From Gambelia wislizenii (lineage: Eukaryota; Chordata; Lepidosauria; Squamata; Crotaphytidae), in the NCBI GenBank assembly GCA_030847615.1, contig JAUMIR010000001.1, forward strand, positions 179,695,001-179,759,000: a stretch of 64,000 bases of DNA. The letters are read 5' to 3'. Both the position numbers and the translations under genes were made by a program. Below the pieces are notes generated by a model. It was not told the origin of the DNA. It worked only from the letters and a program-made list of their open reading frames with translations, and made no database searches. This document shows, piece by piece, positions 1 to 64,000 of this stretch; positions within the stretch are counted from its first letter, which is position 1; each line of letters begins with the position of its first letter.

Positions 1-330
1 TCTGATGTGATGTTGAAGGACAGTTTTATGAATATCATGGACTGTCAACAAAAGATTAAAAAAAACATTTTTGGAGCAAATCAAATTTGGATTCTCACTA
101 GATGTTGAAATGACTAAATTCAACTTATCATACATACCATGGGAAAACATGACTCGCTGGAAAAGACAATAATGCTGGGAAAAGTTGAAGGTAATGTGAA
201 AAGAAGACAAGGAGACAAAAGATGGATTGATTCAATAAAGGAAGTCATAGCTTGGAGGAGGGTGGTAAATAATAAGAACTTGTTGGAGGCCACTGCTTCA
301 TAGGGTTGCTATAGGATGAAATCACCTTAA
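1..330 (+). mobile_element. BovB/RTE LINE, 3' end of pol (decayed)
   Basis: Around 150-235 the plus strand reads SLEKTIMLGKVEG and then RWIDSIKE, the conserved C-terminal tail of RTE/BovB LINE polymerases. The usual 3' context (a GGTTGCTATAG-type string near 304-314) follows. Upstream codons (1-150) are broken by stops, so this is a 5'-cut, dead copy that may continue left of the window. The same segment recurs at 56.4-57.2 kb. Family assignment is from motif memory, not a search. Confidence 0.6.
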
Positions 331-1670
331 CAGTATGTAAAACATGGAGAGAGAGAGAGAGTGCACATTTTTTGGAAGCAGCTTGGTAAACTGATAATGC
401 TTCTTGATTGATAGGATGCCACAAAACAACAAAAGCAATTTTAGCAGCACTTAATCTGAACCAGGGTAACCCCAAAGATTTATAGCAAGATAATAAAGAG
501 ATCCATGTTTCTCATAATGTATATATTACCATTTAGTAACTGAAGTCTGGTTCCCAGCAATCAAATCAGGGATTAGGAGGGGGAATGTTTGCAAAATCTT
601 AAACTTTGCCAACATGCAGTACGAAATGGGTGGGTTAACATCTTGTATGTAAAGTAGCACAGTGGAGTGTAGAAACTGAGAGGGTACACTCATTCACATG
701 TGAGCAAACTCTTCTCTCATACAAACTCTTTCTCTCTCATGCGCTCATTCACATAATATATCTTTCGGTCTCTCTTCCCCCACCCCCAATCTCTCACACA
801 GGTGTACAAAAACCTAGTACAAGTTTGTTCCCATCCCAGCAATACTCAGCAGAATTCCTGGGGATGATTTTCCTCACACTAGCCCTTTACTAGCTAAGAT
901 GTGAAGAACACTTGTTAATATGCACATCTTTTACAAAAAAAGCAGATCTTATTGAGATCTTATTGCTGTGAGATTCTTCATATTTTAGGACTCCTTTTGG
1001 GAAAGCAATATTCATCATTCATGACTTCAGTCATTAAATTCTTTTATGAAAAAATACACATGGGTTTTCTTTTCACAAAATGTGTTTTTGAGGAGAAAAT
1101 ATATTTCCTGTGCAAAGAAGCAACATTTTGTACAAAATAAACTAATTAATTTACAAAAATCAGGTTTTCTGCATTGATAAACCATGTGTATGTCTCCACA
1201 AATGAATTTCCAAAACAAAGTACTGATGTATGAGTAATGATTGGAAACTGTGCTAAACCTTAATTTTCTTGTAGAGAAGGGGGAAAAATCACTGATATTA
1301 TTGCATGGAACAATCCTTGCACTCCCAGATTCTTCTGGGCAATGGGTGTGTAATGATTGTGAATTTTATTTCCTTCTTCTCCCCATCCCCCTTTAAAAAA
1401 AAAAGCAGGAAAAGGGACACTAGCTGCTACTGTCTATCTGTCAGATAGGGGCATAAGGTGTGGTATAAATCAGCACACATCATATCCTTCACCAACTCCA
1501 TTTAGGCAAGCCACACATGTCATAATGAATAACAGGCATTTGTTTCTCCTGGTGGCTTCTAGGAGGGGCAATTAACCAGTTAGATAGGGGAAAGGATGAT
1601 CCAAGCTGTCTGGAGGAATTGGGGGCTGCAAAAATAGCTTTGGGAGACCATTGCCTTGAAGCCATTATGT
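331..1670. other. Unassigned interval
   Basis: I see no gene or recognisable element. It holds a short (GA)n run at about 346-361 and a pyrimidine-rich stretch near 705-800. The short open frames on both strands at 950-1220 overlap each other in AT-rich DNA and have no family signature. Confidence 0.5.
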
Positions 1671-1820
1671 AGTTTGCTGTGTGCCTTTAAGTCAGTTCCA
1701 ACTTATGGTGGCAGACCTATCATGGGTTTTTCTGAGGCTGAGACTGTGTGACTTGCCCATGGTTACCCAGTGAATTTTCATAGCCAAGCAGGGATTCAAA
1801 CCTTGGTCTCCAGAGGCATG
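1671..1820 (-). mobile_element. CORE-type tRNA-derived SINE (5' and middle parts)
   Basis: On the minus strand a B-box-like GGTTTGAATCC (1792-1802) is followed by the CORE-SINE phrase about a protein-free 'GGGCAAGTCACAC' segment (about 1745-1760). It then runs into a BovB-like 3' tail (AAGTTGGAACTGACTT at about 1690-1706). The sequence resembles the widespread amniote SINEs mobilised by BovB. It is diverged and has no intact A box, so it is a fossil. Confidence 0.6.
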
Positions 1821-2725
1821 CCATAGACAAATTGTTTGCAGGGAGGGAAACCCCAACAATTATGAATGATCAAGTATTATCTGATGCATTATTTCTAAGC
1901 TCTGAAATTGTCAGACATCTGCTCTAGTCAGATTTGAATGGACATCATGGACCATGTTGTACCTGCATGCCATTTAGCTGTTAAAGCAGAGGAGCTTGTC
2001 ATTTAAAGGTAGTGGAAACTATATCATAACACTAACATGGCTGAATAAACAGAAAGCCAAAGCCCAAATGCACTGAATTGATATGTCTCCCATATCTAAT
2101 GATGCAAGCAAGTGGACCCAACAGAAGTAAGAATTGTGATACTCAGTCCAGTCCCATACACATGGGACATATGCAGAGGAAACATGGGGGTTCAGCAGAG
2201 GGAGGAAAGGGTAAACAAGGACATCCCATTTTCTCTACTGAGAAACCGTCTGTTTCTGGCTATCCTTCAAGCAGCAGCTCCCATCTAGCAGCAGCCATTC
2301 CATTAAGCTATGTGGATGATTTCAAATCCACCTGATTACTATAAGTAATCCAGAGATTGTTCTCTTGAGTATATTTTCCTTTCCCTTCTTCCCACTTTTC
2401 CCCATTTTTTTAAAGTCTGAGAGTAGGGATGTTGACTGATTAACTTTCAGGTTTTTCTGGGAGCCTTTTCAACAGGAAAAAATAAACTAAACATGCTTAA
2501 ATACATAAACATAAAATAACTTAAAGACAACAAATTGTAGAAATAATAGCTTTGCACAATAGAAACAGAAATAATAGCTACGTAATAAGGACCATTGGCT
2601 AAACTGATCTCCCCCCCCCCGCCATCTCCCTCCAAGTGCTGGAGATAATAGCCCAAATGTTATATAGGCTACAGGGCAAATAGTACAAGAACCCAACAGT
2701 AGGAGGAATAAAACCTTTAAAAGGC
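1821..2725. other. Unassigned interval
   Basis: Nothing recognisable apart from a C-run at about 2611-2620. The small open frame at 2078-2335 has no motif and unconvincing composition. Confidence 0.5.
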
Positions 2726-3633
2726 AGATAGGGGAAATGGTACATGGTTTTAGATGTCTCTATACTAATGCACAGAGCATGGGAAATAAAAACGATGAAC
2801 TTGAACTCTTAGCACAGAAAAGCAAATATGGGAACTACTGAAAACTGGTGGGATGAGGTTGAAATCATCTGGGTAAAAATCAAGAGGGAGAGAAACAGCA
2901 GGGATATCATTGTGGGGTCTACTACAGACCTCCAAGCCAAACTTAGGACTTGGATGAGGCCTTCCTAGAAGAGATGACCACACATTTGGACAGAAGAGAT
3001 GTAGTAATAATGGGGGATTTTAACTTTCCTGATATTTTTTGGAAGTCCAACTCTGCCAAAAATGTAAGCTTCAAGAAATTCCTCATTTGCCTTGCAGACA
3101 ATCTCATTGTCCAGAAGATGGAAGAGGCAACAAGAGGATCAGCTATTTTAGATCTGATCCTAACCAATAGAGATGATCTGATTAATGTGGTTGAAGTGGA
3201 GGGATCCTTAGAGGGGAGTCACCATGTTCTCCTGGAGTTTATTATAGAGAGGAAAGGGGAAGCCAAGCATAGTCAGACTTCTAGAGTTTAAGAAAGCAGA
3301 CTTCAGAAAACTTAGGGAATTATGAGGGGTGATCAGTAATCTCAGAACCACTGGCAATAATATTTGAGAAATCCTGGATAACAGGAGAGGTCTCAGCAGA
3401 CTGTAGGAGGGCAAACGTTGTCCCCATCTTTTAAAAGAAGGGGGTAGAAGACCCAAATAATTATCACCCAGTCAGCCTGACATCAATACTTGGAACTATC
3501 CCAGAGCAGATCATTAAACAGACAGTGTAAGCAAGTAGAAAGAAAGGCTGCGATCACTAAAAGTTAACATGGGTTTTTGAAAAACAAGTCATGCCAAATT
3601 AATCTTAACCCCTTTTTTTGAGAGAGTTACATA
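2726..3633 (+). pseudogene. Old CR1 LINE ORF2: endonuclease and start of RT
   Basis: This is the upstream part of a CR1 ORF2. The plus strand reads CLYTNAQSMGNK (about 2753-2788), the usual CR1 endonuclease start, and after a stop and an internal loss it resumes at 2950. There the apurinic-endonuclease core is clear: VVIMGDFNFPDI, then AILDLILTNRDDLI, then GSHHVLLEF. The family normally has S-D-H in the last motif, so the aspartate is replaced by histidine. A second deletion leads to RT N-terminal sequence (ANVVPIF.KKG, about 3410-3440, and NNYHPVSLTSILG). At 3633 the LINE is cut by the split-direct-repeat element and it resumes at 5558. Several stops make it non-functional. Confidence 0.85.
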
Positions 3634-4090
3634 TTAATGATTGACGCAGAAATGACGAGACCACACACATAAGATTGGGTTAAAATACGGGCCACTTTAT
3701 TGATATATTGCCTATTTACTGTAATTTCTTGTGGTATGCTGAATATGGAAAAGGGGGGGAGATCCCTCATGGGGGCACGCGCATGGGCGGTTGGTCACCA
3801 CCGACCTAACTCCCAGCGCCCCTGGGCGACTCACCTGAGCCCCAAGGGGGATCCCGGTGTCAGGGGTTCCCCTTGGGCGCCATCAGCTGGAGGGCCCCGC
3901 ATCGGGAAGGAAATCCCTAAGCCACATAGCTTCTGAGAAGGATCTCCCCCCCGAGGCTGGCCCCAAGGATATCCTGCCTCCCCGTACCCTATCCGTTAAG
4001 GACGCCGGTACAGTTCAGTGAAGGATATCCTACCACTCAATTTGAGGTTGCCATAGGTGAACGCCAATTTATCATCTCCCCGCTCCCTGC
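3634..4090 (-). repeat. B2 direct repeat of the SDR element (457 bp)
   Basis: It matches 4448-4904 at offset 814 with one visible difference (A at 3804, G at 4618). On the minus strand it ends with an AATAAA-containing string (about 3690-3700) and then the element terminus. Near-identity of the two copies implies a recent insertion, homogenisation, or an assembly duplication. Confidence 0.9.
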
Positions 4091-4288
4091 AAGTGACCAC
4101 CTATTTAAAAAACCACACCCGGTGCCAATTGTCAACGTCCAAAGCGACAGTATGGGGTAGGCAAAACACCCCTCGGAAAAGAGCAGGTAAAAATTCCTAC
4201 CCGGCCCAGAATGCGACCAGAGATGTCATACTGTGGCAGAGGCAGGGTGGGTGGGTTTTCGAACCGATGGAAAAGAGGAGGAGACCAG

Positions 4289-4447
4289 GGGAGGCCGTGG
4301 GTAAAATAGGCCCTGCCTTGGTGCCTCCCCTGACTCCTCCTGGCCGGGGCGTGTCCACGCCCAGGGCAGCCCATGGTTCGCCTCCCTGCTCATCATTAAA
4401 ACACCTCCCCCGGATCCACCATTCTTCAGGATCCGGGGGGGTGTCTG
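4289..4447 (-). repeat. A2 direct repeat of the SDR element (159 bp core)
   Basis: It is identical to 5399-5557 at offset 1110. It contains an 11-bp-arm hairpin, CCCCCGGATCC (4407-4417) against GGATCCGGGGG (4429-4439), close to the element's 5' terminus. Confidence 0.9.
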
Positions 4448-4904
4448 TTAATGATTGACGCAGAAATGACGAGACCACACACATAAGATTGGGTTAAAAT
4501 ACGGGCCACTTTATTGATATATTGCCTATTTACTGTAATTTCTTGTGGTATGCTGAATATGGAAAAGGGGGGGAGATCCCTCATGGGGGCACGCGCATGG
4601 GCGGTTGGTCACCACCGGCCTAACTCCCAGCGCCCCTGGGCGACTCACCTGAGCCCCAAGGGGGATCCCGGTGTCAGGGGTTCCCCTTGGGCGCCATCAG
4701 CTGGAGGGCCCCGCATCGGGAAGGAAATCCCTAAGCCACATAGCTTCTGAGAAGGATCTCCCCCCCGAGGCTGGCCCCAAGGATATCCTGCCTCCCCGTA
4801 CCCTATCCGTTAAGGACGCCGGTACAGTTCAGTGAAGGATATCCTACCACTCAATTTGAGGTTGCCATAGGTGAACGCCAATTTATCATCTCCCCGCTCC
4901 CTGC
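4448..4904 (-). repeat. B1 direct repeat of the SDR element (457 bp)
   Basis: Second copy of the 3634-4090 repeat. It abuts the A2 repeat with no intervening base (junction GTGTCTG/TTAATG at 4447/4448), as expected for a B1-A2 junction. Confidence 0.9.
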
Positions 4905-4927
4905 CATAGATAGGGGCAAGTGTCCAC

Positions 4928-5506
4928 TTAGCCCCTATCCCCCATGAGGGTAGCTAAAACAGCCCTCACCCCCTGTCGCATACCCTCAAGAAAGAGCTGG
5001 ATCCCCTTGTCAGACAAGTGAACCCCGTCAATCCGATAGAGTTCCGGGCGTTTATATGAAATGCCCGGGTACTGTATAAACTGGCCAAGGCCTTCATTAA
5101 GAGCCCTGTGAACCGCCTTGTTCACTTTCTTTCGAGCTATGTCCAACAGCTTGGGGGGACCGTCTCCGGGATAGGAGAGTCGTGGAATGATGTCAGACCA
5201 AACCAGAGAGGTTTGCGGCCATGCCGCCTTTATCCGTCGCATGTCTGCCAAAGCCTGTATCGTCAAAGCTTTGCCCTTCAATAGGCCGAGATCATTGCCG
5301 CCAAGGTGGATGACCAGGACATGCGGAGGAGGTCCACGACGCTCCTGCAACAGGAAAGAGATTAAACCATTCCACCTCAAACCCCGCTTGCCCAGCCAGG
5401 GAGGCCGTGGGTAAAATAGGCCCTGCCTTGGTGCCTCCCCTGACTCCTCCTGGCCGGGGCGTGTCCACGCCCAGGGCAGCCCATGGTTCGCCTCCCTGCT
5501 CATCAT
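4928..5506 (-). pseudogene. SGNH/GDSL hydrolase remnant of the SDR element
   Basis: The reading frame has ATGs at 5506-5501 inside the A1 repeat and stops at 4928. It can be read upstream to 5635 into antisense CR1, which is accidental. The first about 35 codons come from the element's 5' end. After a deletion junction near 5399 the product is a recognisable SGNH-hydrolase C-terminal half: VLVIHLGGNDL (block III, GxND) about a third of the way in, then RIDGVHLSDKG (block V, DxxH) near the C-terminus. Block I with the catalytic serine (GDS/GHS type) lies in the deleted part, so the product cannot be an active esterase. SGNH domains are known in Ngaro and in some CR1-clade elements. The repeat layout favours Ngaro. 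The frame being open through the junction is probably chance. Confidence 0.65.
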
Positions 5507-5557
5507 TAAAACACCTCCCCCGGATCCACCATTCTTCAGGATCCGGGGGGGTGTCTG
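5399..5557 (-). repeat. A1 direct repeat of the SDR element (159 bp)
   Basis: All 159 bases match 4289-4447, including the terminal hairpin (5517-5549). On the minus strand this is the 5' end of the element and supplies the start codon of the SGNH-remnant frame. Confidence 0.9.
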
Positions 5558-5712
5558 GTGTACTTGGTAGATGAAGGGAATGCTGTGGATGTAGTGTATC
5601 TTGATTTCAGTAAGGCTTTTGACAAAGTTCCCCATGATATTCTTGCAAAAAAGTTAGTAACAATGCAACTGTTAGGTAGATTTGTAATTGTATGATGAAC
5701 TGAATCCAAAGG
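5558..5712 (+). pseudogene. Old CR1 LINE, RT segment after the SDR insertion
   Basis: The LINE broken at 3633 resumes here and reads VDVVYLDFSKAFDKVPHD, the CR1 reverse-transcriptase motif containing the first palm aspartate. It is cut again near 5712 by a younger CR1 copy and continues at about 6207. Confidence 0.85.
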
Positions 5713-6206
5713 ATATTCAAAAATGATATTGACAAATTGGAGCGTGTCCAGAGGAGGGCAACTAAAATGGTGAAAGGTCTGGAAACTCTGCCTTATGAGG
5801 AAAGACTTTAGGAGCTGGGTATGTTTAGTCTGGAAAAAAGATGGTTAAGGGGCAATATGATAGCCCTGTTTAAGTATTTGAATGGGTATCACATTGAGGA
5901 TGGAGCAAGCTTGTTTTGTGCTACTCCAGAGACTAGAACACAGAGCAATGGATGCAGGCTCCAGGAAGAGAGATTCCACCTCAACATTAGGAGGAACTTT
6001 CTGACAGTAAGAGCTGTTCGGCAGTGGAATACACTCCCTCAGAGTGTGGTGAGGTTTCCTTCCTTGGAGGTCTTTAAACAGAGGCTGGATGACAATCTGT
6101 CAGGGATGCTTTGATCATGATTCCTACATGGCAGGGGGTTGGACTGGATGGCCCTTTTGGTCTCTTCCAACTCTACAATTCTTTGATTCTATGATTGTAT
6201 GATTCT
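5713..6206 (+). mobile_element. Younger CR1 3' fragment nested in old CR1
   Basis: A 5'-truncated CR1 starts in the codons for [14 protein letters not shown] and covers the ORF2 C-terminus (MFSLEKRWLRGNMIALFKYLNG, NIRRNFLTVRAVRQWNTLP) and the 3' UTR (CATGGCAGGGGGTTGGACTG at about 6128-6147). It ends in a degenerate ATTCTATG-type tail (6177-6206). An early stop at about 5809 kills the frame. The old CR1 resumes directly after the tail, so the insertion is simple. Confidence 0.85.
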
Positions 6207-7009
6207 GTGGTAGTCACCAATGGCTCCTCTTCATCTTGGAGAAAAGTGACCAGCAGGGTGCCACAGGGTTCTGTCCTGGGCCCAGTGCTATTCGAGATCT
6301 TTATCAATGACTTGGATGAGGGAATAGAGGGCATGCTTATCAAGTCTGCAGAGGCAACCAAATTAGGAGGGGTAGCTAATACCTCAGATGACAGGACCTT
6401 AACAGATTAGAAAGCTGGGCCAAAATTAACAAATGAATTTCAAGAGGGAGAAATGAAGGATACTACAGTTGGGCATTAAAAATGAAAAGCACAGATATAG
6501 GATGTGCGACACCTGGCTTGATGGCAGTACATGTGAAAGGAGTCTTAGTGGACCACAAACTGAACTGAATGCCAGCAGTGTGATGCAGCAGCTAAAAAAG
6601 CCAATGCGATTCTAGACTGCATCAATTGGAATCTAGTGTCTAGGTCCAGGGAAGTAGTACTGCCACTCTATTCTGTTTTAGTCAGACCTCGCTTAGAATA
6701 TTGTGTCCAGTTCTGGGCACCACAATTCAAGAAGGATATGGACAAGCTGGAATGTGTCCATAGGAGGGCGACCAAAATGGTGGGAGATTTGGAAGACATC
6801 CCTTATGAGGAACGGCTTAGGGACCTGGCTATGTTTAGCCTGGGGAAGAGAAGGTTAAGAGAAGACATAATAACCATGTTTAAATATTTGAAGGGATGTC
6901 ATATTGACGATGGAGCAAGCTTGTTTTCGGTTGCTTCAGAGACTAGGACATGGAGCAATGGGTTCAAACTACAGGAAAAGAGATTCCATCGAAACATTAG
7001 GAAGAACTT
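6207..7009 (+). pseudogene. Old CR1 LINE, RT palm/thumb and C-terminus
   Basis: It resumes the same LINE with [11 protein letters not shown], then [23 protein letters not shown]. The catalytic FADD box is replaced by a K-S-A-E-A string (about 6340-6357), so polymerase activity is lost. After frame breaks (6410-6630) the thumb and C-terminus follow: [19 protein letters not shown] and KRRLREDIITMFKYLKG. At 7009 the sequence jumps into another, younger CR1 copy. The older 3' end never reappears downstream. Confidence 0.85.
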
Positions 7010-7470
7010 CAAAAAGGATATTGACAAATTGGAGCGTGTCCAGAGGAGGGCGACTAAAATGGTGAAAGGTCTGGAAACCATGCCTTATGAGGAGAGACTT
7101 AGGGAGCTGGGTATGTTTAGCCTGGAAAAAAGATGGGTAAGAGGCGATATGATAGCCCTGTTTAAGTATTTGAAGGGGTGTCACGTTGAGGATGGAGCAA
7201 GCTTGTTTTCTGCTGCTCCAGAGAACACGGAGCAATGGATGCAAGCTCCAGGAACAGAGATTCCACCTCAACATTAGGAGGAACTTTTTGACAGTAAGAG
7301 TTGTTCAGCAGTGGAACACACTGCCTCAGAGTGTGGTGGAGCCTTCTTCTTTGGATGTTTTTAAACAGATGCTGGATGGCCATGTCAGGAATGCTTTGAT
7401 TGTTTATTCCTGCATGGCAGGGGGTTGGACTAGATGGCCCTTGTGGTCTTTTCCAACTCTATGATTCTAA
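7008..7470 (+). mobile_element. Second CR1 3' fragment fused to old CR1
   Basis: It begins at [14 protein letters not shown], within 1-2 bases of the 5' break seen in the copy at 5713. It runs through the ORF2 C-terminus to the 3' UTR and a short ATGATTCTA tail near 7460-7470. The junction shares TTC with the old CR1, and the two are in frame, so a 213-codon chimeric frame (6636-7277) results. That frame duplicates the C-terminal domain by accident. Confidence 0.85.
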
Positions 7471-8858
7471 ATGCTTGAGAGGATGTATGTATGTCTGAAC
7501 CTTTGGCCCTCAACTCCAAGAAGTGTGAACCACCAATAATAAGGGATTCTTGGAGACCAAAACATCTGGATAGCCAATGATTGATATTGACTGTTATAAA
7601 GAGAGTGTATAATATGGGGATGTTGTTTAAGTAGAACAGATAAAATCTTTGACACTTAATAACTTTCCCAAAATATCTATTAAAATTCATACACATTTTA
7701 AAAATCAAAATTAGAGCTGTACTTATGGAGAATAGGCTGGAAGCAGGTTTAGTTGTCTATATCTGAGACATTCTTCAAACCTAAAATGCTGCGCATGGTT
7801 AAATTTTTTTTTTTTTTGACAGTTTCAAAACAAAACACTCCCTCAAGGACATTACCTTAGTTGGGCTTCCCTCCTTCTTGCTGCCCAGCTCTCTAAAAGC
7901 ACTTATTCCCTACATAGCTCATAATCTATTTTGGAGGCTAGCTGGGATGAAGGCAGCTAAATGTGTTTGCCTACCATCTTATTAATCCCTTAAAAACATA
8001 TTATTTTGTAAAGTGCAGCTAGTCATGTTAAGAATGATTTGTCATGAAATTAGTTGTGCTATTTTTTCCCCTGCTACAGTACCAAATGTTCTTTAGATTT
8101 AATAGTTTCAGTAGAATAATCATTTACAAAAGAAGTGAAGTCAACCTTAACATATGAGAGAACACAGAATGACTGTGCTGCCTCAGTAGAAATAATTGGT
8201 ATTTAACAGGACCAATACAGAAAGTTATCTTTGTTTGTTTCTTTCCCCCCCTCCTCTTTCTGGTCTTTCCCAGCTGTCTAGACTGGAAAAACATTGGCCG
8301 AGCATTGAATCATTGGTGTTTTTTTGTTTTTTGTTTTAAATAGTCTGAATGTTGTATAATATAGAAATTGTAACAATTTTAATATCGGTATCTTTTTCTT
8401 CTCATGTTCATTGTGTAATCCATAAATCACAGTATTCCTAATGAAAGCTACTATGCAACCATAGAAAATCTATGTGACGATAGATGAAATGACTTGGCCA
8501 AATCAGATACAGTACAATGGGGGAGGGTTCATCTTGCAGTGCTGACTCCCTTACTACTATTTTTCTTGGGTTAAACCACTTCATTCTGTGTGTGTGTCTC
8601 AAAAATGGTATTCCTCCCTCCCCTGCTCTCGACTCTGGCAATGCCCAAACTTTCCTTCCAGTCCTAGGAGGTACAATTTCCAGGTAAGAAGAGGCCTTGA
8701 GACCACTCTCATTTCTCATTGTGAGCTTCCTATTGCCTGGGCTCTTTACAGTATCCTGCCAATGAAGGTGTTTATATGAAAGTGTCAGATCCCAGCAACT
8801 GTGTGTTCACTTCCTTCTACAAAAAGGTGGGTGAATTCAGGCAAATGAATGCCTCTCT
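7471..8858. other. Unassigned interval
   Basis: No gene or element recognised. A T-run lies at about 7803-7818 and T-rich DNA near 8320-8340. Confidence 0.5.
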
Positions 8859-9421
8859 GGGCTTGTTTAGATTGGCAATTTACCCTGGTTTCCCCCTGTA
8901 TTAGGGCCCTGCAGTCCAAATGGTGCAGGGCTCTTGCCCCAATTTGCCTCCAGACATTTTTGATAATGTCTGAAGTGAAGCCAGGAGGAAGCTGGGGTAA
9001 ACCCTTTAAAAATGTTTCAAAATAAACCCCAGGAAAACCTGTATCATGTCAGAAAACTGGATGGGTCTGGAGAGGGAATGTAGGAGTCTGTACCTGCAAA
9101 CTGGGCTGTATAACCGGAAAACAATGACACTACCACTGGTGTCACTCTGAAGCCAGGAAGGAGGCACCCAGCACATGATCAAGTCCCCATATATATGACC
9201 AGCCTTGATCACATGTCGAGGTCCTTCTTCCTGGCTTCAGAGAGTGTCATGCATGATAGCATTGGAGGCACACACACAATATGCTGACCAGCATGTGCAT
9301 GTGCATACAGACATCTGCCCATTTCATTGCGGTAATGGGGGGTGGGGGGATTTGGGCCAGCTCTGAGGGGAAGAATACTTTGGCCAGAAGGTGGGGTATT
9401 CCGGCCAGTGTAGAGAAGCCC
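8859..9421 (+). mobile_element. T2-family foldback MITE, copy 1
   Basis: Termini are GGGCTTGTTTAGAT on the left and the complement ending AGAGAAGCCC on the right. The interior has the family landmarks (CCCTGCAGTCC near 8908-8920). It also has an internal hairpin in which CTCTGAAGCCAGGAAGGAGG (about 9146-9165) pairs with a later CCTTCTTCCTGGCTTCAGAG (about 9222-9241). Flanking triplets are TCT and TCA. No coding capacity. Sister copies are at 24.27, 45.09 and 47.17 kb. Confidence 0.75.
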
Positions 9422-9639
9422 TCAATCTAAACTTCCTCACAAATCCTCACAAGATTTCTTTATGTGGATGTTTTCGTGTGTCAGCTGAGAAAAACATAAA
9501 GCATTAAAGCATTTAATGTCCAAGTCTAGTGAAACATCTATAAAAGGAAACAATATTGGTGCTTGTCCAGAACATGCACCTTCAAAATCATTTTCAGTGT
9601 TGCTTTTTTTGCTAGTACTTTTTCAGTTCTTTCCTTTGA

Positions 9640-9752
9640 AATGTAGCATTTAGCAACTGGTATTTGTTGGAGGTCTCCCATCCAAGTACTAGCCAGGGCT
9701 GACCCTGCTTAGCTTCCAAGATCAGATGGGATCTGGTGCCTTTAGGGTGGTG
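9640..9752 (-). mobile_element. 5S-rRNA-derived SINE (5S-Sauria type) head
   Basis: The minus strand of 9672-9752 is clearly 5S rRNA-like: it contains AAGCTAAGCAGGGTCAGCCC, TAGTACTTGGATGGGAGACC and the GATC-rich middle. It lacks the first bases of 5S RNA and carries substitutions in the internal promoter. The bases after GGAGACC on the minus strand resemble the post-5S joint of the squamate 5S-Sauria SINE. It is a retroposed copy and not a functional 5S gene. Confidence 0.75.
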
Positions 9753-9839
9753 GTTGCTCCCTCATGTAAACTGTTTTGTGACACTTGTTTTTTTTTAAAT
9801 TTATTTTTTATAATAATTTTTTTTAACTTGAGAAATATA

Positions 9840-10836
9840 GGGGCCGGTTCCACGACAGGAAAAAGTTCGTGAGATTCCGGATTATTGTTCTTTCACATCA
9901 GGAGTGCATAAATCACACGACTCCTGGCATATTCGGAAGATGCAGCCAGATGCAGCCATTTTCTGTTTACCTTAGTTCACACAGACAAAAGTGGGGGGGG
10001 ACACCTCCAGATGATTAAAGCCAGGCAGGAGGTGGGGAAGGAGCAAGGAGGGGGTCATGGAGACCATAAATAATGAGAGGAAAGAAAAGGACAAACAAAC
10101 AAGAGACCGAAAGAGCGATCTGTCAACTTCCCGGTCTTCCCCAGCCCCGAATGAAGAAAGGAGTGAATGAAAGGATGAACAAGCAAAAGTATGGTGGAGC
10201 GATCTCCTTCCCTTCCCTTCCCTTCCCTTCCCTTCACGCATGCACCACAGAAGCAGGGGCTAGCCTCATTCCTGATCATCTTCCCTGCCTCCGAAGCCTT
10301 GAATAAAGGCAAGTGAAGGGAAGGACAAACAAACAAAAGGATGAACATGCAATCAGCTGTTTCCCCGCACACACGAATGCACACACATACACACACACAC
10401 CAGTGAAGCAGGGGCCAGTTCCGATCATCTTCCCAACCCCCAAAGCCTTCCTTTGAAACAGACAGGAAGGGCTCAGAGCAGATTTTCCAAAGTGGGCTGC
10501 AAGCAGAAGGAGGGTGAGTTTCTTCTCTCGAACCCCTCAGTCTATTCGGATAAAGCAGAATGGTCACTCCAACCAACCAGGATTCAGCTCTGCTCACAGT
10601 AATTTGAAAAGGTCGATGCCAATTTACATGATGTTCAGTTCTCATGGCCAATTATGTGCATTTTCGCAAACTTAATCAAAAAAGTCTGGAAAACTAGCGA
10701 AAGCTGATACTGCACGACTTATGGGTTTTTTGCACCCCCTCCTTCTGAAAAGGGCGCTGTTGCTTCGAAATGTGTGAGAATTATCAGGCTTCTTGTCACA
10801 CTCTTTGAAGATTTATTTTGCCGTGTAAACGACCCC
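9840..10836. mobile_element. T7: 997 bp non-autonomous DNA element
   Basis: The left end GGGGCCGGTTCCACGAC and the inverted right end GGGGTCGTTTACACGGC match at most positions. ATA flanks both sides (9837-9839 and 10837-10839), a 3-bp target duplication. Inside, two diverged tandem blocks (about 10165-10300 and 10338-10450) each carry AAGCAGGGGC and GATCATCTTCCC. There is no transposase frame; long open frames here are antisense to each other and low-complexity. Confidence 0.6.
10207..10235 (+). repeat. (TTCCC)n microsatellite
   Basis: About six tandem CTTCC units inside the T7 element. It creates the repetitive open frames seen on both strands there. Confidence 0.95.
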
Positions 10837-11163
10837 ATAGTCTCATGACTGTTTATCCAGTACAAAGGAGATAATAGAGTTAATATAATAAACAGTATGA
10901 GAAGACATACATACATAAATCAAAAGAGAACAGTGCAGGCGCTGAACAAGCTGGGAGGGCTTGGTTACATATGGGGAGAGTTACATAATACAGGAAATAC
11001 AACATTATAGCTAGGTATTACAAGTTGAAGCTGGGGGTATGCATTGGGGAGGAGGGGTCTGCTATTCCACAAGTTGCCATAGTGCAGGGGCAGGCCTATC
11101 AGCCTGTCATTGGTATACAAATAGTCGAGTAAACAGAATCATTTCTCCACAAAGTCAGCAGAA

Positions 11164-11350
11164 TCAGCCCGTTCGCTCATCCCCCGCAAGGCATCTGATA
11201 ATTTTTCTATGAACTAATATTTCCCACACTTTGGCCCACCAGACATCTATTTTGGGCATCTCAATTTTCCAGTTTTTGGTAATGAGGATACAGGAAATGG
11301 CAAGCAGGACTTCCTCTTGGTGGCCATCTGCTGGTTGCCATTCCACCCTT
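11164..11350 (-). mobile_element. L1-like LINE, C-terminal fragment
   Basis: The minus strand reads LLAISCILITKNWK followed by a W-W-containing segment, typical of the region near the C-terminus of L1 ORF2. The frame lasts about 60 codons and then is lost. I assign L1 from this pattern only; no 3' poly(A) tail is visible. Confidence 0.45.
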
Positions 11351-14300
11351 CAATACTGTGATGAAATCTGGAATGAAATTATGCCCCACAGTATTCCATG
11401 GGGATTTCTGGGGATTATAATGACAGATGTTAGGATATGGCTACTCAGAAGAGTCTAGATTCTATGGTTCAATGGCACAAAAATGTTACTTAAAATTACC
11501 ATTGCTGCCACCTGACATGACTATAACTAGTAAGAATTCTGGATTGAAAGATCCAAATTTCATGTTCCCACCAACAAGCTGCCAAAACTGTGTTAGCTTT
11601 CAAATGTAAATCAGTTTCTGGTAGTTATTCCCCCTTTCCCTCAGGTGGATTTTTAAAAACAAAAACAAACAAACAAACAAAAACACCAGTCAATCTAAAA
11701 TCAATGCTTATTTCATCAACATGTAACATGGGTCTCAATAATGCTGTGACAATTCTCAAGAACTTGCAGTACCAGTTGGTGGCCCAAGACAGTAAAGATT
11801 GCAATGTTCAAAAGCAGTTGTTTTGCAGGTGGATGACTCAAAGTCCCTTGATGGATCATACTAGAAAGCTATCACTAGAACAGCTTTGCTTCTTTCTCCA
11901 TAATTGTTGCTATTACTCAACAGCTGCAGTCAACTCTCTGTGTACTTTAACACCTATTGCTGTTCCAGTGGACTAAAGATTGTGGTATCATCTTGTTAGC
12001 AGAATCTTTTCAGACTCAGTGAGCTAGGTTAAGTAAGATAAATCTTTCTTCTCTGTAGAATGATACAAATTAGTAGGTTTAGATGCTGTTATAAGAAAAA
12101 ATATCCTCCCTTGTGTACCAACTGGAAGAAATCTATCTTGGTAAATGTATGTGGTTCTGGCCTATTTTCCCCCTTGTACAGGAATTTGGTAAGGGTTTTC
12201 TTGGTTAAAAAAAGGATAAAATTGATGTAATTACCTTGTTACACTAAACTCTCCTTCAGTTCTTGTTATACAAGGGTTTAAACCAATGATCCCTGCTACA
12301 ACTACTAAATTTTATCTTAAATTCTTACATTTATTAAGCATATTCAGGGCTACTTTTAAATCAGGGTGCATGTGGCCACTTTTCTTAGCAAACCTAAACG
12401 TACATATTTAGATTATGAGCAGAACATGGGTCATAAAACTGGGATTTGACACACCATTCTTCTTAGTACAGCCTCTAGCACCTCCTAAAAATCTGATGTT
12501 GAGGGTTAGAGAACCATTTGAAATGATGTGGGGCATGAATGGGATTGCAGGTGGTGATGTGGGGGGGGAAACCCTCACTGTTGGATACATTTTGGTTTAG
12601 GCAGGCCATCTTGGAATGATGAGATCACCTGTTCAGGAATCTCCAACCCTCAAGGAAATTCTTGCCTCCAGCACATAAAGAAGAAATCAAGCTTCACCAC
12701 ACACACACATTCCCCCCCCAAAAAAACCTGGGTGGACTTCTTTTCGCTTTCTATAGCTAAACACAAAAGGACAAGGTGATTGATTACAAATACACAGCCT
12801 ATCCATTCATACTGTTTCTTAAGTACAACAACAAGAGAAACAATGGAATATTTATAGCCATTTTTTTTTTATTTTGGACATTTTCAAAAATGCACAAAAA
12901 CAGTCTAAAAATGTGCTCTCTGTTACTAACATATGTCTTGTCCTATTATGGTGAGGCTCCCCCCCCCATTTTCTCATATATCACATGAGAACAAACTAAC
13001 TCAGGATTTATATCCCTGCTGCAGATGAGGCTATCTTGCATCACTGTAAATTACAGTCCCCTCACTCTTTATGAGGTCATGAGGGCCTTACCACTCATGA
13101 TCTGAGGTCTGGTTCCAAGGAGAAGTAGTCAATCAATTGATAAGAGTCCATTGTCTGCATATAATTTGATCATATTTGAAAGGGGTGGCTTGAAAGAGAA
13201 CAGCATAGTAATTATTTTCTTAGCTGTTACCTTCAGTAACTGGAGAGATTGCCAGTTAAAAAGCCAGGATTCAGCAGTCACAAACAGCTATACAGAGAAA
13301 AGCTACTCTCAGTTGCTACAAAGCCAGGATCCCACATATGGGGACTGAAAGCCTTGTTTATGTAATCTCCCTGGGAGGAACAGATAGCACATTGGCACAT
13401 GCCGTTGTTCTCTGTGCATTTGCATCCCCATTTTCAACATGAACATGGTGGGTGTGGTGCTAATGTAGTACATGAAGTTCAAGCTTCTTCCCTGTATTTG
13501 TCATCATTGAACAGCACCCTGCAATCTACTTTTTGTAGGAAATTATTGGTATTTATATTAAGCAGCATACAGCATAGCCTCAGTTCAGTATGAGCTTCTG
13601 GTATAAAACAGGATAGAAACATGCAGGATGCTTCCGTAAGGTTAAAAAGCAAACGTGCATTTATTGTGGCAGAGAATACATCTGAGATAGGAAAAATAGG
13701 TAGATAGAAGAGTGTTATCTAACTTGAATAGAACAGTCCCTAAAGTTGACTCTCATGAGTGGATCAATAAAAAATGATGTCTTATTCATGTCTGTGCAAC
13801 ACCCCCAGAATGGCTGAACAAAGACCTGATTGGATAATTTCGCCCTTTTGTGTTATTGTCACGTCCTTAGGACACAGTTTTTGCCATGTCAGATAAAGTC
13901 CAAACAGGTGCAAAACAGTAAAACTTCTTGGAGCAAGTGGGGGAAGTGACCTCTGCATGCAAGTAGAAAGTATAACCTGGAAAACACAGATCAATGACAC
14001 ACAGAGATCAGACAAAGGGATAGGCATGCAACTTTAGACTCTCCCTCTGTCCCCAACTACTGTAAACAAGTGTTGATGCTTCTTCACTTCCAACACTTTT
14101 TCCCTTTTTGGTCACCTCTTAGGAGGAAAAATGCAGAAAACAGTTTTTTTGTGTAAAATGCATTGCTTTACATATAAAATGTTGGGTTTTGTTTAGATTT
14201 ATTACTAAAAGACTTATTGCGCCAAAAATAATTGAAAAATGTGCAAAACTCTTGTGATCTTGCTAGGGAGCAGGAAATATTTGTTTTTTATGCAAGTATT

Positions 14301-15260
14301 TAATAAGAGAAAATTCATACCCCTAGTCATATTTACCTAGGTGCCTGGAAAACTACACAAAGGCTTCTGCTCATGTGAAATCCACCTCTTGCTATCTCCC
14401 AGTAGGCAGACTGGGATAGGCGTTCATTGGGCAGCAGGTGGAGTGCCCATTACCTGGGTCCCTTGCCCTAGGTGGTGTCAGGGCTTTCCAGCTGTACCTA
14501 AATGGAGTTGTGGCCTATTTTCCAGTCCAGCAGTATTTTGGTGTGTTTTGTCTTCAGCTCTTCACTTCCCAAGTCCCCTTTACCACTAATGGTGCAGAAG
14601 TGTTTCTTACCAATTCCTAACAGGGGTGATCCAATGCAAGTATCATCCGAACTATTTGGAGCTCAGGTTAGTGTAGCTGAATTGTGTTTGCCTCTGGCAG
14701 CAATCTAGACCATAGTTCTTAGGGATAAGCCAGAATTAAAATAAACTGGGCATCTGTGGAGGGATTTCTGGAAGCAGGTAGTTACAAGCTGGATAATACT
14801 GACACATAGCAAACTATAAAATGAAATTAAGTGACATCTAAGTTAGTGAATGGTTAGGGAAAACCCCAATTTATCTGTAGGAACTGAATAATGAACAGGA
14901 GCATCTGACTCATTTCTGTCAATGTGAACTTATTTTCCATTGTGTAAAAATAATGACAGCCATATGTCCTGCTTGCTATAACAATGCATGGTCCCAAGAG
15001 TAACGTCATTATTTCTTAAAAACACTACTGCCAGAAGTGTGATTGTCTAATTCATTAATGTCCTAAAATTAGCATGCCCAGCTGGTTTCTTTCACTACTT
15101 GTTTTAAGAAGCAAAACTGCTTAACCATATCCACCGAACTGAACAAAACACCTGGTGCAAAGGTAATCAAGGTCTGGTCCTGTGCAAGTAGATTCTGTAA
15201 CAGAAGGAGCCCCTGCTGTGCTTGCAGTTGCAGATTTATGTCTTATGTACATTTCGGCCT
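11351..15260. other. Unassigned interval (3.9 kb)
   Basis: No gene recognised. It holds an (AAAC)n run at about 11655-11685, a G-run near 12560, a CA-run at about 12697-12708 and a C-run near 12959. The minus-strand 81-codon frame at 13782-14027 shows no family motif. An AATAAA on the minus strand near 13660 could belong to a solo LTR, but no paired termini were found. Confidence 0.45.
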
Positions 15261-15489
15261 GGGACCCATTTACACTACAGAATTACAGCATTACTATTCC
15301 ACTTTTGCTGTCATGGTTCTGTCCTGTGCAATCCTGGGATTGGCAGTTTAGGGAGGGGCATTTAGAATTTGTAGCCAGAGAGTTCCTCTGGCCTCTGACC
15401 AAACTAAAAATCCCAGGATTTCATAAAATGGAACCATGGCAATTGTAGAGGAATACTAGTGCTATAATTTTGTAGTGTGAATGGGTCCC
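15261..15489. mobile_element. T6-related MITE (229 bp)
   Basis: The left end GGGACCCATTTACACTACAG faces the right end TGTAGTGTGAATGGGTCCC, an 18-19 bp inverted repeat with one mismatch. The interior carries the phrase AATCCTGGGATT and its complement, as in the T6 copies at 20.6, 25.4 and 26.7 kb. The flanking triplets do not match. Confidence 0.75.
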
Positions 15490-15929
15490 AAGTAGCTTTT
15501 TTAAAACCTAGGTATATTCTGCATACTGATGAAGATGATGGATGATGACCATGATGACAATAGTGTTGATATGTAGAAACTCTAACTCAAGAATTATCAG
15601 TGTTGGGAAACAAAATGGCCTCTCTGAAATTTTGGTACATTTTTTCTACCAGAGAACACTCTGGCTATTCATGTGTGTTATTCTGTATGTGAGAGAGCAC
15701 GTTAACAGTTTTTCATAGTTGATTGTTTTGCTCCCATCGGACAAAGGAATAAATATATCCAATACAATAACATAAATCTAGGACTGGGACTTTTCAAAAA
15801 TTGCAGGTCACAAGGTATTTCATCCTTGAAGATCCCATTTTCTTCCAACATTTGACAACACTCATATTTAGAAAGGCATTATTTATTAAGGTGGGCCAAC
15901 AGAAAAGGGCGGGGGAGAGTTTCTGTGTG
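15490..15929. other. Unassigned interval
   Basis: Only a short GAT/ATG-rich patch at about 15527-15560 stands out. Confidence 0.4.
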
Positions 15930-16077
15930 AAGTCGAAGGCTTTCATGGCCAGCATCCATAGATTTTCCTTATTTTTTTTTTCTGGGCTGTGAGGCCATGT
16001 TCTGGAAGAGTTTACTTCTAGAAGTAAACTCTTCCAGAACACGGCCTTACAGCCCAGAAAAAAACCCAAGGAAAATC
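15930..16077. mobile_element. Short palindrome made of two repeat-family ends
   Basis: 15961-16019 and 16021-16077 are inverted copies meeting at CTTCTAGAAG (16016-16025). Each arm contains CTGTGAGGCCATGTTCTGG or its complement with only a few differences. The arm equals the outer part of the 18.5-19.1 kb element. On the left the family sequence runs further out (GTCGAAGGCTTTCATGGCC near 15933-15951), so only one side retains the full terminus. Confidence 0.75.
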
Positions 16078-17035
16078 TAGTTTCTAGTTCTATGGAGAAA
16101 AAGTGTGTTTGTGTGTGTTGATGGGGAGGTGATGCAGGAGGATGCAATTTAGGTAGAGGTGTAACTATTGTGTTTTCCATCTAGTGTCATGTCAGAGTAA
16201 CCCAGGTAAATAGCATTTTCAATAGTTTTGGATGCTTCCCAGGTACCCAGAGAAATCAAGATTTATTGTATATATTTTAATGGAATGTTTCATATTTCAA
16301 AATGAAACAAAGGATTTTGAAATCAAGGAAAATATTTGTTCAAAACAGGTGTGTATTCAGCCTTACTTTTTCAGTTGGCGCAGGTGTTATAAATGTAATT
16401 CGAAGAGGCAATACTGACTGAAAAGAAAAGAGAACTTTTATAATTGTCATTCTTTCCTCCCTTTGTAAGAGGACAAGTATGGAAAATGGAATGAATTTTA
16501 GATTATTATTATTATTATATAAAATGTTGTGTGCACTTGGATGCATATGTAGGCATGCATGGATGTCTTTACTTTTAAATAGCTAAGATCCTGGCTATCT
16601 AAAGGAGATCCTCTCCCTGGACCATTCTGGTCATGAATCAAATCCTTTTTAGTTGTACCATCAAACTAAAGAAGTTTGTACTTGAAAACTGTAATAAAGC
16701 CATCTCAGTGGTTTCATCCCAGCAGTGAAATTCTCTTCCCTCTGGAGTTTAGATTGATATCAATATGGGTCAGCTTTTCAGTGCCAGTTGAATCTGGCTG
16801 CAGTATATTTTTCTTGGTTTTATAGAGAAATACTATATATTGTGATCAAACCTGGCATTATTTTACATTAAGGGCAGAATTTACATAGATACATTTCATT
16901 TAAAATGTGTGAAATTAGTGGTCTTAGGATCTGTTTTTTCTTCAGCAGTAAAATAGAATTGGCCACCTAACATGCTCCACTTTCCAATAGCTCATCTAAT
17001 AAAAGAAAACTTATTTATCTACTTATTCCATGTAT
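16078..17035. other. Unassigned interval
   Basis: Nothing recognised except an (ATT)n run at about 16503-16519. Confidence 0.4.
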
Positions 17036-17644
17036 GGTCCCATCTACATGGTAAAAAAAATATGTACGCCGTTCCGAAGATCACTCTTCCGTACACACAG
17101 CCGTTCGGATTCATACGTGTCATTCAGAACAGGGGGTAGCGAATCCCCCATAAACTACGTGGATTCGGCGTTCAGGAGGATTAGCGGATCTCAGCATAAA
17201 ATACGTACAGCTGTTTGAATGGCTGATAGTCTGTATGCCCCGTTTGCACACATACGAACAGGCAGTGTAATCTGATTGGCTGGTCGAGTAGAGGGGGTGG
17301 GGCTAGCAAGGAGGGGAATTGGGAGCAGCTGCATGTTGGATTCCTGGCTAAGCAAGAGTCCAGTAAGTCTGTGAATTTTATATATGTTTATTTTTATTTT
17401 ACTTTGTAAATAGGGAAAACCGAATGTCCGCAAAGCAAGCACCTTTTTATTATTTTTTTTTAAAAAAGCAGCGGGAGATTTAAAACTGCTGCTTGGATCG
17501 CTCGCTCCAGCCAGCTGGGGAAGGGGTTCGTACAGAGTTTAGGGAGGTAAAAAATCAGGTAGGCAGATCGTATACATACGACCGGCTGCCTATTTGTATT
17601 TTTTACCCCCCAAACGGATTTTTTTTAATCGTATAGACGGACCC
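17036..17644 (-). mobile_element. T1-family non-autonomous DNA element, copy 1
   Basis: Ends are GGTCCCATCTACATGG and, inverted, GGGTCCGTCTATACG. TAT flanks both sides (17033-17035 and 17645-17647). The interior aligns with the copy at 26924-27536 in opposite orientation; shared landmarks include AATCTGATTGGCTGGTCGAG and GGTGGGGCTAGCAA here (about 17268-17310). There is no transposase. Confidence 0.75.
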
Positions 17645-17647
17645 TAT

Positions 17648-18482
17648 TTATATGTCACTTTTTCCCAATGTGGGACACAAGGCAGATCTAAAACAAGGTT
17701 AGTTAAAAACCTGCCAATTACAATTCAAATACAACCAAAAATCATCACATCAAAACCATTATTTTTAATACACACACACACATACACACATATACACACA
17801 CATTAAAAAGCATAATGTAAAAAAAAAAAAGTCCTCATATAAAGGCTCCCTGAAAGCAGCTACACATTAAAAGCTTGTTTGAACCAAAAAGTCTTCTGCC
17901 AATGTAAAGAGAGCAAGGAAGGGGCCTCCAAATAAAGGAATGATCTTGATATTCAGAAATTACAACCTGAATAAATAAAATGTTTTTGTTGTTGTTGTTG
18001 TTTTGGTTTTTTGGTTTTTTGCATTGAGAAGAAGAGAGCATTCAGTCTTTAATTCAAGTTGAGATCTTTGTTATAGAAAGAATTTGTATTTGTTGAGTTG
18101 GTGTCCCATCTTGACTTTTGTGCTGCAGCAGCAGATAAGCATTGATTTAGGGCTGCTGCCTTGAGAAGCAAGCGGAATGTCTACAGTGGTTAGACTCACA
18201 TCTTACAAAGTAGCTGCAGTTTTTGGTGCAAGCAAAGACCACTGGTGATACAATGTGCTTATTTCCTCTTATTGCGGGGAGGATATGGAAATAATAATAA
18301 TAAAAAAACTATGGTCAAGTTAGTAAAACTATAAGAGAATATCAAAACTGTCAACTTTATGGCTTGATGCCTAATCGCTGTCATGGGAGAAGATGGGCAA
18401 GCCTGGGTAGAGCCAGCCAATCACAGATTGTGAAATGCTGGGGGAAGGGCTATGGGGGAAATGTCAAAATAATGTCTGAGCA
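17648..18482. other. Unassigned interval with CA/TA microsatellite
   Basis: A (CA)n tract with TA interruptions spans about 17770-17802, followed by an A-run (17820-17830). Short (GTT)n is at 17990-18002. No gene or element was recognised. Confidence 0.45.
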
Positions 18483-18544
18483 GATTTTCCTTGGTTTTTT
18501 TTTCTGGGATGTGAGGCAGTGTTCTGGAAGAGTTTACTTGTGCC

Positions 18545-18580
18545 GTTTTGCCTGCATCTTTGGCTGGCATCTTCAGAGAA
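18545..18580 (-). ncRNA. Degenerate hammerhead-like motif, left arm
   Basis: The minus strand reads CTGAAGA, then TGCCAGCC...GCAGGC, then AAAAC where a hammerhead needs GAAAC. The conserved G is therefore changed to A, and this copy is predicted inactive. Confidence 0.45.
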
Positions 18581-18990
18581 GATGTAAATTTACTATGTAA
18601 ATTTGTGTATTTGAATGGCTAGTTTCTGGGTGGAGATATACAAGGAGGATTAGTGTCTGTTTGGCTAATGGTTGGCTAATGGTCCATTGTCTGATGGAAA
18701 TCCCCCTGTCCCTGTTTCAACAGGAAAGAAGAAATCGTAAAAAGAAGTAAAATCTGGCAGCCAGTCATGAAAAACACTAAAATCAAAACCCAACACTTGC
18801 AAATGAACTCCACCCAGGGACAGGGGGATTTCCAGCAGACAATGGACCATTAGCCAACCATTAGCTAAAGAGACACTAAATCTCCTTGCATATCTCCACC
18901 CAGAAACTAACCATTCAAATACACAAATTTACATATACTCCCCAACAGGGTTTCACAGCATATAAACCCCAGACACACTCCTACCCAACC

Positions 18991-19034
18991 ATTTTCTGAA
19001 GATGCCAGCCACAGATGCAGGCGAAACATCAGAA
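18991..19034 (+). ncRNA. Hammerhead ribozyme-like motif, right arm
   Basis: CTGAAGA (18996-19002, the CUGANGA box) is followed by GCC...GGC stem II with a loop of about 13 nt, then GAAAC (19023-19027) and ATC where the usual cleavage triplet would be GTC. Flanks ATTTT and AGAAA can form a weak stem I. Stem III would be minimal, as in dimeric hammerheads of retroelements. All core bases except the cleavage triplet's first base fit. Confidence 0.5.
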
Positions 19035-19102
19035 ATAAACTCTTCCAGAACATGACCTCACAGAACATAGCCTCACAGCCCGGAAAAAAACCAAGGAAAA
19101 TC

Positions 19103-20600
19103 AGTTCATGTTGAATCGCTTGTCTTAAGGAGTGAAAATGCACATATCACTAGAAGTTTTTTTAAAAAAAGTTGGGAAAAACTGTAATGCTTTTCTCACA
19201 TAGTTTTTCCTCTTTTGCTCCCCCCCTTCACAATACGATGAGACAATGTGGGATACCATTAATACAGCTCATTTTCTGAGCGAATTCTGTGAGGTGAGGG
19301 GTATTTTCACTGTGTGGACAACACCTAGATGTTTTTCTGTTTCAATAAATCTTTTTGTTGAAAGATTTCAACAAAATCTTTCTTTCAGGGATCATGAAAG
19401 TAATAGGGCAAGATAAATTATAGGAGAACAAGGGTTGGAACTGTGGGGTGAAGCTGGATAGGGATCCATCACATTCACCATAGTTAATGTTGTCATTGTT
19501 GTCATTTCTGGACAACATTTTGGTGAATGGAATATCACCAGTCTCTGAAACCCATTATTGGAATAATATCAATGATTTAGAATATTTACATACCTTTTAT
19601 TTTATAGCATTAGCCTGGGTAGCATTATTTTATAGCATTAGCCTGAGTGTGAGAAGGGTATTTTAAACCTGCTGCAGTGACAGGATCTCCCACCTTAGTC
19701 ATGATCTATTAAGTTTCTGATTGTTAACTCATCTACAGAAGAAAAGTGCACACACAATTTAATTTGGCTTTAAATGCATTTTTAAGTGGGGGAGGAGACA
19801 AAGGAATGATGAAGGAAAGATGGAGATGATGATGAAGGGGAAAAGACAGACAAAAATAGGATAGGACACTTAAAAAAAACCCTAAGATTTGCAGTGTTAC
19901 CAAAGACTGGCTTCCAAGAAGCTGAAGACATCACTCATTCTTTCTTGAATGGTACATTTTCATGAGTACTAACATTACCTCTAAAGACCCTTATTATATC
20001 AGCTGATCATGTTAAAAATCTAAACAGCTAGCATCTAAATCACAACTTGTTTATTGTTTAGTGTGGACTAAATTGTTCTAGAAAATGGAACACTTCTCAT
20101 CCTTCAAAACACACCCTGTTAAAAAAACCTGGCAACTGACACAAGGTTTCTCTTTCCTGTGAAAAAGCAAAATGATTAGTGCTTTTTATTTTTTAAAAAA
20201 TAGTGCATGCACAATTCTTGCACAAAATTTGTACAAGAATCTTTGAGCAAAATTGGTCTCTTCCCTCCATTGTAAAGGAAAGTGTGTATGCACAGAGAGA
20301 GAGAGAGAGCAAGCACAGAAGGAGTATTGATCAAAACCACACAAACAATCCAGCCAATCCTACTTTTTAAAAGTCAGTGCACCAAGGCAGCAGCAATCAT
20401 AATTTGTATTAAAAGACTCTGCACAGTTTGTGCAAATGCAAATACTTCATCACAAATGTATGTTGTTGTTGTTGTTTTTAAAATCCTCTTACTATCTCAC
20501 CTGGTGAAGATAAAAGTTTTGAGATATTTTGTTTCTTGGGTGAGAATGAAAAAAACATGGATTTCCAGCCCCAGTCAAGTAGACCTTTGGTAAACATTCT
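19103..20600. other. Unassigned interval
   Basis: No gene recognised. It includes an imperfect hairpin around GTTGAAAGATTTCAAC (about 19357-19372), a short tandem duplication of TTTTATAGCATTAGCCTG (about 19600-19645) and an (AG)n run at about 20297-20310. Confidence 0.45.
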
Positions 20601-20754
20601 GGGTGCATCAACACTACACAAATAATCCAGTTTGAAACTGGATTTTTTTGACATGGCTCCTTCCTATGGAATCCTGAGATTTGCAGTTTGGTGAAGCACC
20701 AGCACTGTTTGGCAGAGAAGGCTAAAGAACTTATAAAACTCTAAGGAGATTTTC

Positions 20755-21389
20755 ACACAGGGCCAAAATGCCCCGTTACTGCCCCGACACGTCCTCTCCT
20801 ATTCCTGCCACAGAATAAAGTAAATCTTTTAAACACTTATCTTAATTCCGCAGCAGGAACGGGCTCCCCTCCCCTTGCTGGCCGGCCGTAAATGCAGCCA
20901 TCGTAAGGCTGTTTTTACAACCGGCCATCTGAAACGTTATCACGTTATCACGTTATCACGTTATCACGTTATCACGTGATAATGGCTGGTCAGTAAATTT
21001 TAAAAATAAAACTCCCCAAACATAAAATCAGTTCACCAAGCACAAAAACACACCTTAAATCACACAATCAAAACAGGGAGGGTAAAATAAAGGGTGCCAC
21101 TTACCTGGATGTCCAGATCTTATCAGGAAGTGCTCAGAATGGACCTCCCCTCCGCAGCTGTCATTTTGGAACAGGAACGGGGCTCCTGTTCACACACCCG
21201 TGATTGCGTGATAGTGATGGAATGGGAGGTCTATTCATGATGAAAAATCATGATTACATTGTTCTGAAACAGTCACAGTAGCAGAATGGATGCAAGTCAG
21301 AGTGGGGTCAGCGTCGTCTAAAAGGGAAAACCTTTCCCGACCCTGTTCTGTTCCTGCCATGGGATATATAGCCTGTGTGAAAATATCCT
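20755..21389 (+). mobile_element. T3-family non-autonomous DNA element, copy 1
   Basis: Termini are GGAGATTTTCACACAGG and an inverted right end GGATATTTTCACACAGG. The insertion duplicated TAA of the host MITE (20752-20754 and 21390-21392); removing the insert plus one TAA restores continuous MITE sequence. The interior matches 39743-40358 (GTAAATGCAGCCATCGTAAG, GGTGCCACTTACCTGGATGT). No transposase frame. Confidence 0.8.
20934..20982 (+). repeat. (ACGTTATC)5 ending in a 14-bp palindrome
   Basis: Five 8-bp ACGTTATC units run directly into TTATCACGTGATAA, a perfect palindrome with a CACGTG core. The T3 copy at 39.7 kb lacks it, so it arose in this copy. Confidence 0.9.
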
Positions 21390-21474
21390 TAAGTCCCAGG
21401 ATTCAGTAGGAAGGAGCAATGGCAAACAATCTAGTTTCAAACTGGATTATTTGTGTAGTGTAGATAAGGCCTCT

Positions 21475-22720
21475 GTGTTATGCCAGTGTGTGGAAACTAG
21501 CTTTTGGTAACGTCTCCTTTTTCAACTACCATGTCTCTTGTTTACAACTCTTTACCTACATTGTGATGTATACTTTATGTTTTCCTGCTCCCAGTCGGTT
21601 GCCATTAATTTCTCCACTAGTCCCAGGCAGTCACCTTTAGAATTTAGTGTTCAAATTTAGACTCCATCGTAGGAATTGGCAGACATTAGCAAGTTAGCTA
21701 AAATACATGACTGTCAGATTTAAGTTTGTTTTCTCCATAGCATATAAAGCTAACCAGACTGCTAATGAGAGACTGAAAATTAATAGATTATAAATCTAAC
21801 ACCTGTACATTCAATTTACTGTGCAACGTGTTTGATTAATATTTAAGATTTTTTCATAATATGTTCTGTCTCATAATTAATCTACATCCCTATAATATAT
21901 TCAGAACAAATAGCATTCACAATGCAGATTATGTAATAAACACTTAGCATTAAAATGTAATTCTTTTGCTAACAATGAGTAAAACAATTGATTGTTTAAA
22001 TGACTTTGATGCCAGGCTCTTTATTTTTCAAAGCTCTACTATATGAAACTACATTCAAGTGTTAATAACTCCACTTATAGCTTATGTCCTCAAACTTTAT
22101 TTATTATTTATATTTAAATTTTAAGCATACTGGCCTTATCTCCTTCAGCATGCACTATGAATGATTTTTTCCTTATCGATTATAAGTAGGTTTTTGATTA
22201 ATATTCTGATTAATTTATTCTCTACATTTCAATAGTGCTTTTGATTTCTTTGGTATCCTGGTAATCACTAAAATGTGCACTTAAGAATATGCATTGAATT
22301 GAAGATGCTACAATACCCTCTTGCATTCTAACTCTGTTTTTATGTACCTAAGTACATAATACTAAGTCAGACTATTACTATCATCAGTTAGTTATCTAAT
22401 ATACTTTGTTCCTATAAGTACGTTTTAAGCATAAGTATATGAAGATAATGAGATCTTTTGCAGGCTTAAAGCTAGGCTATCAGTATGTTGACATGACATG
22501 TTGTGGAATATTGGTAGTCAATAGTTGTTGATGATGTTATTTTCATCTTAAAGACATTGTTAAAATTAGGGATGCATTACCATATCAGCCATGAACCTTG
22601 GTGGTGGATTCCCATGATTCTGAAAGTGAGCTGAATAATTATGGGTTGAATGGGTTGAATAAGTGTACATTGTGAGTAATTTCTGTGCACTGTATCCCAA
22701 ATTTTGCTTTTTGCTCTACT
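21475..22720. other. Unassigned AT-rich low-repeat block
   Basis: About 1.2 kb with no recognised repeat. From about 21690 to 22250 it is rich in TAATTA/ATTAAT-type motifs. No open frame of note. Confidence 0.4.
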
Positions 22721-23122
22721 TTGAGCGGCTTAGGGAGCTGGGCATGTTTAGTCTGGAGAAGAGAAGGTTGAGAGGTTACATGATAGCTATGTTTAAATAT
22801 TTGAAGGGATGTCATACTGAGGATGGAGCAAGCTTGTTTTCTGCTGCTCCAGAGACTAGGACACCAAGCAATGGATTCAAACTACAGGAAGAGAGAATCC
22901 ACCTAAACATTAGGAAGAACTTCCTGATAGTAAGAGCCGTTCGGAAGTGGAATACACTGCCTTGGAGTGTGGTGGAGTCTCCTTCTTTGGACGATTTAAA
23001 CAGAGGCTGGATGGCCATCTGTCAGGAATGCTTTGCTTGTGTATTCCTGCATGGCACAGGGTTGGATTGGATGGCCCTTGAGGTCTGTTCCAACTCTATG
23101 ATTGTATGATTCTATGATTAAA
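22721..23122 (+). mobile_element. CR1 3' fragment
   Basis: It is 5'-truncated at ERLRELGMFSLEKRRLRG and continues in frame through MFKYLKGCHTEDGASLF and NIRKNFLIVRAVRKWNTLP to about 23000. There a lost base merges the frame into the 3' UTR (CATGGCACAGGGTTGGATTG). The tail is ATGATTGTATGATTCTATGA. It lies 28 bp upstream of a T4 element. Confidence 0.85.
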
Positions 23123-23149
23123 ATATCATTGTTATTGACCAAATATTAC

Positions 23150-23743
23150 GGAGATTATCAGACAGGAGCAAAACAAGTGTTCGTGTCCCACAATCTCCTC
23201 TCCTGCCCCTCTCCCATCCCTGTAATGCCACAATAATTAAACATTTCAGACCTACCTACTTCATAGCAGCCCAGGAGTGAATTGAGCTCTGACGGAGCTC
23301 CTTTCGCTTCCTGGCGTTCCTCGTTATTGTGAGAAGATGAGAGCATGGGAAATTCAAAAATAAAAAGCAAAATACAAAACAAAAACTGACAGCAAGCACA
23401 AAAATACACTTTAAAACTTCCAAGAAAACCAGGGAAGTTTTTAAAAAGTGTGTCACTGACCCTGATGTCTCCATCTTACCAGGAAGTGTTCTGGCAGAGA
23501 CCTCTCATTGACGCTGGGATCTAGCCGGCTAAATGGGGCGCCTTTTCAGTCACACATACATGCATTACAGAAACAGAACAGGGGATGCATTGATGGCTTC
23601 TCCCCTCAATAAAAAGCAGTGCCAGTGGAACAGCAGCAGAACGGGTGCATTATGAGAGGGGAATGATGTTGTCTGAAAAGGAAACCCTTTAGCAATCTCC
23701 TGGAGTTGTTATAGTGCCGTATTAATCATGTCTGATAATCTCC
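23150..23743 (+). mobile_element. T4-family non-autonomous DNA element, copy 1
   Basis: Termini are GGAGATTATCAGACAGG and inverted GGAGATTATCAGACATG. TAC flanks both sides (23147-23149 and 23744-23746). The interior matches 41561-42255 throughout (AGTGTGTCACTGACC, AAGTGTTCTGGCAGAGACC). No coding frame. Confidence 0.85.
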
Positions 23744-23746
23744 TAC

Positions 23747-24194
23747 ATCATCTATTTAGTTATGTATGTGTAACTAAATAGTGTCTCCTGGTCCACCCCT
23801 CCCAACCTAATTTACCTGGTATCTTCTCCACCAAGAGAAAGAGATCCACTCTGCTGGCAATTAGGGCACAGGTGGATGGTGTTTCCACCTCCCTCTTACC
23901 AGTGATCAAGGCTGTAACAACTAGAAGCAGGACCCCGTGACAAGTCCTCATCATAGCCTCACTTACTGGTTATGGGGGAATGTCATCCATTGTTGCCTTG
24001 ATGGACAGCAGAACAAACTTCCTTCTCTCAGCACAGGTGATGCCCAGTAAAGTAGGTTTGGGAAGGCAGATATAATTGGGGCAAAAGTTCCAAGATAATG
24101 ACTACATAGGGATCGTAAATAAGGAACCATTATGGATGTGTAATTCTAGGTTATCTGTAACTGTGATATGGAACATCAGCCATCTTTCTTATTA
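23747..24194. other. Unassigned interval
   Basis: A short inverted pair TTAGTTATG and GTAACTAAAT is near 23756-23780. Nothing else stands out. Confidence 0.4.
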
Positions 24195-24885
24195 TATTTA
24201 TTAGTAGCCCACTTTTTTCACAGTTCAGGACTCAAGGCAACTTACAACAGTAAAAACAAACTGGGGGCTTATCTACACGAGCCAGGATACACCAGCCCCT
24301 GCACCAGCAAATTCTGACCACTGCTCAGGCCCCTTGTTCTCCCGTTACCTCTACGAAATGGAAGAAAGTCCTGATGGGCACACCAGCTCCCTAGTTGCAG
24401 CTGCCACCATTTTCTTCAGTAATTTGGAAGGCAGGAAGGGGTGACATGACATGTGCCAAGGATCCCTACAGGGGACCAGCCTTGGTCACATGCTGCAGGA
24501 CTCCTTCCTGCCTTCTGGGAGAGCCAGGGACACCACAGCAGCAGTGAGGGCTATCCTGCTGAGATGTGCTTCTAGGGACATGCAGGCACAATCTGTTTTT
24601 TGCCAGCAGTAATGAAGTAAACCAGGTATTTTCTTCTAATGGTGTATTGGGCCCTACCCAGTCTTCCCTCTATATCTGTCCTGGGGGTGGTGAGGACTGC
24701 CTAGGGGCAGAATGGGGGAAATTCCCTGCATTTTATGGACTGCAGGGCTCTGAGATGGGGTATATTGCCCATCTAAACAAGTCCATAGTCAAAAATTCAC
24801 AACATACAAAATTAAATTATATTAAAAAATTAAAACCATTGAAAACAAACATTAAAAGCAACACATAAAACTCTAGCATATTATC
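24195..24885 (-). mobile_element. L2-like LINE 3' tail split by a T2 element
   Basis: 24195-24262 (TTTATTAGTAGCCCACTTTT, GGCAACTTACAACAG) and 24788-24885 (ATTCACAACATACAAAATTA, AAACATTAAAAG) together resemble the antisense 3' end of L2-type LINEs common in squamates. The T2 element at 24265-24784 interrupts it. Confidence 0.45.
24265..24784 (-). mobile_element. T2-family foldback MITE, copy 2
   Basis: Ends are GGGCTTATCTACACG and inverted GGACTTGTTTAGATGGG. The family's left-end landmark GGACTGCAGGGCTCTGAGAT (about 24738-24757) is at the right end, so the copy is inverted relative to the others. The paired CAGGAAGG/CCTTCCTG hairpin core is present. The flanking triplets TGG and ATA do not match. 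Confidence 0.7.
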
Positions 24886-24889
24886 TGAG

Positions 24890-25160
24890 GCCCATTTCCC
24901 CTAAGCAATCCATTCTCTACGTCCTGCTGAAATAAAAATCTCTTTTCCTTCCTGCAGAAAGATGGCAAGAAGGGTCCAGCCTAACTTTCCTGGGAGCCTG
25001 GGAGTAGCCGGGACAAAGCCCTCTGCTCTGTTCCCACCAGGTGTACCTGTGAGGGTGGTGGAACAGAGAGAAAGGCTCCCTAGAGGATCTCAAAAGATAG
25101 GCAGGCTCGTATGGGAGAATATAGGCCTTCCAATATGAAATGGTATATGTTTCTTGCTTT
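24890..25160 (-). mobile_element. Unclassified LINE-derived repeat
   Basis: The segment with CTGCTGAAATAAAAATCTCT, GGTCCAGCCTAA and CTGTGAGGGTGGTGG is a phrase set I recall from a widespread reptile repeat near LINE 3' ends. No diagnostic domain is visible, so the class is left open. Confidence 0.35.
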
Positions 25161-25380
25161 ATGCTGTGGAATATTGTCGACTCCAGGGACTTGTATGCAA
25201 CTGTATCTGTTTATTGACAAAAAATATGGTCTCTATAAAAAGGCATATTGTTATTTTTTATACTTATAACTACTTTAACATTTAACAACATCCACCAGAT
25301 ATTTTAACAAACCAAATGGGTTTCATTTTTAAATGTGTGTGTGTGTTGTTGTTGTTGTTTTTTAAATCAGTGGCAGCTGA

Positions 25381-25820
25381 GGCCAAATCTAAGCTACAGA
25401 AATAATCCATTTTGAAACTACAGTTGTCCCTTCACATTCGCTGGGGTTTGGTTCCAGGACCCCCCGTGAATACCCAAATCCGTGAATACTCAAGTCCCAT
25501 TATATGCAATGGCAGAGCAAAATGGTGTCCCTTATATAAGATGGCAAAATCAAGGTTTGCTATTAGGATTGTTATTTTTTTAAGAATATTTTTCAAGCCG
25601 TGAATACTCAAATCCGTGAATGTCAAATCCGTGAATGTGGAGGGACAACTGTAGATTATTTGCCATGGCTTCTTCCTATGGCATCTTAGGATTTGTAGTT
25701 TTACAACGTCTTTAGCCTTCTCTGCCAAAGTGTGCTGGTGTTTCACAAAACTACAAATCCCAGGATTCCATAGGAAGGTGCTATGTCAAATAATCAAATG
25801 TGTGTAGTGTGGAAAGGAAC
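25381..25820. mobile_element. T6-family MITE split by a pogo-type MITE
   Basis: The left end GGCCAAATCTAAGCTACAG faces the right end TGTGTGTAGTGTGGAAAGG. Inside are GGATTTGTAGTTTTACAAC and its inverted partner CTACAAATCCCAGGATTCC. The pogo-type element 25421-25651 sits in the left half. Confidence 0.7.
25421..25651. mobile_element. pogo/Tigger-type MITE (231 bp)
   Basis: Termini CAGTTGTCCCTTCACATTC and inverted CAGTTGTCCCTCCACATTC match over 19 bp with one mismatch and are flanked by TA on both sides (25419-25420, 25652-25653). Subterminal GTGAATACYCAAATCCGTGAA repeats are typical of Tigger-derived MITEs. No transposase. Confidence 0.85.
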
Positions 25821-26694
25821 TATGTACCTTGTTTATTACAATGCAAAGTCAGCAGATAGCCATTTTCATTTAGGAATTGCGTCTCCACTATCCCAGTCCT
25901 ACATGTATAACTTGAAAGCAATAGGACTATTCAAAGGGAACTAACTTCCATTAACTATGTGCAGGCACACACACACACATGTGAACAACATACCAAATTT
26001 TGGAAGGTACATTGTTGGAGAGGGTGTATTACTTGAACACCTTGAATAATCCTAAAAATTCAGGCTGCTAGCTTTATGAGAGGATCAGGTGCTCTCTCCC
26101 AGATTCACGGAATTAGCAGTCCACTTCTAAACACCTGGGGCTCATTAAATGTTTTATGTAGTTAAAGAGAGGGACTCTCCATATTGCACTTCATCAAAAC
26201 AATAAGGACTTAAAGATTATTCTAAGTGCTTCGCATTGTTGATGTTTTATTTATGCTATCATTTCTCCATTTTATTTGCTATCCCTTATATTTCATTTTC
26301 TATAACGAGAGAAGTCCTTCAGTCATTGCAGTTGTTTCTTCATACTGTCATGAGCAAAGCAATATGCTCCAAAATGGCTCTTTCAAAGACTCCTGCCATC
26401 TATTCATTTCTTGTGCATTAGGTTCCCTGTTCTGATGTCATTTGATGCCAGAGCATTTTGTCTATGCAATTGAGGAAATAGTTCATAAACAGCACTTTAA
26501 ATTATGCCAGAAACAAACTGGTAGCCAGTGTCATTGCTGTAAGAAGGAATCACATTCTCCTAGGAACCCACCAAGGTTACTGACTTTACTGCAGCATTCT
26601 GGACCAGCCAAAGTTTCTAAATCCTTTTCAAAAGAAGCCCTAAATATAACACATTACAGTAACCCACATAGGACTAAACCCACACAGGATGTAA
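25821..26694. other. Mostly unassigned; possible old LINE tail
   Basis: A (CA)n patch lies at about 25966-25978. The stretch 26560-26690 (GCAGCATTCTGGACCAGC, ACATTACAGTAACCCA) resembles an old amniote LINE-derived repeat, but only weakly. Confidence 0.35.
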
Positions 26695-26910
26695 GGCCAA
26701 ATCCTCAGTACACAAATAATCCAGTTTGAAACTGGATTATTTATTATGGCTCCCCCTATGGATTCCTGGGATTTGTAGTTTTACAAGGTTTTTAACCTTC
26801 TCTGCCAAAATGTGCTGGTGCTTCACAAAAAATCCCATGATTCCATAGGAAGGAGCCCTGGCAAATAATGCAGTTTCAAACTGCATTATTTGTGTAGTGT
26901 GGATTTGGCC
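26695..26910. mobile_element. T6-family MITE, complete copy (216 bp)
   Basis: GGCCAAATCCTCAGTACAC faces its inverted end GTGTAGTGTGGATTTGGCC, and TAA flanks both sides (26692-26694, 26911-26913). Nested inner inverted repeats (CCAGTTTGAAACTGG; AATCC...GGATT) make most of the element self-complementary. It lies 13 bp from a T1 element. Confidence 0.85.
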
Positions 26911-26923
26911 TAAGGCATACTAT

Positions 26924-27536
26924 TGTCTTGTCTATACAAGGGGGGGGGATACAAACACGTCTGAAAAAGCAAACATTCACAATGATACAACCTGCCTTCA
27001 TGGTCAAAAGAGCTTGCCTAAACTCTGCATTACCCCTAGCCGAGATGGCGGCCATGTGTGATTTACTTGCGATTTTAAATGTGTCACTGCCAATTTTTTT
27101 TAAAAACAAACAAACCAAAAAACAGTTTGCCATGGTGCACAGAAGCGATAGTTCATATTTCAAAAAAGAAAAAAAAAGAGTATAAGATCACAGTTTGATT
27201 GATTTACCAGACCCTCAACTTAGCTGAAATTTTAACTTGGCAGCCACAGGCACTTTCCCTGTTTGCTAGCCCCACCCCCATCCTCGTCCAGCTAATCAGA
27301 TTATGCTGCGTGTTCATATCTGTGCAAATGTGAGTGTTCAAACAATCGCACATTTCCATGTCATACGAAGCTTTTAAAAAAATCCGTATGAATCCCCAGA
27401 CGCAATGCAGATGGACTTTATGGTGGATTTGGCTGCCCCCCCTTCCTAATGACATGTATTTGTGTGAACGCCCATATGAATAGATCGCCTTCCATTCATA
27501 TGCCATTCATATTATTTTGACCATATAGACAAGACC
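26924..27536 (+). mobile_element. T1-family non-autonomous DNA element, copy 2
   Basis: The right end, read inverted, is GGTCTTGTCTATATGG; the left end is TGTCTTGTCTATACAAG with its first base changed. The interior carries GCTAGCCCCACCCCCATC and GCTAATCAGATTATG (27266-27307), which match the copy at 17.0 kb inverted. Flanks are TAT and TCT. Not coding. Confidence 0.75.
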
Positions 27537-30500
27537 TCTATCACCATAGCTAGCCTGTTAAAAATGTATTTAATTTGTACACCAGCCTTAATTGTGTAAA
27601 TGCATTCCTGATAATCACTAAAATGTGTATATTCAAGATTGGAACTGAATCCAAGAGTCTACTCAGATTGAAAACTTGAATATTTGCATGGGGGGCAGAG
27701 TACGGAGTAGGTTGAATACAAACAACCCTATTCCCTTATCTGCCTTTCATCTGACCAGGAGCATCTCTGTTGTGTCTTCCACAAGCTTCAATTTGCTCAC
27801 CTTTATCTACACATAGGTTCACCCCCAGAAAAGCTTCCTTGGGTATAGATTGGGGGGGGACAAATTTGGGTACCATCAGTTTGGTGCCTCTTCAGAACAG
27901 AAATGTTAATCTTCACTTATTTCATTTTCACATAAGTATGAAAAGTTTCGAAAGCTTTGTCTCCACTGGTTGAAATTGTGTAGGTTTTCCACTGTTTTCA
28001 ATTATTTTTCACATTTTGGAACTCTCACCAATAATAATAATAATTGTACAAAACACATATGCAAGAGATTTTTGCACAAAAAATTGCATAATAAAAATTA
28101 TGTTAAACAAAAAAAATTCACATAAAATGGTAATGCAAAATGATATTTATTTTATTAATTTTATATTAAGTAGAATATATTGTATATTATAGTATACTAA
28201 ACTATTCACATTATATTAATATTAAAATTAAAATGGGTTTTCACTGAATGAAAAAAAAGTCTGGTTCAGGTTGTTTTAATTGAGATGACCCCTGCTGGAT
28301 CAGATCCAAGGAATATATAATCCAGCTTTGTGTTCATATAGCAGCCAAGTGATTGCTGATAGCAAGCCAGCTAGTAATTCATGAATGCAACTGCTCAGTT
28401 ACATTGTAGTGCAATAGGTGCAGGCAACTACCCAAGGCTCACATATGCTCCCTCCCCACTGGACCTCAGAGGACTCTTCCCCACTCCAAAATATATTGCA
28501 CCTTTCAATCACATTTTAATTTTTTTTAAAAAAATAAATTACTCAAAATACCCCTTGTACCCTCTGAGGGTAATTTTGCCCCTGCCACCCCAGCTGTTTT
28601 GGGGCCAGGAGAGGCCTTTTTCAACATATGATTCAATTGTGTTTATATTTTCTCTTTATTTAGTAGTTACAAAAAATTCTCTATAAATATGAAGTTGAAG
28701 ACAATTCCTACATGTCCCTAACAGACAAATAAATTGTAAAGCTACTGAGGGAGGTGGGTAAGAATGGGTTTTTGTTCATTTCTTGTCAGGCTATAATGTA
28801 TAATTTGTTGAAGGATATACTCCCCCCCTACAAAAAAAAGTCAGCTACAGTATATGGAACTGATTATATTATGCAAATCAGGAATTGCATCTCCAGCAGA
28901 TGTTACTATGGCCCATTGCTTCCTGGTTCTCAGATGCTTACTGCTTAAAAATGAGGGGATTAAGATCACACTTTTAAGCCTCATTGATCTCACTGGGAGC
29001 TAAGTTCAACTAAATTTAGTTCCAGTCCTAAGCGCACTTAACTAGGACTAAGTCCTCTTGGATTTCTAATATTGCATCTTTTCAGGGGCAGGTAGCTGGA
29101 GTGTGGGGGAGAATTCTTGCAAGATCCCAAGTCCCAGCAATTCTTTCAGTGATTTACTGGTACTGTTTCCCATTTTTCCCTTCAGATGATTATGTGCTGT
29201 AGATAATTTCACAAAATCTGCAGCTTTGCATGTGCTTAGCAGCCTGTACTTTGGCTGCCTGAGGTTGCATTCTGTGCTAATTTCCACTCAACACATAGCG
29301 TTTTACCTGGAAAGGCATTAATATTTCATTTTCATCCTCTAAGAATGTTCACAACAGAACCATTATTGCTCTCTATTCTGTAGTACAAAATACCAAGGTA
29401 GGCATTTAATGTGTCATGTAACTGTGAACTTTAAACAAAACTATTCCAAATCTCTTGTCTATATTTCAATTTTCTTCAACAGCAACATCTTTCAAAAGCA
29501 TCTTTTGAAGTAGAGAAAATCCTTTTACAGTGATTTTAAAAAAAATTACAGAGGCTGCTCATAATCTATATTTAGACAAAAAATACCACAGACGTTTCAT
29601 GAATCTCTTTTTTATTGTTAATGACAAATTGAAGCATAGTTGATACAGTGCAATAAACTTTGGGGAATGCTACATAATGTTAATAATATAATATTAATAA
29701 TATCTATATGTATAAAGCTCTTGGGTATGTTGCCTTTCCCAGTGTGCTGATTGGCTGCTCAGGAAACACATCAAACCAATCACCACCCACATGCAAATTC
29801 CCTCTCCACCTCACAACCCACTCCTGCCACTCAATCTGCATCTAAACCTCTAGCCTCACAGCCCCGCCTTCTCTCCCTCCCTCAGCCACTCACCAGTCTT
29901 GGGCTGCGACGGGACCCAGACAATCAACTGGTAGTGGCGGCAGCAACATAATGAGTCACCCTCAGCAATTTTGGGAAAAGTGTGGAATGCTGAGAAGGGG
30001 GAGCAGGAATTTTAAAATCCACTGACATACCTTACAGTGTTGTCATGAGGTCTACTAGACATTTTGGGGGGAGTTTCTAATGGCATATGTTACACCAGGT
30101 ACAGCTAGTCTTATATACTATATAAGAGTGCTTTTCAAATTTTGACTTGAATGATTTGATTTAAAAGCATATTAATGGACAAGGAGATCTTCAATACCTT
30201 TTAAAAAATTGTAAATTTCTATTAAGAATGGGTATGCCAATTCCCCCCCCCCAGCATCTTTAGTGAGAAGCATGGGGACTATTTGCAACAGAGCATTACA
30301 GAGTTAGGGCCTGACACAGATAAGATGATTGACAAGTGGACCAGAGGTATAATTGCAAACTAGTTGGAGGTGATGGAGTGGATTTAAAGGCAGAAAATAT
30401 AGTAAAGGGCAACCCAGAGTCTAAATACTGGATTTGAATAGATGAGGTGAAGCAAAGTAAGGCAGACCCATCATCATCTCCCAACACAGGAGACCTATCA

Positions 30501-30581
30501 GGGCTGGATTTATTGTTTTTAAAATGGATGGATGGATGTTGATATTGTACAATAGTGTCTAACCTGACTGGCTGATAAACT
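27537..30581. other. Unassigned interval (3 kb)
   Basis: No gene recognised. 28060-28250 is very AT-rich, (TAA)n is at about 28030-28043 and an AT-rich patch lies near 29670-29710. The GC-richer stretch 29730-29950 has a short plus frame of no recognised family. Confidence 0.45.
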
Positions 30582-30805
30582 GGAGCCCTGGTGGCACAGT
30601 GGTTAAATGCCAGTACTACAAACCACATCATTATGGGTTCAATCCTGGAGGGCTCCAAGGTTGCCTCAGCCTTCCATCCTTCCATAGGTTGGTAAAATGA
30701 GTACCCAGCTTGTTGGGGGCAATTAGCTAACACACATTGTAAACCACTTAGGGAGTGCTTTGGCAATAAGTGATATATAAATATCAATGCTATTGCTATT
30801 GCTAT
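30582..30805 (+). mobile_element. Sauria-type tRNA-derived SINE
   Basis: The head has an A-box-like TGGCACAGTGG (30592-30602) and a B-box-like GGTTCAATCC (30636-30645), then the body phrase GGTAAAATGAGTACCCAGCTT. The 3' end is GCTATTGCTATTGCTAT, the tail pattern of Sauria SINEs mobilised by BovB. It is nearly full length and complete at both ends. Confidence 0.9.
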
Positions 30806-31374
30806 ATATCACAGAGGGGAAACTACTGAAGAAAAATTGCTGAATACTTTAATCTGAGAGCTCCCTCCACCTCCTAGGAACTTATTCTTTCTCATACCTA
30901 TGTTCATGTCAGTCAATATTTCAAACAATTGGTGTTTTCAACTACACTACAGCCACATTTTAGGACTATGTTGCTTATGTTTTTATTGTCGATGTTTCGT
31001 TGTTGATGATGCTGATGATTATGTTGATGGATGCAACAGCTACCATCATCTTTTTCCCTGTAAGTTGGCCTTTCTCCAACATATTGATGTTGTGCTCAGG
31101 CCAGATCTGTAGGCATGTGGAGAAAAGAAAAAGGCAGCATCTATATATTTGCTGACCCTGGTTTTGTCCAGTGTAATCCTTAAAAGAGGGAAACAGGTAC
31201 TGTAGCATGCCAACACCAAGGCCACCTTCTAAGTCTCTGGTACCGGTATCACCAATACCTTCTAGATCACCGACACTGAGACCGTAAAGGTACAGGTCCC
31301 ACTGTGCTTCACAGTCCCACACGCCTAGACCACACCAACACCTGCCACGTTCTCTGTCTGGTACTTCCCAGTCC

Positions 31375-32017
31375 ATGGACAATGAGTTGTTGTGGTATGA
31401 AGAGGACTGGTGGGACCGGTACAATCGGTACGAGTATGACGCTCCTCCACCAAGAAGCTTTTATCCCGATCGATACTACTGGGGACATGACTTCAGGTAC
31501 CAACTGTTCAAAGAACCATCCCCAGTACTGTATTCCAGATGGTACCGATATGACCGCTCTCCCTGATACCGGCAAGAAGATCGGGACAGACAGAGATGAC
31601 ATCACTCCCTGGAAGGCTGACACAAACCCAGCTGGTCTGCAGCAATGGAGTCGCCCTGGCTTAAGTCCCTTTAGAAGAGGGTACCCAATATCTCTCCCAT
31701 CAGTCTCCAGGCAAGAAGTCACCCTTGCCTAGGCTGGTGGGTCCTAGGAAATTGCCCACCCCTGTCCCAGCTGGGTGGTCCAAACCTCTGCCAACACCAA
31801 TTGAGGGGACTCCAGACTGTGAGTCTGATGAGTCAGATTAGGACCTAGCCTATCGCCCCAAGGTAAAGGTGCAACATAAGAGTCTGGTTCGCCAACAGAT
31901 GATGTTCGCTCCTTCTCAGAAATTGTTAACACGATGGCGGTGTCTTTGGGTCTTCATACCATGGTTCCGGATGTGCACACAGATGACCCCATCTTCCATG
32001 ATCCTCATGTTCCATGA
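31375..32017 (+). pseudogene. DIRS gag remnant
   Basis: The first 63 codons (31375-31566) are a W/Y/R/D-rich stretch starting MDNELLWYEEDWWDRYNRY, typical of the acidic-aromatic part of DIRS gag. After frame breaks, 31909-32017 reads SFSEIVNTMAVSLGL, the conserved gag motif, then stops. The long frames on the other strand and in other phases at 31.3-32.3 kb are shadows of this. Confidence 0.6.
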
Positions 32018-32039
32018 ACCATTGCATGGCACGGAGGAG

Positions 32040-32809
32040 AGTAATGGCACACTTTGTCCAGACCGTTCTTGGCCACATGCCTTTACCACAGCAGTGAGCC
32101 CCTTTGCCAGGCTCTGAATGTGCAGCTTACAAGTTTGGTTCTTGCAGTTATTCGACCCTCTATGGGACAGAACCCTCAAATTACTGTTGGTTACCAGAGC
32201 ACTCCTCAGACAGCTATGGTGGTGGTCCTCCCAGCAGAATGTGAGGTGTGGCCTACCCTTCACAGTTCCCCACCCCTCCAAGTCTCTGACAACAGACACA
32301 TCTACAACAGGATGGGGGGCACATTCTCACGGCCTCCACATCCACAGCCTTTGGTCAACAACGGAGAATGATCTCCACAATGCTCTAGAACTCCTGGCAG
32401 TGTTCAAGACACTGAAGGGATTTGAATCTTCACTCCACGGCAAGGTGGTGCAGGTGGTGTCAGACAATACCACCACAGTCTTCTACCTCAACAAGCAGGG
32501 AGGAACCAGGTCCAGGACACTCATAGACCTGTCAACTCAGATCAGGGATTGGTGCATACCCTGAGGCATATTCTGACAGCCATCTACCTGGTTGGGACTC
32601 AGAACGACATTGCAGACTCACTGAGCCAAACCAAGAGCAGCTGTCACAAGTGGTCATTGGCACCAGAGGTGCTGTCAACACTCTTCTCGGAGTGGGGCCT
32701 GCCTTCAATAGACCTCTTTGCTTCATGCCAGAACACCAAATGCAACCTCTACTGTTCAAAGCAACATATGTCTCACAGGAATCTGGGAGATGCATTTCTG
32801 TTCAAGTAG
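32040..32809 (+). pseudogene. DIRS RT thumb and RNase H remnant
   Basis: It reads LQVWFLQLFDPLWDRTLK and then TTDTSTTGWGAHSHG, the DIRS RNase H start (normally DAS, here DTS). Next come LELLAVFKTLKGFE, VVSDNTTTVFYLNKQGGTRS and, after a +1/-1 shift near 32550, NDIADSLSQ and WGLPSIDLFAS. The RT palm is absent. The adjoining linker (W-W-P-R-E-L-W-F pattern near 32910) is in a third frame. Confidence 0.8.
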
Positions 32810-33101
32810 ACAGGAACTCTACTATATGCATTTCCTCCATTCCAGCTCTTCTCCAGGGTCGTGGCCAAACTCAGGAGAGACAGATCCAATTGCATACTAA
32901 TCACGCCATGGTGGCCCAGAGAACTGTGGTTCACTCCCCTTCTCCTCTCAAAGCACCGTTTTTGCCACCTTCCCCTGTAGAAGGATCTCCTGTCAATGCA
33001 GAATGGACAAATCTTCCACCCAGACCTGGAGACGATAAGCCCGACGGCATGGTGTATATACCACTGAACCAGCTTTCTGACTCAGCACATGAATACTCCA
33101 G

Positions 33102-34179
33102 GTGGCTCAGCGACCATCAACGCTAAAATCATACCGCTACAAATGCCAGAAATTCTGTGCGTTCCTTGTTGCCAAGGAAATCTCCACAGTTGACACTTTG
33201 ATGCTGCTGCTTCTTGACTTTTTGGCCTCTTTGTCAATGAAAGGTCTATCACTCTCATCGGTACACACCTATGTGGCCGCAATTTCCTCTAACCTCCAAA
33301 ACCTGGGGAAAGGCTCCTGCTTCGCAGACCCGCTGGTTCCGCATTTCCTCCAGGGCTACAAGAACTTACACCCACCATTGGCTGGACTAGTCATGTCGTG
33401 GGACCTGCTGCTAGTTCTTAAAGCCATCCCATGCTCCCCCTTCGAGCCTCTGGACTTGGTGGACTTGGTGGTGCACGTCCACCGAATCCAGCAGCTCAAA
33501 GGGGGAGCATCCTTTAAGACAGCCTTCCTAGTTGCAGCTCGAAGGGGGAGCATCCTTTAAGACAGACTTCCTAGTTGCCATCACTATGGCCAGAAGGGCC
33601 AGTGAGGTTTGCGCCCTTAGGGCAGATGCCCCCTACACTCAGTTCCATGGGAGTAAGGTCATTCTTCAGCCAGATGTGGCATTCCTGCTCAAGGTGGTTT
33701 CCTCCTTTCATCTCAATCAAGACGTTGTACTCCCAGCTCTGGAAACCATGCCATCATCAAATACACCAGCGTCACATCATCCCCTAGATGTACGAGCTGC
33801 ATTGCAACTGTACCTCAACAAGACTAAGGCATTCCGCCGTACCAGTAAATTCCTTGTTTGCTATTCCAGCCCCAAAAAGGTTCTCCCTGTCTCCTCTCAA
33901 CACCTCTCCAAGTGGGTGGTTTCAACCATCAAGATCTCATACGAAGCTTCAGGCACACCCCTACCTTCTTCAATATGAAGCCATTCTACTAGAGCAACAG
34001 CTACCTCAATGGCATTCATGAATGGTGTGCCACTACCAGACATCTGCAGAATGGCTACGTGGGCGACACCACTTACCTTTGTGAAAAACTATAAGTTAGA
34101 CTCTTCCTCTAGGGATCGTGCAGCCCTGGCTAGGCAGTCCTCACACATCCATCTTTGGATGGCTGAAGAGTTTCTCTAA
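33102..34179 (+). pseudogene. DIRS tyrosine recombinase, two lesions
   Basis: This enzyme would resolve and integrate the circular DIRS DNA intermediate. The N-terminal SAM-like part reads STLKSYRYKCQKFCAFL and LSSVHTYVAAISS. The catalytic domain starts at FKTDFLVAITMARRASEVCAL (first Arg). After a TGA (33976-33978) the frame continues with HSTR (33982-33993), then GVPLPDICRMATWATP, and the tyrosine in NYKLD (34090-34092). It ends at TAA 34177-34179. The R-H-R-Y set is thus all present. The damage is a 43-bp tandem duplication (about 33498-33583) that shifts the frame, and the single TGA. Length is near normal for the family. Confidence 0.85.
33498..33583 (+). repeat. 43-bp tandem duplication inside the recombinase
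   Basis: AAGGGGGAGCATCCTTTAAG and the next about 20 bases are repeated at a spacing of 43 bp (GGGGGAGCAT at 33501 and 33544) with about three differences. Since 43 is not a multiple of three, it moves the reading frame from phase 0 to phase 1. Confidence 0.9.
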
Positions 34180-34425
34180 TCTACCTCATGTATAATACAA
34201 CTCTTATACCTGATATACTGTGTAATGTCTTTCTTGCTGGTTTGGACATCCCCATCATCCTGTCTCCTGAGCTTGTTAGTCTTGCACATTCATCTTTGGA
34301 TGACTGAAACATTCTTTAATCTACTTCAGTTATAATATAGTTTTTCTGTTCTAACATGTTGTTGTAGTGTTTTTATTGATCTGGACACTCCCACCATCCT
34401 ACCTCCTGAGCTTGTTAATCTACCC
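34144..34425 (+). repeat. 141-bp tandem repeat across DIRS recombinase stop
   Basis: Unit 1 (34144-34284) contains the last recombinase codons and stop. Unit 2 (34285-34425) repeats it with many substitutions: CATCTTTGGATG opens both, and CTCCTGAGCTTGTTA closes both. Divergence is clearly greater than for the 43-bp duplication, so this is the older event and may be a family feature. Confidence 0.85.
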
Positions 34426-34456
34426 ATTGTGTGCATTCACAGAGACCACAAACAAG

Positions 34457-34766
34457 AAGAATGGGTTGCTTACCGTAACTATAGTTCTTCAAGTGGTCTT
34501 CTGTGAATTCACACAAACCTGCCCTCCTCCCCTCTGGTGTCCTACCTCTCACTTACTTTATTTAACATGGCTAAAAGGAACTGAGCACTTGGTGAGAGGG
34601 ATGGGCTTATATGCACCAGGTGAGTGGGGCGGTGCTACTGCCCAAAAGTTTAAAATGAGGTGCTAGAAGATTCCAAAGTGCTCTATGCAGGCACAGGATT
34701 AATCTATTGTGTGAATTCACAAAAGACCACTCAAAGAACTATAGTTACAGTAAGTAACCTGTTCTT
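34457..34766. repeat. DIRS inverted 3' repeat pair
   Basis: 34457-34516 and 34707-34766 are inverted copies sharing GTAACTATAGTTCTT and GTGAATTCACAC, separated by about 190 bp. The distal one ends the element. Confidence 0.8.
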
Positions 34767-34770
34767 CCCT

Positions 34771-35583
34771 TCCCCTCATTTTATCTCCTGTGAGTTCATA
34801 ATACAGCTTGATCTATGTATAAACTGAAATGTTGGAGGGATATTGCAAAGTGTACCAAAATTTCCCATCACATCTGGCCACACCCCGACTTGTTTTCCTT
34901 CAATATTCTATACAAATTAGCATTTGGCAAATTCCTTACTGACTAAAGATAACATTTTGCAATATATTTACAGTAATGGTACCTGTGCTGTCTGGAGAAT
35001 AAGATTTTAAAAAGCACTAGAGCTACCTTTTAGTATCTCTACAAGAGTTGAAGGGACTATAGTGATGCAGTGAAATTAAAACAGAGAAAATTGATGTTTT
35101 CCTACAAACACAAACTCCCTTGTTATTTCTTTCTCATCATAGTTTAATCCTTTCAATGGTGAGCTTCAAAATAGGTTGCATAGATAGGCATGGAGCAGGA
35201 ATGTGTCCACAGTAAGTTTTAATACAAACCCACCTAATTTATTATTTCCTGAACCAGTACATAAACTGAAGTACAGCTGTCCTTTGTTTATGTGCTTCTA
35301 ATATTTTTTTTATGTCAAGGGATCTCTTTGCAAGCTCGAAAAGGTTTTCTGGGAACCATCCAAGCAAGACATTTACTCAAGGAAAACAGGGGGTGGGGAG
35401 AGAGAAGAAAAATCTCTGGGGAAATTAGCAAAATTCTCCCAGCGACTAGTTCTCAGATTTATAGAGTAGCACTGGGACCTCTTTTCTGGTGAGTCTTTTA
35501 CAAGAACATTACTTTTTTGAAAGTAATTTAGTATATAACTTGTTACAACATGCATCCTTTCTTCCATTGCCCTTGCAGTTGTT
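34771..35583. other. Unassigned interval
   Basis: No repeat or gene recognised; the 66-codon plus frame at 35292-35492 has no motif. Confidence 0.4.
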
Positions 35584-35745
35584 GATGTTGTTATATTCCC
35601 TTTTTCTGTGTTTGGGATTCACAGTGGCTTAAAACAGTTAAAACAGACATGGTAAAAATTCACAGTACAAGTATACAGAAGTTAAAAGGCAATTAAACTA
35701 CCATAAAATTAAAACCATTTAAAAATACAACCCATTTAAACAATA
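35584..35745 (-). mobile_element. Possible L2-like LINE 3' tail
   Basis: GTTTGGGATTCACAGTGGCTT followed by AACAGTTAAAAC and AAATTAAAACCATTTAAAA resembles the antisense L2 tail at 24.2/24.8 kb. Weak. Confidence 0.3.
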
Positions 35746-35884
35746 ACAGCAACAATAGAAGTCCAGTACCTTTTCTCCCTAAAAATATTAATTCTTAAAG
35801 GCTTTCCTGAATCATTATGGTCGTTGTTGTCATTGTTGTCATCAGTATTCTTTACCCGCCTGTGAAAAGACAATAAGAAAACTG

Positions 35885-36050
35885 GTAGTCTGGTATTTGT
35901 AGTTTGGTGAGGCACAAGAGTTCTCTGATACAAAAGGGTTAATACCTCACATAACTACAAATACCAGAATTCTATAGGCTAGAACTATGGTGGATGAAGT
36001 AGTGTCAAACTATTACTGTATATTTCTGCAGTGTGGCCAGGCCCTTTGAA
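35885..36050. mobile_element. Degraded T6-family MITE
   Basis: GGTATTTGTAGTTTGGTGAGG and the inverted CTACAAATACCAGAATTC are present, with TGCAGTGTGGCCAGGCCC at the right end. The left end is missing or too diverged to place. Confidence 0.45.
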
Positions 36051-36059
36051 TTCTACTAG

Positions 36060-36480
36060 TGTGCAAAGAACTCCTGGCTGTTGCCAAGACCTGAGATTTC
36101 AGGTTCAGGGTTGAATCCAGGAACACCTATGGGCCTGTGTCTTCAGGAAGAGTGTAACCACATCTGGCACATGCTGAATTCCTATTTCCTGAATTGCCTT
36201 TTGATTGACCAGGAACACCTGTGTCTTGTCTTCATATAACTTTCAATGTGTTCATCCTCATTACAGACCATTACAGATGACAGATATAGGACTAAACAGA
36301 TTCCTTGGAGTAAGGTGGAAAGGAGTAATAGCTGAGTGTTGCCCGCAAGCTGATGGCACCAGATCCCAAAACTCCAGATGTTATCTTCTAGCAATTTCAC
36401 GTATATATTAAATAGCATGGTGGATAGATCCAAACCCTGAGAGACCCCACTGACCAATTACAGGGTCCGCAGATTTGTTT
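36060..36480 (-). pseudogene. L2 LINE reverse transcriptase fragment
   Basis: The minus strand reads SGVSQGLDLSTMLFNIYVKLLED and then CHQLAGNTQLLLL. In L2 this is the SGVPQGS...LFNIYMKPL block and the YADDTQL box. Here YADD has become LAGN, so both catalytic aspartates are gone. It continues towards 36180 as HIES..KTRHRCSW-like sequence with frame errors. Confidence 0.75.
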
Positions 36481-36667
36481 GTTTTTTAAAGCAACAAATT
36501 ATGTTGCTTTTTTCCCCCTTGGGAAAATGTACAGCGTTTTTAAGAGTATGCTCAAAACATCTCTATAAATTCTGGAAAACACTCATAAATCTTTTCTTTA
36601 AAAGTAATTGGAAAGCATTACAACATCCCCCAAAAGGTAGCATCCTCCTGTAGTTATGCTACTTTTA

Positions 36668-37275
36668 GGAATTTATCAAATGCAGCAAAAATCACAGGTT
36701 TATGACATCATGATAGCATGAACAGGCACAGCTATCACATGATGTCGTCATCTTTGTGTGGTTACTCTGTGCCCCAACCACGAACAAGGCATTGCTTCTA
36801 TTTGATGGGACAAGCCATCAATAGATCGTCAATATTGCTCTTTTTTTGCAGTATTGAGGGCATGTGAAAACATGTCCTGTTGTAATCACAAAATAACAGT
36901 GTGAATGGGTAGGCCTCCGTGAGAAAAAGTCCAGGTGAGAACGTGAAAATTAAGCACAGGATGCTCTTTTTATGAACATTCTCATTTAGTTTCAATATTT
37001 TTATGTTTGTTCAGTGCTTGTGTGTTCATTTACTTTGTTACTTAATGAGTTTTTGGAGTTTTAAGTGTGCACACATCTTTCTCAGGAAAACTGCTGAAAT
37101 CTCACCCATGCTAAATCACTCCTGTTCTTAAAGTGTTGTGGTCATCGTGTGATAATTCTTTGGCAGTTCTTTTATGTGATTACAGCAACATGTGATAGTA
37201 TAATAGTGTCATGATGTTTTTGCTTTCCTCACTTGCAGAATTACAGCATTTTTGCACACTAGTCTGATAACGTCC
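36668..37275 (-). mobile_element. T5-family non-autonomous DNA element, copy 1
   Basis: The right end, read inverted, is GGACGTTATCAGACTAG; the left end is GGAATTTATCAAATG. The whole interior aligns inverted with 58497-59107 (AAAGAGCATCCTGTG, CCATTCACACTGT and GTAATTCTGCAA recur). Flanks are TTA and TTG. Confidence 0.7.
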
Positions 37276-39742
37276 TTGGAATATACCTTTGGAATGTAAC
37301 TTTTTCTTATAGCACCATTAATTCCAAATGCTCGCGCCTACTAGCAGGCAGAATTTCATGGCTTCTTTAGAAGGAAAGAGTCAATTGCTGAATTTGTGCC
37401 AGCCATACCATGATTAAAAACACAGGAGTGTTGTCCATGGGAAAAGTGGCAGCCCAGTCGGCATCCCTAGTAGACATTTAACGGGAGGGGAGTTCCACTT
37501 TAAAAACGTCCTTCAGTTGTCTTGTATGTTAGTCCTAGACTCTTGAGCCATAATACAGCTTTTTATCCCACCACCCCTTTCACCATCAAACAATATTTAT
37601 TTACCCATATAACTCTCATGTTTGCCATACTATATTGGCATTGACAGTGTGTGAAAGAGATGCAAACCACCCAGATCCTTGGAGCTTATGCTGCCTGTGC
37701 TCTTTCTGAAAAAATTATACCTTGCGGCATAATGCCTGAAAATTCATGGTGTGTGAGCCAAGCACTTGGGAGGATACCTGTGTTCTGCTGATAGTTTAGG
37801 GACAAGCTAGGATGCTGATTAATGAGTGAATATTTACAGGTCCGCATTATACTCCAGAAGCTGATTAGAGGGTCTCTGACTCACCATAAAATCTGCTTGA
37901 GAGCAACTTGTATGTAATTGTGACCTATCTAGTGGTGCCAAGATCAGCTAATGAGCCTTAAGATATTATTCATTGGTTGGAGTGCCCAGTTAGAGTTCAT
38001 TAAAAGCATTTATGATCAGCCAAAAATATTGTTATCGTCATAAGCATCCCTTTGCAGAATTGCTATACTGTCTCTGCAAACTGCTTGCAGTTCTTTGGAT
38101 CTAATTTTAGCTTTTAATTCATTCTTTATGTGGTGTGCTTTCCCTCCCTCCTATTTTATATTATTTGAGAAAAAGTCTTCAGGCCAAAATATTTGAAGAA
38201 ACACAAGCATATAAACACAAGGAAGTGATTGGCTTGTATAATTGTACAGAAAATTCTTCTTTTATCTGGTTTACTGTAGGACACTAGGTCAAGGATACAT
38301 AGATGGAAGTTAATTGAAGGGAAGAAATACATCATACTCCCACTTCCAATAAATTAACTATCCATTAACTGTTCAACAGAGATGATTCTACAAAAAGACT
38401 GCAAGGAGAGATTAAGGGACATTTTGTTGATCTGCAGGGTAATATATGTATTTATATAATGTGTCAGTTAAGTTATGAGAAAAAAGAATAGGAATAACAT
38501 TTTAAAATAAAATATCAGATGGTGGTTGATAGCTTACAACTGTGTTTACTAGTGCAACATTGTTGTTAGCCTGATAGAAAACAGTATTTAATTTTTTGAA
38601 TGTATGAAGTAAATGTCTTGTGCTTGGATATCTAGAAAATGCAGTCAAACCTATTTAAAAGGCATTTTGAAAGACTGAAGGTAAAAGTCAACCTTCAGCC
38701 TTACCATAGGAGTAGTTTCTCTTTTTCTGGCAATGGTGGTTTTTGTTTTAAATAGAACAGCAAGTACTTCTTGTTGCAGTGTCAGCTGGCCCTCATAATG
38801 TAAACCAAGCAAACTTACAAATGAAAAGGACTTTCATTTGTAAGTCACACAATTTGATGCACTGAGGAGAGAGGGAGAGGGAGGGAGGGAGGAGCCCTGC
38901 CTAGTCATTTGCATGTCCATGAATATGGATAAAAGGGGGGCACACAAGTGTGCATGTTAGCAATACCCACAACATCCCGATATACCCCAGTGTTCTTTAG
39001 AATGAACAAAGGTCTGCAAAGGATATGTGAGCACATTCTGCTGCACAAATAGAGTTTCCATGATCAGAAACCCTACCTTATTATGGTTTGACATCTGTAA
39101 GCACAGTCAGAGGGATGCACTTACTGAGCTTTTTGCAGACCTTCATAATAAACACATGCACAGAGATGTTGCGGGGAGAGCTTTCATGCATGCCATATGT
39201 CTCCCCATTTATCCATACCCATGAACAGATTGAAGCTTTCATAGAGCTGCACTGCTAGAGTGCTGGATGTAGTATTGGAGGAATGCTACTGAATGCCTCA
39301 ATGTCAGGATGTGTTTTGTTGACTATGTTGTTTTGTTTTGATGGGATACTCTTACCATGATATTAGCAGCATATCTTATAATATAGATTTTATTATGTTA
39401 AGTGTGCATGAGATATATATTCACTAGCAGATTCTATAATATTTTGAGCACAGACATTTTTGTCAGTTGTCATAAAATTACTGGACAATCAAAGGAATGA
39501 AAAGAAGTAAGGATGAGAAGCCCAACTGAGTTTGAATACCTATTTAATTGCAAATTTTAAAGCAGGATTTTTTTTCTGAAAAAATCTGCAGATTGACATA
39601 GTAATGGAGGGGGGGATGATTGCCCATCCCTAATGTTCCCTAAAGAACATGGTTTGTATACAATCACCAGTTTCTCCTGGCTGAAACCCTGGAGAGCTAT
39701 TGCCACTCACTTGAGACTACACTGATGCAGATAGACTAGTAT
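37276..39742. other. Unassigned low-repeat block (2.5 kb)
   Basis: No repeat recognised from 37280 to 38800. A perfect hairpin is at 38813-38845 and a GAGG-rich run at about 38870-38895. No plausible exon. Confidence 0.45.
38813..38845. repeat. Perfect 14-bp-arm hairpin
   Basis: ACTTACAAATGAAA (38813-38826) and TTTCATTTGTAAGT (38832-38845) are perfect complements around AGGAC. Confidence 0.9.
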
Positions 39743-40358
39743 GGACGTTTTCAGTCAGTGCCTTTTGCCCCATTCCTGACTCACTACCGCCACACCCGTT
39801 CCTGACACAGAATCAAGGAAAATGTTTCATACACTTATCTTGATCATGCAGCAGGAATGTCCTCCCCCTCCCTCCACTGGCTGGGAGTAAATGCAGCCGT
39901 CGTAAGGCTGCATTTATGACCCAGAAATGAAATCCTGCTCATTTTCATGAGAGAATGGTGTCACAGGAATTTAAAAAATAAAAAATAAATGTAAAAAAAA
40001 AAAGCCCCCATACAATTTTTTTTTTAAAAAAAGTAACCTGGAGAGGGGGGGGCAAGGATGCCCCTTACCTCCTTGTCCAAATCTCCACAGGAAGTGTTCT
40101 GAATGGACCTCCCCCCCCCACAGCAGGCACTTTCTAGAAGCCTTGGAATGGGGCTCCTTTTCCCACACTCATGAGTCCGTGATAGACACGAAACAGGTGT
40201 TCTATTCACGATGTTTCACCGTGAATACTATATTACTGGAGAAGAACAGGGGCAGCACGGGAACAGGACAGACAGGGTCAACGTTGTCTGAAATAGAGAG
40301 CCTTTTTTGACCCTGTTCTATGCCTGCCACGGAATATAGAGCCCATCTGAAAATCTCC
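39743..40358 (+). mobile_element. T3-family non-autonomous DNA element, copy 2
   Basis: Termini are GGACGTTTTCAGTCAG and inverted GGAGATTTTCAGATGGG. TAT flanks both sides (39740-39742 and 40359-40361). The interior matches the 20.76 kb copy (AATGCAGCCGTCGTAAGGCT, GGGTCAACGTTGTCTGAAA) but lacks its octamer array. Confidence 0.85.
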
Positions 40359-40361
40359 TAT

Positions 40362-41560
40362 GACTTGGTATAAAACAGCTTCTTATAGTCCTGTACTACA
40401 GACTGGAACATAGAATGCAATCAAAACACTAAGTTCTGGACACAGAAACTACTCACCTCATAACTCCAACATACAGTTAACAGAGGTGTGTGCACCTAAG
40501 CTGGTGTAACAGGGTGATGTTGCAAATAACGACTGGCTGAGTGTACCTATGTGTGTCAGCCTGAAAAGCTAGTAAACTACAAAGTTCAAAACATCCCATC
40601 AGCTATGTATGGCAGCACACCAACATAATAAACCTTCCCACTTTTGCTTCTTTCCTGGGACCGCCAAAACAAGGCTTCTAGAAAGTCATAACAAATGGTA
40701 TGAAAACTGGTTATGCAGGCATGGTCTAGCAATATAATCAATATCTTCATTATCATCAGTAGTGTATACCAAAGCTTTACTCTTTCCCCCCCCCACCAAA
40801 AAAAGAAAACATTTTCTGGAATTATGGGCCTATTCATGAAGTACTTATGGTATTTTTAATGGCAATTGGACAAGAATTCAATGACTGTTGGTTATAAGTG
40901 AATCTTATCTCAAATACTCTAAGGAGGAATATATCAACACTCCTACAGTGATAATACTGTAATTTAATTTTGCTTTGGAGCCATTAATGTAGTATGGTAT
41001 AGCATTAAGTGCACTACAAAAACACTAGTAATATTTTATTCACAGTGACAGAAAGGTAACAAAGATCATAAGAACCACTTGAAAATTTGTGGAGAAGAGT
41101 TTCCATTCTTTTTTATGAGCTGGTCATGATAGTTATTTTAAGTCAGAGGAAAGAAACGTAAAACATCTCAAAAGCACTCATTCAAGTTGGCCAGATGCTG
41201 GTGTGTGTGCAATGCAGATCACTACGGGTCTTTTTTAGGCATTGTTATCTTTTTAAGAGGAAATAAAATATATTGGATAGAATCAGTCCTTTTTCTGCCC
41301 TTAAGATTTCAAGTTTTGTGTAGAAACAAAAATCTATATCAACTGTTAGATCATAATGGCCACAATAGTTGTAATGGTGTTATTTCAGAAGCTTAAACAA
41401 AAATCAATTTTTTCCTCTGTCACACATACAAGCCAGGTATATAACACTATTGCCGTTCTAAAGTGATGCATGATGATATGCACAAAATACACCCTGCTGC
41501 TCCATTCTCTTCTCTGCACAATACTGTAACAGCTTCTCTTTGGCCTTGTACACTCCCTGA
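40362..41560. other. Unassigned interval
   Basis: No gene or repeat recognised; a C-run lies at about 40788-40795. Confidence 0.4.
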
Positions 41561-42255
41561 GGAGATTATCAGACTGGAATGAAAAAAAAAGTGTTCCTGT
41601 CCCACAATCTCTACTCCTGCCCTGCCCCATCCCTGTCACGACACAATCACCCTCCCCACTGCAATTACCACCTCTTCCATCATTCCGGCAGCACAGGAGT
41701 GAACCGAGCTATAATGGAGCTCCCTTCACTTTCTGGATTGAAATCCCACAGATTCTCACAAGAAGACACGAGCGTGTGAAATTAAAAAATAAAAAGAACA
41801 TGAAAAAAATTACAGCAAGCACAAAAACACACTTTAAAAGGTAGAAGTAACCCAGGGAGGGTCATACAAAGTGTGTCACTTATGTGAATGTCCCAATCTC
41901 ACCTGGGAGTGTTCTGGCAGGGACCTCCCATAGACTCTGGAATCTCACCAGCCTAATGGGGCAGCTTTTCGCTTGCAGGAAAATCCGTGACAGAAACGGA
42001 ATGAAGGATTCGTGATTTCCTGCATGGCAGGGGGTTGGACTTGATGGCCCTTGTGGTATCTTCCAACTCTGCAATTCTATGATTCTATGATTCTATGATC
42101 TATTGACGGCCTATCCCATCAATAAAAAGCAGCGCCAGCAGAATGGCAGCAGAACGGGTGCATAACAATGGGGGAACAACATTGTCTGAAAAGGGAACCC
42201 TTTTGCAATCTCCTGGAATTTTGTAACAACACTTTTAATGCATCTGATAATCTCC
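41561..42255 (+). mobile_element. T4-family non-autonomous DNA element, copy 2
   Basis: Termini are GGAGATTATCAGACTGG and inverted GGAGATTATCAGATGC. TGA flanks both sides (41558-41560, 42256-42258). It aligns with the 23.15 kb copy throughout, except for an inserted CR1 tail at about 42008-42099. Confidence 0.85.
42008..42099 (+). mobile_element. CR1 3' tail nested in T4 element
   Basis: Only about 90 bp of CR1 3' UTR remain: TTCCTGCATGGCAGGGGGTT through GATGGCCCTTGTGG and an ATTCTATG repeat tail. The T4 copy at 23 kb has no such insert at the equivalent site (between GATGCATTGATGG and the AATAAAAAGCAG block). Confidence 0.85.
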
Positions 42256-42258
42256 TGA

Positions 42259-43161
42259 GATTCTTTCTTTTCAGGCCAAGGGTCCATAGATTATAACATG
42301 CATTTACTGCTCCACAAGTTGCATGTGAAAATTAATGTACTGCCCTCTGATCCTAAAAGATGCATCTAGTCAGCACAGTGCAGTAGAACATAAATACGCC
42401 CAAGAAAATGGTTGGTGCTGTACAGTAGATAATAATCCCATCATACCACATGGAGGGCAGGGTACACCTCATGTATTTAGCCCAAACTCATATGGCTGCT
42501 ATACAACAGAGTTTTGAATACAATGAAAAGTCCAGTGTTTTAGCAAAGCCAGGGCTTGCAGGTTGAAGCCCTAGTACTCTTTGATTAGCAGGGACAATGA
42601 TATTAGTTGCCATCTACTTCCCACCAAGCTTCTCTGTTCCATCTGAGTTTAGCTGTAATCCTTACAGTAACTAGAGGGCAAATGGATATACTAATCATCA
42701 ATGTACTGTTATGAATTGTACTCTGTTATTATCCTAAATGTTTGGAAAAGGAAGAGGCTTGGATTTAATGGGCAATGAAGAACCATTCACGTTACAAAAT
42801 ACCTGATCCTAGCAGAGGTGAAAACTTACAGGTTTTTTTAAAAAATAAATATAATGATTAACATGGATGCCTGCATTTTTTTTAAAAAAAATCTTCATTT
42901 GTCACTATAGAGACTGTTATGGTGAGAGCCAGGACTTCAGCATTTCCAACTATAGTGCTAGAGCAGGCTGTGTGGAATCATATTTTCATGCATCAGTTGC
43001 TGCCATTAGATTAAATCTGTCTATGACAAGCTGACTGTATTCCTGTAGCTTCATTGAAAATGCCACAGGCTAAACAGGTAGAAAGTCACAAACAAACCAT
43101 GCATGCAAATGTCCATATGTCCTGCATGGTATTGACACACACAACCACACTGCCTCTTGTA
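42259..43161. other. Unassigned interval
   Basis: Nothing recognised; T/A runs near 42833-42845 and 42877-42892. Confidence 0.4.
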
Positions 43162-44085
43162 CAAGGCCTGTCTATTAAATAGCGAGACTGGTGTAATAAA
43201 CCATTTTTATTTATATGTATGATATTATAATGCTTGTTGCCTTCAATATACTCTGCATTCACATTCACACACTGATGCAGTCTTGTTTTCCATGGTGAAA
43301 GGCATGGAGCCGATCGGTTTCTGTCAGTTGTGTCAACACATCTGCCGTTTTCTTTGTACTGCATCAATTGACTCAAAAAGTGTTCCTTTAAGTACCAATT
43401 TCAATTTAGGGAAAAGAAAAAAGTTGTGTGGTGTCAAATCTGGCAAATATGAAAGATGTTCAAGTGTAGTAATGCATTTATCAGCCAAAAACTGCTTCAC
43501 AGAAAGTGCTGCATGAGCAGGTACATTTTCTTGATGAAGAATGAAAACATTTCCCCACAGTTCTAGCCTTTTTTTCCTGATTCTTTCTCACAGCTTTGTC
43601 AAAACTTCCTTAGAATAATGCTGGTTCACTGGCTGTGTTCTGGAACCCATTCTGCCAAAATTATGCCCTTAATTTCAAAAAACCCAATGAGCATGGCTTT
43701 GAATGTGGACTTGCTTTGATGTGCTTTTTTCATTCTTTGTGATGATGGTGTTTTCCAGTGCATTGATTATCATTTTGTCTCTGGATCATTCTGGAAGGTC
43801 CAAGGTTTCATTACAAATGATGATTTTTTGAAAAATGTTTGGGTCCACCTCAAGTTGCTGCAGAATGTCACATTGCTCGACTTAAACATAGCATTTTTGT
43901 GGCACACAACAGACAACACAGCTGCTTGAAATGCTGACTGCCAATTAACTGAACAGCTAAGAGTGTTCATGTTTATCATGCAGGTTCAGACATGTTCAAG
44001 GTCACCACTGAAGCATTCACAATCGGTTTCCCTGATTTGTCTGAAAGGTAGAAACACAGTCTTGTTATTTAATAGACAGACCTTA
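43162..44085 (-). pseudogene. mariner-like transposon with dead transposase
   Basis: Termini CAAGGCCTGTCTATTAAATA and inverted TAAGGTCTGTCTATTAAATA match over about 20 bp and are flanked by TA. The minus strand carries transposase fragments ordered CNETL (normally GDETW, first D), HQENVPAHAALSVKQFLA (normally HDNAPAH, second D) and LEHLSYLPDLTPHNFFLFPKLK (normally CDYHLF-type, third D). The three catalytic aspartates are N, E and N, so it is inactive. At about 924 bp it is shorter than a standard roughly 1.3 kb mariner and lacks most of the N-terminal DNA-binding domain. Confidence 0.85.
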
Positions 44086-44129
44086 TATATTGTCCATGAT
44101 AAATTCATCCTCCATGAATTTATCAAGTT

Positions 44130-44900
44130 GCCTTTAAAGCCATTCAAGTCACTTCATCTTCTGTTCATGAATTCCACACTTTAACTATGTGCTCTGTGAA
44201 GAAATTCTTCCTTTTTTAATCTTGAATCTTTTACCATTCAGCGTCAGTAGATGACTCCAGGTTCAATATTATAACAAAATCTATTTTCTCCACAGCATGT
44301 ATCACTGTATTCTCTTCTATGAGGTCTCCCCTTATTCGCCTTTTCCTCCAAGCTAAACAGCCTCAAACATTGAAATCTTTCCTTGTCAGAGTGCTGTTCT
44401 ATCCCCTTGATTATTTTGCCCTTTCACGCACCCAAGTCAACTCTTACATAACTTGTCAGGTGTGGTGACCAGAACTATACATAGTATTCCATGTGTGTTC
44501 TTGCCATAGATTTGTATAAGGGTAGTATAATCTTGGCACTTTTTATTTATTTTTCTAATTTTGCCCAAACCTGGAATTTGCCTTTTAAAAAAGTACACAA
44601 AGCAACAGCTGCTTTGTTTTGACATTTTTCATAAGGTATTCTACCATAACCACAATGAGATTATTCATAACCCCCCAATCTCATTTTAAGCCAGTCTTCT
44701 CTATCTCAGACTCCATCACTAAACTTGTGAAGTTGAATTATTTTGCCCCACTTCACACTTGATTACATGCATCACATGATGATATGCCCCATTTCACATT
44801 TGATTATGCTGAACCTTATTTGCCATTTTAATGCTGTTTCAGCCAGATATACTTTGGAAGCTCTTAACAAAATGCCCTTACAACCAAACCTGCCTCACTA
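44130..44900 (-). mobile_element. Old CR1/L3-like LINE 3' region
   Basis: Antisense phrases such as AGGTCTCCCCTTATTCGCCT, GTGACCAGAACTATACATAGT and ATAGATTTGTATAAGGG match what I recall of ancient CR1/L3-type LINE 3' ends. The order is right for a continuous but highly diverged copy. It starts about 45 bp beyond the mariner. Confidence 0.6.
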
Positions 44901-45084
44901 GTCACCATGCCATTAATTACCAGGTGAAGCCTAGTCTGGTTCCCTTCTTTTTCCTTATTAGAAGATGGGGATAATAGAATACAGAAGTCTGTATGCAGCT
45001 TGTCTCTTGACAAGCATGAGGCTTCAAGCACAGGTTCTAGGGTCCAGGAATAATATGCTCCTCTTCAGTCTACAAGAAGTCTAT

Positions 45085-45613
45085 GGCCTTGTCTAGACAA
45101 TCTGTTTACCCCATCTTAGAGCCCTGCAGTCTCAATAACACAGTGCTTTTGCCCTGTTTTGCCCTGGGCAGTCCTAACAAAGCCCAGAGCAAATAGAGGT
45201 GCAAAACAGGGTAAAGGCCATTGAAATGTTTCAGCAAAACACCCAGGGAAAAAAAATGCTTCTTTTTTGGGAGAAATGGATTGGGCCCTATGGGTCCACA
45301 GGAGCCCATATAGGTATGCCAGCCCATCGCTGCAGCTGCCATCCACATTGTTCTCCCTGAAGCCAGAGAGGAGTCCTGCAGCATATAACCAAGGCTGGGC
45401 ACATGCAGAAGGCCTTGATCACATGCTGTGGGCCCTCTTTCCTGGCGTCAGAAAATGCATCATAGTATGAAGTGGTGGTGGCTGCAGAGACAGGCTAATG
45501 TGGTGTTCTGGACTCCATCCCATTTCGTTCAGGTAACGGAAGGAATGGGCCTGAAACAGGGCCAGAATATGCCAGTGGGAAGCCAGCATATTCTGGCCAG
45601 TGTAGACAAGGTC
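45085..45613 (+). mobile_element. T2-family foldback MITE, copy 3
   Basis: Termini are GGCCTTGTCTAGAC and inverted GACCTTGTCTACACTGG. TAT flanks both sides (45082-45084, 45614-45616). The inner hairpin pairs TCCCTGAAGCCAGAGAGGAG with CCTCTTTCCTGGCGTCAG (about 45353-45450). Confidence 0.8.
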
Positions 45614-45616
45614 TAT

Positions 45617-47170
45617 GGATGCATGAGGGGCATTTTTCTTTTTAACTTGCTTGATAATTCATAACTACAAAGTGGGGAGAAAGTGGAACTATACTTTCCA
45701 GAGACCACATGTATTGATAACATAGTGTAAATGAGAGTGTGAGTTTTCTATATTATATATTTGATGGTATTCTTCATTTTTAAAAATAATTCCCAGATTT
45801 TACAGTTAAAAGATTTATAATGCCTTTAGAATGCTTCTAATTGCTATTGTACTTTTTGTATGTATGCTAAAGAAATGTTAAGACAACTAAGTTAATCCAA
45901 GCTAAAATATGCTATTTTGAAAAAGAAGTATTGTTAAAATTGATGTTATAATTGTATAATTAATGATGAATATTTCTATTCAGTTTTAAAAGGTTATGAT
46001 TAGAGGCATGTGCAGTTAAGCTTATTGTACACAATGGGAAAGAAGATGTAGTCAACTGAAAGTGTTAGTGAGCTGATCAGAATTTTAGAAGTGTAGATAA
46101 TCATTAAGCCTATGCTAGAGAGAAAGAAAGCTACTGGCACATTTTCAGACCAAAAAATAGCACACAGTTCAGCCAGCAGCGGCAAAAATCCTTGCAATTA
46201 GTTCTGTAAGCTCCAGTAAACTTTGAACTTTCCTTTCTTGAGCATCTCCCTCCATGTTTTCTAGAAAATTTTATTTGAAGCAGTCAAGTGGATCCAACTG
46301 GGAACATAAATTTTCCTTCCATTTGTGGAAATCTTTTGATCAAACAGATAAAATGGTGGAACAAGGGTAGATAATTTGGCTGATGTCTTCCTCCTCCTGC
46401 AGCCCAACTTTACAGACTGTTCTGGGGCCCCTCAATTACAGGAGTTGAGTTTTAAAGGATGCAAGGCACTGCATAGGAATGGGTAAGCAGCAAAGGTTGC
46501 CCCCTCATTTCCACCCACAGGAATGTCCCTTGAGCATAATCCCACCCATTGAAGGTTTTCACTGATGAGAGCAAAGTCTATACCCAAACTATCTCTCTTC
46601 AAAGAAAGTTTTTTGATATAGCACGGCAGCATGCTGTTCAAAAGTGGGGACTGAAAAATAACTTGGCTTCCCAAGCCCATTCTGAAGCTTAAAGGCACTA
46701 TTTAGTTCCCATTGTGATGTATCATTTATTTACTTTGATTGCTTGCAGTAGTTTTATATAACAGTGTATTGCAATTTCTGCAGAAATTGCTACATAAAAG
46801 TGCTACCATTTTGGAAAACCGGTGTGTTAGGCAGGAAAATGACCTGAGGATATATAGGGTCCAGAAAATACTTGCTTTGAAACACTGAGTTCCAGCTTCA
46901 GTTCCAGCATTCACATGTATAATTTTCTTTATTGCATTATCTGTTGCAAAGGGTTGTTAAGAAAGACACAAAGAAGGTATTCCAGCCAGCTGTGCATTAT
47001 GGTTTGGGACTAAAGACAAATACTGAAGAGCAGGTAATGGAATCCACAAGGAAAAAGGGGAGACAAGTCTCCAAGTGCCCTGTAGATCATTTGTATTTAT
47101 TATTTGAAACAAGTCCACAACCCCTGTGTCTATTGTGTCTATTACAGATATACTTTACCTCCAAAATGAC
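45617..47170. other. Unassigned interval
   Basis: No repeat or gene recognised in this 1.5 kb; 45720-46000 is AT-rich. Confidence 0.4.
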
Positions 47171-47173
47171 TGA

Positions 47174-47682
47174 GGGCTTGTCTAGATGGGCTATTTACTT
47201 CATCTTGCCCCATCTTGGAGCCCTGCAGTCCATACAATGCAGGGCTGTGCCCTGTTTTGCCCCCCAGGTAGTCCTGATGATGCCCAGGGAAACGACAGGT
47301 TGAAGACTGTTAACATGTAATATTTTAACACCTGGGAAAAACTGCCTCATTTAAGGAAAACTGGATTGGGCCCCCTGGGAACACAGGAGTCTTCATGGAC
47401 AAGCTAGACCATACTGGTAGGCACCTATTCTGCCACCCACATCACACTCTCTGAAGCCAGGAAGAAGGCCCGCAGAATGTGATCAAGTCTCATCACATGC
47501 AGGGAACCTTGAGCATGTGCTGCAAGCCTCCTTCCTGGCTTCACAGAGTGTGGCATGGATGGCACTAGAGGCAGCCACCAGAATGGGCCGGTGTATCCAT
47601 GCAGACTTCCTTCCATTTAATGTGTGTGACTGGGAGCGGGGGGCAGGCCTGATATGGCATTCTGGCCAGTGTGGACAAGCCC
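47174..47682 (+). mobile_element. T2-family foldback MITE, copy 4
   Basis: Termini are GGGCTTGTCTAGATGGG and inverted GGGCTTGTCCACACTGG. TGA flanks both sides (47171-47173, 47683-47685). The hairpin core is clear: CACACTCTCTGAAGCCAGGA (about 47444-47463) against TCCTGGCTTCACAGAGTGTG (about 47532-47551). Confidence 0.85.
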
Positions 47683-47685
47683 TGA

Positions 47686-48360
47686 ATTTACAAACTACTA
47701 CAGCAAACAGAGGTACACGTTGGCCCACTTTACCACTTACAGTTTGTCATCTACAATATACAATGCAAGTGCCCAATGATATGTGTGGGCCAGACAACAA
47801 GACCTCTTAAAAATATGTAAGAGAGCACCTCTCTAATATAAGAAAAAAAAAAACAAGAAAAACATACTTCCTTGGTAAATCATTTTTTGGGTTGTAGAAA
47901 AAATAAATAATAACAATGAGAAGACACTATTGAAAAAAAAGAAACAGATTGGATTTTAAAATTGAAATCTTTTATTCTAGGAGGACTAAATAAAGAACGT
48001 GATTTCCTCCCACTATTGTAAAGTCACGGTGTAAAAATATTTATTTTTTCCTAGACCAATTGCATCATATGTCCTTGAAAGCTATCACACACCCTCTGCT
48101 CACCCTCCCCTTCTTTCTGACCACCTTGTAAAATAAATAAATACATTTATAAATAAACTTCAAGCCTGGTTGTCTAGTTGTTTATCTGTCTAGCAAATGG
48201 AAAGAGATTTTTCTGTTCTCAAAATTTCTGCAGCTAGTTGCACGTGTAGACTTTTAAGCAATATACAGAAAGTATAATTTATGATCCACTTTATAGATAT
48301 TATCTTAATTATGTGTTGCCCTTTTTATTTTTAATTTGTACTTTGTATTTTTATTTGTTT
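47686..48360. other. Unassigned interval
   Basis: A-rich and T-rich patches (47841-47855, 48310-48360); no gene recognised. Confidence 0.4.
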
Positions 48361-50692
48361 TTATATAGCCCCTGGAGAAGGCCATTGAATCACTTAATAC
48401 AAATGTCCTCCACCCAGAACCCTTTATTAGAGCCAACTAAAGCCTGCTGCGATGCTTTAAATAATCACTTCGCAGACAAAGGACTTTTTCGGACATCTAA
48501 AATGTAACGGAAGCAGCCTCGCCACGTTGCGAGGCTGCTGCGCTGCAGGGCGTCCCTTTCGCATGATGCCCATCCCTGCTGGTACTGTTGCGGTACCGCA
48601 GGGACATTTGAGTGTTATATTTTAGCGATTTTTACTCATGATCAACTTTCCCTGCGGTACCGCAACAGTATTGGCAGGGATGGGCGGCATGCAAAAGGGA
48701 TGCCCTGCAGAGCAGCAGCCTCGCAACGTGGCAAGGCTGCTTCTGTTACATTTTAGATGTCCGAAAAAGTCCAAAATCTCTCAGATAAGAGCAGATTTGG
48801 ATGCTGGCCTTGTGGCAGAAGTGACAGGAAAGTTATCTAGCATCTCAGTGAATACTGATATACTGGATCAGTTTGAGTCGGTGACTACTGAGGATGTGGA
48901 CAAGCTCCTTGGTAGTATGAAAAAGATGACCTGCTCTCTCTATCCCTTCCCATCTTGGCTGGCTGTCCAAGGGGGGAGATACGATCAAGGTGCTGTTGAA
49001 GCATATAATTAACGCATCTTTCAGGGAAGGCTGACTTCCATCTTGCCAAAAAGAGTCAGTACTTAAACCATTCCTTTAAAAAAAGCCCTCCCTTGACCCC
49101 CTGGACAAAAACAATTATAGGCCAGTCTCGCTTTTACCATTCTTAAGCAAGGTGATCGAGAGAACGGTCGCCATTCAACTCCAAGCAGTCTTGGAAGAAA
49201 CTGATTTTTTAGATCCATTTCAAACTGGATTTAAGACAGGATACGGAGTCGAGACTGCCATGGTTGCCTTGGCTGATGATCTCTGTCTGGGCATCGACAG
49301 GGGAAGTGTTACCAGCTGGTGCTCTTGGACCTCTCAGCAGCCTTCGATACCATTGACCACGGTGTCCTTTTAGAATGCCTGGGAGAACTGGAAATTGGGG
49401 ACACTGCTTTGCAGTGGTTCTGTTCCTATCTCTCAGGTAGATTCCAGATGGTGGTGTTGGGAGACAGTTTCTCTTCTAAAAGAGAGTTAAAATCTGGCGT
49501 CTCCAGGGTGCCATCCTGTTTCCTATGCTTTTCAAAATTTACATGAAGCCACTGGGAGAGATCATCCCGAGACATGGGGCAGAGTGTTATCAGTACACTG
49601 ATGACACCCAAATATGTTTCTCTATGTCTCAGACTGTTGCAGTGAATAAGGATGGTATCTCTCCTCTGAATGACTGCCTTAGGGCAGTAATGAATTTGAT
49701 GCGGGAAAACAGACTCAAACTGAATCCAGATAAGGTATTTGCTACTGGGACCCCTAATCCAGGAATGGAGATATGTCCACCAGTCCAGATGGGGTCACAC
49801 CTCCCCTGAAGGACTGTGTTTGAAGCTTGGGGGTGCTCCTTGACTCCTCTCTCCAGCTGAAAGCCCAAATAGATATGATGATCAGGAGTGCCTGTTATCA
49901 GCTTTGGCTGATACATCAGCTGCGACCCTTTCTGGAGCAGGATGACCTAGAAACAGTAGCACACACACTGGTACTCTTGGCTTGACTTCTGCAACACACT
50001 CTACATGGGGCTACCCTCGTGCCAAGTTCGGAAACTTCAATTGGTACAAAACATGACAGCCAGCTTAGTCGCAGGTACATCTAAAGCCAACCACATAACA
50101 CCTGTCTTAAAATCCCTTCATTGGCTGCCAATTAGTTTCTGGGCAAGGTACAAAGTGTTGGTTATAACCTTTAAAGCCCTACATGGCCTGGGTCCAGGCT
50201 ACTTGCGGGAACACCTTCCTCCATATAATCCACCCTGCACACTTAGGTTCTCTGGGAAGAACCTGTTGCAGTCAAAGAAGACCAGATTGGCTGCAATGAC
50301 CCAGAGGACCTTTCCATCTATGGAATGACTGGCTGGACAAGATCTGTCATATTACCATCCTAGAAGCCTTTAAAAGGGCCATTAAGATGGATCTCTTCTG
50401 CCAGGCCTTTCCAGATTAGCCTTCCAGATAAAAAACAAACAAACAAACCTACTCACAAACTTATTGAATTTGTATTTGTAAATTTTAATATATTCTGCTG
50501 ATTAATTTCTATTTTATTGTTCTTTGTTGTTTTTATGATTGTGGGGAGAGATGGGATATGAGATTGCTTTTTAACATTGAGCTTTTATTATTATAATATC
50601 TTATTGTTATAATTATGTTGTACTCCACCTTGATTCCCTAGGGAAAAGGTGGAATATAAATAAAATATCATCATCATCATCATCATCATCAA
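48361..50692 (+). pseudogene. L2 LINE, ORF2 RT region to 3' tail
   Basis: It opens in the linker before RT (CCDALNNHFADK at about 48450-48480) and is split by a 292 bp palindrome. It continues with KISQIRADLDAG, then VIERTVAIQLQAVLEE and FQTGFKTGYGVETAM, then LLDLSAAFDTIDHGVLLECL (first palm Asp). Next are LFKIYMKPLGEII with the YTDDTQI box (catalytic DD kept), LKLNPDKV, and the C-terminal LQLVQNMTASLVAGTSKA, HWLPISFWARYKVLVI. At least four frame shifts and a stop make it dead. The 3' end is AAATAAAATATC followed by (ATC)n at 50668-50691, the LINE-tail microsatellite. Confidence 0.9.
48481..48772. mobile_element. FB-family palindromic element, copy 1 (292 bp)
   Basis: The two halves are inverted copies over about 128 bp each with roughly nine differences and a centre of about 36 nt. 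Ends are GGACTTTTTCGGACATC. The insertion duplicated AAA (48478-48480, 48773-48775); removing insert plus one AAA restores the L2 frame FADKISQI. Each arm contains smaller hairpins: GCAGCCTCG...GCGAGGCTGC and TGCGGTACCGCA. Not coding. Confidence 0.9.
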
Positions 50693-52476
50693 TTACATAG
50701 GCTGAAATGTGTTTAAAGGGGGCTTTTTTCCATCTACATACCACTTGGAGATTGGTTTCCCCCTTTTTTCCCTGTGGCTTCCATTATGGTTTGGGGCAAG
50801 AGTGCTGTTCAACAGTTCTGGTTAAATGTGCATTCTCTTACCATTGGAGTTTTGTCAAGAGTCAGGATGAATATGTACTCTCATGTGTTTTGTGGCTGGT
50901 TGTGTATAATTTACCTCTGATCTACTTCTGAATGTGGAATACAGATGGAATTTCAGGAAACCCTGATAAGAACAGTCTTGAACTGAAAACAATCTTGATA
51001 GATTAGGACTCAGTCTGTTCAAAACTGACACTTTTTGTTCAGAAAACAGATTTTTCTGCATATAAAATGATACTTCTCTTTCTTTCTGTGAAGAAAATGA
51101 TGTTTCCTGGGCATTTTCTGTTTTCTGCACCAGAATAAAAGATCTGCAAATTTTGTGCAGAACACATCCTGAACTGTGAATAGCATTTGAAACATGTGCA
51201 ATTTCCAACAACTTTCTTACAGGGCGTGGGGATGCTAGAATTACTCACTGCTTCATTTGGGAATGAAATTTATTGAAGAATTACATCCTTATGTGGCAGC
51301 ACATGTGCTGTAGCCTGTACGATTGAGTTTAAAGTTTACATGGCTGTGAATGCTACTTCGTATAAAATAAATGTATAAATAATCAGTCCTTGAACAATAA
51401 GCATATATCTGGAAAATTATTCTTCCCCTGATAACTAGTTTTCTACATAGAGAGAAAATTTTCTATGAAGGAGCTTTCAGCCATTTCTGCCCATCCGTAG
51501 TCTCGTTTGACCAGGCATTGGTTTAGCAGCTCAGTGAGAAGCAGGCTTCAAAGTATAGTCTCACAATTATCATATAATATTGCTTTACTAATTGATCTAG
51601 CTACCAAAAAAATATCCAATAGCTCTCCACTTTTATTTAGAAAACATAAAGCTGCATTAAGCCTCACACTACCCTTGCAGATATACAACTATAGCTATCG
51701 ACTCAGGAAAGAATCATCATTATTTTTGTTTGTTTGTTTGTTATTTTGCATCGTAAAGTCAATTTCAGCAAGGTAGATTTAATACAAAGTTCCAAGGATG
51801 ATTGATTTTTTCATGAGGAGAAGGAGGCAGGCAATGTTGAGTGATCTTCTTACTGTGAATCTGGAATAGATGGAAATAAATACAATATTGTATCTTTGTT
51901 CATGAGGGGATACTTTAGTCACATCTGAATTTCCTGCCTAAATAAGGGTGGGATGTGGTCCCAGAATTACCCATGAAATGCTCCATAAGTAAAATCCTTG
52001 TGAATTTTCAATAGCTTGTTCCAAATTTGACAGTCTCTAAAATGAAACTTCACTGATTTCAGTGGGAGAATTGAGCACAAGTCTAAGCATCTTTACTAAG
52101 AAGTAACCCCACTGAGCTCAATAGGGTTTACTCTACATATACAGAAGAGTGTAGCTCTGGATGTTCAGTTAAAGGAATGGAGTATTTATCTAAATTGTAT
52201 GTAATAAATATACTGGAAACTAGATGGAACCCATCCATCATCAGGCTCCTCAAGATCTCATTGATTCAGCCTTAAGTAGATACTTAAAGATGGAAGCCTA
52301 AATACATTTACTAGAGAGCAAGTCAAAATGATATTAGAGGACTTGTTGCTAAGCAAACATGCTTAAGTTGTGCTAAAAGTCTCCCACTGAAATCAACAAA
52401 ACAAAAATGCTCAAGCTTGACTCTGTTGTATGATCCCTATCTTTCCAATTCCTAAATTCAGCTGTTTTTAGACCTG
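50693..52476. other. Unassigned interval
   Basis: No gene or repeat recognised; (GTTT)n at about 51727-51742. Confidence 0.4.
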
Positions 52477-53077
52477 GGGATTGTCTAAATGGTGAAAATA
52501 TACTCCTCATGGAATGTGAGGAGAAAGTTATCTGTCCCTTAGTGGGATTCTGGATCGTTTCACCATACTTGGAAGGAGGGGGGCCAAAAACATAATATAC
52601 ACGGGAGTTTTTGAAAAACAGTTGGGGGAATATACATTCCTGCTCATTGGGACAAGTGACACTAATCGATTCATTTTCCCATATGTGCAGAATCTGAAAG
52701 CTGATTGTTTGGACAAGCGCAGGGTGTGAAGCTTGCTAACAAGGCAAGCGCCCAGAAACACCATGTTGGATTTTTGCTTTAGCAAGCAAGTGCTAAGGAA
52801 ATAAAATGGGGTGTTGTTTTTTTAAGGTGAAATATTGCTCTATCACACATTGGATATAGTTTTTTAAAAATGTTCAGTGGTGTCAAATTGAGGTAAGTAA
52901 AAAAGCAAGTAATTCACTCACAGCTGCCATCTTGATTCACAGGCATGCCTGTTTGCACAGCAAACATGGATAGCTTTGCATGCCTGCAATCTGCAAAAAA
53001 AATTAAAAAAAACAGCTGCTATGAATTGCCATTACTGCGGAGAAATCTGCTTGTTCTTGCATCATATAGACAAGACA
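52477..53077 (-). mobile_element. T1-family non-autonomous DNA element, copy 3
   Basis: The left end GGGATTGTCTAAATGG and inverted right end TGTCTTGTCTATATGATG follow the T1 termini. The minus strand has AAGATGGCAGCTGTGAGTGA and ATTACTTGC, matching GAGATGGCGGCCATGTGTGA and ATTTACTTGC of the 26.9 kb copy. Target triplets are not clear. Confidence 0.65.
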
Positions 53078-53159
53078 ATTGATAGGATGGCAAAAAAAAA
53101 AACGCTCTACATCTCTGTTACCAACAAACATGTACATTGTAGAAGACAGAAACACACAA

Positions 53160-53217
53160 AAGAAAGAAAGAAAGAAAGGAAGGAAGGAAGGAAGGAAGGA
53201 AGGAAGGAAGGAAGGAA
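53160..53217 (+). repeat. (AAAG)n(AAGG)n microsatellite
   Basis: About five AAAG units then ten AAGG units. It produces spurious K/E/G/R-rich reading frames in two phases. Confidence 0.95.
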
Positions 53218-54547
53218 AAGAGATCAGGAGAGTGGTGTCTATTTCTTTGCCTGGGACAGTAGCTAGAACTCTTTATCTGTGGTGGTAGCCAGAACTCTGA
53301 AAAGATAAATTTTCTTTATTTGTTTATTCAAGTTATATCCCACTTTTCTTCTGCCAAAATATTGGGTGAAGTCAGCATTTGGGTAAATAACACTTACTTT
53401 TGGACTGAAAGGCAACATGATTTTTCAGCTTCCAGTGATGGAAATGGCCTTTGTGGATTAGACTGAAGGTCTGTCTATTCCATTTTGCTGTCTCCCAGCA
53501 GTGATCAGACAGAAGTCCCTAGGAGATAGCACAGTGTAAAAACCCATGTCCTCTTTTCTTTTAATTGTAGTTATGCACAAGTTTTATTTTTTGCAGATTT
53601 TGATAGAAAATATCCTTGTCTGCACAAATCAGATGGATGCTGCCATAACTTGCAGTTTTCTTGACTAGTTTAACCATATCAAAAGATGGATTACAATTTG
53701 TCTTTTTGGACTAAATATTATTTCAACATGTATATCCATTAGGATAGAATTTTTAAAAGGAAAATCACAGATTAGGACTAGGATGGGCAAAATGATGTGA
53801 AAAGCATGATCAAGGGAGATGGAGCATAATTCCTAGATTCTTCCATTCCTTGTTCCCCCCTCCTTTTTGTTTTTCGTCTTCTTTTTGTTCTTAATATCTG
53901 GTAATTCTCAATAGGTGTGTTTGAGAGGTGAGGGATGGTTAAGTATTGTGTGTGGTGAATTGTGTATTGGGTAAAAGGAAGCCCTTTGTTGGTACTGCAT
54001 GTAGGGGGAAAATTAAAAGGACAGAATTGGTTATGACTTTCTGAAATGCTGACTTGTTTTAAATGAAGAAGAATGGCCTGCCTCTGGAGTGCAAATGAGA
54101 ACTTCTGTAATTTACTTGAAAAGGTTGAAATACAGGGCCAGCTGTTAAGAGCAGCTACTGAATGAACTTGTTAACATCAAGAAAAACTGAAGGATTTCTT
54201 TTTCTAATTGGATGAAAGCATTAACACAATTTTGAGTGCTGAGATGATTAAAAATTGATTTGTAATTATGAGATTTCTAAAGAGTGAGCAGTGATGAATT
54301 GCCTCCCAGGGATGGATGTTGGGGATTCCCCCCCCCCAAAGTGTTGTTTGTTCTCCTGTCTGCGGTAGAACAAGTAGAAATCTGTAGCATTTTAAACAAT
54401 GTTTCTCATTTTTGTTTTTGCTGAAAAAGCAGATATATTTCCACCCTTGCTTAAAAGAAGTCATTTAGTGGAAGTTAAATGATCACAGATCCATGTTAAT
54501 ACACAGTCATCTTTCTGAAATGAAATATATGAATGTGGAAAAACTAA
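53218..54547. other. Unassigned interval
   Basis: 53310-53350 (TTTATTTGTTTATTCAAGTT, ATATCCCACTTTTCT) looks like the very end of an antisense LINE tail. The rest shows nothing. Confidence 0.4.
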
Positions 54548-55284
54548 ATGCATAGATACAGGATGGGGGAGACATGGCTGAATGAGACTACGTGCGAAAG
54601 GGATCTAGGAGTCCTAGTAGACCACAAGTTGAACATGAGTCAACAGTGTGATGCGGCAGCTAAAAAGGCCAATGCGATTTTGGGCTGCATCAATAGAAGT
54701 ATAGTGTCTAGATCAAGGGAAGTCATAGTGCCACTCTATTCTGTCTTGGTCTGGCCTCACCTAGAATACTGTGTCCAGTTCTGGGCACCACAATTCAAAA
54801 AGGATATTGACAAATTGGAGCGTGTCCAGAGGAGGGTGACTAAAATGGTGAAAGGTTTGGAAATCCATGCCTTATGAGGAAAGACTTAGGGATCTGGGTA
54901 TGTTTAGCATGGAAAAAAGACAGTTAAGGGGCGATATGAAAGCCCTGTTTAAGTATTTGAAGGGGTGTCACATTGAGGATGGAGCAGGCTTGTTTTCTGC
55001 TGCTCCAGAGACTGGAACACGGAGCAATGGATGCAAGCTCCAGGAACAGAGAGTCCACCTTAACATTAGGAAGAACTTTTTGGCAGTAAGAGCTGTTTGA
55101 CAGTGGAACACACTCCCTTGGAGCGTGGTGGGGTCTCCTTCCTTGGAGGTCTTTAAACAGAGGCTGGATGGCCATCTGTCGGGGATGCTTTGATTGTGAT
55201 TTCCTGCGTGGCAGGGGGGTTGGACTGGATGGCCCTCGTGGTCTCTTCCAACTCTGCAATTCTATGATTCTATGATTCTATGAT
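54548..55284 (+). pseudogene. CR1 3' half of ORF2 and tail
   Basis: It reads [20 protein letters not shown] and [19 protein letters not shown], then [21 protein letters not shown] and [17 protein letters not shown]. An extra base near 54865 shifts the frame to [20 protein letters not shown], and a stop follows RAV near 55098. The 3' UTR has GCAGGGGGGTTGGACTGGAT and the tail is (ATTCTATG)n at 55258-55284. It is the longest of the young CR1 copies here. Confidence 0.9.
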
Positions 55285-55874
55285 TTTTATTGCCCATTAC
55301 AAACATTGCCTCAGATACAGTTGCTTGTATGTAAATGGTGTAACATCTTAGCTGCTTAAAGAATTGTCCTTTCTGTATGAATCTTTTATATTTTAAATTC
55401 CAACACTGATATAGGAATCATTTTTATTTGTTCTTTGTGAACCATCTGTCACTTTTTAAGTGTTAAAAGAGACATCAGTAGCAAAAATGAGGAAAAAATA
55501 ATGTTATTCTCTTGACTCATTTAATGATTGCTGTATGTGCTCCCTTTACTTCTCCATTGCTGACTGTAGATACAGCGATGGCACACAGTAGGCTCCTTGC
55601 TTACCTTTTCTTTGGCTCCATTCCCCTCTGCACTATCTTGAATAATGTTTCCCAGAGATTGAGGGATGTCCTGGGTGAAGCAGTGGGAAGGGGGGACTGG
55701 AGGAAAATGGAGCAAAATTTTTGCTTAGGGAAGGGATGTGCTGGGGATGTCCACAAGTGCAAAACACAGATCTAAATCAATATTTGCAATATATGAGTGT
55801 GCATAGATACATAAAGATATATCATTGAATACCAAAGTTATCGTTGCCTGTACTATAATACTTCTGTACTCTCT
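55285..55874. other. Unassigned interval
   Basis: Nothing recognised. The 87-codon plus frame at 55512-55775 overlaps an equally long minus frame and has no motif. Confidence 0.4.
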
Positions 55875-56406
55875 GGACTTTATCAGAAGCATCAAATATG
55901 GCATCATAACTGCAAAAGGGGCTGTATATCAGACGATGTCACCATTTTGCTGTTATGTCCCTGCCAAAACCTGTAGTTTTTAATTGATGGCTTAAGCCAT
56001 CAACTGATCCTCCCTGCCATTTCCTCACGTCCTTTTCCCCAGTACTTACCCTGTCAGTGGGCGGTCCGGTGCAAACACTTCTGGGTGAGATCGCAACATC
56101 CAAGTAAGTGACACACTTTTTACAACCCTCCCCAGGTTACTTGTGAGGTTTTAAGTGTGTGCTTTTAAAAACATTTTTAGTGTTATTTTTTGTTTGTTTT
56201 TTAATTTCCCCCACGATGAAGTCTCACAATATTTTGCAGGATTACAAAGGAGGAATTGAATGGAGCTCAATTCCTCTTTCATTGCCAGAGCTGTCTTTGC
56301 TGGTATTAAAGGTAAGTGCAGGGAGGGAGCATTCTTTTCCTGGCATAGAAATTGCTTTTTTTATACCAACAAAAGAACGCTTTAAAGGAAACATCTGATA
56401 AAGTCC
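55875..56406 (-). mobile_element. T4/T5-type non-autonomous DNA element
   Basis: Ends are GGACTTTATCAGAAGC and inverted GGACTTTATCAGATG. TCT flanks both sides (55872-55874, 56407-56409). The termini are T5-like, while the interior read on the minus strand (AAAAAGTGTGTCACTTACTT, CTGGGGAGGGTTG) matches T4. It links the two families. Confidence 0.8.
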
Positions 56407-56439
56407 TCTGTATGATTGTTAAAGCTGGATAGTCAAGAA

Positions 56440-57178
56440 AGCTGACAGGGAAAGAAACAACTCATTTGATATGTTGTACTGGAGGAAGGTTCTGTGGATA
56501 CCATGGACTACCAAAAGACAAATGAATGGGATCTAGAACAAATCAAGCCTGAACTCTCCCTTGAAACCAAAATGACCAAACGGAGACTATCATACTTTAG
56601 ACATATAGGACTTTTTTGGATGTGTCAAAAATAACACAAGCAGCTTCATTGCGTTGCGAGGCTGTTGCACTGCAGAGCATCGGTTTCATATGACGCTCTC
56701 CGCTGCCGGTACTGTTGTGGTACCGCGGGGAGATTTGAGCTTCATATTTCGTCGATTCTTAAGCATGAAAGTTGATCGTGATTAAAAACCAATGAAATAT
56801 GATGCTCAAATCTCCCCTCGGTACTGCAACATACTGGCAGGGGAGAGCGTCATACGAAACCGACGCTCTGCAGTACAGCAGCCTCGCAATGCGACGAGGC
56901 TGCTTGCGTAACTTTTGACGCATCCAAAAAAGTCCATAATGAGATGGCAACATATTAGATGACATAACTTATTGAAAAAGATAATAATATTTGATAAAGT
57001 GGGGGGCAGTAGAAAAGGAGGAAGATCACATTAGAGGGGGATAGACTCAGTCAAAGAACCCATGGCCCTGAGTTTGCAAGACCTGAGCAGGGCTATTGAT
57101 GACAGGGTGTCATAGAGGTCTCTCTTTCACAGGGTTGTCACAAATCAGAACTGACTTGATGCAATTAACAAAAAAAAA
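56440..57178 (+). mobile_element. BovB/RTE LINE 3' end split by an FB palindrome
   Basis: Before the insert it reads LETKMTKRRLSYFRHI; after it reads MRWQHIR and, by 57050, ALSLQDLSRAID, all parts of the BovB pol C-terminus. The 3' end TTGTCACAAATCAGAACTGA and CTTGATGCAATTAACAA gives the BovB tail. Frames are broken, so it is a fossil copy. Confidence 0.75.
56608..56935. mobile_element. FB-family palindromic element, copy 2 (328 bp)
   Basis: Outer ends GGACTTTTTTGGATG and inverted GGACTTTTTTGGATGCG match; the arms are self-complementary over nearly the whole length. It shares GCAGCCTCG-type hairpins and the GGTACTGTTG/GGTACC block with the 48.5 kb copy. ATA flanks both sides (56605-56607, 56936-56938). 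Deleting the insert plus one ATA rejoins the BovB codons for LRHIMRW exactly. Confidence 0.9.
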
Positions 57179-58496
57179 TTGGAAATGTATACTGTCTTTT
57201 TCTATTTCGTGGGTTGTTGCACACATCAATGAGTCTATACATAACACACACACACATGAGTAAAACCTAATGGGAGACCCACCTCTTCACTGGACCTTAT
57301 TTCACTAGCAAATCTCTGGGATAAACTTCTGCAACCTTCATGGAAATCACAGTATTTCAGCTGAATGGAGGACTTAACAAATTGATGAAATTTATTTCTG
57401 CCTCTCTTCCTTACCACACACATTTTAACTTTAAAAAGGGAAAAAGAACTGGTTCCTGTACAGATCTGTTAAGAATATCATGTTACCCTAAGAGGTGTGG
57501 GGTGACCTTGGACCAGTAAAAACATCTGCAGTGTGGACACTACTTCTCTATATTGCAAAAATATATCCTTCTAGAACACAAATGATGGGGAAAATTAGCT
57601 CCGATGTACTCAAGGAAGAAACTTGCCAGGGTTACACTTCAGCTATGCTTCCATAGAAGAGAATGATATCTCCCCAGTAGAGCTTGACCTAATGCATACA
57701 TTAACTGAATACTAAGGATAAGATGAGAAAATACATGTTTAAGAAATGTTATTATTACCCATCCTGTTACGTATTATCGATATAAATACAAGAGGTACAA
57801 CCAGGCATTGATTGGGAGGTCCTAAATATAGGCCTACAACTAGTTGCCAGCAAATATAATAGGAGACTAGTGAAGGACATTGGACATACTAGAGGCTTAG
57901 GAGGGGAAGATGTAATGAACTGAAAGATGGAGTTCAGGAAATTGTGCTAGGGCAGTTATAGATACTGGGTAAAAAATCTTGGTGCTGTAGTGTGTGTGTG
58001 TGTGTGAGAGAGAGAGAGTGAGTATTTTAATTTTGTGCAGTTGGGATGCACCTTTCCAGAAATACTTGTTTGTTTCTCAAATTACTACACCAAGTGTGAT
58101 TAACTAAGAAGCTATCTGAGGCAGGCTTCTCCTTGGGTTTTCAGGTGAAGTTTAGCGTCCTTCCTGTATTGTATATTTTCCTTTCAAGGATTCTAGCCAA
58201 TCAGTAGATAATAATAAAGCTTGACTACGCATTAGGGTTGCCAGGTGCCCTTTATGATGAAGGCTATCTCTTATTTGAGTTCTGGAAAGCTAGTCCCTTA
58301 TAAGACTGGCAGGTGTCCCTTATTATAAAAGATGTGCCTATTTGAGGGTTGGTTTTTCCTTTTATATAGACTGAACAAGAAGTCAAAAAATCCCATATCC
58401 TTTTGGTGTGGGTACTTCATAGAGACAGAAATGTGTGCATTGTGTAATTTATGAATGTGAACAATATGCTAATTTCACAGAGAAATACATGGCTAA
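57179..58496. other. Unassigned interval with microsatellite
   Basis: (CA)n at about 57245-57257 and (TG)n(AG)n at about 57990-58019. No gene recognised. Confidence 0.45.
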
Positions 58497-59107
58497 GGAC
58501 TTTATCAGACTAGCATCTAAAAATGTGGTAATTCCACTATTGCGGAAAGCAGAAACATAGTGGCTTGATAACAGTAATTATCGTACCTCAAGTAATTGTG
58601 TGATACTACCGCCATGGAATCATGGCATGACAACTACCACTAGCAGTTTAAGAATAGGATTTACTTCCGTGATTTTGAATGGGTGAGACTTGAGCTGTTC
58701 AAGAAGACATGACTTTGTTTAACACACCAAAAACACATAAATAATGAAAGAAATTAACAAATAAACACTTAAACAAACATAATACCAAGAAAAGGTGACA
58801 GTTAATTAAAAGAGCATCCTGTGTGTCCTGTGTTCTCATTGGGAAAGGGGAGGGGGGAAAGGACCACCTATTCACACTGTAATCACACAATTATGGTTGG
58901 ACATGACTTTGCACACTTGTCAATACCATGAAAAGAGTGATATTGAGGGCTATTCATGGATTTTCCTATCAGTGAAAAGTGACAAGCAATTAAGAAATTG
59001 ATTATCTTCGGACCATGGGAGGACAACAATTTTGTGTGATAACCAGAATCCATTTGCAGTAGTGTCATGCTGTAATTCTGCAATTATAGCCCCACCTGAT
59101 AAAGTCC
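58497..59107 (+). mobile_element. T5-family non-autonomous DNA element, copy 2
   Basis: Termini are GGACTTTATCAGACTAG and inverted GGACTTTATCAGGTGGG. It aligns inverted with 36668-37275 along its length. Flanks TAA and TCA agree at two of three bases. Confidence 0.75.
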
Positions 59108-60934
59108 TCAACTGAAATTAATACTTTCATTTGATATTTTGGTAGAACACAAACTTGATAACAGCTCCTTCCTTAGTGTCAGTCCTGCATGTCGTGAATT
59201 TCAACAGTCCCTTATTGCTATTTTAAAAACCTGGTAACACAAATAGGCATAGGTGCACACTGGTCATTTATGAATCCCAGAGGTCCAGTTCTATGCTAGC
59301 TGGGGAAGGGACTACTCCCTCATCTATATCAATAGAAGAGTTTTCAGTGATAAAATTAACCTTTTTGGTCACCCAAATCTCAGGTTAGAATGCCTTCTTC
59401 AGGCAAGATAAAATGGAAAATCATTTGAGCCAATGGAGAAATGGATAAAGTGATTTTTAATTACTTCTAAAAGCTGTTAACTTAGAAAAGCTATGACTAG
59501 GAAAATAACATCCTAATTTATAATAAAGTTCTTTTTGCACTGAAGAGTAAACATGGGATTAATCACTGCTTCCTGCCATGGGAACATAGATTTACTAAGG
59601 AAGCCAAATCAGAAGGTAGAACAAAATGGAAATTTTCCAACACTTATAAGAATTATATTACCAATAGACAGATTGGATGAAGATAATGTTAAAATAGCAA
59701 GTCCTAACCCCAATAAATAGACAAAATACCCGCTCCCCAAATTGGAAGAGGATAGAGCAAGCAGATGAGGGAGGGAATGGTTGGGACATGTAACAGGCTA
59801 CTTCTCTAATGACAACACAGGGTGAAAGACACATCCATGAGTGGACTCAGAAGATGTACTATGACAAAAAGAGAGAGAGAAGAAATTTGATCATTGTAGT
59901 CATAAGACACTACAGATATAGCCAGTTGCCACAGTGAGGTGTAAAAAGCGAAGAGGATCAGAACTGTGTATCAACATGTATAACTTCTATAGTAACTTTA
60001 TTAAACATTTCTGGAACTATTTTCTTAATATCTGAAAGAAAAGAGGATAGAGGGGGAAACCTAGATTATAGTACATGCTGTTTTTAAAGAGATGAATTAC
60101 CAAGGCAGAGCTCTAGTCTTAAAATATCATGTAATTGCTATAATAGTCAGCTTATTTGCTAACTGGCAACAAGCTCCTTCTCCTTCTCCCCCTCCTCCTC
60201 CTCCAAATCCATCTTCAGACCTTGCTCTAGAAGCCCTTTTGAGCTACCATGGGTGCAAATCTTGACAGTGGGAGCCTTGTAACTTTAAAACTCTCCTGTG
60301 GTATTCTACTGCTATATGCTGTGTAAAACAGTTGAGCCTGTTAGATGAGGTGTGAGAGACAGCATGACACAGAGCAGTCTGATCATGTAACCTGAATGAA
60401 TGCTGACATTTTATAGTCTCATTATAGTTTTATGCTGAGCTTGTTTATGCCCCCTATGCAGTCTCTCAGAAGCACTTGTTTTTCTTTCACTGAGGTATTA
60501 CAGAGTTTCCATCTGAAGAACAATTCTTGTTAGCTGTTGTACAGAACTTTACTGAGTTCATAAGAAGGAAACATTGAAATTCAGAAGAATTCTTTCTGTG
60601 CCCCATGGGTGGGAAGAGAACTGTTTTCTCTGGAGAATTAGGCTTCAATACTTCATGAAACCAAATCTTGGATGACAAGAGCATAGAATTCCCCCTCCCC
60701 AGTTGGGAATAGCTCTCGAACTTTTCTACAGATTGTACAGCAAGAAGCTCATGAAAACCACCAACAAGAAAACAGTGCTGAAAGGACAGTGGCTTATATG
60801 GCTGATTACAATACCAGTGCATTCTGTCATTTCTTGTTACTGTAGGGTGGTCTTTCTTTGTCTCACTTGCTGTTTAGTGTACTTGTAACTTCGGACTCTT
60901 CAAGGCTAAGAAATTATAGCATAGGAGCAGCATT
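59108..60934. other. Unassigned interval
   Basis: A CT-rich run at about 60176-60206 and GAGA at 59870-59880. No gene or repeat recognised. Confidence 0.4.
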
Positions 60935-61545
60935 TGTTAAGGAAAATGCAACATGGGACATACAGTGAAAGAAATAAAATATGTATGTGAAAGTCACAAT
61001 GACTAAGCAAGAGCAATTATGGGGCTACACAGGTGAAACTGCTAATGTAATCTAGAAGGCCTGAGAGCCAAGGACAGAGGTACTGAATGCAGATTGGAAA
61101 CACCTGAGAATCATTAAGTGTACAAGGTGAAATGTTGAAATACATGGGTTGGTCTTAGGTATGGGTGGAACTATGTGGACCAATCAGAATGGAAGTACAC
61201 ACCCACTGGGTGGAAACTAATTAGTGGGTGGTGATAAACAATGGCTATAAAATTGCAATGTTTGCCAATGTATTGTGGTTGAGTAGTGGTGGAGTAGAGG
61301 TGGTGTAGTGTATAGAGATTGTGATTTGTTGACCATATAGTATATTTATATAGAAGAATAAAGTAGGTTTTATATAAAACTACTGAGTTGCCTGGGTGAT
61401 TCCTGGAGATGTTTTGGAGACACCTGGAGAAGAGTGAGAAGGCTTGGAGAGTTTGTCAGGATCTTCAGCCTATTCTCTGAAACTCTGCTGCTTTGGAGGA
61501 AAGCATTAACCACTGATCTAAGCTGGTCAGCTCTGCTGCATAACA
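60935..61545 (+). repeat. 5' LTR of Ty1/copia element (inferred borders)
   Basis: I place the LTR from TGTTA (60935) to TAACA (61541-61545), a perfect 5-bp terminal inverted repeat of TG...CA type. It contains CCAAT (61180-61184), a TATA box (CTATAAAA, 61245-61252) and AATAAA (61357-61362) in the order expected for U3-R-U5. A possible primer site starting TGG follows at 61549 but matches no tRNA I can name. The 3' LTR is outside the window, so the borders are unproven. Confidence 0.6.
61180..61252 (+). promoter_or_regulatory. Putative LTR promoter (CCAAT + TATA)
   Basis: CCAAT at 61180-61184 and CTATAAAA at 61245-61252 are spaced 60 bp apart, about 570 bp before the gag start codon. Transcription would start near 61275-61285, upstream of the AATAAA. 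Confidence 0.5.
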
Positions 61546-61817
61546 GGGTGGTGAGTTTGAGCCAGAGGTGAAGAGCTACAACTCCCATCATCCCTGACAA
61601 GGGTTAGGGGCCCAGTTACTAGAGCACCCAGCATCCACAGAAGCTGAAAGTTCCAGAGAGTGGAAGAAAGCTTTGTGGACGACAGATCAGAGCAAGCTGT
61701 TTGTGCTGCACTGATAAGCCTCGTGAGTAAATCATTTTGTGTTTTGCTTGAGCCCAGACGGGTCGGCTGTGCATACTCAGAAGGACTGTGTCAAATTGAG
61801 TCACTGCACAATTCAAG

Positions 61818-64000
61818 ATGGAATTTCTAAAGTTTAGTAAATTGAATAGAAACAACTACTCTACCTGGAAGATTTATGCCCAATCTCTACTAGTAAAGGA
61901 AGGTCTGTGGTCAACAGTCGAAACAGGGCTGGCAGCCGATGCTAATGCAGCCACTCAAGAGAGAGATAGTAAAGCAAAAGCCTGTCTTTATCTCATGCTT
62001 GAAGAAGACTTAATTAATGACGTCAGAGATAAAACGTCCGCCAAGGATGTGTGGGATACCTTGCAGAGATTACACACTCCTTCAACTGCTTTTGCAAAAA
62101 TGCTATGGTCTAAAAGAATATACAGGCAAAAGATGGCTAAAGGGCAGTGTGTGATAGAACATTTAAAAATAATGCAAGATTTGTTTGTGCAAGCTGAACT
62201 GAGGGGAGTGCAGATTAGCAAAGAGCAGCAATGCTACATTTTAATAGAATCGCTAGACTCTTCGTGGGACAATATAACGAACAGCTTGCAGAACTTGCCA
62301 GAAACTGAGCTTAATAGAGACTTAATTGTGGCCAGAATACTGGAAGAGAACCAGAGAAGAATGTCTGAGCAGGGTGACTCAGCAAGCTTAAAGACTGTGC
62401 CAAAACAACAAACAACTCCTGACTGGCGAATGCAGGAGGAAGCAGCCTCTACAAGGGAGCAACGGAGGTGCTTTTATTGTAAGAAGATTGGCCATCTGCA
62501 GAGACATTGTAAACATTTTGCAGCTGAGAGACACAAGCAAACAGAGAGCAGATGGCAGCCGCGGCAGTATCAAAAACAGTCCAGACCTCCATTTTTGAGG
62601 GACAGTGGTAATAAAAAGGGGGTTGCAACCATGATTAAGGAAAAACAAAATGCAAATTCTAAATGGCTAGTTGATTCAGGAGCCACATCATTGATGTGTA
62701 ATGATATAAATTTAATACGTAATAGAAAATCAGCTAATGTAAATACTGTAGTTTTGGCTGATGGGAAAGAGCTAAGTACTGTAAATCAAGTGGGTACTGT
62801 GTACATTCCAGGGCTAAAAGAGAATTTTAATGATGTCTTACATGTAAAGGAGTTAGAAAATAATTTGTTATCAGTAAGCAGATTAACAGAAAGAGACTAC
62901 ACAGTCATCTTTGAAAAGAACATGTGTAAGATAAAACTGAATGGGGAATTGCGTGGCATAGGTTTGAAAAGGGATAAACTTTATTATTTGGAGGACAATA
63001 TTGATAGCTACAGGGTTGAAGAAGCTAATAACATAGAAAATATTCCAATCCACAAAGACTGCATACACGAGCTTCACAGAAAATTCGGCCATGCGAGCTT
63101 CAAATGTTTAAAGAATTTAATCAGGATGTGTCCAGATTTAAAAGTTACTGAATGCAAAAACCACTTAGATTGTACGGTATGTCAACAGGTAAAGGTCAGA
63201 GCTTTTCCAGTAGCTAAGAAAACAAAAAGAATTGCTCAAAGACCATTTCAGTATGTACATGCAGATGTCGCCCAAGCTAATTGCTTGTCCATAGGGGGAA
63301 GCAAGTATTTCCTAGTCATTGTTGATAGGTATACAAGGTTTGCATTTGTGAGAATAATGAAAAACAAATCTGACGCTGGGCAAAGTTTAAAAGCATGGGT
63401 AAGAATGGTGGAAAGACAATTTGATAGCAGAGTAGGCACCATCATTACTGATAGAGGAGGAGAATTTTTAAATAATCAATTGTTTAACTGGTTTCAAAAG
63501 GTGGGAATAAGGCATGAAACTACAAACCCTGCTTGTCCTAGTGAGGATGGGTTAGCAGAGAAGAAAATACAAGATATAAAAAGAATTACTGCTTGTATGA
63601 TGGCAGATGCAGGGGTGAAAGATAGTTTTTGGGCAGAAGCAACTTTGACTGCAATACATATCAGTAACAGATTGTATCATTCAGAAATTGAAGACATTCC
63701 CTACAGGGTATTGTATGGGAGAATGCCAAATTACAAGTACTTAAGGGTTTTTGGACAATTTGCTCATGTTTACACACCTGCTTGTTTCAGGAGGAAAGGA
63801 GAACCCAAAAGCAAAAGGCTTAGGTTTTTGGGGTATTCTGGAAATAGCTACAAGTTTCATTTGGATGGAAAACAAGTGCAGTATTCTAGGTCTGCAAATT
63901 TCGAGAGACATGCTGGTTGGGACAAACTGCATGCCAATAAAGAAGTGTTTTTGAGATTAGGGAGTTCAAATGAGCCAGAAGCACAAACTGAACCAACCTC
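61818..64000 (+). CDS. Ty1/copia gag-pol polyprotein, 5' part, open to window end
   Basis: The frame is open for 727 codons from ATG 61818 with no stop. Gag (residues 1 to about 215) resembles the UBN2/copia gag family. A CCHC zinc knuckle CFYCKKIGHLQRHC starts at residue 218. The aspartic protease motif LVDSGATS has its Asp at 286. Integrase follows: an H-H...C-C zinc region (HELHRKFGH, then CTVCQQ), first Asp in HADV (483), second in TDRGGEF (545) and Glu at 581, an exact D-x35-E. A copia-type VFGQFAHVY/GYSG segment precedes RT, which lies beyond the window. Gag, protease and integrase are in one frame, as in many copia elements. An undamaged frame among fossils suggests a young copy. I chose this ATG because it starts the gag motif directly after the leader. 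Confidence 0.9.
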   Translation, partial: MEFLKFSKLNRNNYSTWKIYAQSLLVKEGLWSTVETGLAADANAATQERDSKAKACLYLMLEEDLINDVRDKTSAKDVWDTLQRLHTPSTAFAKMLWSKRIYRQKMAKGQCVIEHLKIMQDLFVQAELRGVQISKEQQCYILIESLDSSWDNITNSLQNLPETELNRDLIVARILEENQRRMSEQGDSASLKTVPKQQTTPDWRMQEEAASTREQRRCFYCKKIGHLQRHCKHFAAERHKQTESRWQPRQYQKQSRPPFLRDSGNKKGVATMIKEKQNANSKWLVDSGATSLMCNDINLIRNRKSANVNTVVLADGKELSTVNQVGTVYIPGLKENFNDVLHVKELENNLLSVSRLTERDYTVIFEKNMCKIKLNGELRGIGLKRDKLYYLEDNIDSYRVEEANNIENIPIHKDCIHELHRKFGHASFKCLKNLIRMCPDLKVTECKNHLDCTVCQQVKVRAFPVAKKTKRIAQRPFQYVHADVAQANCLSIGGSKYFLVIVDRYTRFAFVRIMKNKSDAGQSLKAWVRMVERQFDSRVGTIITDRGGEFLNNQLFNWFQKVGIRHETTNPACPSEDGLAEKKIQDIKRITACMMADAGVKDSFWAEATLTAIHISNRLYHSEIEDIPYRVLYGRMPNYKYLRVFGQFAHVYTPACFRRKGEPKSKRLRFLGYSGNSYKFHLDGKQVQYSRSANFERHAGWDKLHANKEVFLRLGSSNEPEAQTEPT

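What the first reader, a model, noticed from the sequence alone, without database searches (positions are those of the whole stretch)
8859..59107. About twenty non-autonomous DNA elements share GG-starting TIRs and 3-bp target duplications
Families T1-T7 and FB have different interiors, but their ends start GGxC/GGAG and often continue with a TATC/TGTC-like core: GGGCTTGTCTAGA, GGTCTTGTCTATA, GGAGATTATCAGAC, GGACTTTATCAGAC, GGAGATTTTCACAC, GGACTTTTTCGGA, GGCCAAATC. Matching flanks are TAT (17.0, 39.7, 45.1 kb), TGA (41.6, 47.2), TAC (23.2), TCT (20.6, 55.9), TAA (20.8, 26.7), ATA (9.84, 56.6) and AAA (48.5). The triplets are not limited to TWA, so classical PIF/Harbinger does not fit neatly. 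No transposase is present. They may all be mobilised by one or a few related, possibly undescribed, transposases.
Basis: partly seen in the sequence, partly recalled or inferred. Interest (0 to 1): 0.75.

Follow-up and report, generated by a model that had tools for sequence, protein, structure and literature searches.

The report
Harbinger-type hitchhiker elements in reptile DNA
The stretch is littered with short, gene-less jumping elements of the known PIF/Harbinger kind, and the same genome carries many longer relatives with the two genes such elements need, so this looks like an ordinary but very abundant example of a known system.

Summary
The observation largely holds. Of 20 places in the window with paired, inverted GG-type ends, 12 are flanked by an exact 3-bp duplication, none by 4 bp or more, and a 13th fits with a one-base shift. 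The ends are genome-wide repeats: GGGCTTGTCTAGA occurs 7,971 times against 17 for the reversed control, GGAGATTATCAGAC 22,465 times against 6. Beyond the triplet there is a target signature, C at position -4, in each end group and at ends upstream of transposase genes. It agrees with C|TNA|G, published for the NuwaII group of the PIF/Harbinger (PHIS) superfamily, whose ends mostly begin GG. The genome holds at least 150 DDE_Tnp_4 matches; several sampled loci also carry a Myb/SANT gene, the PIF/Harbinger pair. Element 9840-10836 has ends 13-15 of 16 identical to ends at such loci. T1-type ends resemble them more weakly, the GGAG/GGAC class not clearly; no T1, GGAG or GGAC end was found bounding a transposase at 26 partly read loci. 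Best reading: Tourist-like MITEs mobilised by several Harbinger lineages. New members of a known kind.

The parts
8859..9421 (+). T1-type element (GGGCTTGTTTAGAT / GGGCTTCTCTACAC), flanks TCT/TCA, no exact duplication
   Evidence: 73% identical to L024 and L015 copies
9840..10836 (+). 997-bp non-autonomous element, ends GGGGCCGGTTCCACGA / GGGGTCGTTTACACGG, duplication ATA; ends match those found upstream of Harbinger-type transposase genes
15261..15489 (.). fold-back element, ends GGGACCCATTTACA, no duplication
17036..17644 (+). 609-bp element, GGTCCCATCTACAT / GGGTCCGTCTATAC, duplication TAT; 84% identical over its full length to L016:8813-9426 (duplication TAA)
20601..21471 (.). fold-back (FB-type) element, duplication TCT, interrupted by the nested element 20745-21388
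20745..21388 (+). GGAGATTTTC-type element nested in the FB element; duplication TAA if the right end is moved one base
23150..23743 (+). GGAG-type element, duplication TAC
24265..24784 (-). T1-type element, no duplication
26695..26910 (.). fold-back element GGCCAAATCC, duplication TAA
26925..27536 (-). degenerate GGTCTTGTCTATA-type element, left end uncertain, no duplication
36668..37275 (-). degenerate GGAC-type element, flanks TTA/TTG; 66% to 58497-59107 over 343 bp
39743..40358 (+). GGAC/GGAGATTTTC-type element, duplication TAT
41561..42255 (+). GGAG-type element, duplication TGA; contains the 3' end of a LINE-like repeat (CR1 by recall)
45085..45613 (+). T1-type element, duplication TAT
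47174..47682 (+). T1-type element, duplication TGA
48481..48772 (.). fold-back element GGACTTTTTCGGAC, duplication AAA
52477..53077 (.). doubtful pair of T1-like ends, no duplication
55875..56406 (+). GGACTTTATC-type element, duplication TCT
56608..56935 (.). fold-back element GGACTTTTTTGGAT, duplication ATA
58497..59107 (+). GGACTTTATC-type element, flanks TAA/TCA

Best explanation
These are Tourist-like MITEs: non-coding, probably internally deleted derivatives of PIF/Harbinger (PHIS superfamily) cut-and-paste transposons. Inferred mechanism: a Myb/SANT protein and a DDE transposase made by autonomous copies elsewhere in the genome bind the ends, excise the element and insert it at a roughly palindromic WC|TNA|GW target with a 3-bp stagger, which leaves the 3-bp duplication. 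Shown here: the ends, the 3-bp duplications, the C at -4, genome-wide repetition, and autonomous-type loci in the same genome with both genes whose left ends match one window element. Inferred: that these proteins, or extinct relatives, moved each MITE family. At least two end classes (GGG/GGC and GGAG/GGAC) point to more than one transposase lineage. Many window copies look old (64-76% identity between T1 copies in the longer alignments), so their own partners may be lost.
For: 3-bp duplications at 12 of 20 places and never 4 or more; 6 against 0.17 expected. C at -4: T1 40 of 59, GGAG 13 of 22, transposase-type end group 15 of 17 distinct ends, background 0.213; GGAC 11 of 16 after removing 7 ends also counted under GGAG and 2 internal sites from the 18 of 25. 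Of the 17, 13 lie at transposase loci and 12 of these have C. A largely separate sample of GGAG ends: C at -4 in 36 of 53 (53 of 100 listed rows carried letters; at least 2 of the 53 are also). Genome-wide, CTNA precedes 1,784 of 7,971 exact T1 ends, 22.4%, against 1.75% from base composition. Published match: C|TNA|G target, GG ends, DDE plus Myb/SANT genes (PMC4482050). 150 scored DDE_Tnp_4 matches, all above the cut-off, out of 1,527 first-look candidates; Pfam found DDE_Tnp_4 and Myb_DNA-bind_4 in L034, the former in L035, the latter in L037 and L040; the DDE triad (D17, D106, E142) is conserved or nearly so. Window 9840-10836: right end 13-15 of 16, left end 14-15 of 16 identical to left ends at L034, L040, L044, L045, L046, L050, L052, L053. 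T1 right ends are closer than shuffles to the L040 and L059 ends (uncorrected p 0.0017).
Against: No T1, GGAG or GGAC end was found at the boundary of a transposase element at 26 sampled loci (L060 only through its identity with L035). Most of these were read only over about 900 bp upstream, left ends were identified at 14 of 26, and they are not a random sample of the 1,527 candidates. Stray matches did occur: a GGAG-like 14-mer with 2 mismatches about 160 bp upstream of the end in L048 and a GGAC-like one with 2 mismatches about 900 bp upstream of the end in L034; I read both as unrelated. The GGAG/GGAC class is not clearly similar to the ends at transposase loci (p 0.07-0.84), and T1 is not clearly similar to two of the types there (T1 left p 0.09 and 0.15). 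Both ends, and hence the duplication, of a complete autonomous copy were not seen. The triplet itself is loose: TNA at 18 of 59 T1 ends and 3 of 17 transposase-type ends. No transposase tree with the published groups was made.
Confidence: 0.86

Rival explanations
1. The GGG/GGC families are PIF/Harbinger derivatives, but the GGAG/GGAC class belongs to a separate, so far unlinked transposase lineage (another PHIS group or a new one) that converged on, or shares, the same target preference.
For: GGAG/GGAC ends resemble each other but not clearly the ends at sampled transposase loci; no transposase found next to them.
Against: Same 3-bp duplication and same C at -4, GGAG 13 of 22 and 36 of 53, GGAC 11 of 16; GG start; GGAG against T1 right end p 0.007 uncorrected; only a small share of the transposase loci could be read.
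Confidence: 0.15
2. The families belong to several unrelated superfamilies that share a 3-bp duplication and a GG start by chance (for example Zator or Academ-like elements; these names and traits are recalled, not looked up).
For: End sequences and sizes differ between families; the triplets are not limited to TWA.
Against: C at -4 is shared by the end groups and by transposase-type ends; interiors of the GGAG/GGAC families are partly homologous. No search for those superfamilies' transposases was made.
Confidence: 0.05
3. Chance pairing of short ends in a repeat-rich window.
For: 7 of 20 places lack the duplication.
Against: Shuffles; thousands of genome-wide copies against near-zero controls.
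Confidence: 0.01

Closest known systems
NuwaII group of the PHIS (PIF/Harbinger, ISL2EU, Spy) superfamily, Han et al. 2015, PMC4482050
   Same: 3-bp duplication (most likely, by that paper), target C|TNA|G, most ends starting GG, autonomous elements with a DDE transposase and a Myb/SANT gene; reported from one turtle among other hosts (section 8 read)
   Different: The triplet is looser here than TNA; clade membership of the transposases was not tested; one end type alone has 22,465 exact sites here, against 7,564 NuwaII copies in that paper, which notes that MITEs may have been missed
Tourist-like MITEs and PIF of plants (PMC2836001, passages read)
   Same: 3-bp duplication, target preference beyond the duplication, short non-coding elements moved by a two-gene Harbinger element; maize PIF's CWCTTAGWG (recalled; not found in print here) contains the WC|TWA|GW core favoured here
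   Different: Plant duplications are TTA/TAA (PMC2213677, passages read); here TAT, TGA, TAC, TCT, ATA, AAA and others occur
Harbinger-Snek of sea kraits (PMC8437027, section 10 and passages read)
   Same: Squamate Harbinger with transposase, Myb-like protein and many short non-autonomous variants
   Different: There one horizontally acquired family; here many families, several of them old. That paper says Harbingers were not reported from solely terrestrial vertebrates; a later lizard annotation does not fit that (PMC10699878)

Membership tests
PIF/Harbinger (PHIS) superfamily | 3-bp target duplication | tested here: met
   12 of 20 window places exact at 3 bp, none at 4 or more
PIF/Harbinger (PHIS) superfamily | target preference extending beyond the duplication | tested here: met
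   C at -4 in all four end groups; CTNA at 22.4% of 7,971 T1 ends
PIF/Harbinger (PHIS) superfamily | DDE transposase and Myb/SANT protein encoded by autonomous partners | tested here: inconclusive
   Both genes are present in the genome and next to left ends matching element 9840-10836; no such partner found for T1, GGAG or GGAC
NuwaII group | C|TNA|G target | tested here: inconclusive
   C at -4 strong, T at -3 and A at -1 favoured, but full TNA at only 18 of 59 T1, 10 of 22 GGAG and 3 of 17 transposase-type ends and 3 of the 16 GGAC ends listed
NuwaII group | first two bases of the ends GG | tested here: met
   (most ends; the right end of 45085-45613 starts GA, 26925 and the right end at 53077 do not start GG). 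Pairs were sought with GG, so this is partly by construction
NuwaII group | transposase in the Nuwa clade | not tested
   reference sequences of that paper were not at hand
PIF/Harbinger group in the strict sense | TWA duplication | tested here: not met
   TWA at 12 of 59 T1 ends; TAT, TGA, TAC, TCT, ATA, AAA among the window duplications
ISL2EU | 2-bp AT duplication | tested here: not met
   duplications are 3 bp
Tc1/mariner | TA duplication (recalled) | tested here: not met
   duplications are 3 bp

The most novel reading that the evidence does not exclude
The GGAG/GGAC class, with 22,465 exact ends of one type, is driven by a transposase lineage that is not among the Harbinger lineages seen here, a further group of the PHIS superfamily whose target is defined by C and G outside the duplicated triplet more than by the triplet.
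Probability: 0.12. Interest if true: 0.45.

Novelty: new member of a known kind. Interest (0 to 1): 0.27.

Why it matters
It corrects a tempting claim of an undescribed transposon group: the loose triplets are explained by an extended target in which the base next to the duplication carries more information than the duplicated bases. It also shows, in a genome whose nearest named transposase matches are lizards, old MITE families side by side with many open Harbinger-type transposase copies, several with the same score, which makes tests of which transposase moves which MITE feasible.

Tried and rejected
Transposase coding remnants in the window: tblastn with ten Harbinger-type sequences gave nothing better than E 0.5 in the window or L012-L032. 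Ends of L035, L036 and L037: not resolved. L037 is a 4.55-kb tandem, the L036 copy adjoins an LTR-like repeat, and a second copy of the L035 type (L060) was 100% identical over its 901 bases, so it gave no boundary. Right ends of L034 and L035 in adjoining stretches: not found. A first loose pair scan was uninformative. Solved structures of the transposase: no match at E 0.01. Search for 'Chompy' MITEs: nothing relevant among the 10 listed. Genome-wide flank letters for T1 and whole-family DNA searches were not obtained because the genome search was mostly unavailable. My first GGAC count (18 of 25) held 7 ends shared with GGAG and 2 internal sites; recounted as 11 of 16.
Full report
What is there. 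The window lies in a 2.47-Gb genome held as 68 contigs. In a scan of GG-start pairs, 6 of 54 had a 3-bp duplication, against a mean of 0.17 and maximum of 2 in 60 shuffles; with 3 mismatches allowed 8 of 162 against 1.78. In 284 kb 32 of 946 against 12.6, where every fetched locus had been chosen for a T1 end and where 2-bp and 5-bp matches were in excess too.

Genome-wide repetition. GGGCTTGTCTAGA occurs 4,006 and 3,965 times on the two strands, the reversed control 12 and 5. GGAGATTATCAGAC occurs 11,167 and 11,298 times, control 3 and 3. Pairs of T1-like ends outside the window show duplications TGA and TAA, TTG, TAG, TTA, TAA (5 of the 19 rows outside the window; many of the other rows are not real pairs).

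Interiors. BLAST of 36 elements, some with one end guessed: T1 copies are 64-76% identical in their longer alignments; GGAG, GGAGATTTTC and GGACTTTATC families share internal blocks of about 85-200 bp at 70-77%; 17036-17644 is 84% identical to L016:8813-9426 over its length; two fold-back copies outside the window are 94.6% identical.

Target. Position -4 is C at 40 of 59 T1 ends, 13 of 22 GGAG and 15 of 17 transposase-type ends, background 0.213; GGAC 11 of 16 after removing shared and internal sites (18 of 25 before). Positions -5 and -6 of T1 show no such excess (C at 7 and 8 of 59). Of the 17, 13 lie at transposase loci, and 12 of these have C. The triplet is looser: TNA at 18 of 59, 10 of 22 and 3 of 17. 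In a largely separate sample, 36 of 53 GGAG ends have C at -4 and 15 of 53 TNA (base -5 was restricted to A, C or T by the pattern; these are the first rows of one contig). CTNA precedes 1,784 of 7,971 exact T1 ends, against about 139 from base composition (composition).

Transposases. DDE_Tnp_4 gives 150 scored matches, all above the cut-off, from 1,527 first-look candidates; many are open over 230-250 codons, some have internal stops, and several groups have the same score. Loci L033, L034, L036, L037 and L040 carry a transposase in two open stretches (the first cut in L036) and a Myb/SANT-like gene. Pfam confirmed the Myb domain in L034, L037 and L040; L033 and L036 rest on similarity to these. 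L035 has the transposase, but no Myb domain was found in its tested stretches. The catalytic exon holds D, D and E at conserved or nearly conserved columns. Left ends were identified at 14 of 26 sampled loci: GGGGTCGGTTCCACGG, GGGG(C/T)(G/A)GTTTACACGG and GGGTG(C/T)(A/G)TTTATACGAGG types, the weakest being L033. The other 12 gave none, two of them (L049, L051) because the stretch began inside an element of the second type. Window element 9840-10836 ends GGGGCCGGTTCCACGA and GGGGTCGTTTACACGG, 13-15 of 16 identical to the first two types. End comparison with shuffles (600 shuffles per pair, 105 pairs, no correction for multiple tests): T1 right end against the L040 and L059 ends p 0.0017, against the first type 0.023, against the third 0.12; GGAG against ends at transposase loci p 0.07 to 0.23; GGAG against GGAC p 0.0017; GGAG against T1 right p 0.007.

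Comparison with print. PMC4482050 (abstract, passages and section 8 read) defines NuwaII by C|TNA|G, mostly GG ends, DDE and Myb/SANT genes, in 12 species including one turtle, and warns that MITEs may be missed. PMC2836001 (passages): extended targets and two required proteins in PIF/Harbinger. PMC8437027 (passages and section 10): sea-krait Harbinger with non-autonomous variants. PMC8872380 (passages): PIF-Harbinger 0.02-0.03% in the other elapid columns of its table, 11.19% in one. PMC10699878 (passage): Tourist/Harbinger 3.18% of the Urosaurus genome. Nearest named transposase relatives include Elgaria, Heteronotia, Gekko, Eublepharis and Chrysemys, 40-54% identity. The paper searches were by words, not by sequence, and repeat libraries such as Repbase were not available, so these families may already be catalogued.

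Verdict. Ordinary in kind, strong in number. The claim of a possibly undescribed transposase is not needed for the GGG class and is open, but unlikely, for the GGAG/GGAC class.

Noticed in passing
window 43160-44087 (-): Decayed mariner element, 31-nt inverted ends, transposase remnant matching Mos1; Pfam at E 0.01 listed nothing for it.
   Followed up: partly
window 9648-9761 (-): 5S rRNA-like match (Rfam RF00001, 48.8 bits), probably a 5S-derived SINE.
   Followed up: no
window 4928-5635 (-) and 33102-33560 (+): GDSL-lipase-like and integrase-SAM-like open frames, possibly parts of DIRS-type retrotransposons (both below Pfam's cut-off).
   Followed up: no
L035 4314-4976 (-), L036 5216-5908 (-), L037 2201-2665 (+), L040 5283-5678 (-): A further open frame on the strand opposite to the transposase in four Harbinger-type loci; the three tested have no Pfam family above cut-off (L036 was not tested). 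It may be a third gene or the end of a converging one.
   Followed up: no
L037 (C1:51734000-51741500): Harbinger transposase locus in tandem copies 4.55 kb apart, 99.8% identical over the overlap read.
   Followed up: partly
window 60934-61599: 96% identical to a stretch in L036 that follows coding sequence which by eye looks copia-like, so perhaps a solo LTR.
   Followed up: no
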